Origin: Luscinia megarhynchos
Taxonomy: Eukaryota > Chordata > Aves > Passeriformes > Turdidae
Direction of reading: 5' to 3'
Length of the DNA stretch: 64,000 bases
NCBI GenBank assembly: GCA_034336665.1
Contig: CM067590.1
Location: 248,001 to 312,000 of the forward strand
Shown: in pieces, positions 1 through 64,000 of the stretch
Layout of the letters: every line of letters starts with the position of its first letter
Numbering within the stretch: the first letter of the stretch is position 1
Position numbers and translations under genes: made by a program
The notes under the pieces: model-generated
The model's input: only the letters and a program-made list of their open reading frames with translations
What the model was told of the DNA's origin: nothing
The model's database searches: none

Positions 1-318
1 GAACAGACTGCGAATGGACTGGGAATGGACCACAAATGGATTGGGAATGGACTGGGAATGAACTGGAAATAAACTGCGAATGAACTGGGAATGAACCGGG
101 AATGAGCTGGAAATAAACTGGGAATGAATCGGGAATGAACCGGGAATGAACTGGAAATAAACCGGGAATGAACCAAGAACAAACTGTGAATGAATGGGAA
201 TGAACCGGGAACAAATCAGGAATGAACCAGGAATGAACTGGGAATGGACTGGGAATGGACTGGGAATGAACCGGGAATGAATCTGGAATGAACCCGGAAT
301 GGACTGGGAATGGACTGG
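1..318. repeat. Short-unit minisatellite, cut by window edge
   Basis: Tandem, imperfect 11-12 bp units of the type GGGAATGAACTG, with variants GGAAATAAACTG and GGGAATGGACTG. The array starts before the window. It lies downstream of the first GATAD2A coding exon on the minus strand, so it is intronic for that gene. No coding signal is seen. Confidence 0.85.
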
Positions 319-319
319 G

Positions 320-935
320 AACGGACGCTGGGAACTCTTCCAGTGTTTTCCTGCCCTTTTTCCAACTCGTTTTCAGCTTTTTTCCAACCCTTTTCCCATC
401 TGTTTTCCAGTTCCTTTTCCAGGGTTTCTCCAACCTTTCCCCAGGTCTCTTACAGCTCTTTTTCCAACCCCTTTTCCAACTCTCTTCTATTCTTTTTCCA
501 GCCCTTTTCCAGGGTTTTTCCAACCCTTTTCCCATCCCTTTCCCAGCTCTTTTCCAACTCTCTTTTCAAAACTTTTCCCAGCCCTTCTGCAATTCATTTT
601 CCAGCCCCTTTCCAAGGTTTTTTTCTAACCCTTTTCCAGGGCTTTGCCAGCCTTTTCCCTGCCCCCTTTAGAACCTGTTTTCCAAAGTTTTTACATCCCT
701 TTTTTATTCCTTTTCCAGGTTTTCCCCAACCCTTTTTCCAGTCCCTTTCCATTCCTTTTCCTGCCCTTCCTCCAGCTTTTTTCTCAACCGTTTTCTAACC
801 CCTTTTCCATTTGTCTTCCAGTTCCTTTTCCAGCTCTTTTTCCAAGGTTTTTCCACCCCTTTTCCAACTTGTTTTTCAGGGCTTTTCCAACCTTTTCCAA
901 GGCTCCTCTTGTCCTTTTCCAACCCTTTTCCAGCC
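320..935. repeat. Pyrimidine-rich array
   Basis: Almost pure C/T on the plus strand, built from CTTTTCCAACCC and TTTTCCAG words about 12-25 bp long. The overlapping open frames seen here in several phases are a by-product of the low-complexity sequence. Intronic for GATAD2A. Confidence 0.8.
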
Positions 936-1463
936 ACCCAGGGAATTCCAGGGCTGGGAAAAAGGCCCAGGGCAGGAATTTCAGGAGTTGGCAAATTCCA
1001 AAGGGTCAGGAATGTCCTCTAGAGGGCACAGCAAGTCCAGGAATCCCCAAATCCAGGGAATCCCCAAATCCAAATTCCCTATGGAATTGCCACAGCTGGA
1101 GCATTCCCAGATTTTTTTCCTGGAGCTGGAAAACTGGGATGGGCTTGGTGGGGATAAGAGCTGGGAATTTCTTGGGAATGAGCTGGGAACTCATTCCTGA
1201 CAGCCAAACTCCTTTTCCTGCTGGAATTGCAGCAATTCCATCCAAGGAAATCCAGCTGGGATGAGTTTGGACCAGCAGGAATTGCCCCAGGAATGGGATC
1301 AGCTTTCCCATGTTCCCAAAGCATTCCTGGCATTCTCCTCCCAAAAACCCGCGAATCCAACACCACAACTTCCCAAAAACCTGAATTCCAACCTCATCAC
1401 AACAAAAACCAGGATGAGAAGGACCCAAACTCTGGCATTCCTGGAATTCCATGGAATCCTCAC

Positions 1464-1717
1464 CCTTTGGATGTGCTCATGTCCACGGGCTCGTCCCCAG
1501 CCGGCAGCTCCACTTTGATGGTGGCTTTGACCTCCCCACTTTTCAACATTCCTGGGATTTTGCCAGTTCCTGGATCAGTTTTGATTTTCATGTCCCCCTC
1601 AGAGTTGAGGTCAGATCCCAAAATTCCTTTGTCCATCCTGAGTTTTTTATTTTCCGGCTCCGATTCCCGCTCCAGGGCGCGCTTCTGGCTCCGGGTGCGG
1701 CATGAGTCCTCGCTCAT
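1464..1717 (-). CDS. GATAD2A: GATAD2A (p66-alpha) first coding exon, partial gene
   Basis: GATAD2A is the p66-alpha subunit of the NuRD chromatin-remodelling and deacetylase complex. It bridges MBD2/3 to CHD4 and binds histone tails, in the nucleus. The exon is 1464-1726 on the minus strand: a TTCCCTCAG acceptor, nine untranslated bases, then ATG at 1717-1715 and 84 complete codons plus two bases ending at a GTGAGG donor. The product starts MSEDSCRTRSQKRALERE and ends near EPVDMSTSKG. This matches the family N-terminus, which in human reads RTRSQKRALER followed by an acidic stretch and GDGPVDMRTS. The MBD-binding coiled coil and the GATA zinc finger lie in later exons beyond the left edge. 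Family identity is very likely. GATAD2B is the main alternative, but the neighbouring MAU2 and SUGP1 favour GATAD2A. Confidence 0.93.
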
Positions 1718-1737
1718 GGTGAGGGCCTGAGGGAAGG

Positions 1738-4130
1738 GCAGGAAAGGGTTAAAAACATTGGGAATGGAGGGGAGAAATCCTGGGAAAATATCAGGGAAAA
1801 GGAGGAAAAAATCTCAGGTAAGTTTTGGGAAGTTGTGGGAAAAGGGAGGGAGCAAAGGGTTAAAAATTCAGGGAAAGAGAAGACAGCGAGGGGTTAAAAA
1901 GGGCTGGGAAAGGGTTAAAAATATTGGGAATGGAGGGAAAAAATCCTGGGAATGGAGGGAAAAATCCTGGGAATGGAGGGAAAAATTTGGAGGGAAATAT
2001 CCCAGGAAAAGGGGTAAAAAATCTCAGGTAAGTTTTGGGAAGTTGTGGAAAAGAGAGGCACCAAAGGGTTAAAAATTTAGAGAAAGGGGAGACAGCAAAG
2101 GGTTAAATAGTGCTGAGAAAGAGTTAAAAATATTGGGAATTTAGGGGAAAATTTGGGGAAAAATAACAAGGAAAAAGGGGAAAAAATCTCAGGTAAGTTT
2201 TGGAAAGTGGGAGACACCAAAGGGCTAAAAATTTAGGGAAAGGGGAAACAGCAAGGGGTTAAAAAGTGCTGGGAAAGGGGGGAAAGGAATTCTGGGAAAG
2301 GGTAAAAAATATTGGGAATGGAGGGAAAAATCCAGGGAAAATATCTCAGGAAAAGGGGGAAAAACAGCTCAGGTAAATTTTGGGAAGTTGTGGGAAAAGG
2401 GAAGGAGCAAAGGGTTAAAAATTCAGGGAAAGAGAAGACAGCGAGGGGTTAAAAAGGGCTGGGAAAGGGTTAAAAATATTGGGAATGGAGGGAAAAGTCT
2501 GGAGGGAAATATCCCAGGAAAAGGTGAAAAAAGTCTCAGGTAAGTTTTGGGAAGTTGTGGGAAAAGGGAGGCACCAAAGGGTTAAAAATTTAGGGAAAGC
2601 GGAGACAGTGAAGGGTTAAAAAGTGCTGGGAAAGTGGGGGGGAAGAATTCTGGGAAAGGGTTAAAAATGGGGATGGAAAAACAGAAGAGGAGGAAAAATC
2701 AGTCAGAGGAAAGTTAAAGGGAGGCACAAAGGTAAAGGGTAGAAAAGACAACGAGGGGCTAGAAAGGTTAAAATATTGGGAATGGAGGGAAAAATCCTGA
2801 ATGGAGGGAAAAATTTGGAAATATCCCAGGAAAAAAATCAGGTAAGTTTTGGGAAGTTGTGGAAAAAACAAAGGGTTAAAAATTGAGAAAGGGGAGACAG
2901 CAAAGGGCTAAATAGTGCTGAAGGCAGTGAAATTAAATTAGGGAGAAAATTGGGAAAAATAACAAAAGTTTGGAAGTGGAACAACAAGGTTCAGGGAAAA
3001 GGGAAAAGGGAAAAGTGCAGGAAAGGGGAAAATTCGGAAAAGAAGATAGAATCGACAGAAAAACAGGTAAATTGGAAGTAAAGGAGTAAGAAAAGGAAGG
3101 TTAAACAGATGGTTGGAGGAAAAAGGTTTGAGGAAAATGCACAAAAGGTTCCAGGAGAAAGGGGGAGACAGCAAAGGGTCAAATAGTGCTGGGAAAGGGT
3201 GGGGGAAAAATTCTGGGAAAGGGTTAAAAATATTGGGAATGGAGGGGAAAAATCTGGGGAAAATATTAGAGAAGGGGGAAAAAACCTCAGGTAAGTTTTG
3301 GGAAGTTGTGGGAAAAGGGAGGCAGCAAAGGGTTAAAAATTCTGGGAAGCAAGGGGTTAAAAATGCTGAGAAAGGAGGTGAAAAATCCTGGGAAAGGGTT
3401 AAAAATATTGGGAATGGAGGAAAAAATCTAGGAAAAGGAGGGGAAAAATCATAGGAAAAAGGGGAAACAATCTCAGGTAAGTTTTGGGAAGTGGGAGGCA
3501 CCAAAGGGTTAAAAAAATTAGGGAAAGAGGAGACAGCAAAGGGTTAAAAATGCTGGGAAAGGAGGGGAAAAATCCTGGGAAAGGGTTAAAAATATTGGGA
3601 ATTGAGTGAAAAATCTGAAGAAAAGAGGGGAGGAAATTCTGGGAAAAATGGGGAAAAAAATCCAGGTAAGGGGAAAAAAATCCCAAGAAAGGGGGAAGGG
3701 AAAGTTGTGGGAAAAGGGAGGCAGCAAAGGGTTAAAAATTTAGGGAAAGGGGAGACAGCAAAGGGTTAAATAGTGATGTTGGGGAAAATCTGAGGGGAAA
3801 ATTCTGGGAAAGGGTTAATAATGCTGGGGATGGAGGGGAAAATCTGGGGAAAAATTCAGGGGGAGCAAAAGGGGTTAGAAAGTTGGGAAGTGAGGGAGGC
3901 AAAGGGTTAAAAAAATTTGGGGAAGAAGGGGTTTAAAAAATCTGAGAAAGGAGGGGCAGAAAATCCATGGGAAAAAGGGAAAACAATCTCATAGGGATAG
4001 AAAATCTTGGGAAGTGAGGGGAGGCACCAAAAGGGTTAAAAGAATTTCAGGGAGACAGCAAAGGGGTTAAAAGTGCTGGAAAGGGTGGGAGGAGAAATTC
4101 TGGGAAAGGGTTAAAATATTGGAATCGAAG
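1738..4130. repeat. 2.4-kb array beside the GATAD2A acceptor
   Basis: Purine-rich composite repeat with words GGGTTAAAAATATTGGGAAT, GGAGGGAAAAATCC and CTCAGGTAAGTTTTGGG. A higher-order period of roughly 170-210 bp is marked by the CAGGTAAGT word near 1815, 2025, 2192, 2537, 2841, 3288 and 3474. The first unit begins about a dozen bases from the GATAD2A exon acceptor. Confidence 0.85.
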
Positions 4131-4519
4131 CAGAACATTGGGGAAGTAACCGGGGAAAAGGTAAAGATAAAAGGTTATCTACCAGAAAATCAAAAATAAA
4201 AGTCGAGGGAGAAAAATTGAACAAAGGAAACAGCTTGGAAAATCCGGAAAAGGGACAAAATATCAAAAGGGAATGGAAGGGGCGGAAAACGGGGAAAGGA
4301 TCGAAGGGGAGACATCAAAGGGTTAACAATCGGGAAGGGGAAAGTGGGGATGGTCACAAAATAAGGATAAATCCGGGAAAGCGAACATCAAAAGGTTCCA
4401 GTAGATCAGGTAAAAACTCGGGAAAGGTAAAGAATCCGGAAAGGGAACAGTTCAGCATCAGGATTTTGGGAGCAAATCTCTTAGTCCAACAGACAAAGAA
4501 CCAGGCGAGACGAAGTGGG

Positions 4520-5060
4520 AAAAATCCGAACTGGAAGGAGGAACCGGAAAAATGGAAGGATCGAGAAAAGGGGGAGGAAAGAGATGGAAAAATCCTGGAA
4601 AAGGTTTGGGAAAGGGCTGGAAGATGATGGGAAAGGGGCTGGAAAAGGGGCTGGAAAAACCTGGGAAAAGGGGGAGAAAAGAGATGGAAAAACCCAGGAA
4701 AAGGGTTTGGAAAAGGGGCTGGAAAAGGGATGGAAAAGTATTGGAAGAGGGGATGGAAAAGGGAGGGAAAAATCCTTGAAAAATCTCTGGAAAAGGGGCT
4801 GGGAAAAACCTGGATAAGGGAGAAGAAAGAAATGGAAAAAGTTGGGAAAAGGAACGAAAAAATGATGGAAAAACCCTGGAAAAGGGAGAGAAAAGAGATG
4901 GAAAATCCTTGGGAAAAGGGCTGGGAAAACCCTGAAAAAGGGGCTGGAAATATGAGGGGAAAGAGTGGGAAAAATCCTGGAAAAGGGGCAGGAAAATCCT
5001 TGGAAAAAGGCTGGAAAAGAGGTTGGAAAATTCCTGGAAAAGGGAATTCCCGGTGCTTTT
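4520..5060. repeat. A/G-rich GGAAAAGGGGCT array
   Basis: Plus strand nearly free of C and T, made of GGAAAAGGGGCTGGAAAA-type units of about 18-36 bp. Long open frames on both strands here (Lys/Gly-rich one way, Phe/Pro-rich the other) follow from composition. Intronic for GATAD2A. Confidence 0.8.
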
Positions 5061-5901
5061 CCTGCTGGGAAACCTTTCCCAGAGAATTCCAGCCCATCCC
5101 AGAATCCAGGAAAAAGCAAGAAAAGAGGGGGAAAAAATTCCTCAGAAATCCCAGGAAAAGCTTGGAAAAACTTTTAAAGAATTTTAAATTTAAAGGATTG
5201 AAAGAATTGTCCAGGTGTGATTCCAGGAATGGGGTTGGACTTGGAGGGAAATTCCCAAATAAAATTAAAATTCCAATAAAATTCCAATGGAAAAGGAGAA
5301 GCTTGGGCTGAAAACTTCCATCCTGGAATTTCTCTCCGGGTTTTTCCCACCAAGCTGCAGGAATTTTTGGGAAGCTAAAATTCCAACGCTAAAATTTTGA
5401 GAAAATTCCCTGAGGTGAAAAATTGGGATTTAAGCATTTCCAAGGCTCCTCATGGAATGATTTCCATGAATTCCTGGATACTAATCATCCCAAAATTCCT
5501 TTTTCTAGGAATTTTTTTCCCCTCAGAACTCAGAAATTCCCCAGGAAAATCCATTAACAACTCCAATCCTTGGATGTGTCAATCCCAATTTTTCACCTCT
5601 GGGAATTTTCTTTTCCCAAAATTTTAGCTGTTGGAATTTCAGCTCCCAAAAATTCCTGCAGCTTGGTGGGAAAAACTCAGAGAGGAATTCCAGGACAGAA
5701 TTTTTCAGCCCAAGTTTCTCCTTTTCCATCGGAACCCACCAATCACTCATTTTTTCACTCAAAACTTCGGGATAACAACAGGTGGAAAAATCGGGGAAAA
5801 CCCTGATCTTGGTTTTTTTTTCCTGGCGGGCGGAATTTTGGGATGGGAATTCCCGGGAAAAGAGAAGGGTGGGGGAGGGGAATGAATTGCCGGGGCCAGC
5901 A
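5061..5901. other. Non-repetitive intronic stretch, no gene seen
   Basis: AT-richer, mostly unique sequence with scattered GGAATTCC words. I found no exon-like open frame with flanking splice sites and homology I recognise. It leads into the GC-rich inverted repeat that follows. Confidence 0.5.
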
Positions 5902-5994
5902 CCGGCACGGCAAGGGTTAAGCGCTGCCATTTCCGCGCCATTCCCGAGAAATCTCCGGGAACAAAATGGCAGCGCTTAACCCCTGCGGTGCCGG
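5902..5994. repeat. 93-nt near-perfect inverted repeat, CpG-rich
   Basis: Left arm 5902-5932 and right arm 5964-5994 are reverse complements with 2 mismatches in 31. The shared core is GGGTTAAGCGCTGCCATTT. The 31-nt spacer holds a second imperfect palindrome (CCCGAGA / TCTCCGGG). The arms carry ATGGC words like YY1 sites. The GC-rich block stands out from the arrays on either side. Confidence 0.85.
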
Positions 5995-6079
5995 GCGGGG
6001 CTCGGGAATTCCCGCCGGGAATCCCGGGATGGCTCCGCCTGCCCGACACTCCCGGCGGCAATTTCCCCATCCCGACTTT

Positions 6080-7740
6080 TTTCCCCCCAAACTTTCAGGG
6101 AGTCATTCCCTGGAACTCCCTGAAATTCCTGAGATTTTCCATCGGGAATTTATCACACCCTCCCCCCCCCCCTCCATTCCCATCGGGATTTATCCCGATT
6201 CTTTTCCCAAACTTCCAGGGAGTTATTCCCGGATTTTTCAATGTGGGAATTCCCTGAAATTCCCGCGAATTCCTTTGATTCCCACCGGAATTTATCCCGA
6301 TTTTCCCAAAATTCCCCTCTAGTCGCTCCCAGGCAAGGAATTCCCTGAAATTCCAAGGATTCCTTTGATTCCCACTGGGATTTATCCCGATTTTCCCAAA
6401 ATTTCCCAAACTTCCCGTGAGTGATTCCTGCTATGGGAATTCCTCGAAATTCCTGAGATTCCTTTGATTCCCACCGGGATTTATCCCGATTTTCCCCCAA
6501 ACTTCCAAGGAGTCATTCCCTGGAATTCCCTAAAATTCCTGAGATTTCCATCGGGAATTTATCACCCCCACCCATTCCCCATCGGGATTTATCCCGCTTT
6601 TCCCAAATTTCCCGTGAGAGATTCCCAGGCTGATAATTCCATGAAATTCCCGGGATTTCTTAGATTCCCACCGGGATTTATGCCAATTTTCCAAAATTTC
6701 CAGGGAGTCATTTCCTCTGAATTCCCGAGATTCCCACTGGGAATTTATCACCCCCTCCCTCCCCCTCATTCCCACCGGGATTTTTCCCGCTTTTCCCAAA
6801 ATTTCCCAAACTTCCCATGAATGATTCCTGGACTTTCCAGGGTGGGAATTCCCTGAAATTCCCAGGATTCCTTTGATTCCCACTGGGATTTATCCCGATT
6901 TTCCAAAAATTCCCCAAACTTCCCGTGAGAGATTCCCTGGAATTCACTGAAATTCCTGAGATTTCTATCGGGAATTTATCACACCCCCCATTCCCATCGG
7001 GATTCATCCCGATTCTTTTCCCAAACTTCCAGGGAGTCATTCCCGGACTTTTCAAGGTGGGAATTCCCTGCAATTCCCGCGAATTCCTTTGATTCTCACC
7101 GGGATTTTTCCCGATTTTCCCGGGAGTGATTCCCATGCTGGGAATTCCTTGCAATTCCCGGGATTCCTTTGATTCCCACCGGGATTTTATCCCGATTTTT
7201 TCCCAAATTTCCAGGGAGTCATTCCCAGGAATTCCCAAGATTCCCATCGGGAGTTTATCCCCTCCACCATTCCCAGCGGGATTTTTCCTGATTTTCCCAA
7301 AATTCCCCAAACTTCTCGTGAGTGATTCCTGTGCTGGGAATTCCCTGAAATTCCCGGAATTCCTTTGATTCCCACCGGGATTTATCCCGATTTTTTCCCC
7401 AAACCTCCCCGGAGTAATTCCCGGACTTTTCAGGGTGGGAATTCCCTGAATTCCTTTGATTCTCACCGGCATTTTATCCCGATTTTTTTCCCAAAATTCC
7501 AGGGAGTAATTCCCTGGAATTCCCTTTGATTCCCGAGATTCCCATCATGAATTTATCCCCCCCATTCCCACCAGGATTTTTCCCGATTTTCCCAAAATTT
7601 CCCAAACTTCCAGGGACTTACTTCCAGACTGGGAATTCCCTGGAATTCCTGGGATTCCTTTGATTCCCACCAGGATTTATCCCACTTTTTCTAAACCTCC
7701 CTGCTGAGCCATTCCCGGGCTGAGAATTCCCTGAAATTCC
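6080..7740. repeat. About 100-bp tandem array, roughly 16 units
   Basis: Each unit contains CACCGGGATTTATCCCGATT, then TTCCCAAACTTCC, a GAGTGATTCC-like stretch and GGAATTCCCTGAAATTCC. The GATTTATCCCGA word or a variant recurs about every 100 bp. Units are diverged at the 10-25% level by eye. Intronic for GATAD2A. Confidence 0.85.
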
Positions 7741-8850
7741 TGGAATTCCTCCTGTCCCAAATTCCTTGGGAATTATCCTGAGGCTCCTCCAGCACAGGGA
7801 AAAAAATTGGGATAAAATCCAGGAATTCCAGCCCCACCTGGGAATTCCCGTGGGAATTCCAGAGCCTCGGGATGGAATTTTTATCCAAGTTTTTTCCTGG
7901 GGAATTTCCACCATAATTTGGAGAAAATCATCCTTAAAAGTCCTGATCCTGGAAATTTGGAGCTCCAAAGGCTCTGGAAAAATGGGGAAGGAGAATCCCA
8001 AAATTCTAATGGAGCTGGAAAAATGGGGAAAAGCAGCTGCCAGGAAAAACCCAGGGGATAATTCCTGGAATTTCTGTGGAATTCCAGGTGAATTTTCTCT
8101 GTGGGGAGCTGGAATTCTGGGAGGAATTTGGGGATTTGATGGGTATTCTGGGAATTTTTTGGTTCATTGGAAAATTGGATTAAAGCCACAAAAATTCCTT
8201 TAAAATTCTGCTTCTCCCATGGGAATTATTCCCGGCTGGAATATTCAGGACAGAGAATTTTTTGTAAAAGTAGAGGAGGAAATCCAGGAGCAGAATTCCC
8301 AAAATTTCCCGGGATTTTCCAAGCAAAGCCATTATAAATTACTAATTAATTAATAATTAATTAATAGTCAATTAAAATAATTTAATTATTTATCGATTGT
8401 TGATTTTCCATTCCAAATACCTCCCTGAAGGAGAAAAAAATTCCAAGATTTATTTGTTGGGAAGCAACTGAAACATCCCTGGATTAATTTAAATATTCAT
8501 GCTTTCATTTGAATATTCATGAGTCAATTTAAATATATCCGAATAAATTTGAATATTAATAAGGGATCGAGATCTGATCTTTCCCAATTAATTCCTCATC
8601 AAGGAGGGAATTTCCATCCTTAAATATTCCTAGTCCCAGCGGCTTTTTCATAGGAATGGGGAAATTCCAAGCTGGGAATTCCTTGGAATTCCCAAAATTC
8701 CCACCGGGAATTCTTTCCCCACCAGGATTGTCCCAGAGAAAAGCAGCAGGAAAATCGGAATTCCTGAGGAATTTCTTTCTTTCTCCATGGAAATTCCCAA
8801 TTTTTTAATAAAGGATTTCCCAGGAATTCCAGAGCTGTGGGATCCTGGGA
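7741..8850. other. Unique intronic sequence with an AT-rich block
   Basis: No gene recognised. A non-array AT-rich island at 8335-8560 contains TAATTAATTAATAATTAATT and three ATTTGAATATTCATG-like words. These resemble homeodomain and POU binding words, so a regulatory element is possible. The flanks hold scattered GGAATTCC words. Confidence 0.4.
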
Positions 8851-10175
8851 CAGGTGAGACCAGGACAGGTGAGGGGGAACCTGCCCAGGTGAGACTGGGA
8901 CAGAATTCCAGCCCAAGTGGGGTTTTATGGAATATCAGATTGGAATTGTTCAATTGATCTTCTCACACAGGTGAGACTGGGACAGGTGAGGGAAGAACCT
9001 GCACAGGTGAGACCAGGACAGGTCAGACCAGATTGAAACAGGTGAGACTGGGAAAAGTGAGACCCCACACAGGTGAGACTCCCACAGGTAAGACTGGAAC
9101 AGGTGAGGGGAAAACCCAGACAGGTGAGACCAGATCAGGACAGGTGAGGTGAGATGAGATGGGAACAGGTGAGACTGGGACAGGTGAGACTGGGGCAGAA
9201 CAGGTGAGACCCCAGACAGGTGAGGGGAAAACCTGAACAGGTGAGACTGGATCAGGACAGGTGAGACTGGGACAGGTGAGACTCCACACAGGTGAGAACC
9301 TGCACGGGGGGGGGCAGAGAACTCCCACAAGGGAGCAGCACCTGGGACAGGTGAGACCAGCACAGATGAGACCTGCACAGGTAAGAACAGCACAGGTGAG
9401 ACCTGCACAGGTGAGAACAGCACAGGTGAGACCTGCACAGGTAAGAACAGCACAGGTGAGACCTGCACAGGTGAGAACAGCACAGGTGAGACGTGCATAG
9501 GTAAGACCTGCACAGGTAAGAACAGCACAGATGAGACCTGCACAGGTAAGAACAGCACAGGTGAGACCTACCCAGGTGAGAACAGCACAGGTGAGACGTG
9601 CATAGGTAAGACCTGCACAGGTAAGAATAGCACAGGTGAGACGTGCCCAGGTGAGACCTGCACAGGTAAGAACAGCACAGGTGAGCACTGCCACAGGTAA
9701 GAACCCAGCCAGGGAAGCACCTGCACAGAGCAGGTGAGAATCTGCACAGGGGAGAACAGAAAGCACCTGGGCAGGTGAGGGGAGACCTGAAACAGGTGAG
9801 ACCAGCACAGGTGAGGGAAGAACTGACAGGGGAGACTGGGACAGGTGAGATCTGCACAGGTGAGACCAGCACAGGTGAGACGTGCCCAGGTGAGACCTGC
9901 ACAGGTGAGCACTGCCACAGGTAAGAACCCAGCCAGGGAAGCACCTGCACAGGGCAGGTGAGAACCTGCACAGGGGAGAACAGAAACCACCTGGGCAGGT
10001 GAGGGGAGACCTGAAACAGGTGAGACCAGCACAGGTGAGGGAAGAACTGACAGGGGAGACTGGGACGGGTGAGATCTGCACAGGTGAGACCAGCACAGGT
10101 AAGATCTCCCATGGGAGCACCTGCCCAGGTGAGCCCTGCCCAGGACAGGTGAGATCTGCCCAGGTGAGAGCTTGG
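8850..10175. repeat. CAGGTGAGA minisatellite
   Basis: More than 50 tandem copies of a 14-15 bp unit of the type CAGGTGAGACCTGCA, alternating with CAGGTAAGAACAGCA. A larger duplication of about 225 bp is visible: the blocks starting near 9682 and near 9907 are almost identical. Each unit has a CAGGTG E-box-like word and, on the plus strand, a near-consensus 5' splice site. Confidence 0.92.
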
Positions 10176-10214
10176 CCATGGCTCCTCCCTGGGCATTCCC
10201 AGCTCCAAACCCTT

Positions 10215-10620
10215 CCCAAATCCCAAATCCCAGATCGTGAATTCCAAACCCAAAAATTCTCCAAAATCCCTAACCCACAAAATCCCCAAATCCCCAAAAA
10301 TCTGTAACTCCAAAATCCCCAAATCCTAAACCCCAAAATCTCCAAAAATCTGAAACCCAAAAAATCCCAAATGCTCAAAATCCCCAAACCCTAAAATCTC
10401 CAAAAATCTGAAACCACAAAAATCCCAAATCCTCAAAATCCTCAAATCCCAAAATCCTCAAATCCTAAAAACCTCAAACCTCAAAAATCCAAAATCCTGA
10501 AATCCTCAAACCCCAAAAAATCCCCAAATCCTAAAAATCTCAAAGCCCCAAAATCCTTGAATTCCAAGGCCCCTCAAATCCTAAAAACCCCAAAAATCTC
10601 AAATCCCAACGATCCCAAAA
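10215..10620. repeat. CCCCAAAATCC array
   Basis: C/A-rich plus strand of short imperfect units CCCCAAAATCC and AAATCCTCAAA, about 11-17 bp. No coding signal. Intronic for GATAD2A. Confidence 0.8.
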
Positions 10621-10824
10621 ATCCCCAATCCCATTCCAGGCACTGCAGGAGAATCCCAGCAGGAATTCCAGGAGTTTTGGATCCTTTGGAATTCCCCAAT
10701 CCCTTGGAAAATCCGGCAGATTTTTGGGAAAGGTCCCCTTGGAGCTCCTCTCCGGCTTTTCCAGGATTAAATTCCCTCCTCCCAAATTCCAGGCCTGGAA
10801 TTCCCGGGAATTCCCTGCTCTCAC

Positions 10825-10874
10825 CTGTCAGGGAAGGTCATGGGGTCCCGCCGGGATGAGCCGGAGCCGAGGAT
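10825..10874 (-). other. GATAD2A: GATAD2A upstream (5' UTR) exon
   Basis: On the minus strand a strong TCTCTCTCCCCGCAG acceptor precedes 50 bases, followed by a CAG|GTGAGAG donor. The sequence (ATCCTCGGCTCCGGCTC...) is GC-rich and non-repetitive, unlike its flanks. It contains one ATG (10841-10839). If spliced directly to the coding exon, that ATG reads MTFPDRPSP and stops in the TGA that overlaps the GATAD2A start. Its position fits a non-coding second exon. Identity rests on splice sites and position only. Confidence 0.65.
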
Positions 10875-10889
10875 CTGCGGGGAGAGAGA

Positions 10890-11705
10890 CGGTGAGAATT
10901 CCTGGAATTCCAACATTTCCCAGGGAAAAAACCCTGGAATTCCAACATTCCCAAAGGAATTCCAACAGTCCCAAATTCTGACATTCCTGAGGGAAAAATC
11001 CCTGGAATTCCAACATTCCCAAATTCCAACATTCCTGAGGGAGTCATCCTTGGAATTCCAATATTCCCAAATTCCAACATTCTTGAGGGAATAATCCCTG
11101 GAATTCCAACATTCCCAAAGGACTTCCAACATTCCCAAATTCTGACATTCCTAAGGGAAAAATCCCTGGAATTCCAACATTCCCAAATTCTGACATTCCT
11201 GAGGTAAAAATCCCTGGAATTCCAACATTCCCAAGGGAATCGTCCCTGGAATTCCAACATTCCCAAAGGAATTCCAACATTCCTGAAGGAAAAACCCCTG
11301 GAATTCCAATATTCCTGAGGGAATTATCCTTGGAATCCCAACATTCCCAAATTCCAACATTCCCAGGGGAAAAAAATCCCTGGAACTTCAACATCACCAA
11401 ATTCCAACATTCCCAGGGGAAAAAAATCCCTGGAATTTCAACATCACCAAATTCCAACATTCCTGAAGGGAAAAAGTCCCTAGAATTCCAACATTCCCAA
11501 ATTCCAACATTCCTGAAGGAATTGTCCCTGGAATTCCAACATTGCTGGGAATCATCCTTGGAATTCCGACATTCCCGAGGGAAAAATCCCTGTAATTCCA
11601 ATATTCCTGAAGGAAAAAATCCCTGGAATTGCAACAATCCTGAGGCAATCATCCCTGGAATTCCAACACTCCCAAATTCCAACATTCCTGAGGGATTTGG
11701 GAATC
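10890..11705. repeat. GGAATTCCAACATTCCC array
   Basis: Units of about 24 bp (GGAATTCCAACATTCCCAAA) alternate with TTCCTGAGGGAAAAATCCCT in 48-bp pairs. The array begins about 15-20 bases upstream, on the minus strand, of the acceptor of the GATAD2A 5' UTR exon. Confidence 0.85.
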
Positions 11706-12029
11706 CCAAAACTCTCACAGAATTCTGGGATTTAGGATTTGGGAATCCCAAAACTCTCACAGAATTCTGGGATTTAGGATTTGGAAATTCCAGAACGACG
11801 GTGCTGCTGTGAAAGTTGGGAATCCTGAGTGGGAATTGGGATAAAAACACTGATTTCAATAAAAACCTGGGATTGTTCTGCCTGTCCCAGCAGAATTCCT
11901 GGCAGAATTCCCAGGAAAAAAAGGATTGGAGTTTCCCAACAAGTTTTCCCATGGATTTGAGAGCTTGAGATTCCGAAAAAATTCCCCCACCAGGATGAGC
12001 CAAGAGCATTCCCAGTTTCCATGAGTGCA

Positions 12030-12515
12030 ATTCCCAGATATCCCTTCATTCCCAGTTCCCATCCATGGAATTCCCAGATTTCCCTTCATTCCCAGATTCC
12101 ATCAGTAATATTCCCAGGTTTCCCTTCATTCCCAGTTCCCATCTATGGAATTCTCAATTTCCCTTCATTCCTGATTTCCATCAACGAAATTCCCAGATTT
12201 CCCTTCATTCCCTGTTCCCATCCATGGAATTCCCAGATTTCCCTTCATTCCCAGATTTCCCTTCATTCCCAGTTCCCATCCACAAAATTCCAGATTTCCC
12301 TTCATTCCCAGATTCCATCAGTAACATTCCCAGCTTTCCCTTCATTCCCTGTTCCCATCCATGGAATTCCCAGATTTCCCTTCATTCCCAGGTCCCATCC
12401 ATGGAATTCCCACATTTCCCCTCATTCCCAGGTCCCATCCATGGAATTCCCACATTTCCCCTCATTCCCAGGTCCCATCCATGGAATTCCCACATTTCCC
12501 CTCATTCCCAGTTTT
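12030..12515. repeat. About 40-bp array, last copies nearly identical
   Basis: Unit of the form CCCATCCATGGAATTCCCA followed by ATTTCCCTTCATTCCCAG. The last three or four copies (about 12374-12515) are almost identical, so the most recent expansion is at that end. Confidence 0.85.
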
Positions 12516-13079
12516 TCTGGACCGGAGCAGCTCCCAGAGCCTTCGGCCATTCCCGGGTTTTTCCGGCCGCTCCGGCCCCGTGATCCCGGAATTCCAGTGG
12601 GAATTATCAGAGCTCACCCAGAGCTGCTTGTGGTTAAGAGGATATGGGAAAATCCCAGAAAATCCTTTGGAATTTGGAGCTGCCCCAGCTGCTTTTCCTG
12701 GGATCTGGGAGGGCTGGAATTCCTTGGATTTCACTAGGAAATCATGGAATTCTGGAATTCCAGCTGTGTTCAGGCTTGGGATTCTCGGGAAGGAGCCCCT
12801 GGTTGGATCAGGAGAAGTTTGGGATTGGTGGGAAAAACTGGAGAGGGAGCAGCAGGGAATTCCTGGGAATTCTTGGGAGTGTCCAAAGCCAGCCTAGAAA
12901 AAACTGGGATAATGGGAATAACCCTGGCTGATCCCAGAGCTCCTTCCCACCCCAAAGCATCCCAGAATTCCATGAATCCGTGGAAATCGAGGGACTTATT
13001 CCCTTTCAGGATTAATCTCTAGCCTTGGAATTCCATCAGCAACATGCTCGGTTTGGATCTGGAATTTTGGGATTTGAAA
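12516..13079. other. Unique intronic sequence, no gene seen
   Basis: A moderately GC-rich start (12525-12600) grades into ordinary intron sequence. I see no exon with supporting splice sites that I can recognise. Confidence 0.4.
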
Positions 13080-14555
13080 CATTCCCAGAACATCCCAACA
13101 TTCCAGTATTCCCAACTTTCCAGCCCCTTTCCCAATGATCCACGGCCACTTTCCAGCTCCTGTTCCAAAATCTGTGACAGATTCCAGTTCTTTCCTGCTG
13201 AGCCCTGGCAGATCCAGCCCCTCTTCCAAAATCCCTGCAGATCCCAGCCCCTTTTCCACTGATCCCAGGGCAATTCCAGCCCCATTCCCAAAATCCCTGA
13301 CAGATTCCAGCTCCCCTCCCAAAATCCCTGTCAGATCCCAGCCCCTCTCCCAAAATCCCTGACAGATTCCAGCTCCTCTCCCAAAAATCCACAGCTTTCC
13401 CACTGATCTCTGGCAGATCCCAGCCCCTTTCCTGCTGATCCCAGGTGGATCCCAGCCCCTTTCCCACCGATCCATGGCCACTTCCTGCTCCTGTCCCAAA
13501 ATCCCTGACAGATTCCAGCTCCTTTCCCTAAATCCACAGCAAATTCCTGCTCCTCTCCCAAAATCCACAGCTTTCCTACTGATCCCTGGCAGATCCAGCC
13601 CCTTTCCTGCTGATCCCTGGCCAATTCCAGCCCCTTTCCCAAAATTCCTGTTAGATCCCAGCCCCTTTCCCAAAATCCCTGACAAATCCCAGCCGTTCCT
13701 GCTGATCCCAGGTGGATTTCAGCCCCTTTCCCACTGATCCATGGCAGATTCCAGCTCCTATCCCAAAATCTGTGACAGATTACAGCCCTTTTCCCTAAAT
13801 CACAGGCCAATCCCAGCCCCATTCCTGCTGATCCCTGGCCAATCCCAGCCCCTCTCCCAAAATCCCTGACAGATTCCAGCCCCTTTCACAAAATCCACAG
13901 CAGATTTCTGCCCCTCTCCCAAAATCCACAGCCTTCCCACTGATCCCTGGCAAATCCCAGCCCCTTTCCTGCTGATCCCAGGCCAATTCCAGCCCCTTTC
14001 CCAAAATCCCTGTCAGATCCCAGCCCTTTTCCCAAAATCCACAGCAGATTCCAACTCCTCTCCCAAAATCCCTGACAGATTCCAACTCCTCTCCCAAAAT
14101 CCATGGCTTTCCTACTGATCCCTGGCAGATCCCAGCCCTTTTCCCAAAATCAACAGCAGATTCCAGCCCTTTCCTGCTGATCCCTGGCCACTTCCAGCTC
14201 CTGTCCCAAAATCTGTGACAGATTCCAGTTCTTTTCTGCTGATCCCTGTCAGATCCAGCTCTTTGCCCAAAACGCCAGGCTGATCCCAGCCCCTTTCCCT
14301 AAACCCACAGCAGATTCCAGCTGTTCCTGCTGATCCCTGGCCAATTCCAGCTCCTGTCCCAAAATCCCTGACAGATTCCATCCCCCTTCCCTAAATCCAC
14401 AGCAGGTTCCTGCTCCTCTCCCGAAGTCTGCTTTCCCACTGATCCCTGGCAGATCCCAGCCCCTTTCCCAAAATCCCTGTTAGATCCCAGCCCCTTTCCC
14501 AAAATCTACAGCAGATCCCAGCCCTTTCCCACCGATCCCAGGCCAGTTCCAGGCG
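13080..14555. repeat. CAGATCCCAGCCCCTTTCCC array
   Basis: About 30-bp units with words CCCAAAATCCCTGACAGAT and TCCAGCCCCTTTCC, joined by TGCTGATCCCTGG. Larger units of 60-150 bp recur. The Gly/Leu/Asp-rich frames on the minus strand are repeat by-products. Confidence 0.85.
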
Positions 14556-14984
14556 CTGCCATCCCGGATTCCCAAAGGCCTCTCCGCTGTCACTTCCTGT
14601 GACTCTCCCAGCTCCAGCTCCGCTTCCCGGCAGGACGGAGCCATCCTGGAGCCAGGAGCTGGAATTGGGAACATTCCCGGGATTTGGGACAGCCAGGGGT
14701 GCATCCCTGAGCTCGGGAATTCCATCCCAGAAATGGGGGAGAGCCCCGGACAAGCCAAAGGAAAACCAAGAGGTGGGGTGGGAAAATCGTGGAAAACCAG
14801 TCAAGAACGCAGAGGAAAAGTCAGGATGTGAATCCCAACCCCACATCCCAGCAGGATCCCATCCCGAGAGAGCCATTCCCAGCTGGAATTCCCGAAATTC
14901 CCGGGCTCCCTTTGCCCACTGAGTGCTGTGCAGGGCCGGGATTGTCCTGCATCCCCTTGGGATTCCCAGGATCCTCCCAGGCAG

Positions 14985-15720
14985 CACATCCTGGTGCTGA
15001 CCCTGGTCCCAGTCCCGATCCTGGTGCTTATCCTGATCCCAATCCTGATCCTGGTGCTTATCCTGATCCCAATCCCGATCTAAATCAGTGCATCCTGGTG
15101 CTGATCCTAATCCTGATGCTCATCCTGATCCTGGTGCTGATCCCAGTCCCAAACCTGGTGCCCATCCTGGTGCTGATCCCAATCCTGGTGCTGATCCCAG
15201 TCCCAAACCTGGTGCCCATCCTGGTGCTGATCCAAATCCTGGCGCTCATCCTGGTCCCAGGCAGCACATCCCAGTCTCAATCCCGGTGCCCATCCTGGTG
15301 CTGATCCCAATCCTGATCCTGGGCACCACATCTTGGTGCTGATCCCAGTGCCTATCCAGTGCCCATCCTTATCCTAAACCCGATGCTGATCCCGGTGCTG
15401 ATCCCGATTCCAGGGCAGCGCAGGTCAGTGCTGATCCCAAACCTGATCCTGAGCAGCACATCCTGGTGATGATCCCAGTCCCAATCCCAGTGCCCATCCC
15501 AATCCTGGGCAGCGCATGCCAGTGTTGATCCCGGTGCCATCACAGTGCCGGTTCTGATCCTAATCCCAGTGCTGATCCCAGTGCTCATCCCGATCCAGGG
15601 CAGCACATCCTGGTGCTGATCCTGATCCTAATCTCGGTGCCGATCCCGGTGCCCATCCCAGTGCCGATCCTGATCCCAATCCCGCTGCCGATCCCGGTCC
15701 CGGGCAGCGCATCCCGATGC
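14985..15720. repeat. CTGGTGCTGATCCCAATC array
   Basis: 18-24 bp units of the form CTGGTGCTGATCCCAATC, with GGCAGCACATCC spacers at longer intervals. The array runs up to the CpG island. No coding support. Confidence 0.85.
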
Positions 15721-17215
15721 GATGCCGGTGCCATTCCCGGTGCCCCGGGGCGCAGGAAGGGCGGCCGGGGACTCTTATTGTGACACGGCCCCGGCCCGGC
15801 CCGGCCGCACGGCCCGGCCGCGGCCACCGCGGGGCTCCGGCACCGGGGGGCACCGGGGGGGCACGGGGGGGGCACCTGGCACGGCGACACCGCCCGGGAT
15901 CGCGGCTTTGGACAGCGGGGATTGTCCTGGGGAGGGTCGGGGTGACCGGGGGGGTGACCACGGGGTGACCATGGGTTAACCGGGGGGGCTTTGGGGGGGT
16001 CTCCGTACCCAGAGACCGGGGGCAGCGGCACCGGGGGGCACCGGGGCTGGGGACACGGTGGGGAGGGGACCGCGGGTTTGGACAGCGGGGATTGTCCTGG
16101 GAAGGGTCGGGGCGACCGGGGAGTTACCGGGGGGTGACCAAGGGGTGACCACCGGGTGACCGGGGGGGTACGGGGGGTCCCCGTGTCCCCCCGTGTTCCT
16201 CCCCGTGTCTCTGGCCCGGAGCACGGGGTGGGGGCAGCGGGCACGGAGCGCTCGGGGCGGCGGCGGAGGAGGAAGAGGAGGAGGAGGAGAAGGAGAAGGA
16301 GGAGGAAGAGGAGGAAGAGGAAGCAGCCCGGCGGAAAGCCCGCAGCAACTTTCCCAAACAAAAGCCGGCGGCGCCCCGGGGCGCTGGGCGGGCGGCGGAG
16401 CCGAGGGCTGCGGGGGGACGAGCCCCGGGATCCCGGGGAAGCCCCCGTGCCACCGGCCTGGGGCTCGGGGCGGCCGGAGCCGCGGCCAGCGGGACTTTGC
16501 ACTTTCCGGGCTCCACGCACGGCCGGGAATTGCCGCAAGTTCAGCGGCAGCTCTCCCGCACGCTGAGCTCTGCTCTCGCCGAATACCGGCGGTTCTGTCG
16601 CTCCGGTACCGGAGGCAATGAACGCCGGCAGAACTTTTACCGGGAGAAGTGGCCGGGCGCTGCTCCGCTGGCTCCGCGCCGAGCCCGGCCCGCGCTGCCG
16701 GCTCCGCGCCGCTGTCTCCGCGTTGTGCCCGCCGCTGCCCCCGCTGCCGGCGGGGCTTTCCCGGTGGCTGCCGCGGCTCCCCGCCGGTGCCGATAATGCG
16801 CTCCTCACACATGGAGGGAGTCGCGGCGGGGCCGGCGGAGCATGCGCGGGGCGGGGCGGCCGGGCGGCGGGGCCGGCGGAGGGGACAGCGTGGGGACAGC
16901 GGTGAGACAGCGTGGGGACAGCGAGGGGACAGCGGGGCGCAGCGGGGGACAGCGTGGGGACAGTGAGGGACAGCGGGGGACAAGGAGGGGCAGTGAGGGG
17001 ACCGCAGCGGGACAGCAGCGGCAGCGCAGCGGGCCCGGGCCCCTCACGGCGCTGCGGCCGCCGCCGCTTCCGGGCGCGGCGCGGGGGGAACCGCGGTTGT
17101 GTCGCGGGCCGCCATTGGCCGCGGGGGTCGCGCGGGGGATGTGAGGAGGGTCCTGATTGGCTGGAGCGGCGGGCGGGGGGCGCGCGGGCAGCGCCGCGCG
17201 GGGAGAGGCCACGTG
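15720..17215 (-). promoter_or_regulatory. CpG island, candidate GATAD2A promoter and first exon
   Basis: Very CpG-rich sequence. On the minus strand it has CCAAT boxes (ATTGG on plus at 17114-17118 and 17156-17160), an ETS-like CCGGAAGC (17073-17066) and a possible donor GCC|GTGAGG just below 17048. That layout fits a TATA-less promoter with a short non-coding first exon at about 17048-17110. A polypurine GGA/GGAAGA tract (16256-16326) and two copies of a GGACAGCGGGGATTGTCC block (15910 and 16080 areas) are included. Assignment to GATAD2A is inference from orientation. Confidence 0.5.
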
Positions 17216-17800
17216 GAGAGAGGGGACAGCGAGGGGATGGACAGGGGACAGAGAGAGGGACAGCGAGGGGAGAGAGGGGACAGAGAGAGGGACAGCGAGG
17301 GGATGGACAGGGGACAGAGAGAGGGGACAGCGAGGGGAGAGAGGGGATGGAGAGAGGGGGCAGCGAGGGGATGGACAGGGGACAGAGAGAGGGGACAGCG
17401 AGGGGATGGACAGGGACAGAGAGAGGGGACAGCGAGGGGATGGACAGGGGACAGAGAGAGAGGACAGCGAGGGGAGAGAGGGACAGAGGGGACAGCGAGG
17501 GGATGGACACGGGGACAGAGAGAGGGGACAGCGAGGGGAGAGAGGGGATGGAGAGAGGGGCAGCGAGGGCATGGACAGGGGACAGAGAGAGGGACAGCGA
17601 GGGGATGGACAGGGGACAGAGAGAGGGACAGCGAGGGGAGAGAGGGACAGCGAGGGAACAGAGAGAGAGGACAGCGAGGAGACAGAGAGGGCTGAGAGGG
17701 GGACAGCGAGGGGACACAAGACGGGACACAGAGTGGCCAGCGAGGGACAGAGGGGACAGACAGGGGACAGTGAGGGACAGAGGGGATACGAGAGGGGACA
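17215..17800. repeat. 33-35 bp GGGACAGCGAGGGGATGG minisatellite
   Basis: Tandem units GGGACAGCGAGGGGATGG then ACAGGGGACAGAGAGA, about 16 copies with deletion variants. The array directly flanks the CpG island promoter. Open frames on both strands are repeat artefacts. Confidence 0.9.
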
Positions 17801-18414
17801 GCAGCAGTGGCCGATGGAGGAGGCGCGGAGCGGCCGCGGGAGGCACCGGGACGGGGGCAGGGCACGGCTCCCATCCCAAAAATTCCCTGATCCCAAAAAT
17901 TCCCCGATCCCAAAAATTCCCCGATCCCCAATAAAAGCCCCGCAGCCCCGCGAAAGCCGCTCGAACAGCCCAAGGACACGGAGGAACCCGCGGCCTCCAA
18001 ATCCTCCGGGAGAATTCCCCCCAAATCCCAGGGAATTCCCACAAATCCCAGCGATTGCCCCCAGATCCCAGAAAATTCCCCCCAAATCAGCACCCAGCAT
18101 CCCCAGGATTTTGGGAAAAGATTTTTCCAGGGAAGTTTTGCAGGAGTCGGATCCAAAAATCCCCAATTTCAATTATTTTACACCGAATTAATGGCAGAAG
18201 GAATTCTGAGCTAATATTATTAGTTATTAATTATTAATTATTCCCAGTCCCCTGATGTGCTTTCCCAGCTCTTTCCCATTTTTCCTGTTGTTCCAATCCA
18301 AAAAGAAATCCCTAAAATCCTCAAGTTCCTGGAATTTGGAAGGAGCAGCAGAGAAGGTGGAATCCAGGCAGGATCAGGAACCCCAAATATTCCTGCATGA
18401 GGGAACACGGGGAT
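17801..18414. other. Unique spacer, no gene seen
   Basis: Contains three short copies of TCCCAAAAATTCCCTGA (17873-17925), a GC-rich start and an AT-rich patch at 18180-18240 (TTATTAATTATTAATTATT). No supported exon. Confidence 0.4.
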
Positions 18415-19245
18415 GATCCCAGGGAAAATTCCAAGGATTTCACCCCAAAACTTGGAAAATCCAATGGATATCACCCTAAAACCTGGAAAAATTCCATGGA
18501 TTCCATTCCAAAACCTGGACAAATCCAATGGGCATCAACCAAAACTTGGGAAAATTCCATGGATGCCATCCCAAAACTTGGAAAATCCAATGGATAACAC
18601 TCCAAACTGGAAAAAATTCCATGGATATCAACCAAAACTGGGAAAAATCCACAGGATATTGCCCCAAACTGGGAAAATTCCATGGATTCCATCCCAAAAC
18701 TTGGAAAATCCAATGGGAACCATCCCAAAACTGGAAAAAAATCCAATGGATATCAATGAAAACTTGGAAAATCCAATGGATATAATCCCAAAACTGGAAA
18801 AAGTCCAAAGGATATAATCCCAAACTTGGAAAAATTCCATGGATTCCATCCTGAAACTGGGAAAATCCAAAGGATCTATCACTCCAAACTGGGAAAACTC
18901 CATGGATTCCATCCCAAAACAACTTGGAAAATCCAATGGATATCATCCCAAAACTGGAAAATCCCAATTGATTCCATCCCAAAACTGGGAAAATTCCCTG
19001 GATATCACCCAAAACTGGAAAGAGTCCAACGGATATCATCCTAAATTGGGAAAATTCCATCCCAAAACTGGGAAAATCCAAAGGATATCTCCCCAGACTG
19101 TGAAAATTCCATGGATTCCATCCAGAACTGGAAAAAATCCATAGGATATTGCCCCAAAACTGAAAAATCCAAAGGGTATCAACCAAAACTTGGGGAAAAT
19201 TCCATGCATTCCATCCTAAACTGGGAAAATTCCTGGATAAAATCC
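18415..19245. repeat. About 60-bp CCAAAACTGGGAAAATTCC array
   Basis: Units of the form CCCAAAACTGGGAAAATTCC, ATGGATTCCATCC, then a related half-unit GAAAATCCAATGGATAT. Roughly 13-14 copies, moderately diverged. Confidence 0.85.
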
Positions 19246-19394
19246 CATGCCACTGGGGGAAATGGGAACGTCCTGGGATGGGAGAGATCCCAAAGTTTGG
19301 GAAATTCCTTTGTGATTCCTTCTGCAGTTGTGTCCCAGCATTCCAAGGCAGAATTCCAGAGAATTTCAGAATTCCCTGGATCCCTGGAATATTA

Positions 19395-19650
19395 AAGGAA
19401 AAAGGATCCAAGAAAAACCTGGAGCTGCTTCCAGTGGTTGGAGGAATTCCAAAGGAGCTGGAGAGGATTTGGGATAAAGGGTGGAATTCCAGGAGACAGG
19501 GAATGGATTTAAACTGGAGAAAAAAGGGAATTTGGGTGGGATTTTGGGAATCTCTGGGATGGAATTTCCAGAGAAGCTGGGGCTGGATCCCGAGAAGGTT
19601 TGGGGTGATCCCTCAGCTCCTTCCATCCCAAAGCATCCCAGAATTCCAGG
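19395..19650 (+). mobile_element. CR1-like LINE fragment
   Basis: The order GAGCTGCTTCCAG, GGAGACAGGGAATGG, TTAAACTGG, TTTGGGTGGGATTTTGGGAA, then GGGGTGATCCCTCAGCTCCTTCCA follows the 3' part of bird CR1 elements (…ACAAGAGGAAATGG…, …GATCTTAAAGGTCCTTCCAA…). It is decayed and has no reading frame. Match is by eye. Confidence 0.5.
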
Positions 19651-20744
19651 AATAAATCCAGAATTCCAGGAATAAATCCCCTCCATGCCCTTTTTCCACG
19701 GACTCCCCAAATTCCAGCTTGAAATCCCAGGATGGGAAGGGATCTTGAGGGTCAGGGACGCCCAAATCTCATCCCAACCCCCAAAAATCCTTAAATTTTG
19801 GGCCTCCATGCCAAAATTTAACCCCTCTGTCCCATCCCAATGGAAACTGGGATCAATAATTCCCAATAAAATTTATCCCAAGCAGATTCCCAAGAAAAAG
19901 TGGCTGAATTTGGGGGAATTTATCCCAAATTTTCCCAACTCCAGCCGCAATCTGGACAAGCCAGGTCCTGCAATCCCCTCTGGAATTCCTGCTGGAAGAA
20001 AATGGGAATCTTCCAAGGATTTTGGGATTTATTTTTTTTTGGAGCACAAATGGAAATTTCAGCTCCATTTTATCCCATGGAAAATGCAGCTCCAGCAGGG
20101 CTGGCCTGGAGTTGGGATTTGTCCTTAAACTCCTAAAAAAAGTTATTTTTTGGGAGGGTAAAAAGACAAATTCAAAATTTGAAAGCCAACTGCTTGCTAA
20201 AAACAGGGATTTTCCTTCCTAAACTTAATTTTCCTCCTTAAAATTTTATTTTTCTCTAAAAACATGGATTTTCCTTCCCAAAATTCCATTTCCCTCTCCC
20301 AAACTAAAATATTCCACATTTTTCCTTGGCATTTCCTGCTCTTTGTACTCAGCAAATCCCAATTCCCAACTTTTAAAGGAGTTTTAGTTAAAGTAACTTT
20401 TCCTTAAATTTAAGTTAAAAGAGAAAGGTTTTTTCCCCTATTTTCCCATCAGGAATTCGCTCCTGGATCAAAATTTGGGAATGAATCCTTTGTAAATTCT
20501 TCAATATTCCCAACAGCTTCTCTAAAAAATCCTAAAATTGGATTTTTCCCCCAAAAAAGGGAAAAGAGTGGGAAAAGGAGGGGAAAAAAGGGAAAATTCA
20601 GAATTAATTGAATTTTTTCAACCCCTGAAATCTCAAAAAAAGGGAGTGAGGCAGAATGGGGGGAATTAAAAGAATTTTTTGGTCTTGATGGTGGCACTTG
20701 AAATTCCAAATTCCTGAAGGATTTGGCTCCATTTTAGGGCCTGG
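19651..20744. other. Unique AT-rich intronic stretch, no gene seen
   Basis: Mostly non-repetitive with A/T runs and CAAATTTGG-like words. No supported exon. It separates the CR1-like fragment from the next array. Confidence 0.45.
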
Positions 20745-21185
20745 TTGGGATTGGCTATGAGATTTGGGATGGAGCACTGGGATTTAGGATGGAGAACTGG
20801 GATTTGGGATGGAAAATTGGGATTTGGGATGGAGAACTGGGAGTTGGGATGGAGCCTCAGGATTTGGGGTCGAGAGCTGGGATTTGGGGTGGAGATCTGG
20901 GATTTGGGGTGGAGCCTCAGAATTTGGGATGGAGAGCTGGGATTTGGGATGGAGAGCTGGGATTTAGGATGGAGAGCTGGGATTTGGGATGGAGAGCTGG
21001 GATTTGGGATGGAGCCTCAGGATTTGGGGTGGAGCCTCAGGATTTGGGGTGGAGAGCTGGGATTTAGGATGGAGAACTGGGATTTGGGATGGAGCCTCAG
21101 GATTTGGGGTGGAGAACTGGGATTTGGGGTGGAGAACTGGGATTTGGGGTGGAGAGTTGGGATTTGGGGTGGAGCCTGGATTTCA
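20745..21185. repeat. 24-bp GGATGGAGAGCTGGGATTTG array
   Basis: About 18 tandem copies of GGATGGAGAGCTGGGATTTG, with GGAGCCTCAGGATTTGGGGT variants. Units are close to each other, suggesting recent expansion. Confidence 0.92.
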
Positions 21186-21900
21186 CACAGATCCCTTGGA
21201 TTCATCACAGTCCCCTGGGATCTGGGATGGATCCCCAAAATTTGGGATGGATCCCTGGGAAATACCACAGACCCCCAGGATTTGGGATGGACCCTTGGGA
21301 TTTCACACAGATCCCTGGGATTCACCACAGATTCACTGCAAAATCCCAGATTTTGGGACAGAACCACAGATTTCCCACAGATCCTCAGGATTTGGGATGG
21401 ACTCCCAGGATTTGGGACAGACTCTTAGGATTTCACACAGATCCCTGGGATTTGGGACAGACCTCCAGGATTCACTGCAGAATCCCAGAATTTGGGATGG
21501 AGGCATGGAATTCTCCACAGATTTTGGGATTCCACACAGACTCCTAGATTTGGGATGGACTCCTGGGATTTGGGACTTTTGGGACAATCCCTGAGGTTCT
21601 GCCCCAGCCCCTGGGTTTTGGGGCAGACCCTCAGAGTTTTGAGGAACAGACTCCCAAGTTTCCCAGCAGCTTTTTTGGATTATCCTGCAAACCCCCAGAT
21701 TTTTGCTCCAGACTCCCAGGTTTTCCAGCAGAATCCCAGGATTTGGGGCAAACCCTCAGGATTTCCTGCAGAGCCTCGAGTTTTGGCAAAAATCCCTGGA
21801 TTTTGGGACAGGGCTTTGCCCCAAACCTCTGGGTTTTCCAGCAGAGCCTCAGATTTTGGGACAGACCCTCAGATTTTCCAGTAGACCCTCGAGTTTTCCA
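21186..21900. repeat. Diverged GATTTGGGACAGACC array
   Basis: Continuation of the previous array with different linkers: CACAGATCCCTGGGATT and GATTTGGGACAGACCC. About 25-40 bp spacing, more diverged. Confidence 0.75.
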
Positions 21901-23155
21901 ACAGAGCCACAAGTTTCCCTGCCACCCCCGAGGTTTTCCAGAGCATCCCCAGCTTTCCCTTCAGCCTCTCAGTTTTCCCCCAAACCCCTCAGCTTTTTCT
22001 GCAACCCTCAGCTTTCCCAAACCCCTCACTTTTTCCCCCCAACCTCCTCAGCTTTTCCTGCACCCTTCAGCTTTTTCCCAACCTCCTCAGCTTTTCCCAA
22101 ATCCCTCAGCTTTTTCCCCAAACCCCTTACTTTTTTCCCCCTAAGCCCCTCAGCATTTCCTGCACTCCTCAGTTTTTTCCCCTCAAACCCATCACTTTTT
22201 CCTGCACTCCTCAGTTTTCCCCAAACCCTTCACTCTTCCCCCAAACTCTCAGCATCTTTTCACCCCTTATTTTCCCCCAACCCTCTCAGCATTTCCTTCA
22301 CTCCTCACTTTTCCCCAAAGCCCTCACTTTTTTTTCCCCCCAGCCCTTCACTTTATCCCCAAACCCCTCAGCTTTTCATGCATCCTTCAGCTCTTCCTCA
22401 ACCTTCTCAGCTTTTTCCCCTAAGCCCCTCAGCATTTCCCTGCACTCCTCAGTTTTTCCCCCTAAACCCATCACTTTTTCCTGCACTCCTCAGTTTCCCC
22501 AAACCCTTCACTTTTATCCCAAATCCCCTCACTTTATCCCCCAAAACTCCTCAGCATTTCCTTCACTCCTCAGTTTTCCCCAAACCCTTCACTTTATCCC
22601 CAAACCCCTCAGCTTTTCCTGCACTCCTCAGTTTTCCCCAAACCCTTCACTTTATCCCCAAACCCCTCAGCTTTTCCTGCACTCCTCAGTTTTCCCCAAT
22701 CTCTTCACTTTTCCCCAAACTCTTCAGCATCTTCTGCACTCCTCACTTTCCCCCAACACTCTCAGCATTTCCTGCACACATTACTTTCCTCCAAAACCCT
22801 CAGCATTTCCTTCACTCCTCACTTTTCCCCAAACCCCTCACTTTTTTTCCCCCGCAAACCCCTCAGCTTTTCCTGCACTCTTCAGCTCTTCCTCAACCCC
22901 CTCAGTTCTCCCTAAACCCCTCAATTTCCCCAAATCCCTCAGCATTTCCTTCACTCCTCAGTTTCCCCAAACCCTTCACTTTATCCCCAAACCCCTCAGC
23001 ATCTTCTGCAGCCCTTACTTTTCCCTTAAACCCCCTCAGCATTTCCCGCACCCTCAGCATTTCCTGCACCCCTCACTTTCCCCCAAACCCCCTCAGCAGT
23101 TCCCGTATCCTTCACTTTTCCCCTAAACCCTTCAGCATTTCCCGCACCCCTCATT
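21900..23155. repeat. CCTCAGCTTTTCC pyrimidine array
   Basis: Plus strand C/T-rich. Units CCCCTCAGCTTTTCCTGCAC and CTCAGTTTTCCCCAAACCC occur about every 25-40 bp, with a larger unit near 60 bp. The 571-codon plus-strand frame (21703-23418) is Ser/Phe/Pro repeat and is not called as a gene. Confidence 0.85.
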
Positions 23156-23159
23156 TCCC

Positions 23160-24845
23160 CCGCACCCCGACTCTCCTTCTCTCCGCACAGCCCCGCGTTT
23201 CCCCGCTCCCTGCCCGAAACTTTCTCCGTGTTTCCGGAGCGCGGCCGCGGGCCCGTCGCACACCGGGGGACGCCGCTGTCCCCGGAGCCGCCCGGGGGCT
23301 CCCTCAGCGCTGCCGGCCAGCCCCGAGCCGTGGCCTGGTGGCCCCGGTGGCCCTGGTGGTGGCCCAGTCCCCTCCCCCACTCCCCTCCCCCGCCTTCCCA
23401 AGGCTCTGGCACCAATAATCCGCCTTTGCTGACATGCTCTGGTGGCTGTGCCTATCGGGCAACTCCCAGGATGCACTCCCGCTCCTCCCTGGCACCCCCT
23501 CACCCGTGCCCACCCTCCCCTCGGACTTCCCAACCTTTTTCTTTTTTTTCGCTTTTTTTTTTTTTTTTATTATCTCCACCCCCCCTCCACCTCTCCTCCC
23601 CCGTCCCTTCACACACACCCGGCCGCACTTTCATCCCCCCCTGAACCCCCCCGGCGCTTTCGCGCTCTCCTCACCCCACTCCCCGCGTCCCTCACGGGGT
23701 TCCCGCTCGCCATGATCGGGTCTTCCCCGCTCCCTTCTCCCCTCACAAATCTCCCACCCCGGATCTCCCCCCCCGCCCCTCCATTGCCCCAAACCCGGGA
23801 GCCCCCTCAGGGAGAAGGGGGTGTGTGTAGGGGTGTCCCCTTGTCCCTGTCCCACCCCCGGGGGGTTTGTGAGGCGCGGGTGTCACTCACTGTCCGGAGC
23901 CCCCTCAGAGCCGCCTCCTCCTCCCTCCTCAGCGGGGCCCGGCCCGGACTGGGGCCGTGGGGGAGGGGAGGCGGCTCCCTCAGGTGGCCACTGACAGGAG
24001 GGGGGGCGGGGGCTGCGCGCGTAGGGGGACCCGCCCCCCTCACTCTCCGTCCCCCCAATCCTCCCGCCCTCTCCCCCCTCCCCCCTCCCTGCCCTGCCCT
24101 CTCCCCCCTCTCCCCTCTGCTGTGCCCCCCCCCCTCCCCAAGCGCCCCCCCCAGGGACCCCCCCGTTGCCAGGCAGATTTGGGACACCCTCGCGCCCGGC
24201 CACGCCCCCCTGCCCAGGCCTGGGGCGCTGCGTTGGGTGGGTTCTTTTAATCTTTAAACTAATGATTGACAGTGGCGCCGCCCAATACAAAGGTGGCTTG
24301 CCTGGACTGCAGCCAATCAGCGCGAAGAGTCAATAGTAGCACCGCCCACGTAGTAAGCGGTGCGGGAAGGCGCGGTTTATTTTTGATTGACAGGTATATT
24401 GACCAATCAGCGGCGCGCCCCCATGGGGCGCGCCTCTCCTGCTGTGTGGGCGGGAAGAGGCGTGGTTTAAACCTGATTGATGGGTAAAATACCCAATAGG
24501 AGACAGCGGGCGCCCAACAGCAGCCAATGACAGCGCGGCCCGCGGGGGGAGGCGGGGCGCAGGCGGGGCCGGGCCCGGCTCCTCCCGCCGGTTCCCCCGG
24601 GGCCGGGCCGCGCGGGCTCCTCCCGGGGCCGGCTGAGGTGATGGCGGCCCGGGGAGGGGCCCGGCCCCGCCGCCCTTATCCGCCCGCGCAGGCCGCGCTG
24701 GGGCCGCAGATAGGGAGGGAGGGCCGGCAGGGAGGAAGCGGGGGGAGGCACCGGGGGCCTGGCGGAGCCGGTTCTGCGGGCGGGGTTGCGGCCGGGCCGG
24801 GTGAGGGCCGGGAGTCGCGGCTGAGCCAGACGGGACCGGGGTCAG
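23160..24845 (-). promoter_or_regulatory. CpG island with five CCAAT boxes, candidate distal GATAD2A promoter
   Basis: GC- and CpG-rich region. CCAAT pentamers lie at 24282-24286, 24313-24317, 24403-24407, 24493-24497 and 24524-24528. The 24360-24430 and 24450-24515 stretches are imperfect copies (GCGGGAAG…GCG-GGTTTA…GATTGA…CCAAT). A good minus-strand donor, GGACA|GTGAGTGA, occurs at 23891/23890 and could end a non-coding first exon. A plus-strand product cannot be excluded. Poly-T tracts at 23535-23570 interrupt the island. Confidence 0.5.
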
Positions 24846-24849
24846 GGGG

Positions 24850-25150
24850 AAATGGGCTCAGGAGCGACCGGGATCGAGAGCAGGGGCAGGGCCCGGTACC
24901 GGAGCGGCTCCAGCCGGTTCCGGGCAGGGGCAGGGCCCGGTATCGGAGCAGGGGCAGCCGGGGCAGGGCCCGGTACCGGAGCGGCTCCAGCCGCTACCAG
25001 AGCAGGGGCAGGGCCCGGTACCGGAGCAGGGGTAGCCGGGGTAGGGCCTGGTACCGGAGCGGCTCCAGCCGGTATCGGGCAGGGGCAGCGCCCGGTACCG
25101 GAGCAGGGGCAGCCGGGGCAGGGGCAGGGCCCGGTACCGGAGCAGTTCCC
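24850..25150. repeat. GGGCCCGGTACCGGAGC array
   Basis: GC-rich tandem units of about 30-50 bp: GGGCAGGGCCCGGTACCGGA then GCGGCTCCAGCCG, about 8 copies. It lies within or at the edge of the CpG island. Confidence 0.88.
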
Positions 25151-25224
25151 GGCTCGGTGACTCAGGGCCGATCTGGGTCAGAGCTGCCCGGTCCTGTCCG
25201 GCTGCTCCTGCTGGAATCGTTCCC

Positions 25225-25965
25225 GGTGGCGTCATTGCTGCTGGGATTTAACCCTTGGGACAATTCCCGATGGGACGTGGGATCATTCCTGCTTGGATTT
25301 AATCTGTGGGAGCATTCCTGTTGGGATTCAGTGTCATTCCTGATGCGATTTAACCCCTGGGATCATTCCCATTGGGATTTGGGATCATTCCTGCATGGAT
25401 TTAATCCTTGGGATCATTCCTGTTGGGATTTGGGATCATTCCTGCATGGATTTATTCCGTGGGATCATTCCTGTTGGGATTTGGGATCATTCCCCGTGGG
25501 ATTTGGGATAATTCCTGATGGGATTTAACCCTCAGAATCATTCCTGCAGGAATTTAACCCTCAGGATTGTTCTTGTTGGGATCTGGGATCATTCCTGCAT
25601 GGATTTAATCCTTGGGATCATTCCCAATGGGATTTGGGATAATTTCTGCATGGATTTAATCCTTGGGGTCATTGCTGTTGGGATTTAACCCTTGGGATGA
25701 TTCCTGTTGGGATTTGGGGTCATTCCTGTTGGGATTTGGGATCATTCCTGATGGGATTTAACCTTCAGAATCATTCCTGCATAGATTTAATTCCTGTTGG
25801 GATTTAACCCTTGGGATCATTCCCAGTGGGATTTGGGATCATTCCTGCATGGATTTAACCCCTGGGATCATTCCTGTTGGGATTTGGGATAATTCCTGCA
25901 GGAATTTAACCCTCAGGATCATTCCCAGTGGGATTTGGGATCATTCCCACAGGGATTTAATCCGA
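25225..25965. repeat. GGGATTTGGGATCATTCC array
   Basis: Units of about 27 bp (GGGATTTGGGATCATTCCTG, GGATTTAACCCTTGGGATCA), often paired into about 54 bp. Located between the candidate GATAD2A promoter and the MAU2 3' end. Confidence 0.88.
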
Positions 25966-26424
25966 CAGATTTGGATTTCCCTTTTTCCAAGGTTTTCCAT
26001 GTGAATTAATCAATTCAGTTTTCTTGGAATTTTAAAGGCAAGCTGCTAGAAAATCTGGGAATAAAAGACACAAGGAGGAATTTTCCATGGAAATGAAACC
26101 AAGTCAAATCCATGAAAAAGAATTCTGTCCCGGGAATAAAAAACCAATTGCAGGGGTTGGATGCATCCCTAAAATCCAGAATTATCCCAGATTTCCAAAG
26201 CAGCCATTCCAAGCAGGAAATCCGGAAAAAACTGAAGGAATTCTGGGGTAGAAGAAATAAAATTCCATTTTATTTCAAAATCCTTCTAATATAGAAAATC
26301 CAGGGGGGCCTGGGGATAATCCCAGAAATTCCTGGATTTCCAGCAGGGCCCACAAACAGCGGGAAAAGGTTGGGAATTTTTGGGATAATGGGAATTCATC
26401 CCGGATTTCTGCACAATTCCTGCT

Positions 26425-26582
26425 GGGAATGGAGGGCAGGAATTCCTGGAATTCCTTCCAGGATCAAAACAGGGAATTTCTGGGAATGGGGGGCAGGAAT
26501 TCCTGGAATTCCTTCCAGGATCAAAACAGGGAATTTCTGGGAATGGGGGGCAGGAATTCCTGGAATTCCTTCCAGGATCAAA
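26425..26582. repeat. 57-bp direct repeat, nearly three copies
   Basis: Units share GGGGGGCAGGAATTCCTGGA, then ATTCCTTCCAGGATCAAAAC and AGGGAATTTCTGGGAATG. Copies two and three are essentially identical. Confidence 0.93.
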
Positions 26583-26629
26583 ACAAAAATTCCCAGTTCT
26601 TCCTCATATGTTTTGCTGAGCAGGCAGAA

Positions 26630-27240
26630 AATTGGGATTTTGAGGATTTTTGGGGGGATTCTTGGTGAATTTTTGGGGACTTTTTGGGAATTCTTGAGGG
26701 ACTTTGTTTGGAATTTTTGGGTTTTTTTTTTTTAGGGAATGTAGGGGTGATTTTGGAGGGATCTTTGGAAATTTGTTGTGGAAATTTTGGGGGGATTTTG
26801 AAGGTGTTTTTTTTTGGAGCCTTTTTTAATTTTTGGAATTTAGGGGGATTTTTGGTGGATTTTTCTGGGAATTCTTGAGGGACTTTCAAAATTTTGGGGG
26901 GAATTTTTTGGAAATTAATGGGGGACTTTGGGTTTTTGTTAGGAATTTTGGGGGGCACCTTTGAGGATTTTTTGTGGAAATTTTTGAGATTTTTTTGGGG
27001 GGACATTTGGGGTGTTTTTTGGGAATTTTGGGAGATTTGGGTGGGGGATTTTTTTTTACTTTTTGGGGGATTTTTGGAATTTTGGGGGGAGTTTTTAGGA
27101 ACTTTGGGGTGATTTTTCTGGAGTTTTGGGGGGATATTTTGAGGAATTTTTGGGGGGGAATTTGGGGAAGTTTTTGGGGGATTTTTTTTTAAATTTTGGG
27201 GGTATATTGAGGAATTTTAGGGGGATTTTTTGGGAATTCC
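26630..27240. repeat. T/G-rich GGGGGATTTTTGG array
   Basis: Plus strand made of G and T with short A runs, in units such as TTTTGGGGGGATTTTTGGAA of about 20-30 bp. Intergenic between MAU2 and the GATAD2A promoter area. Confidence 0.8.
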
Positions 27241-27569
27241 CAATTCCCATTGTGTCTGAGAGATTCCTGCTGTCAGGAATGGGATCCAGAGGGAAAAAAA
27301 AATTTTTTTTACACTATCTACACCAGGGATGGGATTTTTAGGGAGAAATCCTGGATAAAACTCTTCAATTCCCTAAATAATTTCTATTTTTAAGGATTTT
27401 GTGGTCATTTCTCCAGAGAATTCCATTATTTTAGGAGAAAAAATTTAACAACATCTGAGAAAATCTTGGATTTTCCTCCAGAATCCCAAAGAATTTCAAC
27501 TCTGCTCCATGATGATTAAAAAAAAAAAAAAAAAGAAGGAAAAGCTCCCAAAAAAAAGCTATTAAATAA

Positions 27570-27575
27570 TTTAAT
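27570..27575 (-). terminator. MAU2: Candidate MAU2 poly(A) signal (ATTAAA)
   Basis: Minus-strand ATTAAA in an AT-rich context, about 2.3 kb past the MAU2 stop and followed by a T-rich stretch. Other AATAAA-like words exist further downstream (26270s), so the exact end is uncertain. Confidence 0.4.
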
Positions 27576-29619
27576 ATACAATGGTAAAAAGCTCTGTACA
27601 TTGGCCCGGGAATTCCCACCGGGAATTTGGGAATTCCAAGGAGCCCCAACCCCCACCCTGGGAATTCCAAAGGGAATTTCATGGATTTTTCTGGCAGATT
27701 GAAGGTGGAAAAATGGGGAATTTTTTGGGAATTCTGCTCCTTCCTCAGCTCTTTTCCCACAGGAGAATTCCCTGAAAAAAATCCCTGGAATTCCCAAAAT
27801 TCAGCTCCAACCACAGCTCTCCAGAATTGGGATTTTTCCCAATTTTTTCCAGGTTTTTCCCCCAGATTTTCTGGATTTGGTTGCCCTAAAAGTGGCCAAA
27901 TCCAGGTGGGGGCAACCTGAGATAGTGGAAGTGTCCCTGCCCTGGGATTGAGATCATCCCAAGGCTTCTCCAGCCCAAAATTTGGGAATTTGATCCCAAA
28001 ATTTCAAGCCAGAGTTGAGTTTGTCCTGAAATTCCAGATTCTTCTGGAATTATTTCGGAAAAGTTTGAAGGGAAATTTTTGCATTTCCTGGGTGGGATTT
28101 GGGAGTTTCAACTTTTCCCAAGCCAGGAAAATTCCAAGGAAAAAGATTCCGAGGAATTGTTGGATCCCAAGGGATTCCAGAGCGAAGAAAAAACTGGGAA
28201 TGTGCTTCCCAAAAATCTCCAAAATTGGAAAAACTTCCCCAATTCTCCATGGGGATCAACATTCGTGATCAAAATCCTGGGATCCCAAAATTCCTGGGAT
28301 TGTTCTGTCCCAGTGGGATCCCAAATATCCCAAAAAAAGAAAAAAAAAAAGATTTTTTCCTTTGGGATTTAGGATTTTTTTTGGAATTTTTTTTCCCCAA
28401 CAGCTCCAAAGGTTTTCCTTAATCCCCCCCAAAAAATCCAAAATAAAAACTCCCAATCCTCAATCCCCAAAAATTCAAGGGATTTCCAAATCCTTTGGAG
28501 TATTCCAGATTTAGGACTGGGATTTCCATGGGGAAAAAAACCTGGAAAATCCAAACTTTAGGAATGGGACAAACAAAACCTCAAAACTCATCCCTGGAAT
28601 GAATTCCACAGGGAAAAATTGAGGAATCTGGGTGGAAAAAATTTCCTTGCTCCAGAAAAAAAAATGAGATCTGGGAAAGAAAAATTATGAAAATGAGAGA
28701 ATTTTAAAGGAATTTTAAGGGAATTCCTTCCCATCCAGGTGGGAATAAAAATTCCCAAAAATCTCTGGAAGTTTCAGGGGTTTGGAAATTTGGAATTTTT
28801 CTCTCCCCAAGAATTCCAGAGGTTTTTTTTCCCTCCCCTTTTCCCAGAAATCTGGAGTAATTGCAGCCAGGGAAAAGAATTCAATTCCACCCTAAGCAGT
28901 GCTGGAATCTTGGAAAAACTTCCAGCTTTTTTTTCTGGGATTCAGCATTCCCAGATTTCTGGGAGAACTCAGGTGGAAAATCCAAAAGTATTTTTTAAAA
29001 AGGGTTAAAATCAGGGAATGTAACCTGGAAAAAAAACTGGAAAAGGGAATTTTGTGCTGAGGGCAAGGCTGGAATTTCATCCCAAAACTTTGAAATTGGA
29101 ATTTCATCCAAAAACTTTGGGATTGGAATTTCAACGTGGAATTTGGGAATCCTTAAGGCACAGGTGCCTTCAGTCTGGAAAAAATTTGGGATCAACAGGA
29201 AAAAAATTCCTGATTTTTCCCAACCCTAAAAAGCTGTGGGGAGAGCTGTGGCTGGGGAAGGGATATCCCAGGAAATCCTGGAATTCCTCCTTCCCAAAAA
29301 ATGGGAATTTCCTCTCAGCTGGGAATCCCCACCCATGATTCCTGATTTCCTGGGAATTCTCAAACCTTGGCATTCACCTGGATATTCCCACCTGGAAAAG
29401 CAGCTCCAGAGGCTCTGAAAATTCCTGGAAAATTCCTGAAAAATTCCTGGGAAATTTTTGGGAAATTCCAAGAAAATTTCTGGGTTTTTTTCTTACTACC
29501 AGAGAGAATTCAGAAGCTTTTCCATGGAATTTTTTTTTGTTTTTTCCCAAACTTTTGGCGGATTTTTTTTGTTGGTTTTGGTTGTTTTTTTTTTCATGTT
29601 GTTGGTGAATATCCTGGAG

Positions 29620-29860
29620 TTTTCCTGGAATTCTTCTGGAATTTTCTGGGAATTTTCATGGAGTTTTCCTGGAATTCTCCTGGAATTTTCTGGGAATTTT
29701 CCTGGAGTTTTCCTGGAGTTTTCCGGGAATTTTCCTGGAGTTTTCCGGGAATTTTCCTGGAGTTTTCCGGGAATTTTCCTGGAGTTTTCCTGGAATTTTC
29801 CTGGAGTTGTCCAGGAATTTTCCTGGAGTTTTCCTGGAATTTTCCTGGAGTTTTCCTGGA
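29620..29860. repeat. TTTTCCTGGAGTTTTCC array at the MAU2 stop
   Basis: Tandem 12-24 bp units (TTTTCCTGGAATTTTCCTGG, TTTTCCGGGAA). The array ends within three bases of the MAU2 stop codon, so on the minus strand it forms the start of the 3' UTR. Confidence 0.88.
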
Positions 29861-29862
29861 AT

Positions 29863-29937
29863 TCACAGCAGACTGGCCAGGCTGGTGGTGGGGCCGTTCT
29901 GGGCCTGGAATTGGACTGGGGGGGGTCCGTCCGTCCA
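29863..29937 (-). CDS. MAU2: MAU2 exon 19 and stop
   Basis: 24 codons and [27 protein letters not shown]. The acceptor is TTCCCTTGCAG. The C-terminal residues match the family. Confidence 0.97.
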   Translation of the reverse strand, partial: WTDGPPPVQFQAQNGPTTSLASLL

Positions 29938-32900
29938 CTGCAAGGGAAAAAAAACGGGATCAGAATCCCAGGAAAAATTCCCAGAAAATTTTGAAATCTC
30001 CCAAATTCCACAAATCCATTCCAAATTCACCCCAAATCCCACTGAAATCCACTCCAAAATTTCCCCCAAATTCCCACAGATTTCTACAAATTCCCCCCCA
30101 CTTCCACAAATCCAAGGCCACGTTACACAAAGGAACCCAGGGCTCCTTTTTCCCCTCTGGAATTCCAGGATTTCCCCATTTTCCCTCTGGAATTCCAGGA
30201 TTTCCCGATTTTTCCCTGTGGAATTCCAGGACTTCCCCACTTTTCCCCTCAGGATTTCCTCATTCTTCCCTGTGAAATTCCAAAATTTCCCCATTTTTCC
30301 CTCTGAAATTCTGAGATTTCCCCATTTTTTCCTCTGGAATTCCATGATTCCCTGTTTTTCCTTCTGGAATTCCATGATTCCCCATTTTTCACTCTGGAAT
30401 TCCACCATTTCCCCATTTTTCCTCAGGAATTCTGGGAATTCTGTGATTTACCCATTTTTCTCTCTGGAATTCCAGGAATTCTGGGATTTCCTGTTTTTCT
30501 CCTCTGGAATTCCAGGCCCTCTGGAATTCCGGGATTTCCTGTTTTCCCCTCTAGAATTCTGGGATTTCCCCATTTTTCCCTCTGGAATTCCAGGATTTCC
30601 CCATTTTTCCCTCCGGAATTCCTTGATTTTCCCATTTTTCCCTCCGGAATTCCTTGATTTCTTGTTTTCCCCCTCTGGAATTCTGGGAATTTCTTCATTT
30701 TTCCCTCTGGAATTCCAGGATTTTCCCGTTTTTCCCTCTGGAATTCTGGGAATTTCCCCATTTTTCCCTCTGGAACTCCAGGATTTTCCCCGTGGAATTC
30801 CAGGATTTTCCCATTTTTCCCTCAGGAATTCCGTGATTTCCTGTTTTTCCCCTCTGGAATTCCAGGAATTCTGGGATTTTCCCCATTTTTCCCTCTGGAA
30901 TTCCAGGATTTTCCCCGTGGAATTCCAGGATTTCCCTGTTTTTCCCTCTGGAATTCCCTGATTTCCCCATTTTTCCCTGTGGAATCCCAGGATTTCTGTG
31001 ATTTCCCATTTTTCCCCTCTGGAATTCCGTGATTTTCCATTTCCCCTCTGGAATTTCTGGAATTCCGTGATTTCCCCATTTCCCCTCTGGAATTCCGTGA
31101 TTTCCCATTTCCCCTCTGGAATTCCGTGATTTCCCATTTCCCCTCTGGAATTTCAGGAATTCTGTGATTTCCCGTTTCCCCTCTGGAATTCCTTGATTTC
31201 CCATTTTCCCCTCTGGAATTCCAGGAATTCTGTGATTTCCCATTTCCCCTCTGGAATTTCAGGAATTCTGTGATTTCCCGTTTCCCCTCTGGAATTCCTT
31301 GATTTCCCATTTTCCCCTCTGGAATTCCAGGAATTCTGTGATTTCCCATTTTCCCCTCTGGAATTTCAGGAATTACGTGATTTCCTGTTTCCCCTCTGGA
31401 ATTTCAGGAATTCCGTGATTTTCTGTTTCCCCTCTGGAATTCTGTGATTTCCCATTTCCCCTCTGGAATTTCAGGAATTCTGTGATTTTCTGTTTCCCCT
31501 CTGGAATTCTGTGATTTCCCATTTCCCCTCTGGAATTTCAGGAATTCCGTGATTTTCTGTTTCCCCTCTGGAATTCCGTGATTTCCCATTTCCCCTCTGG
31601 AATTTCAGGAATTCTGTGATTTCCCGTTTCCCCTCTGGAATTCCTTGATTTCCCATTTTCCCCTCTGGAATTCCAGGAATTCTGTGATTTCCCATTTCCC
31701 CTCTGGAATTTCAGGAATTCTGTGATTTCCCGTTTCCCCTCTGGAATTCCTTGATTTCCCATTTTCCCCTCTGGAATTCCAGGAATTCTGTGATTTCCCA
31801 TTTTCCCCTCTGGAATTTCAGGAATTCTGTGATTTCCCGTTTCCCCTCTGGAATTCCTTGATTTCCCATTTTCCCCTCTGGAATTTCAGGAATTACGTGA
31901 TTTCCTGTTTCCCCTCTGGAATTTCAGGAATTCTGTGATTTCCTGTTTCCCCTCTGGAATTCTGTGATTTCCCATTTTCCCCTCTGGAATATCAGGAATT
32001 CTGTGATTTCCTGTTTCCCCTCTGGAATTCCGTGATTTCCCGTTTCCCCTCTGGAATTTCAGGAATTCCGTGATTTCCCATTTTTCCCTCTGGAATTCCG
32101 TGATTTCCCATTTCCCCTCTGGAATTTCAGGAATTCTGTGATTTCCCATTTTCCCTCTGGAATTCCGTGATTTCCCGTTTCCCCTCTGGAATTCCAGGAA
32201 TTCTGTGATTTCCCATTTTCCCCTCTGGAATTTCAGGAATTCTGTGATTTCCCGTTTCCCCTCTGGAATTCCTTGATTTCCCATTTTCCCCTCTGGAATT
32301 CCAGGAATTCTGTGATTTCCCATTTTCCCCTCTGGAATTTCAGGAATTACGTGATTTCCCATTTTCCCCTCTGGAATTTCAGGAATTACGTGATTTCCTG
32401 TTTCCCCTCTGGAATTTCAGGAATTCCGTGATTTCCTGTTTCCCCTCTGGAATTCTGTGATTTCCCATTTCCCCTCTGGAATTTCAGGAATTCCGTGATT
32501 TTCTGTTTCCCCTCTGGAATTCCGTGATTTCCCTTTTCCCCTCTGGAATTTCAGGAATTCTGTGATTTCCAGTTTCCCCTCTGGAATTCCGTGATTTCCC
32601 ATTTTCCCCTCTGGAATTTCAGGAATTCCGTGATTTCCTGTTTCCCCTCTGGAATTTCAGGAATTCCGTGATTTTCTGTTTCCCCTCTGGAATTCCGTGA
32701 TTTCCTGTTTCCCCTCTGGAATTTCAGGAATTCTGTGATTTCCCATTTTCCCCTCTGGAATTCTGTGATTTCCTGTTTCCCCTCTGGAATTTCAGGAATT
32801 CTGTGATTTCCTGTTTCCCCTCTGGAATTCCGTGATTTCCCATTTTCCCCTCTGGAATTTCAGGAATTCTGTGATTTCCCATTTCCCCTCTGGAATTCCG

Positions 32901-35900
32901 TGATTTCCCATTTTCCCCTCTGGAATTTCAGGAATTCTGTGATTTCCCATTTCCCCTCTGGAATTTCAGGAATTCTGTGATTTCCCGTTTCCCCTCTGGA
33001 ATTCCTTGATTTCCCATTTTCCCCTCTGGAATTCCAGGAATTCTGTGATTTCCCATTTCCCCTCTGGAATTTCAGGAATTCACGTGATTTCCCATTTTCC
33101 CCTCTGGAATTTCAGGAATTCGTGATTTCCCTGTTTTCCCCTCTGGAATTTCAGGAATTCGATTTCTACCCTCTGGAATTCTGTGATTTCCCATTTTCCC
33201 CTCTGGAATATCAGGAATTCCATGATTTCCTGTTTCCCCTCTGGAATTCTGTGATTTCCCATTTTCCCCTCTGGAATTTCAGGAATTCCGTGATTTCCTG
33301 TTTCCCCTCTGGAATTCGTGATTTCCCTTTTCCCCTCTGGAATTTCAGGAATTCTGTGATTTCCCATTTCCCCTCTGGAATTCCGTGATTTCCCATTTTC
33401 CCCTCTGGAATTTCAGGAATTCCGTGATTTCCCGTTTCCCCTCTGGAATTTCAGGAATTCTGTGATTTCCCATTTTCCCCTCTGGAATTCTGTGATTTTC
33501 CATTTCCCCTCTGGAATTTCAGGAATTCATTGATTTCCCGTTTCCCCTCTGGAATTCCGTGATTTCCCATTTCCCCTCTGGAATTTCAGGAATTCCGTGA
33601 TTTCCCATTTTTCCCTCTGGAATTCCGTGATTTCCCGTTTCCCCTCTGGAATTCTGTGATTTCCCATTTCCCCTCTGGAATATCTGGAATTCCGTGATTT
33701 CCTGTTTCCCCTCTGGAATTCTGTGATTTCCTGTTTCCCCTCTGGAATTCCAGGAATTCTGTGATTTCCCATTTTTCCCTCTGGAATTCCGTGATTTCCC
33801 GTTTCCCCTCTGGAATTCTGTGATTTCCCATTTCCCCTCTGGAATTCCAGGAATTCCGTGATTTCCCATTTTTCCCTCTGGCATTCCGTGATTTCCCGTT
33901 TCCCCTCTGGAATTCGTGATTTCCCATTTCCCCTCTGGAATTTCAGGAATTCTGTGATTTCCCGTTTCCCCTCTGGAATTTCAGGAATTCCGTGAATTCC
34001 CATTTTCCCCTCTGGAATTCTGTGATTTCCCGTTTCCCCTCTGGAATTTCAGGAATTCTGTGATTTCCTGTTTCCCCTCTGGAATTTCAGGAATTCTGTG
34101 ATTCCCCATTTCCCCTCTGGAATTCTGTGATTTCCCGTTTCCCCTCTGGAATTTCAGGAATTCTGTGATTCCCCATTTCCCCTCTGGAATTCTGTGATTT
34201 CCCGTTTCCCCTCTGGAATTCTGTGATTTCCTGTTTCCCCTCTGGAATTTCAGGATTTCCGTGATTTCCCGTTTCCCCTCTGGCATTCCGTGATTTCCCG
34301 TTTCCCCTCTGGCACTCCGGGCAGGGGCTCTCACCGTGATCAGGTTGTGCTCGGGGAGGCTGCAGGCCTCGATGTGATCCTGCAGCAGCTGCTGCGAGAA
34401 GTTCTGGTGCATCTGCGCGGCCTCGTGGGCGTCCATGGCATTGCCACACGCCTTGTTCAGGTCTGCAAAAGCCAAAAAAATCCTGGAATTCCTCCCATTC
34501 CCACCTCTCAGCTCCTCTCATCCAAAAAAACACCCCTGGGTTTGGTTTCTGCACCAAATTCCCAAAGATTCCTTAGGATTGCTGGCAATATAATCCCAAA
34601 GTTGCCTCAATTTGAGGCAGAATCTGCCCCAAAATCTCCAAGGATTTTGCCTTGAATTCCTGGTAAAATCCCAGGGATTGGTTGGGTTGGGATTTTTTTG
34701 GGTTTTTCAGTTCCATGTGGTGAAGCTGAAGCAGGAAAAATCCTGGAATTTGTCCCATTCCGACCACTAAGCTCCTCTCATCCCAAAAAAAATCCCCTGG
34801 GTTTGGTTTCTGCACCAAATTCCCAAAGATTCCCTGCGATTGCAGGGATTAAAATCCCCAAATTCCCAAGGATTCCCTGGGATGGGAAGGAATCCAATCC
34901 TAAGATTCCTAAAGATTCCTAAAGATTGTAGGAAAATGGATTCCCAAGGATTCCTTGGTGTGGAAGGGAACAAAATTCCCAAGGATTCCTTAGAATTGCA
35001 GGGAATAAAATCCCAAAATCACCTCAATTTGAGGCAAAATCTGCCCCAAGGAGATCCCAGATTTTCCCCTGAATTCCTGGTAAAATTCCCCCTCTATTTT
35101 CCCAGGCCAATCCCAGATCCCAAATTCCCCCTGGAGCTGCACATTCCCACTCTCAAACCAGGACAATATCTGATCTCTGGAGCTGCACATTCCCACCCCC
35201 TATACTCTCAGGGATAATCTCCACATTTTCCCTGTCATTCCCATTTTTCCAGGATGATCCCAAATCCCAAATTCCTCCTGGAGCTGCACATTCCCATCTT
35301 TGGGATAATCCCCACTTTTTCCCCAGCATTCCCATTTTTCCAGGACAATCCCAAATTACCCCTGGAACTGCACATTCCCACTATCCCAGAGGCTCTTTCT
35401 CATTTTCCAGGATGATCCCAGATCCCAAATTACCTCAGAGCTGCACATTCCCAGTCCCCCACCCCCAGGGAATAATCTCCCTGTTTTCCCTGTAATTCCC
35501 AGTTTTCCAGGACAATTCCAGATCCCAAATTCCACCTGGAGCTGCACATTCTGAGCCTTGGGATCAGCTCCACATTTTCCCTGTAATTCCCATTTTTCCA
35601 ATCCCAGATCCCAAATTCCCCCTCGAGCTGCACATTCCCACCCTCTTACCCCTCAGGATAATCTCCATATTTTCCCTGTAATTCCCAATTTTTATGGATA
35701 ATCCCAGATCCCAATTCCACCTGGACCTGCACATCCCCACCCCCCCATTTTCCCAGTAATTCCCATTTTTCCAGGACGATTCCACATCCCTGGAGCTGCA
35801 CATTCCCACCTCTCACACTCTCAGGATCAACTCCACATTTTCCCTGTAATTCCCATTTTTCCAAGACAATCCCAGATCCCAAATTCCCCCTCGAGCTGCA

Positions 35901-38900
35901 CATTCCCACCCCCCACCCCCTCAGGATAATCTCCATATTTTCCCTGTAATTCCCAATTTTTATGGATAATCCCAGATCCCAATTCCCCCTGGACCTGCAC
36001 ATCCCCACCCCCCCATTTTCCCAGTAATTCCCATTTTTCCAGGACGATTCCAGATCTCTGGAGCTGCACATTCCCACCCCCCACACTCTCAGGGATAATC
36101 TCCATGTTTTCCCTGTAATTCCCGTTTTTTCCAGGCTGATCCCAGATCCTGAGTTATCCCAGAAGCTGCACATTCCCACCTCTCACACTCTCAGGATCAA
36201 CTCCACATTTTCCCTGTAATTCCTATTTTTCCAAGACAATCCCAGATCCCAAATTCGCCCCTGGAGCTGCACATCCCCACTCCCACATTTTCACAGTAAT
36301 TCCCATTTTTTTTTATAATCCCAGACCCCAAATTACCCCGGAGCAGGGCAGAGGACCAGAGCTGCACAGACATGTCAGGGATCTTGCTGGCCAGCTGCAT
36401 GGCTGGCACCACCATGTTATTGCTTTCCTAGGGAAAAAAAAATTGGAAAAAAGAAAAATTAGGATTTTAGGGGATTTTTGATGCCTTTCCAATATGGATG
36501 GACTGGGTAAAATGGGGAATTGGAGGTGGGAAATTGGGTTTTTGTTGCTCTGTTTAAGGCTTGGGGTTGAAGAGAGTAAAATTCCAAAATCCCAGAGATT
36601 CCATGGGATGGAAAGGAATAAAATCCTAAAATTCCCAAGAATTCCTCAGGATTGCAGGGGATAAAATCCCAAAATACCCAAGAAATCCTTGGTGTGGAAG
36701 GGAATAAAATCTCAAAATCCCAGAGATTCACTGGGATGGAAAGGAAACAGAGCCCAGGGATTCCCTGGGATTGAAAGGAATAAAATCCTAAAATTCCTTG
36801 GGATGGAAGGGAATAACCATCCCAAGAATTACTTAAAATTGTAGGGAATAAAATCCTAAAATTCCCATAGATTCCCTGGGACTATAGGGAATGAGATTCC
36901 CAGGAAAAACTTCAAAAATACCATTATTCCCACCCTTATCCTGATTTTCTTTGGGATTTTTTCTGGGAATGCCAATTCCAGGATTCCAGGGATTGGAGGG
37001 ATTTGGATGATCCACAGAGAAGAAAATCCCAATTTTTGACCCAACAGAACACCGAAAAAACACTAAAAAATCCCATTATTCCCACCCACAACCCGATTTT
37101 CTTCAGGATTTTTTGGGAGATTTTTGGAATTTTGGGGGAGGATTTTTCCTGGGAATGCCAATTCCAGGATCCCAAGGACTGGGAGGGATTTGGATGATCC
37201 ACAGGGAAGAAAATCCCAAATTTTGACCCAACAGAACACTGAGAAAACACTAAAAAATCCCATTATTCCCACCCTTATCCCAATTTTCTTTTGTATTTTC
37301 TTTGGAATTTTTTAGGGGTTTTTCTGGGAATGCCAATTCCAGGATTCTAGTGATTGGGAGGGATTTGGATGATCCAGAGAGAAGAAAATCCCAATTTCTG
37401 ATGCCACAGCACTGAAAAACCACTTAAAAAATCCAATTATTCCCACCCAAACCCGGATTTTCTTTGGGATTTTTTTGGGATTTTTTCCTAGGAATGCCAA
37501 TTCCAGGATCCCAAGGATTGGGAGGGATTTGGATGATCCAGAGGGAAGAAAATCCCTATTTCTGATGTGACAGCACTGAAAAAAACACTTAAAAAATCCA
37601 ATTATTCCCACCCATACCCCGATATTCTTTGGAATTTTTTTGGGATATTTTTTTTCTGGAAATGTGAATTCCAGGATTCCAGGGATTGGGAGGGATTTGG
37701 ATGATCCAGAGGGAAGAAAATCCCAATTTCTGATGTGACAGCACTAAAAAAACACTTTAAAAATCCGATTATTTCCGCTCGTATCCCGATTTTCTTTGGG
37801 ATTTTTTTCTGGGAATGCCAATTCCAGGATCCCAGGGATTGGGAGGATTTGGGAATTACCCTGTGGTTGCCCAGCACGTAGAAGATGTGGCCCAGCAGCA
37901 CCAGGGAGCAGGCGGTCAGGCGGTTCAGGTCCTCGGCGTTCGACATCTTCAGCGTCTCCCGCAAAAAACGCCTGGAAAAAAAACCAGGAAAAACTTGGGA
38001 TTTGAACATGATGGAATGTCCTGGGAGAATTCCTGCCTGGATGAAATGGCAGGAGGTGGGAGAAATTAATTTAAATGAAGGGAATTCTTGAGTTTTCTCT
38101 GGGAATTGGGGTGGAGTTGATTTCTCTGGGAAGGTGAAAAGAATGAGAGGGAGGAGATTCCCAAGGATTCTTTGGGATTGTTGGGAATAAAATCCCAAAA
38201 TTCTCAAGGATTCCTTGGGATTGAAGGGAATAAAATCCCAAAATTCCCTAGGAATTCAGGGAATGACAGGCCTGAGATTCCCAAATATTTTCACTGGAAC
38301 TGAAGGGAATAAAATGACCAAGATTCCCAAGGATTAAGAGTCCCAAATTTCCGAGGAGTCCTTGGGGTTCCAGGGGATAAAATTCCAAGATTCCCAATGA
38401 TTCCTTGGGATTGCAAGGAATAAAATCCTAAAATTCCCAAAGATTATTTGGGATTGAAGGGAATAACATCCCTAAAATTCCCAAGGGTTTTGCACGGGAA
38501 TAAGACTCCAAAATTCCCAAGGATTTCCAAGGACTGCAGGAAATAAAATCCCAAGGATTCCCTGGGATTGAGAGGAATAAAATCCCAAAATTCCCAAGGA
38601 TTCCTTGGGATTACAGGGAATAAGGTCCTAAAATTCCCAATGATTCTTTGGGATTGAGGGAATAAGATCCCAAAATTCCCAAGGATTGTAGAGAATAACA
38701 TTCCAAATCATTCCTTGGGATTACAGGGAATAAGACCCCAAGATTCCCAAGGATTTCCAAGGACTGCAGGAAATAAAAACCCAAGGATTCCCTGGGATTG
38801 AAGGAAATAAAATCCCAAAATTCAGGGAAAAAGATCTCAAAATTGCAGGGAATAACATCCCCAAAATTCCTTGGGATTACAGGGAATGATTCCCAAAGAT

Positions 38901-41900
38901 TCCTAAGGAAAAATCTCAAACCCCCACCCCTCCCCTGCTCTTTTCCCCTGGCAAATCCAGGAGAAATCCACAGCAACTGAGTGGAAACTGAGCCTTGAAT
39001 TCCCATCCTGATCCAAAAAAAAACCTGGATTGAGTTTTCCTGCAGTTTTCCCACTTTTTTCCTGCTTTTTAAAGTGGTTTGGACTCACTTGGCCTCGTTG
39101 TATCTTCCCTGGAAAAAGGAGAAGAGCCCTCGGATGTAAAACGCTGCAGCCCGGAGACAGTGGGAACTATGGAATAAAAAAAAACATGGATGCATCAAAA
39201 TCCCACCCAAATTCCAGCAATTCCACCCTAAAATCCAAAATATTCCATTTAAACCCCATCCTGAGTTTCCCCCTTGGAATTAAATTGGATTTTTTCCCTT
39301 AATTTGTTGAAAAATCTGCTGTAAATCTGTCATTCCCATCCCATAATGTTGGGATTTGTTGGAATTCTCACCTCACTGGGAAGTTGTGGTCGGGATTTAT
39401 CCTTTCCAATAAACTGTAGAGCTGGAAAATGGGAGAGGAAAAAGAAATTATCATGGAAAAATGGATTTTCCAAGGAAAAATCAACACCAAAGCAGTGAAA
39501 TTCCACCCGAACCAGCCCAAATTTATCCGAATATTGGGAATTTTAGGCTCGTCTTGATGCCCAAAAATTAAGTTTTATCCCAAATCTCCTCCAAGTCCAC
39601 AAAATTTCCTGGATTATAATAATATTCCCACTGAAAACTTAAAGCTGATGGATCTGATAATGAATTTGATATAGGATTTGCTTAATTAGAACCAGAATTT
39701 AATTAAAGAATTTACAAATTTTAATTATTTTATTTTGCTTCTCAAGGGTTTTTCCCAAATTTTGTGCGCAGTGAGCAAAATTCCTGTGGAGAATCTTCCC
39801 AAGGTAAATCCCTGAAGGTAAAAATGGGGAATTTTGGGAATAAAACAACAAAACTCAGGAGCAAATCCCTATTTTTGGTTATTTCTGTGATTTCCTGAAA
39901 CTCCTGGAAAACGATGGAAAATTATGGAAAATGGATGGAAAATGAAGCCAAGGGATTGGATGAGAGATGAGAAATTTAAACCCCATTCCCACGGGAAGAA
40001 TTCTGGGAATAATTCTGAATATTTGGAGTTTTCCAGCTGATTTTCTGAAATTCGCATTCCCCTCATGAGAAGCTGCTGCCAGCAAGGTCCTGATGATAAA
40101 AATTCCCAGGAAAAGCCAAATTTCAGGAATTTTCTCCACAGAAAATTGGGATTTATCCCTCCCCTTATGAATAAGATGCCGGCAGCAAGGCCCTGATTGC
40201 AAAAATGCCCAGAAAAAGCCAAATCTCAGGAATTTTCTCCACAGAAAAAAATAATTTCTTACTCCCCTCATAAAGGAGTTGTTGCCAGCAAGGCCCTGAT
40301 GGCAAAAATACTCAGGAAAAGTCAAATTTCAGGAATTTTCTCCACAGAAAACTGGAATTTCTCACTCCCCTGATGAATAAGATACTGGCAGCAAGGCCCT
40401 GATGGCAAAACTGCCCAGGAAAAGCCAAATTTCTGGAATTTTCTTCACAGAAAAATTGTAATTTCTCACTCCTGATGGAGTTGCTGCCAGCAAGGCCTTG
40501 CTGGAAAAAATGCCCAGGAAAAACCAAACCCCAGGAATTTTCTCCACAGAAAACTGGGATTTGACACAGAGAGAGTGGAAGAATTGTGGGAATAATCCAC
40601 AATATTTTGAGTTTTCCAGCCAATTTCTCAGGAATTCCCAGTCCTCTCATGAAGGAGCTGCTGCCAGCAAGGCCTTGCTGAAAAAATACCCAGGAAAAAC
40701 CAAATTTCAGGAGTTTTCTCCACAGAAAATTGGGATTTATCACTCCCCTGGTGAGTAAGATGGTGGCAGCAAGGCTGATGACAAAAATACCCAAGAAAAG
40801 CCAAATTTTAGGAATTTTCTCCACAGAAAAAAAGGATTTTTCACTCCCCTGATGAATAATATGCTGGCACCAAGGCCCTGATGGCAAAAATACCCAGGAA
40901 AAGCCAAATTTCAGGAATTTTCTCCACAGAAAATTGGGATTTATCACTGCCCTGATAAAGGATCTGGTACCAACAAGGCTTTTGTGACAAAAATGCCCCA
41001 GAAGAGCCAAATTTCAGGAATTTTCTCCCCCAAAAGCAGGATTTGGCAGGTCCCTGCTCACCTCCTGGTGCCGATTCCCTTCCCGGATGTAGACACTGGC
41101 CAGGTTGGTGACAATAAATGCCCACAGCTCCTGGTGGGTTGTGAGCTGGAAAAAAAGAAAATTTCCAAATATTTCAGTCTTTCCCTCAGGATTTGTTCAG
41201 TCCCACCAAAAAAATCTTGGTTAAAAAAAGCACATATTGATATTTTAATGTTATAAATCCCTCCCAGATCCAAGGGAAATCATTAATAAATAATGGAATT
41301 AATTAAGGTTTTCATTCCAAATTCTCATTGTCATCCCCAAGGCTCATTCCCATGTTTCCAGGAGAAAATTTGGGAATAAAATCTCACCCTCAGTGCTGTA
41401 GTGAATTGTGCTTCTGCATTGTCCATGCAGTTGACAGAGATGCAGTACAGACCCTGGAAAAGAAAGGATATTTTTGGGAATGCAGCCCAAAATATTCCCA
41501 AATCCATGGAAATATTTGGAATACAGCAGGAAAAAAGGACCAATGAGTCTCAGTTTTGGGAAAAAATAAAGAATTTTTACAAAATGTGCTTTAAAATAAA
41601 TTATTCATGGGGAAAAAACTTTATTTAGCTAAAAAAATCTTCCTTAAAATCATGGAAAAACTCAATTTCCTTACAAAAACTCTTCCCCTTCCACAATTCC
41701 AACAAAATATCTCCAGTGGGCACAGCTGAAATCCCTGAATTTCTCTTTTTTCCAGCTGATTCCTCCCAAATTCCCACTCCCTTCATGAAGGAGCTGCTGC
41801 CAGACAAGGCCTTGGTGGCAAAAATACTCAGGAAAAGCCAAATTTCAGGAATTTTCTCCACAGAAAAGTGGGATTTTTCTCTCCAGGAAAGCAAGATTTG

Positions 41901-44900
41901 CTGGAACAACTTGGGATAGTGGGAAATGCTTCTGTCCACTCACCCAAACCATCCTGAAATTCTTTTTCTAAAAGAAGCCAGGGATGAGCACACCCAGCAG
42001 TGGATGATGCAAATCTTGGAATTCCCAGGGAATCTCCTCTCTGGAATTCCCAAGTTTTATCCCAAAAACTCACCAGGAGCGTGTGCAGCTGGGCAGCGTG
42101 GTTGGAAAAGAGCCTGGGAGACTGCTGGCACAGCTGGCAGACCTGGGAAATCTGGGGAAAAAGAACCAAAATTCCCAATTTTTGACACTTTTCCCACTTT
42201 TTAATGCTCTAAATCCCGTTCCTTGCACCTCTCATGGATCCAGGGATTGGCTCCAGGATTTCCAGTCCTGGAAGCACAGGAAAAGGGATTTCCTCACATT
42301 CCTCCCACATTCCAGCTGGTTTGGAAACCCCCTGGAATTCACAGGCATAGATCCCTCCTGAAATGATCCAGATTTTCCAAGAAAAATGGGATAAAACCTT
42401 CCAAAATCTGGGATTGGGGGTGAGTTTCAGGAGACAGAAGCAGGAGGTTGAATACATCCCCATTCCCAGCACATTCCCAGTAAAACTGACAGCAGGGATT
42501 GGATGATCCAGCCCCGAATTCCCACCAGGAAGGTGTCAATAGAATCAGTTATTGACTATTCCATGATCAATTCCAAAGTGTCCTTAAAAAAATATTTAAG
42601 AGGAGCCAATCCCACATTTTCCAAGCCCCAAGCACCACCAAGCCTGGCTGTATCCATGAATAATCCAGCAGTGAATTCCCACCTGAGCCCAAAACTGCAA
42701 TTCCCACGTTTTAAAGGCTGTTCTGCAGAATATTCCCATTTTTTGGGAGCCTTTCCCAGCCAGGAAATGCTGGAATTCCCACATTACCTCCTGCAGGGCC
42801 GTGGCTTTGTGTCCTGTCACCAGCCTGCACATGATGATGTGTTCCAACAAAATCACTTGGAATGAGGACAGGATGGGGCTGCAGTCCAGCACTGGGAAAG
42901 AACAGCAGGAATTCCATCAGGGATTTAAGGAATGCTTCAAATCTCATTTAAAAAAAACAACAAAAAAGTTTATTTTTGTACTCCAAAGCCACCACCCAGC
43001 CTTAAAATCAGGGTTTTAATCTTAGTTTTATTCTTAGCCTGACCCAGCAGCTCAACAAGGCTGTGGGATGGGTTGAAATGAGGAATAAATAAAGGGATTT
43101 TCCTGGATTCCAGCTGAATTCAACCCCTTTTTTCCTTACTTTTGAGCTTCTCCAGCTGCATGAGGGCTTTGTCTGTGTATTTCTGAGCCTTCTCCAGGTA
43201 TCCTGCCTGCATGGAATGCATCACTGTCACCTGCAGGGAAGCACAGCGAGGATTATCCAGCTGGGAATTCCCTGGGGATGGAACTCCCACCCCAGCCTCA
43301 TCCCCAGAAAGTTCTGGAGTGATGGGAGGTGTGATTGAGAGGATGGGATTGATGGTTTTTAAGATCCTTCCCACCCCAATCATTCCATAATTCCCAAAAT
43401 TTCTCTGTGCAGAGAGGGAATTCACAAAATTTCTCAAATCCCAGATTTTTAACATCATTAAGGATTGGAATAATCTCCAAGAAATGGAACAAAAGTCCTT
43501 TAGCAGTTCCAAGTCCAGCTCTCCTCGTGTTGATAAAATTAAGCCAACAAATGACTGCTTTTTCATTTAAAACAGGTATTAATAAATTCATTAATTATTT
43601 ATTAATTAATTCCCATTTGCAGCCTGGAATCTCCTCACACACCAAGCAGCTCCCTCAGCATCACTGCACAGATGCTGAGGTAAAAACAGCACAAAGCAGC
43701 TGATAAAATTAAACTAAAGTGGCTCTGATTTGTACAAATAACTCAATTTTCACTTGATTGGTAGTATTGATCAATTAATTAATTATTAATTAACTCCCAT
43801 TTCCAGCCTGGAATCTCCTCACACAATGAGGAGCTCCCTCAGATGCTGAGGTAAAAACAACACCGAGCATCTACAAACCCCATCCCTGTGACTCCAAACC
43901 ATTCCTCACCCCTCACTAATTAACACCCAGCACTAATTAGGAGCTCTCACCAGGTAGACCAGCACACACATGTGCTCCTTGGGCAGCCAGTGGAAGAGGT
44001 CTGCGGGGTTGCTGGGCAGGATCTCGTCGTCGTGCAGGGTGGAGATGGTTTGGATGCACTGCTGCAGCTGCTTCAGGCACGGCTTCACACTCTTCACCTG
44101 CCCAACAAAACAATCTCCCTCCTTTTAATGTTCTTTTTTATTCCATCAGAGTCAGGATTCAAAGCTCCAGATGGTTATTTCTTGTTCAGACACGTTTATT
44201 AATTTTTATCTATATTACAGTGAGTTCTGCAGCACTTCAAGCTAACAAGCTAAAAATGGTAACATATCTTAATGCCTTAATTTTTTTTTTTGTTCTGCTT
44301 GGCTGTGCTGTTTTTATTTTTATATTAAGGGTTACTAGGATTGTTTCACAGGGTAGTAAGAACAAAACAATTCTATTCCAGCTGGGGACTCAGGACAATT
44401 TCTTCAAATTTCAGGCCCTGAGCATAAACAACACGAAAAGAGGAGGGTGGGCAAGCAAGGAGGATGAAACCTCGTGATTTGAGGCTATTAATGGGATAGT
44501 TGTATGCAAACGAACTAAAACCTATAAAGGAGAAAGAAACTTCATGATTTGAGGCTATTAATTGGACAGGAATTCGCTTCCATTATAAAAAAATCCCCTC
44601 AGGCCTGATTTTTTAGGAATTATCCCCATTCCAAATTCCCATTTGAAATGTGGCCAGCATCCAGGTAATGTGGGATTGGTAATTCCCATATTTAGGGGGT
44701 TGGGTTGATTTAGGATTGATGACACTCAGCACTTCACAGCGTGATCAGCAGCAAGAGATGCTCCAAATATTCCCATAATCTCCCCAAAAAATTCCTGTTA
44801 TCCCCACCACCACACACTGAAAGCAATAAAGCCCACCTTGGATATACAAATATCATGGACAACATCCCCAAATTAAATGAAACTTCCTCGCTCATTGGGA

Positions 44901-47900
44901 TGAAAATTTCCTTCAGTTATAAAAAAAAATCCCCCAAAAATCCCCTCAAGGATGATTTTTTTAGGAATTACCCCACCCCAAATTCCCATTTGGAATGTGG
45001 CACCTACCTGGCCAGCATCCAGGTAATGTGTGACCTGCAGGACCAGGAAGAAGACCCTGAGGGATTCCTTCTGGATGGGATTTCCCTGCCAGTTCTCCAC
45101 AATCTGCCCACACAGAGTCAGCAGAGGATGAACCTCCTGCAGCTTCCTCTCCATCAGCAGCAGCTGCAAGAAAAATCCAGATGTTTTTCAGGATAAACGT
45201 TCAGGGAATGATAATTTCCCCCAAGCAAAATTTGGTTGTTTCATCCCTGGGGTTGCCCAAAGTCAGGTTAGAGCAGCTTGAGTTAGTGGAAGGTGTCCCT
45301 GGTTTTTCCAAACAATTCCATGGATTCTCTAATTCCAGGAATTCTGGAATATTCACTTGATTCCTACAGCCCTTTCAACCCACCAGCATTTCCATCCCTC
45401 ATTACAAAAGCTCCAGTGATAATTTGCAATGATCCTTCTATTATTCCCAGAAAAAATAAGGAATAAAGCAGAATTTATCTGTTAAGAATCCTGCTTATCC
45501 CCTCAAACTAAAAAATCCTCTGGAATTTATAAATAAAAAGGAAATAATTTATTTTAAAACTACTTCCAACTTACCATCCCCTTGCTGAGCAGGAAGAGAG
45601 CTCTGGAATGAAAGAGAATAAAGTGAAATTCTAAAAGAAATTACTTGATCCACCAAAAAGAAAAAAAAGGATAAAATAAAGAACTGCTTTTTTCTCCCTC
45701 TAAAAGCAAGGAAAAAAGAGGATTAAGGGAGGAATTCCCAGGGAACTCAAGGAGGAATCTGGGGAGGAAATTCCATCAATTCTGGAGGAAATCCCAGGGA
45801 ATTCAGACAGGAAATTCCAGGGAATTCGGGGAGGAAATCCCAGGGAATTCAGACAAGAAATCTCAGGGAATTCAGACAGGAAATCTCAGGGAATTCAGAC
45901 AGGAAATCTCAGGGAATTTGGGGAGGAAATTCCAGGGAATTCAGGAAGGAAAGTCCAAGCAATTCAGGGAGCAAATCCCAGGGAACTTGGGGATGAAACC
46001 CCAGGAATTCTGGCAGAAAATCCCATGGAATTTAGGGATGAAATCCCAGGAATTCTATCAGGAAATCCCAGGGAATCTGGGGATGAAATCCCAGAACTGT
46101 CACCTGGTGTACTCAGGAGCCCACCACACGGGCGTACTCGGCCCCCACTCCCAGCAGGTCACAGGCTGACACCAAATCCTTTTCCAGGGTGTGCAGTTGC
46201 TGAAATAGAAAAAAAAAAGCCATAAAAAGTCAGAACTTGCTCCCTCAATCCCAAGAAAATCCTATTATCCCTGGATTTACAAATTCCTGCTCCTTAAAGC
46301 GGTGTTAGATCGGTTTTCCAAGAAATATCTGGTGTTTCCATGGACTTGTCTGAGCCCAGGATTTTTTTTCCTTAAAATTCCTCATTAATGAGGAATTAAT
46401 TAAAAATTCGAGGTAGATCCTGCAAAGGGTGAAAATCCTAGATCCCAACAGCTCAAAAAAATCCATGGATTGTAACACTGGAACAAGAGTTTTCCCAGGA
46501 AGAGGAGCCTCCAAGGTGTGTTCCCAAATTTTCTCCCTTTCCCAAACTCAGGTGGGAATTCAGAAAGAGAAAAATGGGCTGCAAGGAAATGGGAAATCAG
46601 GGAAAAGTGGGAAGCTCCAAGGAGAGGAAAAATTTCTGAGTCCTCAGGATGAACTCCTGGAAAAGTAATTATTCCTCAATTGCTGGGAAATTAAATATTC
46701 CTAAAGTTCTTTTTCCATAAATACAGCTAAATGTGTCTCTGTTCTTACAAATATTTCTGATTTATAAATATTTCTGGAGCATATTCCAGACCAGGAAAAA
46801 ACATTTTCCTTGGGATTCCTTTCCCTTGCTCCTTTTTCTGGATAGTTTTTCTATTCTTTCTCCCATCCCACATCCCTAATTAAATATAAAACAACCCAAT
46901 CAACACTTCTGGTTGGAAAACTCCAGGATTTTCTCTCCCTGCAAGCCCCAAAATGGATTTTTCTTACTCCATCCTTGGAATTCCCAAGTCCCTAACTCCC
47001 ACAGAGTGCTCCTGGCTGATTCCTTGATCCAATCCAGAGGCTCCTAAAACCAAATTCCCAACCTGGATTTGCCTTTTCCCTCTTCATTAACAGCAAATTT
47101 TTAGGGCATAAAGAGATAAAAAACATCGATTAAAAGTGATTTTTTAGGGCATAACAGAATGAAAGCTTCCATGCTGATTTTAATGGGAAGAAAGGATTTT
47201 TCCAGGATTTTTTCCAAGGAATTGCTGCTGCAAGGACTCACAGCCAGCTGGAAGAGCAGCCTGCAGTGCCAGTAGGGAGTCTGCTGGGAGATCTGGATGG
47301 CTTTGCGCAGCAGGGGCTTGGCCGTGTCCACGGAATTCTGCAACACAAACACCCCCAAATCAACACAAATCCTGCATCCTGGAACTCCACAGCCTTGGAA
47401 TTCCTTGGATAATCTGAGGAGGGTTGGGAGTAAGGGATAAAAGTGCTGGAAGCAATAAAAATAAAATGGGAGAAGTTTGGGGCTGCTCCGTCCTTGGGAT
47501 GTGCAAGGTAGGGATGGATGGGGTTGGAAAAATTTAGGATTTTGGGAAGTGTCACTGCACATGGCAGGGTGGGATTGGATGAGATTGAAGGTTTTTCCAA
47601 TCCAAATCATTCCTGGATATTGGGATTCAAAATGCCAAGGAATTATTTTGGAGGAAAGCTGCACAACTTCCTAACTACACAACATTTGGGACGATCCAAC
47701 CAAGGAAGGAGCCAAAAACATGGAAAGGAAAATTGTGGGCAAGAAATGGAGGGACAGGACACAGTGAATGGCTTCTCAGTTTCCTCTCAGGTGAGATTTT
47801 GGGATGGAATTCCTCCCTGGGAGGGTGGGATGGGGCTGGGATAGAATTCCCAGAGCAGCTAGGGCTGGAATTCTCCAGGTTGGAGTGACGTGGGGTAGGA

Positions 47901-49195
47901 AGGAGGTGTCCTTCCCATGGGACTGGGTGATCCTTCAGGTCCTTTCCAACCCAAAATCCTGAGGAAAATCCTGGATTTCCCTCCCCTAAAACCAGCATTT
48001 GTTTAATAAGAACTAAAAAATTTATTTGGCCAAGCAAAATCTGTTTGCAGTGGGAAACCCTTGTTGCAAGTCCAGCACAAATTTCATCAAAAAGGAAGGG
48101 GAAAAGGCTCTCATCCCAGAAATCTGATTTTTCAGGGGAATATGCCATTCCAAACCCAAATTCAAGGGGCACAGAGGGGTTTTGGGGGATTTCCCTCACC
48201 TCCTGGCAGTAGAGCTCTGACAGCAAACTGGCTGCTTCGAACTTCACATCTTCAAACTGGGGGATCTGGCACCAAGGTCAAGGAAACAACAAAATCCAAG
48301 TGCGAAATAGCAACAAAACCTCCAAAAACCCTTAGGAAAATTGGATCAGATGGGATTTAAGGCCCTTTCCAACTCAAACTCCGTAAAAGCAGTGAGGAAG
48401 TAGATTAAAAACCCCCATTCCATACCCCCACCCCCAGCCCTTGAAGGTGTTTTGGGGTTTCCTTGGAGTTGTTCCGAGCTCAGAGCCCTTCCTGGATCCC
48501 GGGAAAAGGATACCTGCTGGGATATCAGCCACTGCAAGAGAACACAGCGCGTTAGGCTGGCACTAACATCCACCAGAACCTCCCCGAGACCTTCCCTCCT
48601 CTGTGCCAGGAGCCTCTCACTGCCCCTTTTCCTGCTCCTCATCCTTTGCAGCTGCCTCAGCCGCCCCTTCCCGTACTCTTCATCTTCTCCTCACCACCCC
48701 CGACCTTTCCTCCATGCACTGGCACCCCCCATTTCCCCTTCCCCACGCCCATCCTGCCCCCCCTGCCCCGCTCACCGCCTTCTCCAGGTGCCCGCGGGCC
48801 TGGTCGCCGTTGCGGGTGTGGTGGTAGAGGACGGAGCCGAGCTGGAGGTGCGTGCGGGCCTCCATGCGGGGCGGGGGCTTGCGGGGCAGCACGGCCTGCA
48901 GGCAGTGCACGCACAGCCGCACCTTGGGCGGGCTGGACGTGCGGAAATGCTCGGCCAGGCCCAGCAGCGCCAGGTACCACGACTCGCCCGCGGCCGCGCC
49001 GCCGCCCGACGCCGAGCCCGGAGCAGGCCCGGCTGCGCCGCCGCCGCCTCCGGCACCTCCGCCACCGCCTCCGGCCCCACCCGCGGCTCCCGCCGCCTCC
49101 CCAGAGCCGCTCCCGCCACCTCCCGCCGGCTGCGGCGGCTGCTGAGGCGGCGGCGGCTGCTGAGGGGCCGCCGCGCCCGCCGCCACCGCCGCCAT
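29863..49195 (-). CDS. MAU2: MAU2, cohesin loading complex subunit SCC4 (complete, 19 coding exons)
   Basis: MAU2 (SCC4) forms the cohesin loader with NIPBL. Its TPR-like helical superhelix wraps the NIPBL N-terminus, and the complex places cohesin on chromatin in the nucleus. Reading the minus strand, I place 19 coding exons: 49195-48776, 48531-48514, 48265-48200, 47337-47242, 46199-46104, 45602-45575, 45163-45008, 44097-43951, 43230-43140, 42891-42788, 42151-42074, 41453-41388, 41145-41062, 39421-39372, 39166-39089, 37971-37860, 36427-36337, 34462-34335, 29937-29863. All junctions are GT-AG and phases join. The product is about 660 residues against 613 in human; the excess is a Gly/Ala/Pro-rich N-terminus (residues 1-70). 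Exon 5 has one extra base (46116-46117) that breaks the frame as written. The gene runs divergently from SUGP1. Confidence 0.97.
30140..34315. repeat. 4.2-kb array in MAU2 intron 18
   Basis: Long array of 21-bp half-units, TTTCCCCTCTGGAATTTCAG and GAATTCCGTGATTTCCCA, usually arranged as about 42-63 bp. More than 150 half-units. Units from about 31.0 to 34.3 kb are very similar; those at 30.1-31.0 kb are more diverged. The array ends beside the exon 18 donor, and its CCGTGAT word is shared with that exon's end. Confidence 0.93.
34335..34462 (-). CDS. MAU2: MAU2 exon 18
   Basis: Completes Asp, then [20 protein letters not shown] … LPEHNLIT. Donor GTGAGA. Followed by the 4.2-kb array. Confidence 0.97.
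34560..35030. repeat. GGAATAAAATCCCAAAATTCCC array, intron 17 copy
   Basis: Units of about 50 bp, GATTCCTTGGGATTGCAGGG and AATAAAATCCCAAAATTCCC. The same family recurs at 36580-36890 (intron 16) and 38160-38900 (intron 15). Confidence 0.75.
35090..36330. repeat. MAU2 exon 17-derived array in intron 17
   Basis: About 14 units, average spacing near 87 bp. Each contains, on the minus strand, TGTGCAGCTCCAGG then AATTTGGGATCTGGGATT. The genuine exon 17 end reads TGTGCAGCTCTGG … GGGGTAATTTGGGGTCTGGG, so the units span the exon 3' end, its donor and the first intron bases. Confidence 0.85.
36337..36427 (-). CDS. MAU2: MAU2 exon 17
   Basis: 30 codons plus one base: [20 protein letters not shown] … SSALLR. 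Donor GTAATT. The following intron is largely copies of its 3' end. Confidence 0.97.
36580..36890. repeat. GGAATAAAATCC array, intron 16 copy
   Basis: Same roughly 50-bp family as 34560-35030 and 38160-38900: GGAATAAAATCCTAAAATTC then CCAAGAATTCC. Confidence 0.7.
36900..37858. repeat. MAU2 exon 16-derived array in intron 16
   Basis: Five units about 165-190 bp long, marked by GGATGATCCACAGAGAAGAA at about 37004, 37192, 37367, 37533 and 37700. The sixth position is exon 16 itself. Minus-strand units carry GGTGTTCTGTTGGGTCA where exon 16 has GGTGCTGCTGGGCCA. Confidence 0.8.
37860..37971 (-). CDS. MAU2: MAU2 exon 16
   Basis: Completes Lys, then [20 protein letters not shown] … FYVLGNHR. Donor GTAATT. 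The next intron holds about five decayed copies of this exon's 3' end. Confidence 0.97.
38160..38900. repeat. GGAATAAAATCC array, intron 15 copy
   Basis: Largest block of this family, about 14 units of GATTCCTTGGGATTGAAGGG plus AATAAAATCCCAAAATTCCC. Confidence 0.8.
39089..39166 (-). CDS. MAU2: MAU2 exon 15
   Basis: Completes Ser, then [24 protein letters not shown] and two bases of Lys. The acceptor is CCATAG and the donor GTGAGT. Confidence 0.95.
39372..39421 (-). CDS. MAU2: MAU2 exon 14
   Basis: 16 codons plus two bases: [16 protein letters not shown] then AG|. Donor GTGAGA. Confidence 0.94.
39423..40035. other. Unique AT-rich part of MAU2 intron 13
   Basis: AT-rich, mostly non-repetitive (for example TTAATTAGAACCAGAATTTA). 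No exon or structural RNA seen. It separates exon 14 from the exon 13-derived array. Confidence 0.5.
40040..41040. repeat. MAU2 exon 13-derived array in intron 13
   Basis: About nine units of roughly 103 bp. On the minus strand each reads CTGGGCATTTTTGCCATCAG, GGCCTTGCTGCC, then TTTCTGTGGAGAAAATTCC. Exon 13 reads TGTGGGCATTTATTGTCAC, CAACCTGGCC, followed after its donor by GGGGGAGAAAATTCC. The units thus include coding sequence, donor and about 40 intron bases. Confidence 0.88.
41062..41145 (-). CDS. MAU2: MAU2 exon 13
   Basis: 28 codons: [28 protein letters not shown]. Donor GTGAGC. Degenerate copies of this exon plus its donor fill the following intron (40040-41040). Confidence 0.96.
41388..41453 (-). 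CDS. MAU2: MAU2 exon 12
   Basis: 22 codons: [22 protein letters not shown]. Donor GTGAGA, phase 0. Confidence 0.97.
41755..41875. repeat. Stray exon 13-type unit in MAU2 intron 12
   Basis: A single copy of the same 103-bp unit (CTGCTGCCAGACAAGGCC, TTGGTGGCAAAAATACTC, GGAATTTTCTCCACAG) lies on the other side of exons 12 and 13. Confidence 0.8.
42074..42151 (-). CDS. MAU2: MAU2 exon 11
   Basis: 26 codons: [26 protein letters not shown]. Donor GTGAGT, phase 0. Confidence 0.97.
42788..42891 (-). CDS. MAU2: MAU2 exon 10
   Basis: Completes Met, then [20 protein letters not shown] … HKATALQE. Donor GTAATG. Confidence 0.97.
43140..43230 (-). CDS. MAU2: MAU2 exon 9
   Basis: 30 codons plus one base: [20 protein letters not shown] … LEKLK. 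The donor follows an extra A that starts the next Met codon. Confidence 0.97.
43320..43400 (+). mobile_element. Possible CR1 3'-end fragment
   Basis: GGGATTGATGGTTTTTAAGA then TCCTTCCCACCCCAATCATTCC resembles the CR1 3' terminus (GATCTTTAAGGTCCCTTCCAACCC…ATTC). Short and decayed. Confidence 0.4.
43951..44097 (-). CDS. MAU2: MAU2 exon 8
   Basis: 49 codons: [20 protein letters not shown] … EHMCVLVYL. Donor GTGAGA. Phase 0. Confidence 0.97.
44150..44580 (+). mobile_element. Possible LTR-like insertion fragment in MAU2 intron 7
   Basis: Composition differs from the arrays around it. It contains two copies of GATTTGAGGCTATTAAT (44477 and 44549 areas), a TATAAAG word near 44523 and a polyadenylation-like T-rich stretch. 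I do not recognise the family and see no terminal repeats or coding region. Could be ordinary intron. Confidence 0.25.
45008..45163 (-). CDS. MAU2: MAU2 exon 7
   Basis: 52 codons: [20 protein letters not shown] … VTHYLDAGQ. Phase 0 both ends. Highly conserved helical repeat segment. Confidence 0.97.
45240..45335 (+). mobile_element. CR1-like fragment
   Basis: GGTTAGAGCAGCTTGAGTTA followed by GTGGAAGGTGTCCCTGG matches the usual CR1 wording near the 3' end (…CTGGTCTAGTGGAAGGTGTCCCTG…). A second such piece occurs at about 27905-27960. Confidence 0.55.
45575..45602 (-). CDS. MAU2: MAU2 exon 6, 28 nt
   Basis: Completes an Arg codon, then ALFLLSKGM, ending at a GTAAGT donor. Short, with good splice sites. 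Confidence 0.93.
45730..46090. repeat. GGAAATCCCAGGGAATTCAG array
   Basis: About 28-30 bp units, GGAAATCCCAGGGAATTCAG then ACAGG or GGGAGG, about 12 copies, next to the donor of MAU2 exon 5. Confidence 0.85.
46104..46199 (-). CDS. MAU2: MAU2 exon 5, with an apparent 1-base insertion
   Basis: Reads [28 protein letters not shown], then a frame break, then EYTR across the next junction. The length is 96 nt where 95 is needed for frame (28-nt exon 6 completes the codon). One extra G/C at 46116-46117 (plus-strand AGGAG) explains it. Splice sites are intact. Confidence 0.92.
46210..47240. other. MAU2 intron 4, mostly unique
   Basis: No array, exon or RNA gene recognised. AT-rich with scattered T runs. 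Confidence 0.5.
47242..47337 (-). CDS. MAU2: MAU2 exon 4
   Basis: 32 codons beginning [20 protein letters not shown] and ending [14 protein letters not shown] donor. Near identical to the mammalian protein. Confidence 0.97.
47480..47965 (+). mobile_element. CR1-like fragments in MAU2 intron 3
   Basis: Two 3'-end-like segments. One has GTGTCACTGCACATGGCAGG then GAGATTGAAGGTTTTTCC (47550-47610). The other has GGAGGGACAGGACACAGTG, GGAGGTGTCCTTCCCATGG and TCAGGTCCTTTCCAACCC (47750-47950). Plus orientation, opposite to MAU2. Confidence 0.65.
48200..48265 (-). CDS. MAU2: MAU2 exon 3
   Basis: 22 codons, [20 protein letters not shown] followed by QE, phase 0 both ends, GTGAGG donor. Part of the helical repeat region. 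Confidence 0.96.
48514..48531 (-). CDS. MAU2: MAU2 exon 2, 18-nt microexon
   Basis: Six codons, WLISQQ, between a CTTGCAG acceptor and a GTATCC donor. Phase 0 on both sides. The residues match the family exactly at this point. Confidence 0.93.
48776..49195 (-). CDS. MAU2: MAU2 exon 1 (residues 1-140)
   Basis: The start ATG opens a Gly/Ala/Pro-rich segment of about 70 residues, then [20 protein letters not shown], which is the conserved start of the family. It ends HLEKA at a GCG|GTGAGC donor. The low-complexity segment is longer than the Ala/Gln-rich one in human. Confidence 0.96.
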
Positions 49196-49522
49196 CTTGG
49201 GGCCGCCGACAACACCGCCGCGAGGCGTGGGGCACGACGGGAGTTGTAGTCCGATCGCCTCAGGCGCGGAGGGGAGATGGGAGTTGTAGTCCGCCCTTTC
49301 GCACAGGTAGGATGCAGGGCGAACCGGGGAACGACTGTAGCGGTGGATCCGCCAGAGCGGGGTGGTTCGGCCGCCCCCCGAGCGGGGCTCGGTGCTGCAG
49401 GAGAAGGAGGGGGAGCGGCGGGATGGCGCCCGTGAAGGACTACATCACCCAGGGGCGCTTGCGGCGGCGCGGCCCCTGCGCGGCGCGCCCGGCGCGGGGC
49501 ACGCTGGGACGGGGGCTCCAAA
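49196..49522. promoter_or_regulatory. Divergent MAU2/SUGP1 promoter
   Basis: Only 327 bp separate the two start codons, in a CpG-rich stretch extending into both first exons. Two identical GGGAGTTGTAGTCC elements (49239-49252 and 49279-49292), 40 bp apart, are the reverse complement of the ACTACAACTCCC motif known from bidirectional vertebrate promoters and ZNF143-type sites. No TATA box is seen. Transcription start sites cannot be placed from sequence alone. Confidence 0.85.
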
Positions 49523-49547
49523 ATGGACAACCACAGGGATGCGCCAG
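49423..49547 (+). other. Upstream ORF overlapping the SUGP1 start
   Basis: An ATG in fair context (CGGGATGGC) begins MAPVKDYITQGRLRRRGP in a frame different from SUGP1. Through the exon 1-2 junction it stays open across all of exon 2 and stops at a TGA in the first bases of exon 3 (CGATGA), about 100 codons in all. It matters only if transcription starts upstream of 49423. No homology recognised. Confidence 0.4.
49523..49547 (+). CDS. SUGP1: SUGP1 exon 1 (coding part)
   Basis: ATG in good context (CAAAATGGAC), eight codons MDNHRDAP plus one base, CAG|GTACGG donor. Human has four extra residues before the matching MDN. Confidence 0.88.
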
Positions 49548-52500
49548 GTACGGCTCGGCCAGGGCGGCTCCTGCCGCTCCCGTCTCTGCCCCTGCCCTCC
49601 CTTGGCTCTGCTCTATTCGTCCTGCCTCGCTCCCATCCCTCGGCTCGACCCCATCGCCTCCGGGGCTCTGGGAGCCGGCGGGGTGGGGGTGTGCCAGCAG
49701 AGTCGGGGGCTGGGGGACGCCCCCCCCCGTTAAATTCCCCCCTTTTTTCCCGCAGCGGAGCCGAGCTGGGAGTTCGGGATGGATCCCCGCCTTCGTTCCC
49801 GGCTCCTTTTCCCGCAGAGAAGTCGGACTGCTGGTTCGGGATGGCTCCTCTGTTAAATTTCCCCCCTTTTCCCATAGGAAAGCTGTGCCTTGGGTCTGGT
49901 GTGGTCTCCCCGTTATTTTTCCTCTTCTTTTCCCACAGGGAAGCGGACCCGGTAGTTCCAGGAGGCTCCGGTGTTGATTTTTCCTTTCCTTTTCCCATAG
50001 GAAACTCGACTGTTCATTCCCTCTCTCTTTTCCCATAGGAAAGCTGAGCTGGTGGTTCTTGGGGACCCCACTGTAGATTTTTTTTCTTCTTTTTTCTATA
50101 GGGAGGTTGAGTTAGGGATGATCCCACAGTTTATTCCTTCTCTTTTCCCACATGGAGAGTGAGCCTTGATACGGGATGATCCCTGTGTTAATCTCCCTTC
50201 TTATCCCACAGGAAATACGAGCCTTGATTTGGGATGGTTTCCCTATTGATTTCCCTTCTTTTCCAGCAGGGAAGCTGAATTCGGGAAGGTCCCTACTTTA
50301 ATCCCACCTTTTCCCCTCAGGGAATGTGAGCCTTGATTTGGGATGTTTCCTATTAAATCCCACCCTTTTTCCTCAGGGGATGAGCCTCTGAATTCAGTCT
50401 GATCCCTTTTTATTCCTGTTTTTTTTTACTCAGGGAATGAACCCTGGATTCCAGATGATCCGTGTTAATTCCTGTTTTTTTCCCCTCAGGGAATAAACCC
50501 CTGGATTTGGGATGATCCCAGTTAAATCCTGCCCTTTTCCTCAGGGAATGTGCCCCCCAATCCTGACAATTCCCATGCTAATTCCCACCTTTCTCCCTCA
50601 GAGAATGCACCCCTTGATTTGGGATGACCCCCTTGTTAACCCCATCATTTTCCCTCACGGAATGAGCCCTTGGATTTGGGATGACCCCTGTTAGTTCCCA
50701 CCCGTTTTCCTCAGGGGATGAACCCATGCTAATTCCTGCCTTTTTCCCTCAGGAAATGTACCCCTTGATTTGGGATGATCCCTGTTAGTTCCCACCCTTT
50801 TCCCTCAGGGGATGAACTCGTGCTAATTCCTGCTTTTTTCCCTCAGGGAATGCACCCCTTGATTTGGGATGATCCCTGTTAGTTCCCACCCTTTTCCCTC
50901 AGGGGATGTGCCCCCCAATTCTGGCACTTCCCGTGCTAATTCCTGCCTTTTTCCCTCAGGGAACGAGCCCCTTGATTTGGGATGATCCCTGTTAGTTCCC
51001 AGCTCTTTTTCCTCAGGGAGTGTACGACTGGATTCGGGCTGATCCCTCTTAATTCCCACCTTTTTCCCTCATGAAGTGTGCCCCTGATTCCAGACAATTC
51101 CCGCGCTATTCCCTCAGGGAATGCACCCTTTGATTTGGGCTGATCCCCTTGTTAATCCCATCCTTTTCCCTCAGGGAGTGCACTCCTGATTCCTGACAAT
51201 TCCCATGCTAATTCCCACCTTTTTTCATCAGGGAATGAGCCCCTGGAATTGGGGTGATCCCAGTTAATTCCCACCTTTTTCCCTCCTGAATGTGCCCCTG
51301 TTTCCAGAAAATTCCCGTGCTAAATCCCGCCCTTTTTCTTCAGGGAATGCACCCCTTGATTTGGGATGATCCCTGTTCATTCCCGCTTTTTTCCCCTCAG
51401 GGAATGCGTACATGGATTCCAGATGCTCCCTGTTAATTCCCGCCTTTTTCCCTCAGGGAAAGCGACCCTTGATTTGGGCTGATGCATTTGTTAACTCCAT
51501 CCTTTTTCCTCAGGGAATGCACCCCTGGATTTGGGATGATCCCTGTTAGTTTCCACTTTTTTCCCCTCAGAGAATGAGCCCCTGGATTCCGGCTCATTTC
51601 TCTCAGTTCCAGCTTTTTTCCCTCACAGAATGCACCCCTGGATTCCAGATGATCCCTGTTAATTCCCGCCTTTTTCCCTCAGGGAATGAGTCCCTCAATT
51701 TTTGGGATGATCCCTGTTTATTCCCGCCTTTTTCCCCTCAGGGAATGAGCCCCTGGATTTGGGATGATCCGGTGTTAAATCCTGCCCTTTTTCCTCAGGG
51801 AATGCGCTCCTGATTCCGGACAGTTCCCATGCTAATTCCCGCCCTTTTCCCTCAGGGAAGACGACCCTTGATTTGGGCTGATTTCCATGTTAACCCCATC
51901 CTTTTCCCTGAGAGAATGAGCCCCTGGATTCAGGCTCATTTGTCAGTTCGCACCTTTTTCCCCTCAGGGAACGCGCCCCTCAATTTGGGATGACCCTAGT
52001 TAATTCCCACCTTTTTCCCTCAGGGAATGCATCCCTTGATTTTGGGATGATCCCTTTTAATTCCCGCCCTTTTCCCTTAGGGAGTGCACCACTGGATTCG
52101 GGATGATCCCTGTTAATTCCCGCCCTTTTCCCTCAGGGAATGCGCCCCCCAATCCTGACAATTCCCATGCTAATTCCCACCCTTTTCCCTCAGGGAAGGC
52201 GAGCCGGTGGTTCGGAGTGTCCCAATCCAAATCGGCCAAGACGAGCGTGAACATCCTGCAGCAGGAGGAGCTGATCGCGCAGAAAAAACGGGAAATCGAG
52301 GCCCGGCTGGAGCAGCAGGCGCGGCAGAACTCCCTCAGCATCCCGCAGCTCCCGCTGCTCGGAGAGTACGAGGGAACCCCGGGAATCCCGGGATTCTGGC
52401 TGCCCGCAGATGGGGGGGTTGGGAAGGGGAGCTGGGGGGGGATTCCAGTTTTGGTGGAGCAGAGGGAAGAAAACCCCGATTTTGGTGGAGCAGAGGGAAG

Positions 52501-55500
52501 AAAACCCCGATTTGGTGGAGCAGAGGGGGGAGAATCCCAATTTTGGTGGAGCAGAGGGGGGAGAATCCCAATTTTGGTGGAGCAGAGGGAGGAGAATCCC
52601 AATTTTGGTGGAGCAGAGGGAGGAGAATCCCAGTTTTGGTGGAGCAGAGGGAGGAGAATCCCAGTTTTGGTGGAGCAGAGGGAGGAGAATCCCAGTTTTG
52701 GTGGAGCAGAGAGAGAAATCCCAGTTTTGGTGGAGCAGAGGGAGAGAAATCCCAGTTTTGGTGGAGCAGAGGGAGGAAAATCCCAATTTTAATGAAGCAA
52801 GGAAGGAAAATCCCTGTTTTGGTGGAGCAGAAGGAGGAAAACCCCAGTTTTGGTGAATTAGGAATCAAAAAATTTCAATTTTAATGGAGCAGGGAAGGAA
52901 AATCCCAGTTTTAAGGGAGCAGGAAGGAGAATTGGGGGTTCTTTTGGGAATTCAATGGTAGGTGAGGAAAATGACCAATTCCAGGAGTTTTTCCTGTGCC
53001 AAGTCCCACATGGGAAGAGTCAGGAAGCTCCCAAATTCCAACTGCTGTTTTCCTGTCCCCACTCAGCGATGATGGCTCTGAGAACGAGGCCTCCGTGTCC
53101 AACAAGTTTGTGAATGATGGAAGTTTCCTGCAGCAATTCTTGAAGCTCCAGAAGGAAAAATCCAATGCTGGTAGGTCCTATCTTTCCCAATCTAAATCTG
53201 GGATACCCAGGATCTCTGTCCACTTCATTCTTCCCTCAGAAACTGCCTCAAATCCCTCAGACAATTCTGGGAATGCCCAAGCTCAAACCCTAGAATTCTC
53301 AGAAATATTTTTCTTTCATTGTCCCCTTAGAAACTGCCCCAAATCCCTTAGAAAACTCTAGAAATGCCCCAGCTCCAAACCTTGGGAAGAAGCAGCTGGA
53401 GCAGGCCCTAACCTGAATACTCCAGGCTTGGAGCCTTTTCCATCCCAAATCCAGAATTCCCAAGAATAATTTCTCTTCATTTTCTCCTCAGAAATTGCCC
53501 CAAATCCCTCAGACAACTCAGGGAATGCCCCAGCTCCAAACCTTGGGAAGAAGTGGTCAGGGACAGGCCTGGAGCCTCTCCCAGTCCAAACCCAAGATTT
53601 TAAGAATAATTTTTCTTCATTTTCTCCTCAGAAACTGCCCCAAATTCCCTCCAGCAATTCTGGGAATGCCCCAGCCCCAAACCCCGGGAAGAAGCTGCTG
53701 GGGAAGCGGCCGGGGCAGGCCCTGAGCCGGATGCTCCAGGCCCGGAGCCTCTCCCATCCCAAACCCAGCCCTGTCCTGAGCCGCCTCAGCGTCTTCCAGG
53801 CCCCAGATGAGGATGAGGAGGAGGATTACGAGCAGTGGTTGGAAATTAAAGGTCAGTGGCAGCTCCTGCTCTGGGGCTGGAGCTGGGAATGCCCATCCTG
53901 GGGTAGGGGATCAGTGGGGGCAGGATTCCCTCAGGAGCAGTAGGGAACGGGGTGGGGTTCAGGTCCTGGGACAGGGTCAGTTTGGGATAGGATTCCCTCA
54001 GTCCCAGTGGGAAGTTGGGTGGATTTGTCCTGGGATAGGAATCAGTTTGAGATAGGATTCCCTCAGGCTCAGTAGGGAATGGGATTAGGGTCAAGGCTCT
54101 TGGATAGAGGATCAGTGGGAGCAGGATTCCCTCAGGCCCAGTAGGGAATGGGTTGGGATTCAGGTCCTGGGATAGAGGGTCAGGTCCTGGAATAGGGGAT
54201 CAGTGGAGACAGGATTCCCTCAGGCTCAGTAGGGAGTGGGATTGGGGTTCAGATCCTGGGACAGGGGTCAGTTTGGGATAGGATTCCCTCAGTCCCAGTG
54301 AGAAGTTGGGAGGATTTGTCCTGGGATAGGAATCGGTTTGGGACAGGGATCATTTTGGGGTAGGATTCCCTCAGGCCCAGTAGGGAATGGGATTGGGGTT
54401 CAGGTCCTGGGATTTGGGTCAATTTGGGATAGGATTTTCTCAGTCCCAGTGGGAAGTTGGGTGGATTTATACTTGGACAAAGATCAGTTTGGGGTAGAAG
54501 ATCAGTTGGGAATAGGGTTCCCTCAGGCCTAGTAGGAAACGGAACATAGGTTCAGATCCTGGAATAGGGGATCAGTGGGGGCAGGATTCTCTCAGGCCCA
54601 GCAAGGAATGAAATGAAGGTTCAGGTCCTGGGACAGGGGTTCAGGGAAATTCTAGGGAAACCTTGGAGCTGTTTCCAGCGCCTAAAGGGGCTCCAGCAGA
54701 GCTGGAGAGGAATTTGGGACGAGGGATGGAGGGACAGGACACAAGGAATGGCTTCAAGCTGAAGGAAGGTGGATTTAGGTGAGATTTTGGGAAGGAATTC
54801 CTGGTTAGGAGGATGAGGAGGAGCTGGGCTGGAATTCCCAGAGCAGCTGTGGCTGCCCCTGGATCCCTGGAAGTGTCCATGGAGAAGTGGGAGAAAGGAA
54901 ATTCCAGGAAAACCTTGGAGCTGCTTCCAGAGCTAAAGGGGTTCCAGGAGAGGGGTTTAAGCTAAGGGCTGGAATTCCAGGACACGGGAATGGATTTAAA
55001 CTAGAAAAGGGGAATTTAGGTGGGATTTTGAGAACAAATTCCTGGCTGGGAGGGTGAGAAGAGGCTGGGCTGGAATTCCCAGAGCCCCTGGATCCCTGGA
55101 AGTGTTCAAGGTAAAGTTAGGACAGCAGAAAATGTAGCAATGGGATCATCTTTAAACCCACCCCACCCTAGACCCCAAATTCAGGTTTCTCCTGTAGGAA
55201 CCCTATGGGGGAAAAAAGCTCAGAACCCACCCCATGAAAAATCAAAAATGATGATATGAACACCTTTCTACAACTGCCTGCCCCATTTCATCCTTTCTCT
55301 TCCCATATTCCCATGTGTCTGCTCCGTGCTTTTCGGCAGTAATTCCCTGTTTCCCGTTTGTGGGGGAAGTTGAACCCCAAGTACTGACAGCCTCCTTAAA
55401 GTTTTGCCCCCAGAGGACGTGGAGACCCGGCAGGTGGTGGAAAAGCTGGCCAGGTTCGTGGCTGAGGGCGGCCCCGAGCTCGAGAAGGTCGCCATGGAGG

Positions 55501-58500
55501 ACTACAAGGATAATCCTGCTTTTGGGTGAGTTTGGGGTGGGTTTGTTCCCCAGGAAAAGGGGCGAGGGCAGCAGTGGGCTTTTGGGAAGTGTTCATTGTG
55601 AAAGGGGAAAGATTTGGGTTGTTGTTCCCTGAGGGGGAAAAGCTTGGCTTTGAGGGGAGGGAAATTTGGATTTGAGGGGGAAACGTTTGGGTTTGAGGAG
55701 GGGAAAGTTTGGGTTCATTGTTCTTTCCTAAAGGATGATAAGTTTGGGTTCGTTGTTCCTCCTGTGAGGGGGAAAACTTTGGGTTTGAGGGGAGGGAAAT
55801 TTGGATTTGAGGGGGAAACGTTTGGGTTTGAGGGAGGAAAGTTTGGGTTTGAGGTGGGGTAAAGTTTGGGGTTATTGTTCTGCCTGTGAGGATGGAAAAA
55901 TGTGGATTTGAGGGCTGGAAAAAGTTTGGGTTCATTGCTCTTTCCTGAGAGGAGAAAGTTTGGATTTGAGGTGGGAGAAATTTGGATTTGAGGGGTGGAA
56001 AAAGTTTGGATTCATTGTTCTTTCCTGAGGGGAAAAAGTTTGGATTTGAGGCGGGGGGAAAGTTTGGGTTCATTGTTGTTCCCAGAGGAAGAGAAGTCTG
56101 GGTTCATTGTTCTTCCTGTGAGGGGGAAAATTTGGAATTTGAGGAGGGGAAAATTTGGGTTCATTGTTCTTTCCTGAGGGGAAAAAGTTTGGGTTTGAGG
56201 GGGGAAAGGTTTGGTTTTGTTATTGGCTCTTCCCTGTGAGGATGGAAAAGTTTGGATTTGAGGAGTGGAAAAAGTTTGGGTTCATTGTTCTTCCTGTGAG
56301 GGGGAAAATTTGGAATTTGAGGAGGGGAAAAGTTTGGATTTGAGTGGGAGCAAAGTTTGGGTTCATTGTTCTTCCTGTGAGAGGCAAAATCTGGAATTTG
56401 AGGGGGAGGGAGGAAAGTTTGAGGATTTGAGGAAGGGGAAAAGTTTGGAATTGAGGGAGGGAAAAGTTTTTTTAATCCCAGCACTGGTGGGCACAGGATT
56501 CCTCCTTAATTTCCCTTCAAGCAAAAATTTGGATGCAAATCCTTGGATTGAAATTCCAAATTTTAATTCCATATTTTAGGTGCATTCTGAGTAATTTCTC
56601 CATTTTTCCATGTGGGAGTTGGAGCTGTTCCTATCCCAGAATATCAGTATTTGGATAATTATTCCTCCTTTTTTCCCTTTTTTCTAGGTTTTTGCATGAT
56701 AAGAACAGCAGAGAATTCCTTTACTACAGGAAGAAAGTGGCAGAAATAAGGAAAGAAAACCAAAATTCCCAGGCAACCTCTTCCCAAAAAGGTAATTCCC
56801 ACTAAAATCTGGGAAAGTTGGGATTTATTTGGGGTGGAAATTTTGGCTGCCTGGAAAGAAAATTCCTGACTGGAAAGAGAATCAAATCCTTGGAGTTTCC
56901 CAAAGGATTTCCTCTTGTAATTCAGCAGCAAATTCCTTCAATGTGGATAATTCCAGGAGGTTTAATCCTATGGAAAAATGCCTGAGACAGGGGAAAAGAT
57001 CCAAAATTCTTAATTGTGGATAATTCCAGATGCAGTAATCCTATGGAAAAGTGCCTGGCACATGGAAAAAATCCAGAATTTTTAATTATGGATAATTCCA
57101 GGTGGTTTAATCCTATGGAAAAGTGCCTGGCACGTGGAAAAAATCCAGAATTTTTAATTATGGATAATTCCAGGTGGTTTATTCCTATGGAAAAGTGCCT
57201 GGCACATGGAAAAAATCCAGAATTTTTAATTATGGATAATTCCAGGTGGTTTAATCCTATGGAAAAGTGCCTGGCACGTGGGAAAAAATCCAGAATTTTT
57301 AATTATGGATAATTCCAGGTGGTTTAATCCTATGGAAAAGTGCCTGGCACGTGGGAAAAAAATCCAGAATTTTTTAATTATGGATAATTCCAGGTGGTTT
57401 AATCCTATGGAAAAGTGCCTGGCACGTGGGAAAAAATCCAGAATTTTTAATTATGGATAATTCCAGGTGGTTTAATCCTATGGAAAAGTGCCTGGCACGT
57501 GGGAAAAAATCCAGAATTTTTAATTATGGATAATTCCAGGTGGTTTAATCCTATGGAAAAGTGCCTGGCACGTGGGAAAAAATCCAGAATTTTTAATTAT
57601 GGATAATTCCAGGTGGTTTAATCCTATGGAAAAGTGCCTGGCACGTGGGAAAAAATCCAGAATTTTTAATTATGGATAATTCCAGGTGGTTTAATCCTAT
57701 GGAAAAGTGCCTGGCACGTGGGGAAAAAATCCAGAATTTTTAATTATGGATAATTCCAGGTGGTTTAATCCTATGGAAAAGTGCCTGGCACGTGGGGAAA
57801 AAATCCAGAATTTTTAATTATGGATAATTCCAGGTGGTTTAAACCTATGGAAAAGTGCCTGGCATGTTGAAAATTTGGGGACCCAAAGCTGTTTTATCTA
57901 TCATCTCTTCAATCCCTGACTCCCAAACTCGGGTTTAACCTGAAGTTTTTATGCTTTAAATTGTTTTTGTACAATTTCTCCCCCTTTAAACCCAACTTTA
58001 GACCTCACTGGGGTCCTTAGGCCGGGTTAAGCCCCATCCCTACATCCCAAACTCAAGTTTAAACTGAAGTTTTTAAGTTATTTAACTATTTTTGTGCCAA
58101 TTTTCCCCCTTTAAACCCAAATTTAGACTTCACTGAGGTCCTTAGGCCCCATCCCTGCTCCCAAACTTGGGTCTAAACTAAAGCTTTTATACTACATAAC
58201 TGGTTTTATACCAATTCTTCCCCTTTAAGCCTGGCTTTAGGCCTTATTGTGGTTCTTAGGCCCCATCCCTGCTCCCCAAACTGAGGCTTAACCTGATTTT
58301 TTTTATGCTATTTAATTGTTTTGTACCACTTCTCCCTCTTTAAACCCAACTTTAGTCCTCACTGGTGGCCTTAGTCTGAGTTAGGCCCCATCTCAACTCC
58401 CCAAACTCAGGTTTAAACCTGAAGTTTTCATGCTCTTTAACTGTTTTTGTACCACTGCTCCCCATTTAAACCCAACTTTAGACCTCACTGGGGTCCTTAG

Positions 58501-61500
58501 GCGCCATCCCTGCTCCCAAACTTGGGTCTAAACTACAGCTTTTATACTACATAACTGGTTTTATACCAATTCTTCCCCTTTAAGCCTGGCTTTAGGCCTC
58601 ATTGTGATTCTTAGGCCCCATCCCTGCTCCCCAAACTCAGGCTTAACCTGATTTTTTTATATTATTTGACTGTTTTTGTACCAGTTCTCCCTCTTTAAAC
58701 CCAACTTTAGTCCTTACTGGTGTCCTTAGGTTGGGTTAAGCCCCATCCCTACTCCCCCAACCTGGGTTTGACCTGCTGCTTTGATTCTATTTAACTGTTT
58801 TTGTACCACTTCTCCCCCTTTAACCCCAGCTTTAGGCCTCACTGGTGTCCTTAGGCCGGGTTAGGCTGGGCTGGGGTGAGCTGGGCCCAGGACTAATCCC
58901 TGCCTAAAGTTTCCCCCCCAGCCGACCAGGAGACGCGGAACTCGGCCGAGAAGCTGGCGCAGTTCGTGGCTGCTGGGGGGCCCGAGGTGGAGGCCATCGC
59001 CCTGCAGAACAACAGGGAGAACCCTGCCTTCAGGTACTGGAATTCCTGCATTTGGGGCCGGGTTTACTGGGAATTCACAGGGGAAATTCACAGGGAAGTC
59101 GTGGGAATTTCCAGGGAAATTCACAGGAATCTCCGGGGAATTCTCAGGGAAATTCCAGGCAGTTCGCAGGGAATTCTCAGGGAATTTGCAAAGTATTTCC
59201 GGGGGAATTTCCAGGGGAATTTCCAGGGAAATTCACAGGAATCTCCAGGAAATTTCCAGGGAAATTCACAGGAATCTCCAGGAAATTTCCAGGGAAATTC
59301 ACAGGGAAATTCCAGGCAATTCACAGGGAGTTCACAAAGTATTTCCAGGGGAATTTCCAGGAAATTTCCAGGGAAATTCCGGGGACATCTCCAGGGAATT
59401 TCCAGGAAATCTCTGGGGAAATTAACAGGAATCTCCAGGAAATATCCAGGGAATTTCCAGGGCATCTCCAGGAAATCCCTAGGAAATTCACAGGGAAAGT
59501 CGTGGGAATTCTGAGATTGACATTTTGGAGTGGTGAGAATTGAAGGGCTCAGATCTGGGGTGCAGAGGGGGCTGAGTTGGGAGCTTTGCCCTGGAGCAGC
59601 AGGGAGATCCCTGCATTCAGGTCCAGGGAATTCCTGATGTTTTGGGGTTTTTTTCCTAGGGAATTCACAGGGAAAGTCATGGGAATTCTGGGTTTGTTGG
59701 GAAATGGTGCCAAGACTTGAGGTTTCGGGTGCAGAGGAATCAGCACATTCCTGATTTTTGGGGCTGTTTTTTCCTTCATGGAATTGTGTTTGTCGCACCA
59801 AAACTATTCCCTGATCCCCGTGGAGGCTGCACTGACTGCAGGGACACACGGGATGGTGCTGGAGAGCTGGGAACGCCCTGGGAATGTTCTAAATATTCCA
59901 GGAGGGGAAAAAACCTTGCTGGGTCCCAGCCCTGGAGGGCTGGGAATGTTCTGGGAATTGCAGAAAGGAAAATTCCTGAGGAAACTGTGCTGGATCTCAG
60001 TTCTCAGTGGAGCTAGGAATGCTCTGGGCATTCCAGGCTGGAATTCCTGCCTGAGGATCCCAGCTCTGAGTAGGGTTGCAGAGCTGGGAATGCTCTGGGA
60101 ATTGCAGAAAGGATAATTCCTGAGGAAGCTGTGCTGGATCTCAGTTCTGAGTGGAGCTGGGAATGGTCTGGGCATTCCAGACAGGAATTCCACAGCTGGA
60201 TCCCAGCTCTGAGTAGAGCTGGAGAACCAGGAATGCTCTGGGAATTACAGAAAGGAGAATTCATGGGAAAACTGTGCTGTATCCCAGCTCTAAGTGGAGC
60301 TGGAGAGCCAGGAATGCTCTGGGAATTGCAGGCAGGAATTCCATGGCTGGATCCCAGTTCTGTGTAGGATTGCAGAGCTGGGAATTTTCTGGGAATTGCA
60401 GAAATGAAAATTTCTGAGGAAACTGTGCTGGATCCCAGCCCTGGAGAGCTGGGACTTGCAGGTAGGGAATTGTTCTGGGAATTGCAGGCAGGAATTCCAC
60501 AACTGGATCCCAGCTCTGAGTGGAGCTGGAAAGCTGGGAATCTTCTGGGAATTACTGAAAGGAAAATTCCCTAGGAAACTGTGCTGGATCCCAGCCCTGG
60601 AGAGCTGGGAGTGCTCTGGGAATTCTCTGTGCATTCCAGGCCGGAATTCCCGGCTGAGGGTCACGTTGTTCGCAGGTTCCTGTACGAGCCCCACAGCAAA
60701 GGGCACCGCTATTACCGCCAGAAACTCGAGGAGTTCCGCCGGGCGCGGGGCACCGCCCCTTTTCCCGGGAATCCCCCTTTTCCCGGGAATCCCCCTTTTC
60801 CCGGGAATCCCCCTTTTCCCGGGAATCCTCCTTTTCCCGGAGAATCCGGCCTCAAAAGGAAAAGCAGTCCCGAGGCCTCTCCCTCCCCGCTGTGCTTCCC
60901 CCCTCTCCCCGTTCCCTCCCCCTCTCCCTCTCCCTCTCCCCGTTCCCTCCCCTCTCCCTCTCCCTCTCCCCGTTCCCTCCCCTCTCCCTCTCCCCGTTCC
61001 CCTCCCGCCTCCTCCGGCCATTCCTGTTCCCTCTCCCGTTATTCCCGCTGCTCTTCCCATCCCCTCAGCCTCTCCCTCCCCATCCTCATCCTCCACCTCC
61101 CCTCTGGATCAACCAGCTGCGATCCCAAATCCCACCCCGATCCCAAACCCAAATCCTGCCACGACCCCGAACCCATCGCTGACCCCAAACCCCGCCCCGA
61201 TCCCAAACCCCGCCCCGGGCAGCACCAAAAAGAAGAGGAAGAGTCGCTGGGGGCCAGAGGAGGAGAAGGTGGAGCTGCCCCTGCCACAGCTGGTGCAGCA
61301 GCTGGATTCTCCTTCTCCCCTCTCAGGTGAGTGGGGTTGAGTTTTCCTGGGAATTTTGGGTGGTTTTGGATTTCCTGAGTTGGGCATGGATCCATTTTCC
61401 CTAGGAATTTCTGCTGTCAGTCCCATTTTTTCCCCCTGTGGTTTTATTTTCCCATGGTGGTTTATTTTCCCTTCTCTTGGTTTTTATTTTCCCTTCACTC

Positions 61501-63837
61501 CATGGTAATTGCAAACAGAATTCCCTTCTTTTTTTTTTGTCTTTCCCCACCCTTTTATCCTATTTTATCCCTCTCTGAACCCAGGATCACCTTTTCCATC
61601 CTGGAAATATCCAATTCCATGTTTTATCTGAGCCAACAGCCACAAGAATTCCAAGGAAGGAGCTTCCTGAAACTGGAATTTCCCTCAGAACTGCAGCTTT
61701 ATTCTGCCCCTGCACTTATTTTCCTGGCTTTTTTTGGGGGGATAAAATTGCTGTGGAGACTCCTGGGAATTCAGAAATTGCTGCTGGATAATTGATTCCC
61801 ACTTTTTGGGCTGGTTTGGTCTCACCTGAGCAGAAAATTCCTAAGGAAAAAATTATTTTTGTGGGTCCTGGGAGTCTCCACACAAAATCTGGGATCAAGA
61901 TTAATTCCCTTTTTTTTTTGGGGCTGGTTTGGCCTCACCTGAGGAGGGAATTCCTATGGAAAAAAAACGGAATTTTAAAGCAGATTTTGGGAATTCTCAG
62001 AGCTGGCTAGGGAGGAGCTGCTTCCTGCTGCTTTTCCCACTCCTGCGATTCCCAAATCCCTCCAGATGAATCCTAAAATTCTGAAATCCCTTAAATTTCC
62101 TGGGAATGGCAACACCCCATCCCTGGAATCCCCCACAGGAATAAGGGAAGGAGGAATGGGATGATCCTAAGATCCTTCCAGAGCTAGGATTTGTGAGATT
62201 TTTTTGTGTGGTTTTTTGTGGATTTATGTTTTTTTTTCTTGATCTCCCAGATTTTTCCCTGTTTTTTTTCCTGCAGTTCAGGACCTGAAGGGTCTGGGGT
62301 ACGAGAAGGGCAAACCTGTGGGGTTGGTGGGAGTCACCGAGCTCTCCGAGGCCCAGAAGAAGCAGCTGAAGGAGCAGCAGGAGGTGATTCCCAAAAAATC
62401 CTCCCCCCCCAGAATTCCCTCCTGTGGGAATGACAAAGATTTTCCATCATGGAATCCCTGGGAACAGCAGGAATAGCAGAGGGTTTGGGGGATAAGGAGC
62501 TCTACTAAAATCCCAAATCCTAAAGTCCTCAAATCCCAATGACTTTTCCAGCCCTAAAATCCCAAATCCCAAAGTCCTAAATTCCCAAATCCCAAAGAAA
62601 CTTTCCAGGCCTAAAATCCCAATTCTCAAAGGAGCATTTTCCCCTGGGATTTTCTGGGATGAATCCCATGTTTCCCTGTTCCCCTGGGATGAATCCTGTT
62701 TTTCCCTATTCCCCTGGGATTTTCTGGGACAAGATCCCATTTTTCCCAAGCTGAATCCCATTTTTCCCTGTTCCCTGGGATTCCTGGGCTAAACCCCACT
62801 TTTCCCAGAACAAATTCCATTTTTCCTGGACTGAATCCCGTTTTTCCTGAGACAAATCCCATGTTTACTAGGACAAATCCCACTTTTCCTGGACTGAATC
62901 CCAAGTTTCCTGTGCTGAATCAAATTTTTCCCAGGACAAATCCTGTGTTTCCCAGACTGAACCCCAAGTTTTCCAGGACAAATCCCAATTTTCCTGGTCA
63001 GAATTTACCAGCCTGAATCCCATTTTTCCTGGCCCAAATCCCATTATTCCCGTTCTGAACCCCGATTTTCCCATTCTGACCCCATTTTCCCCATTTCAAT
63101 CCCCATTTTCCCCATTCTGACCCAATTTTCCCGTTCTGAACCCCATTTTTCCTCCCCCAAATCCCGTTTTCCCCATTCTGACCCCCATATCTCCATTCTA
63201 AACCCCGTTTTCCCCCATTCTGACCCCCCAAATCTCCATTCTAAACCCCATTTTCCCGTCCTGACCCCCGTTTTCCCGTCCTGACCCCCAAATCTCCATT
63301 CTAAACCCCATTTTCCCCATCCCGACCCCCCCGTTTTCCCCATTCTGACCCCCAAATCTCCATTCTAAACCCCATTTTCCCCGTCCTGACCCCCCGTTTT
63401 CCCCATTCCTGACCCCCAAATCTCCATTCTAAACCCCATTTTCCCCATCCTGACCCCCGTTTTCCCCATTCTGACCCCCCCCCCAAATCTCCATTCTAAA
63501 CCCCATTTTCCCCGGCCCTGACCCCCCGTTTTCCCATTCTGACCCCCAAATCTCCATTCTAAACCCCATTTTCCCCGTCCTGACCCCCGTTTTCCCCAAT
63601 CTGACCCCCATTTCCCCCATTCTAACCCCATTTTCCCCATCCTGCCCGTTTTCCCCCAGATGCAGCAGATGTATGACATGATCATGAAGCACAAGCAGGC
63701 GATGCAGGAGATGCAGCTGCTGTGGGAGCGCGCGCTGCAGCAGCACCAGCACGGCTACGACAGCGACGAGGAGGTGGACAGCGAGCTGGGCACCTGGGAG
63801 CACCGCCTGCGGCGCATGGAGATGGACAAAACCCGGG
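49523..63837 (+). CDS. SUGP1: SUGP1, SURP and G-patch splicing factor (coding exons 1-10, 3' end missing)
   Basis: SUGP1 is a nuclear splicing factor that works with U2 snRNP components (SF3B1) and, through its G-patch, a DEAH helicase in branch-site recognition. Exons read on the plus strand: 49523-49547, 52194-52365, 53067-53170 (or 53174), about 53655-53851, 55414-55525, 56688-56791, 58922-59033, 60676-61326, 62277-62383, 63660-63837. The order fits the family: MDN start, [18 protein letters not shown], acidic [19 protein letters not shown]1 (exons 5-6), SURP2 (exons 7-8), a Pro-rich linker with a [12 protein letters not shown] nuclear signal, and the [16 protein letters not shown] region. 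The G-patch lies beyond the right edge. Oddities: an uncertain exon 3-4 junction and an extra base in exon 8. Confidence 0.96.
49715..52193. repeat. SUGP1 intron 1 array derived from the exon 2 acceptor
   Basis: About 40-45 units near 57 bp: CCCTTTTTCCCTCAGGGAAT, GAGCCCCTGGATTTGGGATG, ATCCCTGTTAATTCC. Early units (49755-50060) still show exon 2 wording, for example GAAGTCGGACTGCTGGTTCG against exon 2 GAAGGCGAGCCGGTGGTTCG. The last unit is the real acceptor. Confidence 0.9.
52194..52365 (+). CDS. SUGP1: SUGP1 exon 2
   Basis: Follows CCCTTTTCCCTCAG. Reads [40 protein letters not shown] …, matching the family. The donor is a weaker AGA|GTACGA. Its first 30 bases are the template-like end of the intron 1 array. 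Confidence 0.93.
52440..52930. repeat. 38-bp GGAGCAGAGGGAGGAGAATC array, SUGP1 intron 2
   Basis: About 12 units of TTTTGGTGGAGCAGAGGGAG then GAGAATCCCAG, starting about 75 bp after exon 2. The unit resembles the exon 2 segment TGGAGCAGCAGG…GCAGAACTCCC. Confidence 0.9.
53067..53170 (+). CDS. SUGP1: SUGP1 exon 3
   Basis: Reads [35 protein letters not shown], as in the family. The donor CTG|GTAGGT is the better-scoring site by eye, but it leaves a phase that does not fit exon 4. Use of GTAG|GTCC at 53174 with the acceptor before 53655 restores the frame. Confidence 0.88.
53232..53640 (+). repeat. Three decayed copies of the SUGP1 exon 4 start
   Basis: Copies begin at about 53240, 53331 and 53492, before the real exon at 53632/53655. 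Each has (T/C)AGAAACTGCC-like sequence, CCAAATCCCT(C/T)AG, then AATGCCCCAGCTCC; two continue into AAACCTTGGGAAGAAG. The real exon has CAAATTCCCTCCAG, AATGCCCCAGCCCC and AAACCCCGGGAAGAAG. Confidence 0.85.
53655..53851 (+). CDS. SUGP1: SUGP1 exon 4 (start uncertain)
   Basis: Open through [20 protein letters not shown] … [24 protein letters not shown], ending at AAAG|GTCAGT. The 3' half is well conserved. The acceptor could be CTCCAG before 53655 or CTCAG before 53632. Three similar acceptor copies precede it. Confidence 0.85.
53930..54620. repeat. About 75-bp array in SUGP1 intron 4
   Basis: Units GGATCAGTGGGGGCAGGATT, CCCTCAGGCCCAGTAGGGAA, GGTTCAGGTCCTGGGATAG, about 9 copies. It begins within 90 bp of the exon 4 donor. 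Confidence 0.85.
54640..55115 (+). mobile_element. Two CR1-like LINE fragments in tandem
   Basis: Both carry CTTGGAGCTG(T/C)TTCCAG and a TTTAGGT(G)GGATTTTG-like segment, then TTCCTGG(T/C)…GGGCTGGAATTCCCAGAG and CCCTGGATCCCTGGAAGTGT. This is the order of the CR1 3' third (…GGACAAGAGGAAATGGCCTCAAG…). Plus orientation. Confidence 0.65.
55414..55525 (+). CDS. SUGP1: SUGP1 exon 5, SURP1 first half
   Basis: Reads [38 protein letters not shown], the start of SURP domain 1. Donor GTGAGT. Confidence 0.97.
55530..56480. repeat. GGGAAAGTTTGGGTTTGAGG array, SUGP1 intron 5
   Basis: Units of about 25-50 bp, GTTTGGGTTCATTGTTCTTC, CTGTGAGGGGGAAAATTTGG, ATTTGAGGGG, about 25 copies. It starts directly after the exon 5 donor. 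Confidence 0.85.
56688..56791 (+). CDS. SUGP1: SUGP1 exon 6, SURP1 second half
   Basis: Reads [34 protein letters not shown], completing SURP1. Acceptor TTTTTTCTAG, donor GTAATT. Confidence 0.97.
56935..57870. repeat. 72-75 bp homogeneous array, SUGP1 intron 6
   Basis: About 13 units: TGGATAATTCCAGGTGGTTT, AATCCTATGGAAAAGTGCCT, GGCACGTGGGAAAAAATCCA, GAATTTTTAATTA. Inner units are almost identical apart from G/A run length. Nine have CACGTG, two CACATG; the end units are diverged. Confidence 0.95.
57890..58870. repeat. About 120-bp array, SUGP1 intron 6
   Basis: About 8 units: CCTTAGGCCCCATCCCTGCT, CCCAAACTCAGGTTTAACCT, TATTTAACTGTTTTTGTACC, CTTTAAACCCAACTTTAG. It ends about 50 bp before the exon 7 acceptor. 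Confidence 0.92.
58922..59033 (+). CDS. SUGP1: SUGP1 exon 7, SURP2 first half
   Basis: Reads [37 protein letters not shown], the start of SURP domain 2. Acceptor CCCCCCAG, donor GTACTG. Confidence 0.97.
59060..59515. repeat. GGGAAATTCACAGGAATCTCC array, SUGP1 intron 7
   Basis: About 15-36 bp units GGGAAATTCACAGGAATCTC and CAGGAAATTTCCAGGGAA, many copies, starting about 30 bp after the exon 7 donor. Confidence 0.88.
59820..60655. repeat. About 100-bp array before SUGP1 exon 8
   Basis: About 8 units: GAGCTGGGAATGCTCTGGGA, ATTGCAGAAAGGAAAATTCC, AAACTGTGCTGGATCCCAG, with GCATTCCAGGCTGGAATTCC alternates. The last unit runs to about 20 bp from the exon 8 acceptor. Confidence 0.88.
60676..61326 (+). 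CDS. SUGP1: SUGP1 exon 8, SURP2 end, Pro-rich linker, with a frame break
   Basis: Begins [26 protein letters not shown] (end of SURP2). Then come five FPGNPP repeats coded by an 18-bp minisatellite (about 60756-60840), [11 protein letters not shown], a Pro/Ser-rich tract, and [20 protein letters not shown] … LSG. The first and last parts are in frames offset by one base. The first CCCTCCCC unit has five C (60918-60922) where the next has four, so one extra C accounts for the shift. Confidence 0.9.
61330..62270. other. SUGP1 intron 8, mostly unique
   Basis: No gene. A pair of similar segments (GGGCTGGTTTGG(T/C)CTCACCTGAG) at about 61808 and 61921 suggests one tandem duplication. T-rich runs precede exon 9. 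Confidence 0.5.
62277..62383 (+). CDS. SUGP1: SUGP1 exon 9
   Basis: Reads [36 protein letters not shown], near identical to mammals. Donor GTGATT, phase 0. Confidence 0.97.
62620..63655. repeat. Arrays forming the 3' end of SUGP1 intron 9
   Basis: First TTTTCCTGGACTGAATCCCA units (62620-63030), then 41-bp CCCCAAATCTCCATTCTAAA plus CCCCATTTTCCCC units (63040-63655). The last unit supplies the pyrimidine tract and CCCCCAG acceptor of exon 10. Confidence 0.88.
63660..63837 (+). CDS. SUGP1: SUGP1 exon 10 (last in window)
   Basis: Reads [59 protein letters not shown], phase 1 donor GTGAGG. Twenty bases of this exon are repeated exactly in the next intron. Confidence 0.97.
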
Positions 63838-64000
63838 GTGAGGGGGGCTGGGGAATTCCAGAGGGGAATTCCACCCCTGCTCTATGGGCTGGGCACCTGG
63901 GAGCACCAGGGATCAATTCCAGAGAGGGAATTCCACCCCTGTTCTATGGGCTGAGCACCTGGGAGCACCAGGGATCATTTCCAGAGAGGGAATTCCATCC
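63838..64000. repeat. SUGP1 exon 10-derived array, cut by window edge
   Basis: A 62-bp unit repeats at 63888 and 63950. Each includes GCTG(G/A)GCACCTGGGAGCACC. Exon 10 has the same 20 bases at 63785-63804, exact for the first copy. The array continues past the window. Confidence 0.93.

Follow-up and report, generated by a model that had tools for sequence, protein, structure and literature searches.

Introns of three neighbouring genes of the nightingale Luscinia megarhynchos, SUGP1, MAU2 and GATAD2A, carry partial copies of the edges of their own exons. The copies lie in the adjacent intron, have the same orientation as the exon, and lose identity to it with distance. This arrangement is very probably exon stuttering in a songbird, produced by local tandem duplications that recurred within an unstable region. 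Exon stuttering (or sequence stuttering) was described from chicken dot chromosomes in February 2026 (PMC12954441), so that the pattern, which a first-pass annotation of this DNA did not know as described, is not new in kind. The main text of that paper names neither MAU2 nor SUGP1, and no second paper on either term was found in the literature searched.

The window is a stretch of 64,000 nucleotides (G000:C31:248001-312000) from contig CM067590.1, here C31, of a 1.09 Gb genome. C31 comprises 6,086,834 bases (6.1 Mb), and the window lies in its array-rich end. Exon models were based on human proteins and GT/AG borders; exons of MAU2, SUGP1 and GATAD2A are labelled M, S and G. Two of the genes have the following extents in the window.

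29863..49036, minus strand: MAU2, 18 coding exons M1-M18 (49036 down to 29863) with GT/AG borders; the M1 start is approximate.
52194..63837, plus strand: SUGP1, 10 coding exons S2-S11 modelled in the window.

MAU2 and SUGP1 are arranged head to head, and SUGP1 exons S12-S15 lie beyond the window end. GATAD2A (minus strand) follows MAU2, with its first coding exon (1469-1717) in the window and the remainder upstream. A SUGP1 protein query gave 52 matches, of which songbirds were closest: Ficedula albicollis (99% over 80% of the query), Turdus rufiventris (94% over 81%) and Zosterops borbonicus (88% over 99%). A segment at 49334-49393 matches Zosterops protein P0001 and is probably the first SUGP1 coding exon. 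The modelled exons are in frame save at three places. In M4 (46104-46199) a single extra T, probably an assembly error, breaks the frame of an otherwise intact gene. The extra base at the start of S4 is likely an error of the same kind, since Ficedula protein P0002 reads the S4 start without it. The third is a frame change between S8 and S9, where no clear intron was found in the window sequence. Within S8 (60756-60994) an 18-bp coding repeat, in frame and made of PFPGNP units, precedes repeats of 30 bp. Exon order is as in the human proteins, and, the S8/S9 border aside, the modelled exons showed no intron at a new position; all exon-edge copies sit in existing introns.

When the exon-masked window was searched with 28 exons, all seven matches at E ≤ 1e-4 fell in the adjacent intron on the same strand. 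Looser cut-offs gave 7 adjacent matches of 9 (1e-3) and 8 of 14 (0.01). The sources are SUGP1 exons 4, 7 and 11 and MAU2 exon 6.

53632..53768, plus strand: S4 source, the first 137 nt of SUGP1 exon 4 (exon-only match).
53240..53594, plus strand: S4 acceptor-edge copies in SUGP1 intron 3, at 53240-53290, 53331-53454, and 53492-53553 with 53564-53594.
58950..59120, plus strand: S7 source, the last 84 nt of SUGP1 exon 7 with donor and intron (alignment).
59542..59705, plus strand: S7 donor-edge copy, 126/174 columns identical, about 590 bp downstream.
45008..45033, minus strand: M6 source, the last 25-26 nt or so of MAU2 exon 6 (exon-only match).
44533..44675, minus strand: single copy of the M6 donor edge and intron, with an 11-nt gap that deletes the copied donor.
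63785..63837, plus strand: S11 source, the last 53 nt of SUGP1 exon 11 (exon 10 of the first-pass annotation).
63854..63997, plus strand: S11 62-bp array with an exact 20-nt exon match at 63888-63907 and again at 63950-63969.

Each of the three S4 copies covers at most the first 137 nt of the exon and keeps the acceptor AG. The copy at 53492 offers the only in-frame start of SUGP1 exon 4 as sequenced, an unlikely choice, as Ficedula P0002 places the exon start at 53632. In the S7 copy the donor GTACTG has become GTCCAG, with GT kept. Over 59001-59696, exon 7 with its copy and intron 7 is matched in a non-coding frame by P0031, a predicted protein of Zonotrichia albicollis, and the exon 7 duplication may be old. 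The 20-nt match at 63888, noticed earlier, is genuine and belongs to a 53-nt edge that is copied again past the window; the 62-bp units inside the window have no donor, and the full 53-nt copies follow the window end. A mean-score test over copies supported M6, S4 and S7. It did not support the S11, M4, M17 and S4 donors or the M17, S8 and S11 acceptors, and M12, M15, M16 and S2 were marginal or unsupported. The local-duplication fraction is 0.89 in the S3-S4 and S7-S8 introns, 0.90 in the stub after S11 and 0.27 in M6-M7.

The extended set adds 60 kb to either end of the window (184 kb in all, with 42 exons from the three genes) and shows the same adjacency. At E ≤ 1e-6 all 43 matches are adjacent and same-strand, from exons G2, G6, G7, G10, S4, S11 and S14; at E ≤ 1e-4 this holds for 48 of 54, and M6 and S7 are added. 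Non-adjacent matches number 6 of 54 at 1e-4 and 17 of 75 at 1e-3, many of them from the repetitive exon S9. Copies of at least 30 nt are most numerous for S14 (16), followed by G7 (9), S11 (7) and G6 (6). The stretch C31:312001-332000, where the S14 and S11 3'-edge copies occupy the following introns, is far richer than the window. Donor-edge copies lie beside G6 and acceptor-edge copies beside G7 in the intron shared by these exons. G8 was flagged as locally duplicated, yet had no exon-only match in the 184-kb search.

For nine exons (S4, S7, M6, S11, S14, G2, G6, G7 and G10), matches at E ≤ 1e-4 in the adjacent intron and on the same strand refute the idea that junctions and arrays are alike by chance, through shared low-complexity composition and the splice-like motifs frequent in these repeats. 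As a general account chance is very improbable. What favours it is that splice-like sites are equally common antisense, and that several arrays beside junctions resemble the exon little or not at all.

49806..52205, plus strand: SUGP1 intron 1 array of 57-bp units, about 42 in number, containing 44 acceptor-like sites.
39994..41028, minus strand: MAU2 intron 12 array of 103-bp units, starting 34 nt past the M12 donor; exon homology weak.
36905..37852, minus strand: MAU2 intron 15 array of 168-bp units, starting 8 nt past the M15 donor; exon homology unsupported.
35094..36344, minus strand: MAU2 intron 16 array of 100/268-bp units, reaching 8 nt into M16; exon homology weak.
30144..34321, minus strand: MAU2 intron 17 array of 38/68/106-bp units, 14 nt away from M17 and taking up the greater part of the intron; exon homology unsupported.

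For these five, alignment of the array consensus with the exon edge was tested against dinucleotide shuffles, giving p values of 0.048 (S2), 0.035 (M12), 0.23 (M15), 0.034 (M16) and 0.47 (M17). Among 27 other exon edges, 3, 1, 10, 2 and 15, respectively, reached as high a score, as did 38, 23, 73, 37 and 81% of random non-exon pieces of the window. The arrays of S2, M12 and M16 may be decayed exon-edge arrays, their homology being marginal; M15 and M17 show none. When array consensuses were compared with exons over 164 array-exon pairs, the top pairs involved M12, S6 and S11, and most were unconvincing. The first-pass annotation had listed six arrays as homologous to their junctions, at SUGP1 exons 2, 4 and 10 and MAU2 exons 13, 16 and 17 (the last three probably M12 and two of M15, M16 and M17). 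All six are real repeats adjoining junctions. Homology holds by exon-only matches for SUGP1 exons 4 and 10 (S11); for the other four it is not established by the shuffle and random-piece controls, in which random pieces of the window match the consensuses of S2, M12, M15, M16 and M17 equally well in 23-81% of draws. The donor edges of S7 and M6 were absent from that list.

The same annotation held that the exon edge itself seeds each array, which the data do not support. There are 24 local repeat families in the window. Six include at least 8 exon bases, namely M6, M16 (8 nt), S2 (12 nt), S4, S7 and S11, where S11 is counted through its 20-nt match and M18 (2 nt) is left out. Random placement of units, with unit lengths entered by hand, predicts 3.0 such families (P(≥6) = 0.07); for at least 20 exon nt the count is 4 against 2.6 expected (P = 0.26). 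The number of families touching exons is thus compatible with random breakpoints. Across the three genes, local duplication affects 15 of 77 intron ends and 76% of interior points, which include part of the stretch upstream of the GATAD2A first coding exon. Over the 20 intron nt nearest the exon its value is 0.25 on the donor side and 0.22 on the acceptor side; it rises to about 0.65 at 201-400 nt and to 0.76 in the interior. Such low duplication at borders indicates that exon edges are passengers of the process and not its general seeds, although selection against border damage could hide an initiation bias.

An unlikely alternative keeps the exon edge as a specific initiating site, through R-loops, paused polymerase or splice-site composition, from which arrays start and spread inward. 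In its favour, at 10 of the 15 duplicated intron ends the duplication also covers 20 exon nt (the equivalent for interior points is 99%), copies closer to the exon look younger, and six families with at least 8 exon bases are twice the 3.0 expected. Against it stand the fall of duplication toward exons, the 18 of 24 families with zero or fewer than 8 exon bases, and arrays that are equally dense outside genes (0.57 over window positions 1-29500).

The instability is regional and includes intergenic DNA. The local-duplication fraction is 0.22-0.82 in 21 10-kb blocks of the first 2.01 Mb of C31, sampled contiguously in part over 188-372 kb and at 1.0, 1.5 and 2.0 Mb, so that only three blocks fall between 0.37 and 2.0 Mb. 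Between 2.5 and 6.0 Mb of C31, eight blocks give 0-0.15, and six blocks of contigs C2, C5, C10, C15, C20 and C25 give 0-0.11. GC in the window is 0.60 for exons of genes and 0.45 for non-exon sequence. Over the 21 blocks the duplication fraction declines with GC (rho -0.59, p = 0.005, from values transcribed by hand), a result that matters for the view that stuttering is caused by high GC or G-quadruplexes. G-quadruplex motifs number 98 in the window, 32 of them in 29863-64000, as a count without a control. In chicken these genes are on chromosome 28, which does not rank among the dot chromosomes.

Under repeated local duplication, breakpoints would occur anywhere in introns and intergenic DNA. 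A duplicated segment that chanced to span an exon border would leave a copy of the edge, splice site included, at the margin of the intron. We propose that the gene remains functional through retention of the outermost splice site, the one beside the intact exon. Selection would presumably hold the exon edge constant; the copies would decay and be shifted inward by later duplications, their position suggesting their order of birth. The molecular step may be slippage, unequal exchange or conversion.

Identity to the exon drops with distance in six of six arrays (rho -0.38 to -0.88; combined permutation p = 0.0025), and the trend alone is below 0.05 only in G6. This is as expected for copies born at the border; gene conversion by the exon would yield the same trend. 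In five of the six arrays copies are nearer to the exon than to one another. The copy-exon and copy-copy values are 0.85 and 0.80 for S11, 0.87 and 0.81 for S14, 0.92 and 0.89 for G6, 0.89 and 0.84 for G7, and 0.79 and 0.71 for G2. The exception is S4 (0.57 vs 0.66), where the closer mutual similarity suggests a single capture followed by amplification. In SUGP1, Ficedula albicollis predicted protein P0010 matches the intron-3 copies at window 53068-53466 (87% over 133 residues) and, together with exon 2, the final units of the intron-1 array (75% over 106 residues). Since P0010 reads through both arrays, they predate the split from Ficedula.

It is quite possible, if tentative, that exon borders work as conveyor belts: with the edge held unchanged by selection, each border-spanning duplication may deposit a fresh copy at the intron end, and older ones may be pushed inward and decay. 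The G6-G7 intron, with six strong donor-edge copies on one side and nine acceptor-edge copies on the other, may then hold two opposed belts. If so, an exon-edge array is an ordered, datable record of local duplication history. With exon edges as fixed points of reference, the arrays allow measurement of how fast and in what order tandem duplications occur.

In chicken, stuttering affects 190 of 5,572 dot-chromosome introns, and 190 of the 236 affected introns are on dot chromosomes; more than 90% of source sequences lie within 1 base of the exon border, and population length variation is a main feature (PMC12954441). When the three nightingale genes were screened at the published thresholds, leaving out the multi-source filter and manual review, 39 proximal matches and no distal ones resulted, in 7 of 39 introns (MAU2 1/17, SUGP1 3/13, GATAD2A 3/9). 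The distance from source to border is at most 1 nt for 21 of the 39 matches and at most 10 nt for 36, the rest being at 21, 30 and 33 nt; some GATAD2A ends are approximate and G2 includes intron bases. In the window alone, a bit score of at least 42.1 yields three proximal matches (one M6, two S4) and 0 distal ones, with S11 (40.1) and S7 (26.3) below. The maximum against shuffled introns was 32.2 for the window (20 shuffles) and 18.3 for the three genes (10 shuffles).

Both systems have partial copies of coding exon edges, donor or acceptor included, which form imperfect direct tandem repeats within the adjacent intron. Both also have introns packed with local repeats of tens to hundreds of bases, and far more proximal than distal matches (PMC12954441). 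The present case differs in its songbird setting, its 6.1 Mb contig with non-exon GC of 0.45 and its occurrence in 7 of 39 introns of three genes, and it is known from one assembly. The arrays here are common to Ficedula, whereas clusters in the paper often differ between close species, and a keyword search of its text found no discussion of a distance trend. The songbird setting, the arrays common to Ficedula and the distance trend are the additions to the published phenomenon. A newly described form of genome instability is thereby carried from chicken to a songbird region with introns that are not GC-rich.

Three other systems show partial likeness, as far as the portions of each paper used here go. 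Avian hidden genes (PMC6792250) also have bird introns made of tandem motifs, but are extremely GC-rich and G-quadruplex-linked, and exon-edge copies were not found in those portions. Internal tandem repeats of human segmental duplications (PMC2812944) likewise place minisatellite units at exon-intron borders and change the structure of genes; there the variation is among recent paralogues, with effects on exons and novel introns, while here single-copy genes and existing introns only are involved. In intron gain by tandem genomic duplication (PMC4974935) the duplicated tandem also carries splice signals, whereas here existing introns lengthen and no new position was found in the modelled exons. 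For annotation there is a practical warning, in that Ficedula P0010 extends straight into these arrays.

As the first-pass annotation had stated, the tandem unit at some borders takes in both coding and intron sequence across the junction and leaves additional donors or acceptors. Among E ≤ 1e-4 matches that reach the border (excluding 3 of S11, 2 of S14, 4 of G2, 1 of G7 and 1 of S4), GT is kept in 3/4 copies of S11, 12/13 of S14, 4/6 of G6, 1/1 of S7 and 0/1 of M6, and AG in 8/8 of G7 and 3/3 of S4. A systematic erasure of copied donors, hinted at by M6, the 62-bp S11 units and the M16 units, was considered and rejected, as S11, S14 and G6 mostly keep theirs. Splice-like rows as such are equally common antisense: the 27 window introns have 130 acceptor-like sites sense vs 135 antisense, and 59 donor-like sites vs 45.

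SUGP1 is a splicing factor; GATAD2A and MAU2 are not. One might suppose that copies are kept for a function, for example as decoy splice sites regulating SUGP1 splicing. Many copies do retain strong sites, and the intron-3 and intron-1 arrays are common to Ficedula albicollis. However, GATAD2A and MAU2 are affected as well, the site is lost in the M6 copy and two G6 copies, sense and antisense counts are similar, and copies decay with distance, all of which leaves a functional role with a negligible chance of being right. At 9347-10144, on the strand opposite GATAD2A, a 15-bp array (ACAGGTGAGACCAGC-like) forms a long row of donor-like sites; such rows therefore arise without exons.
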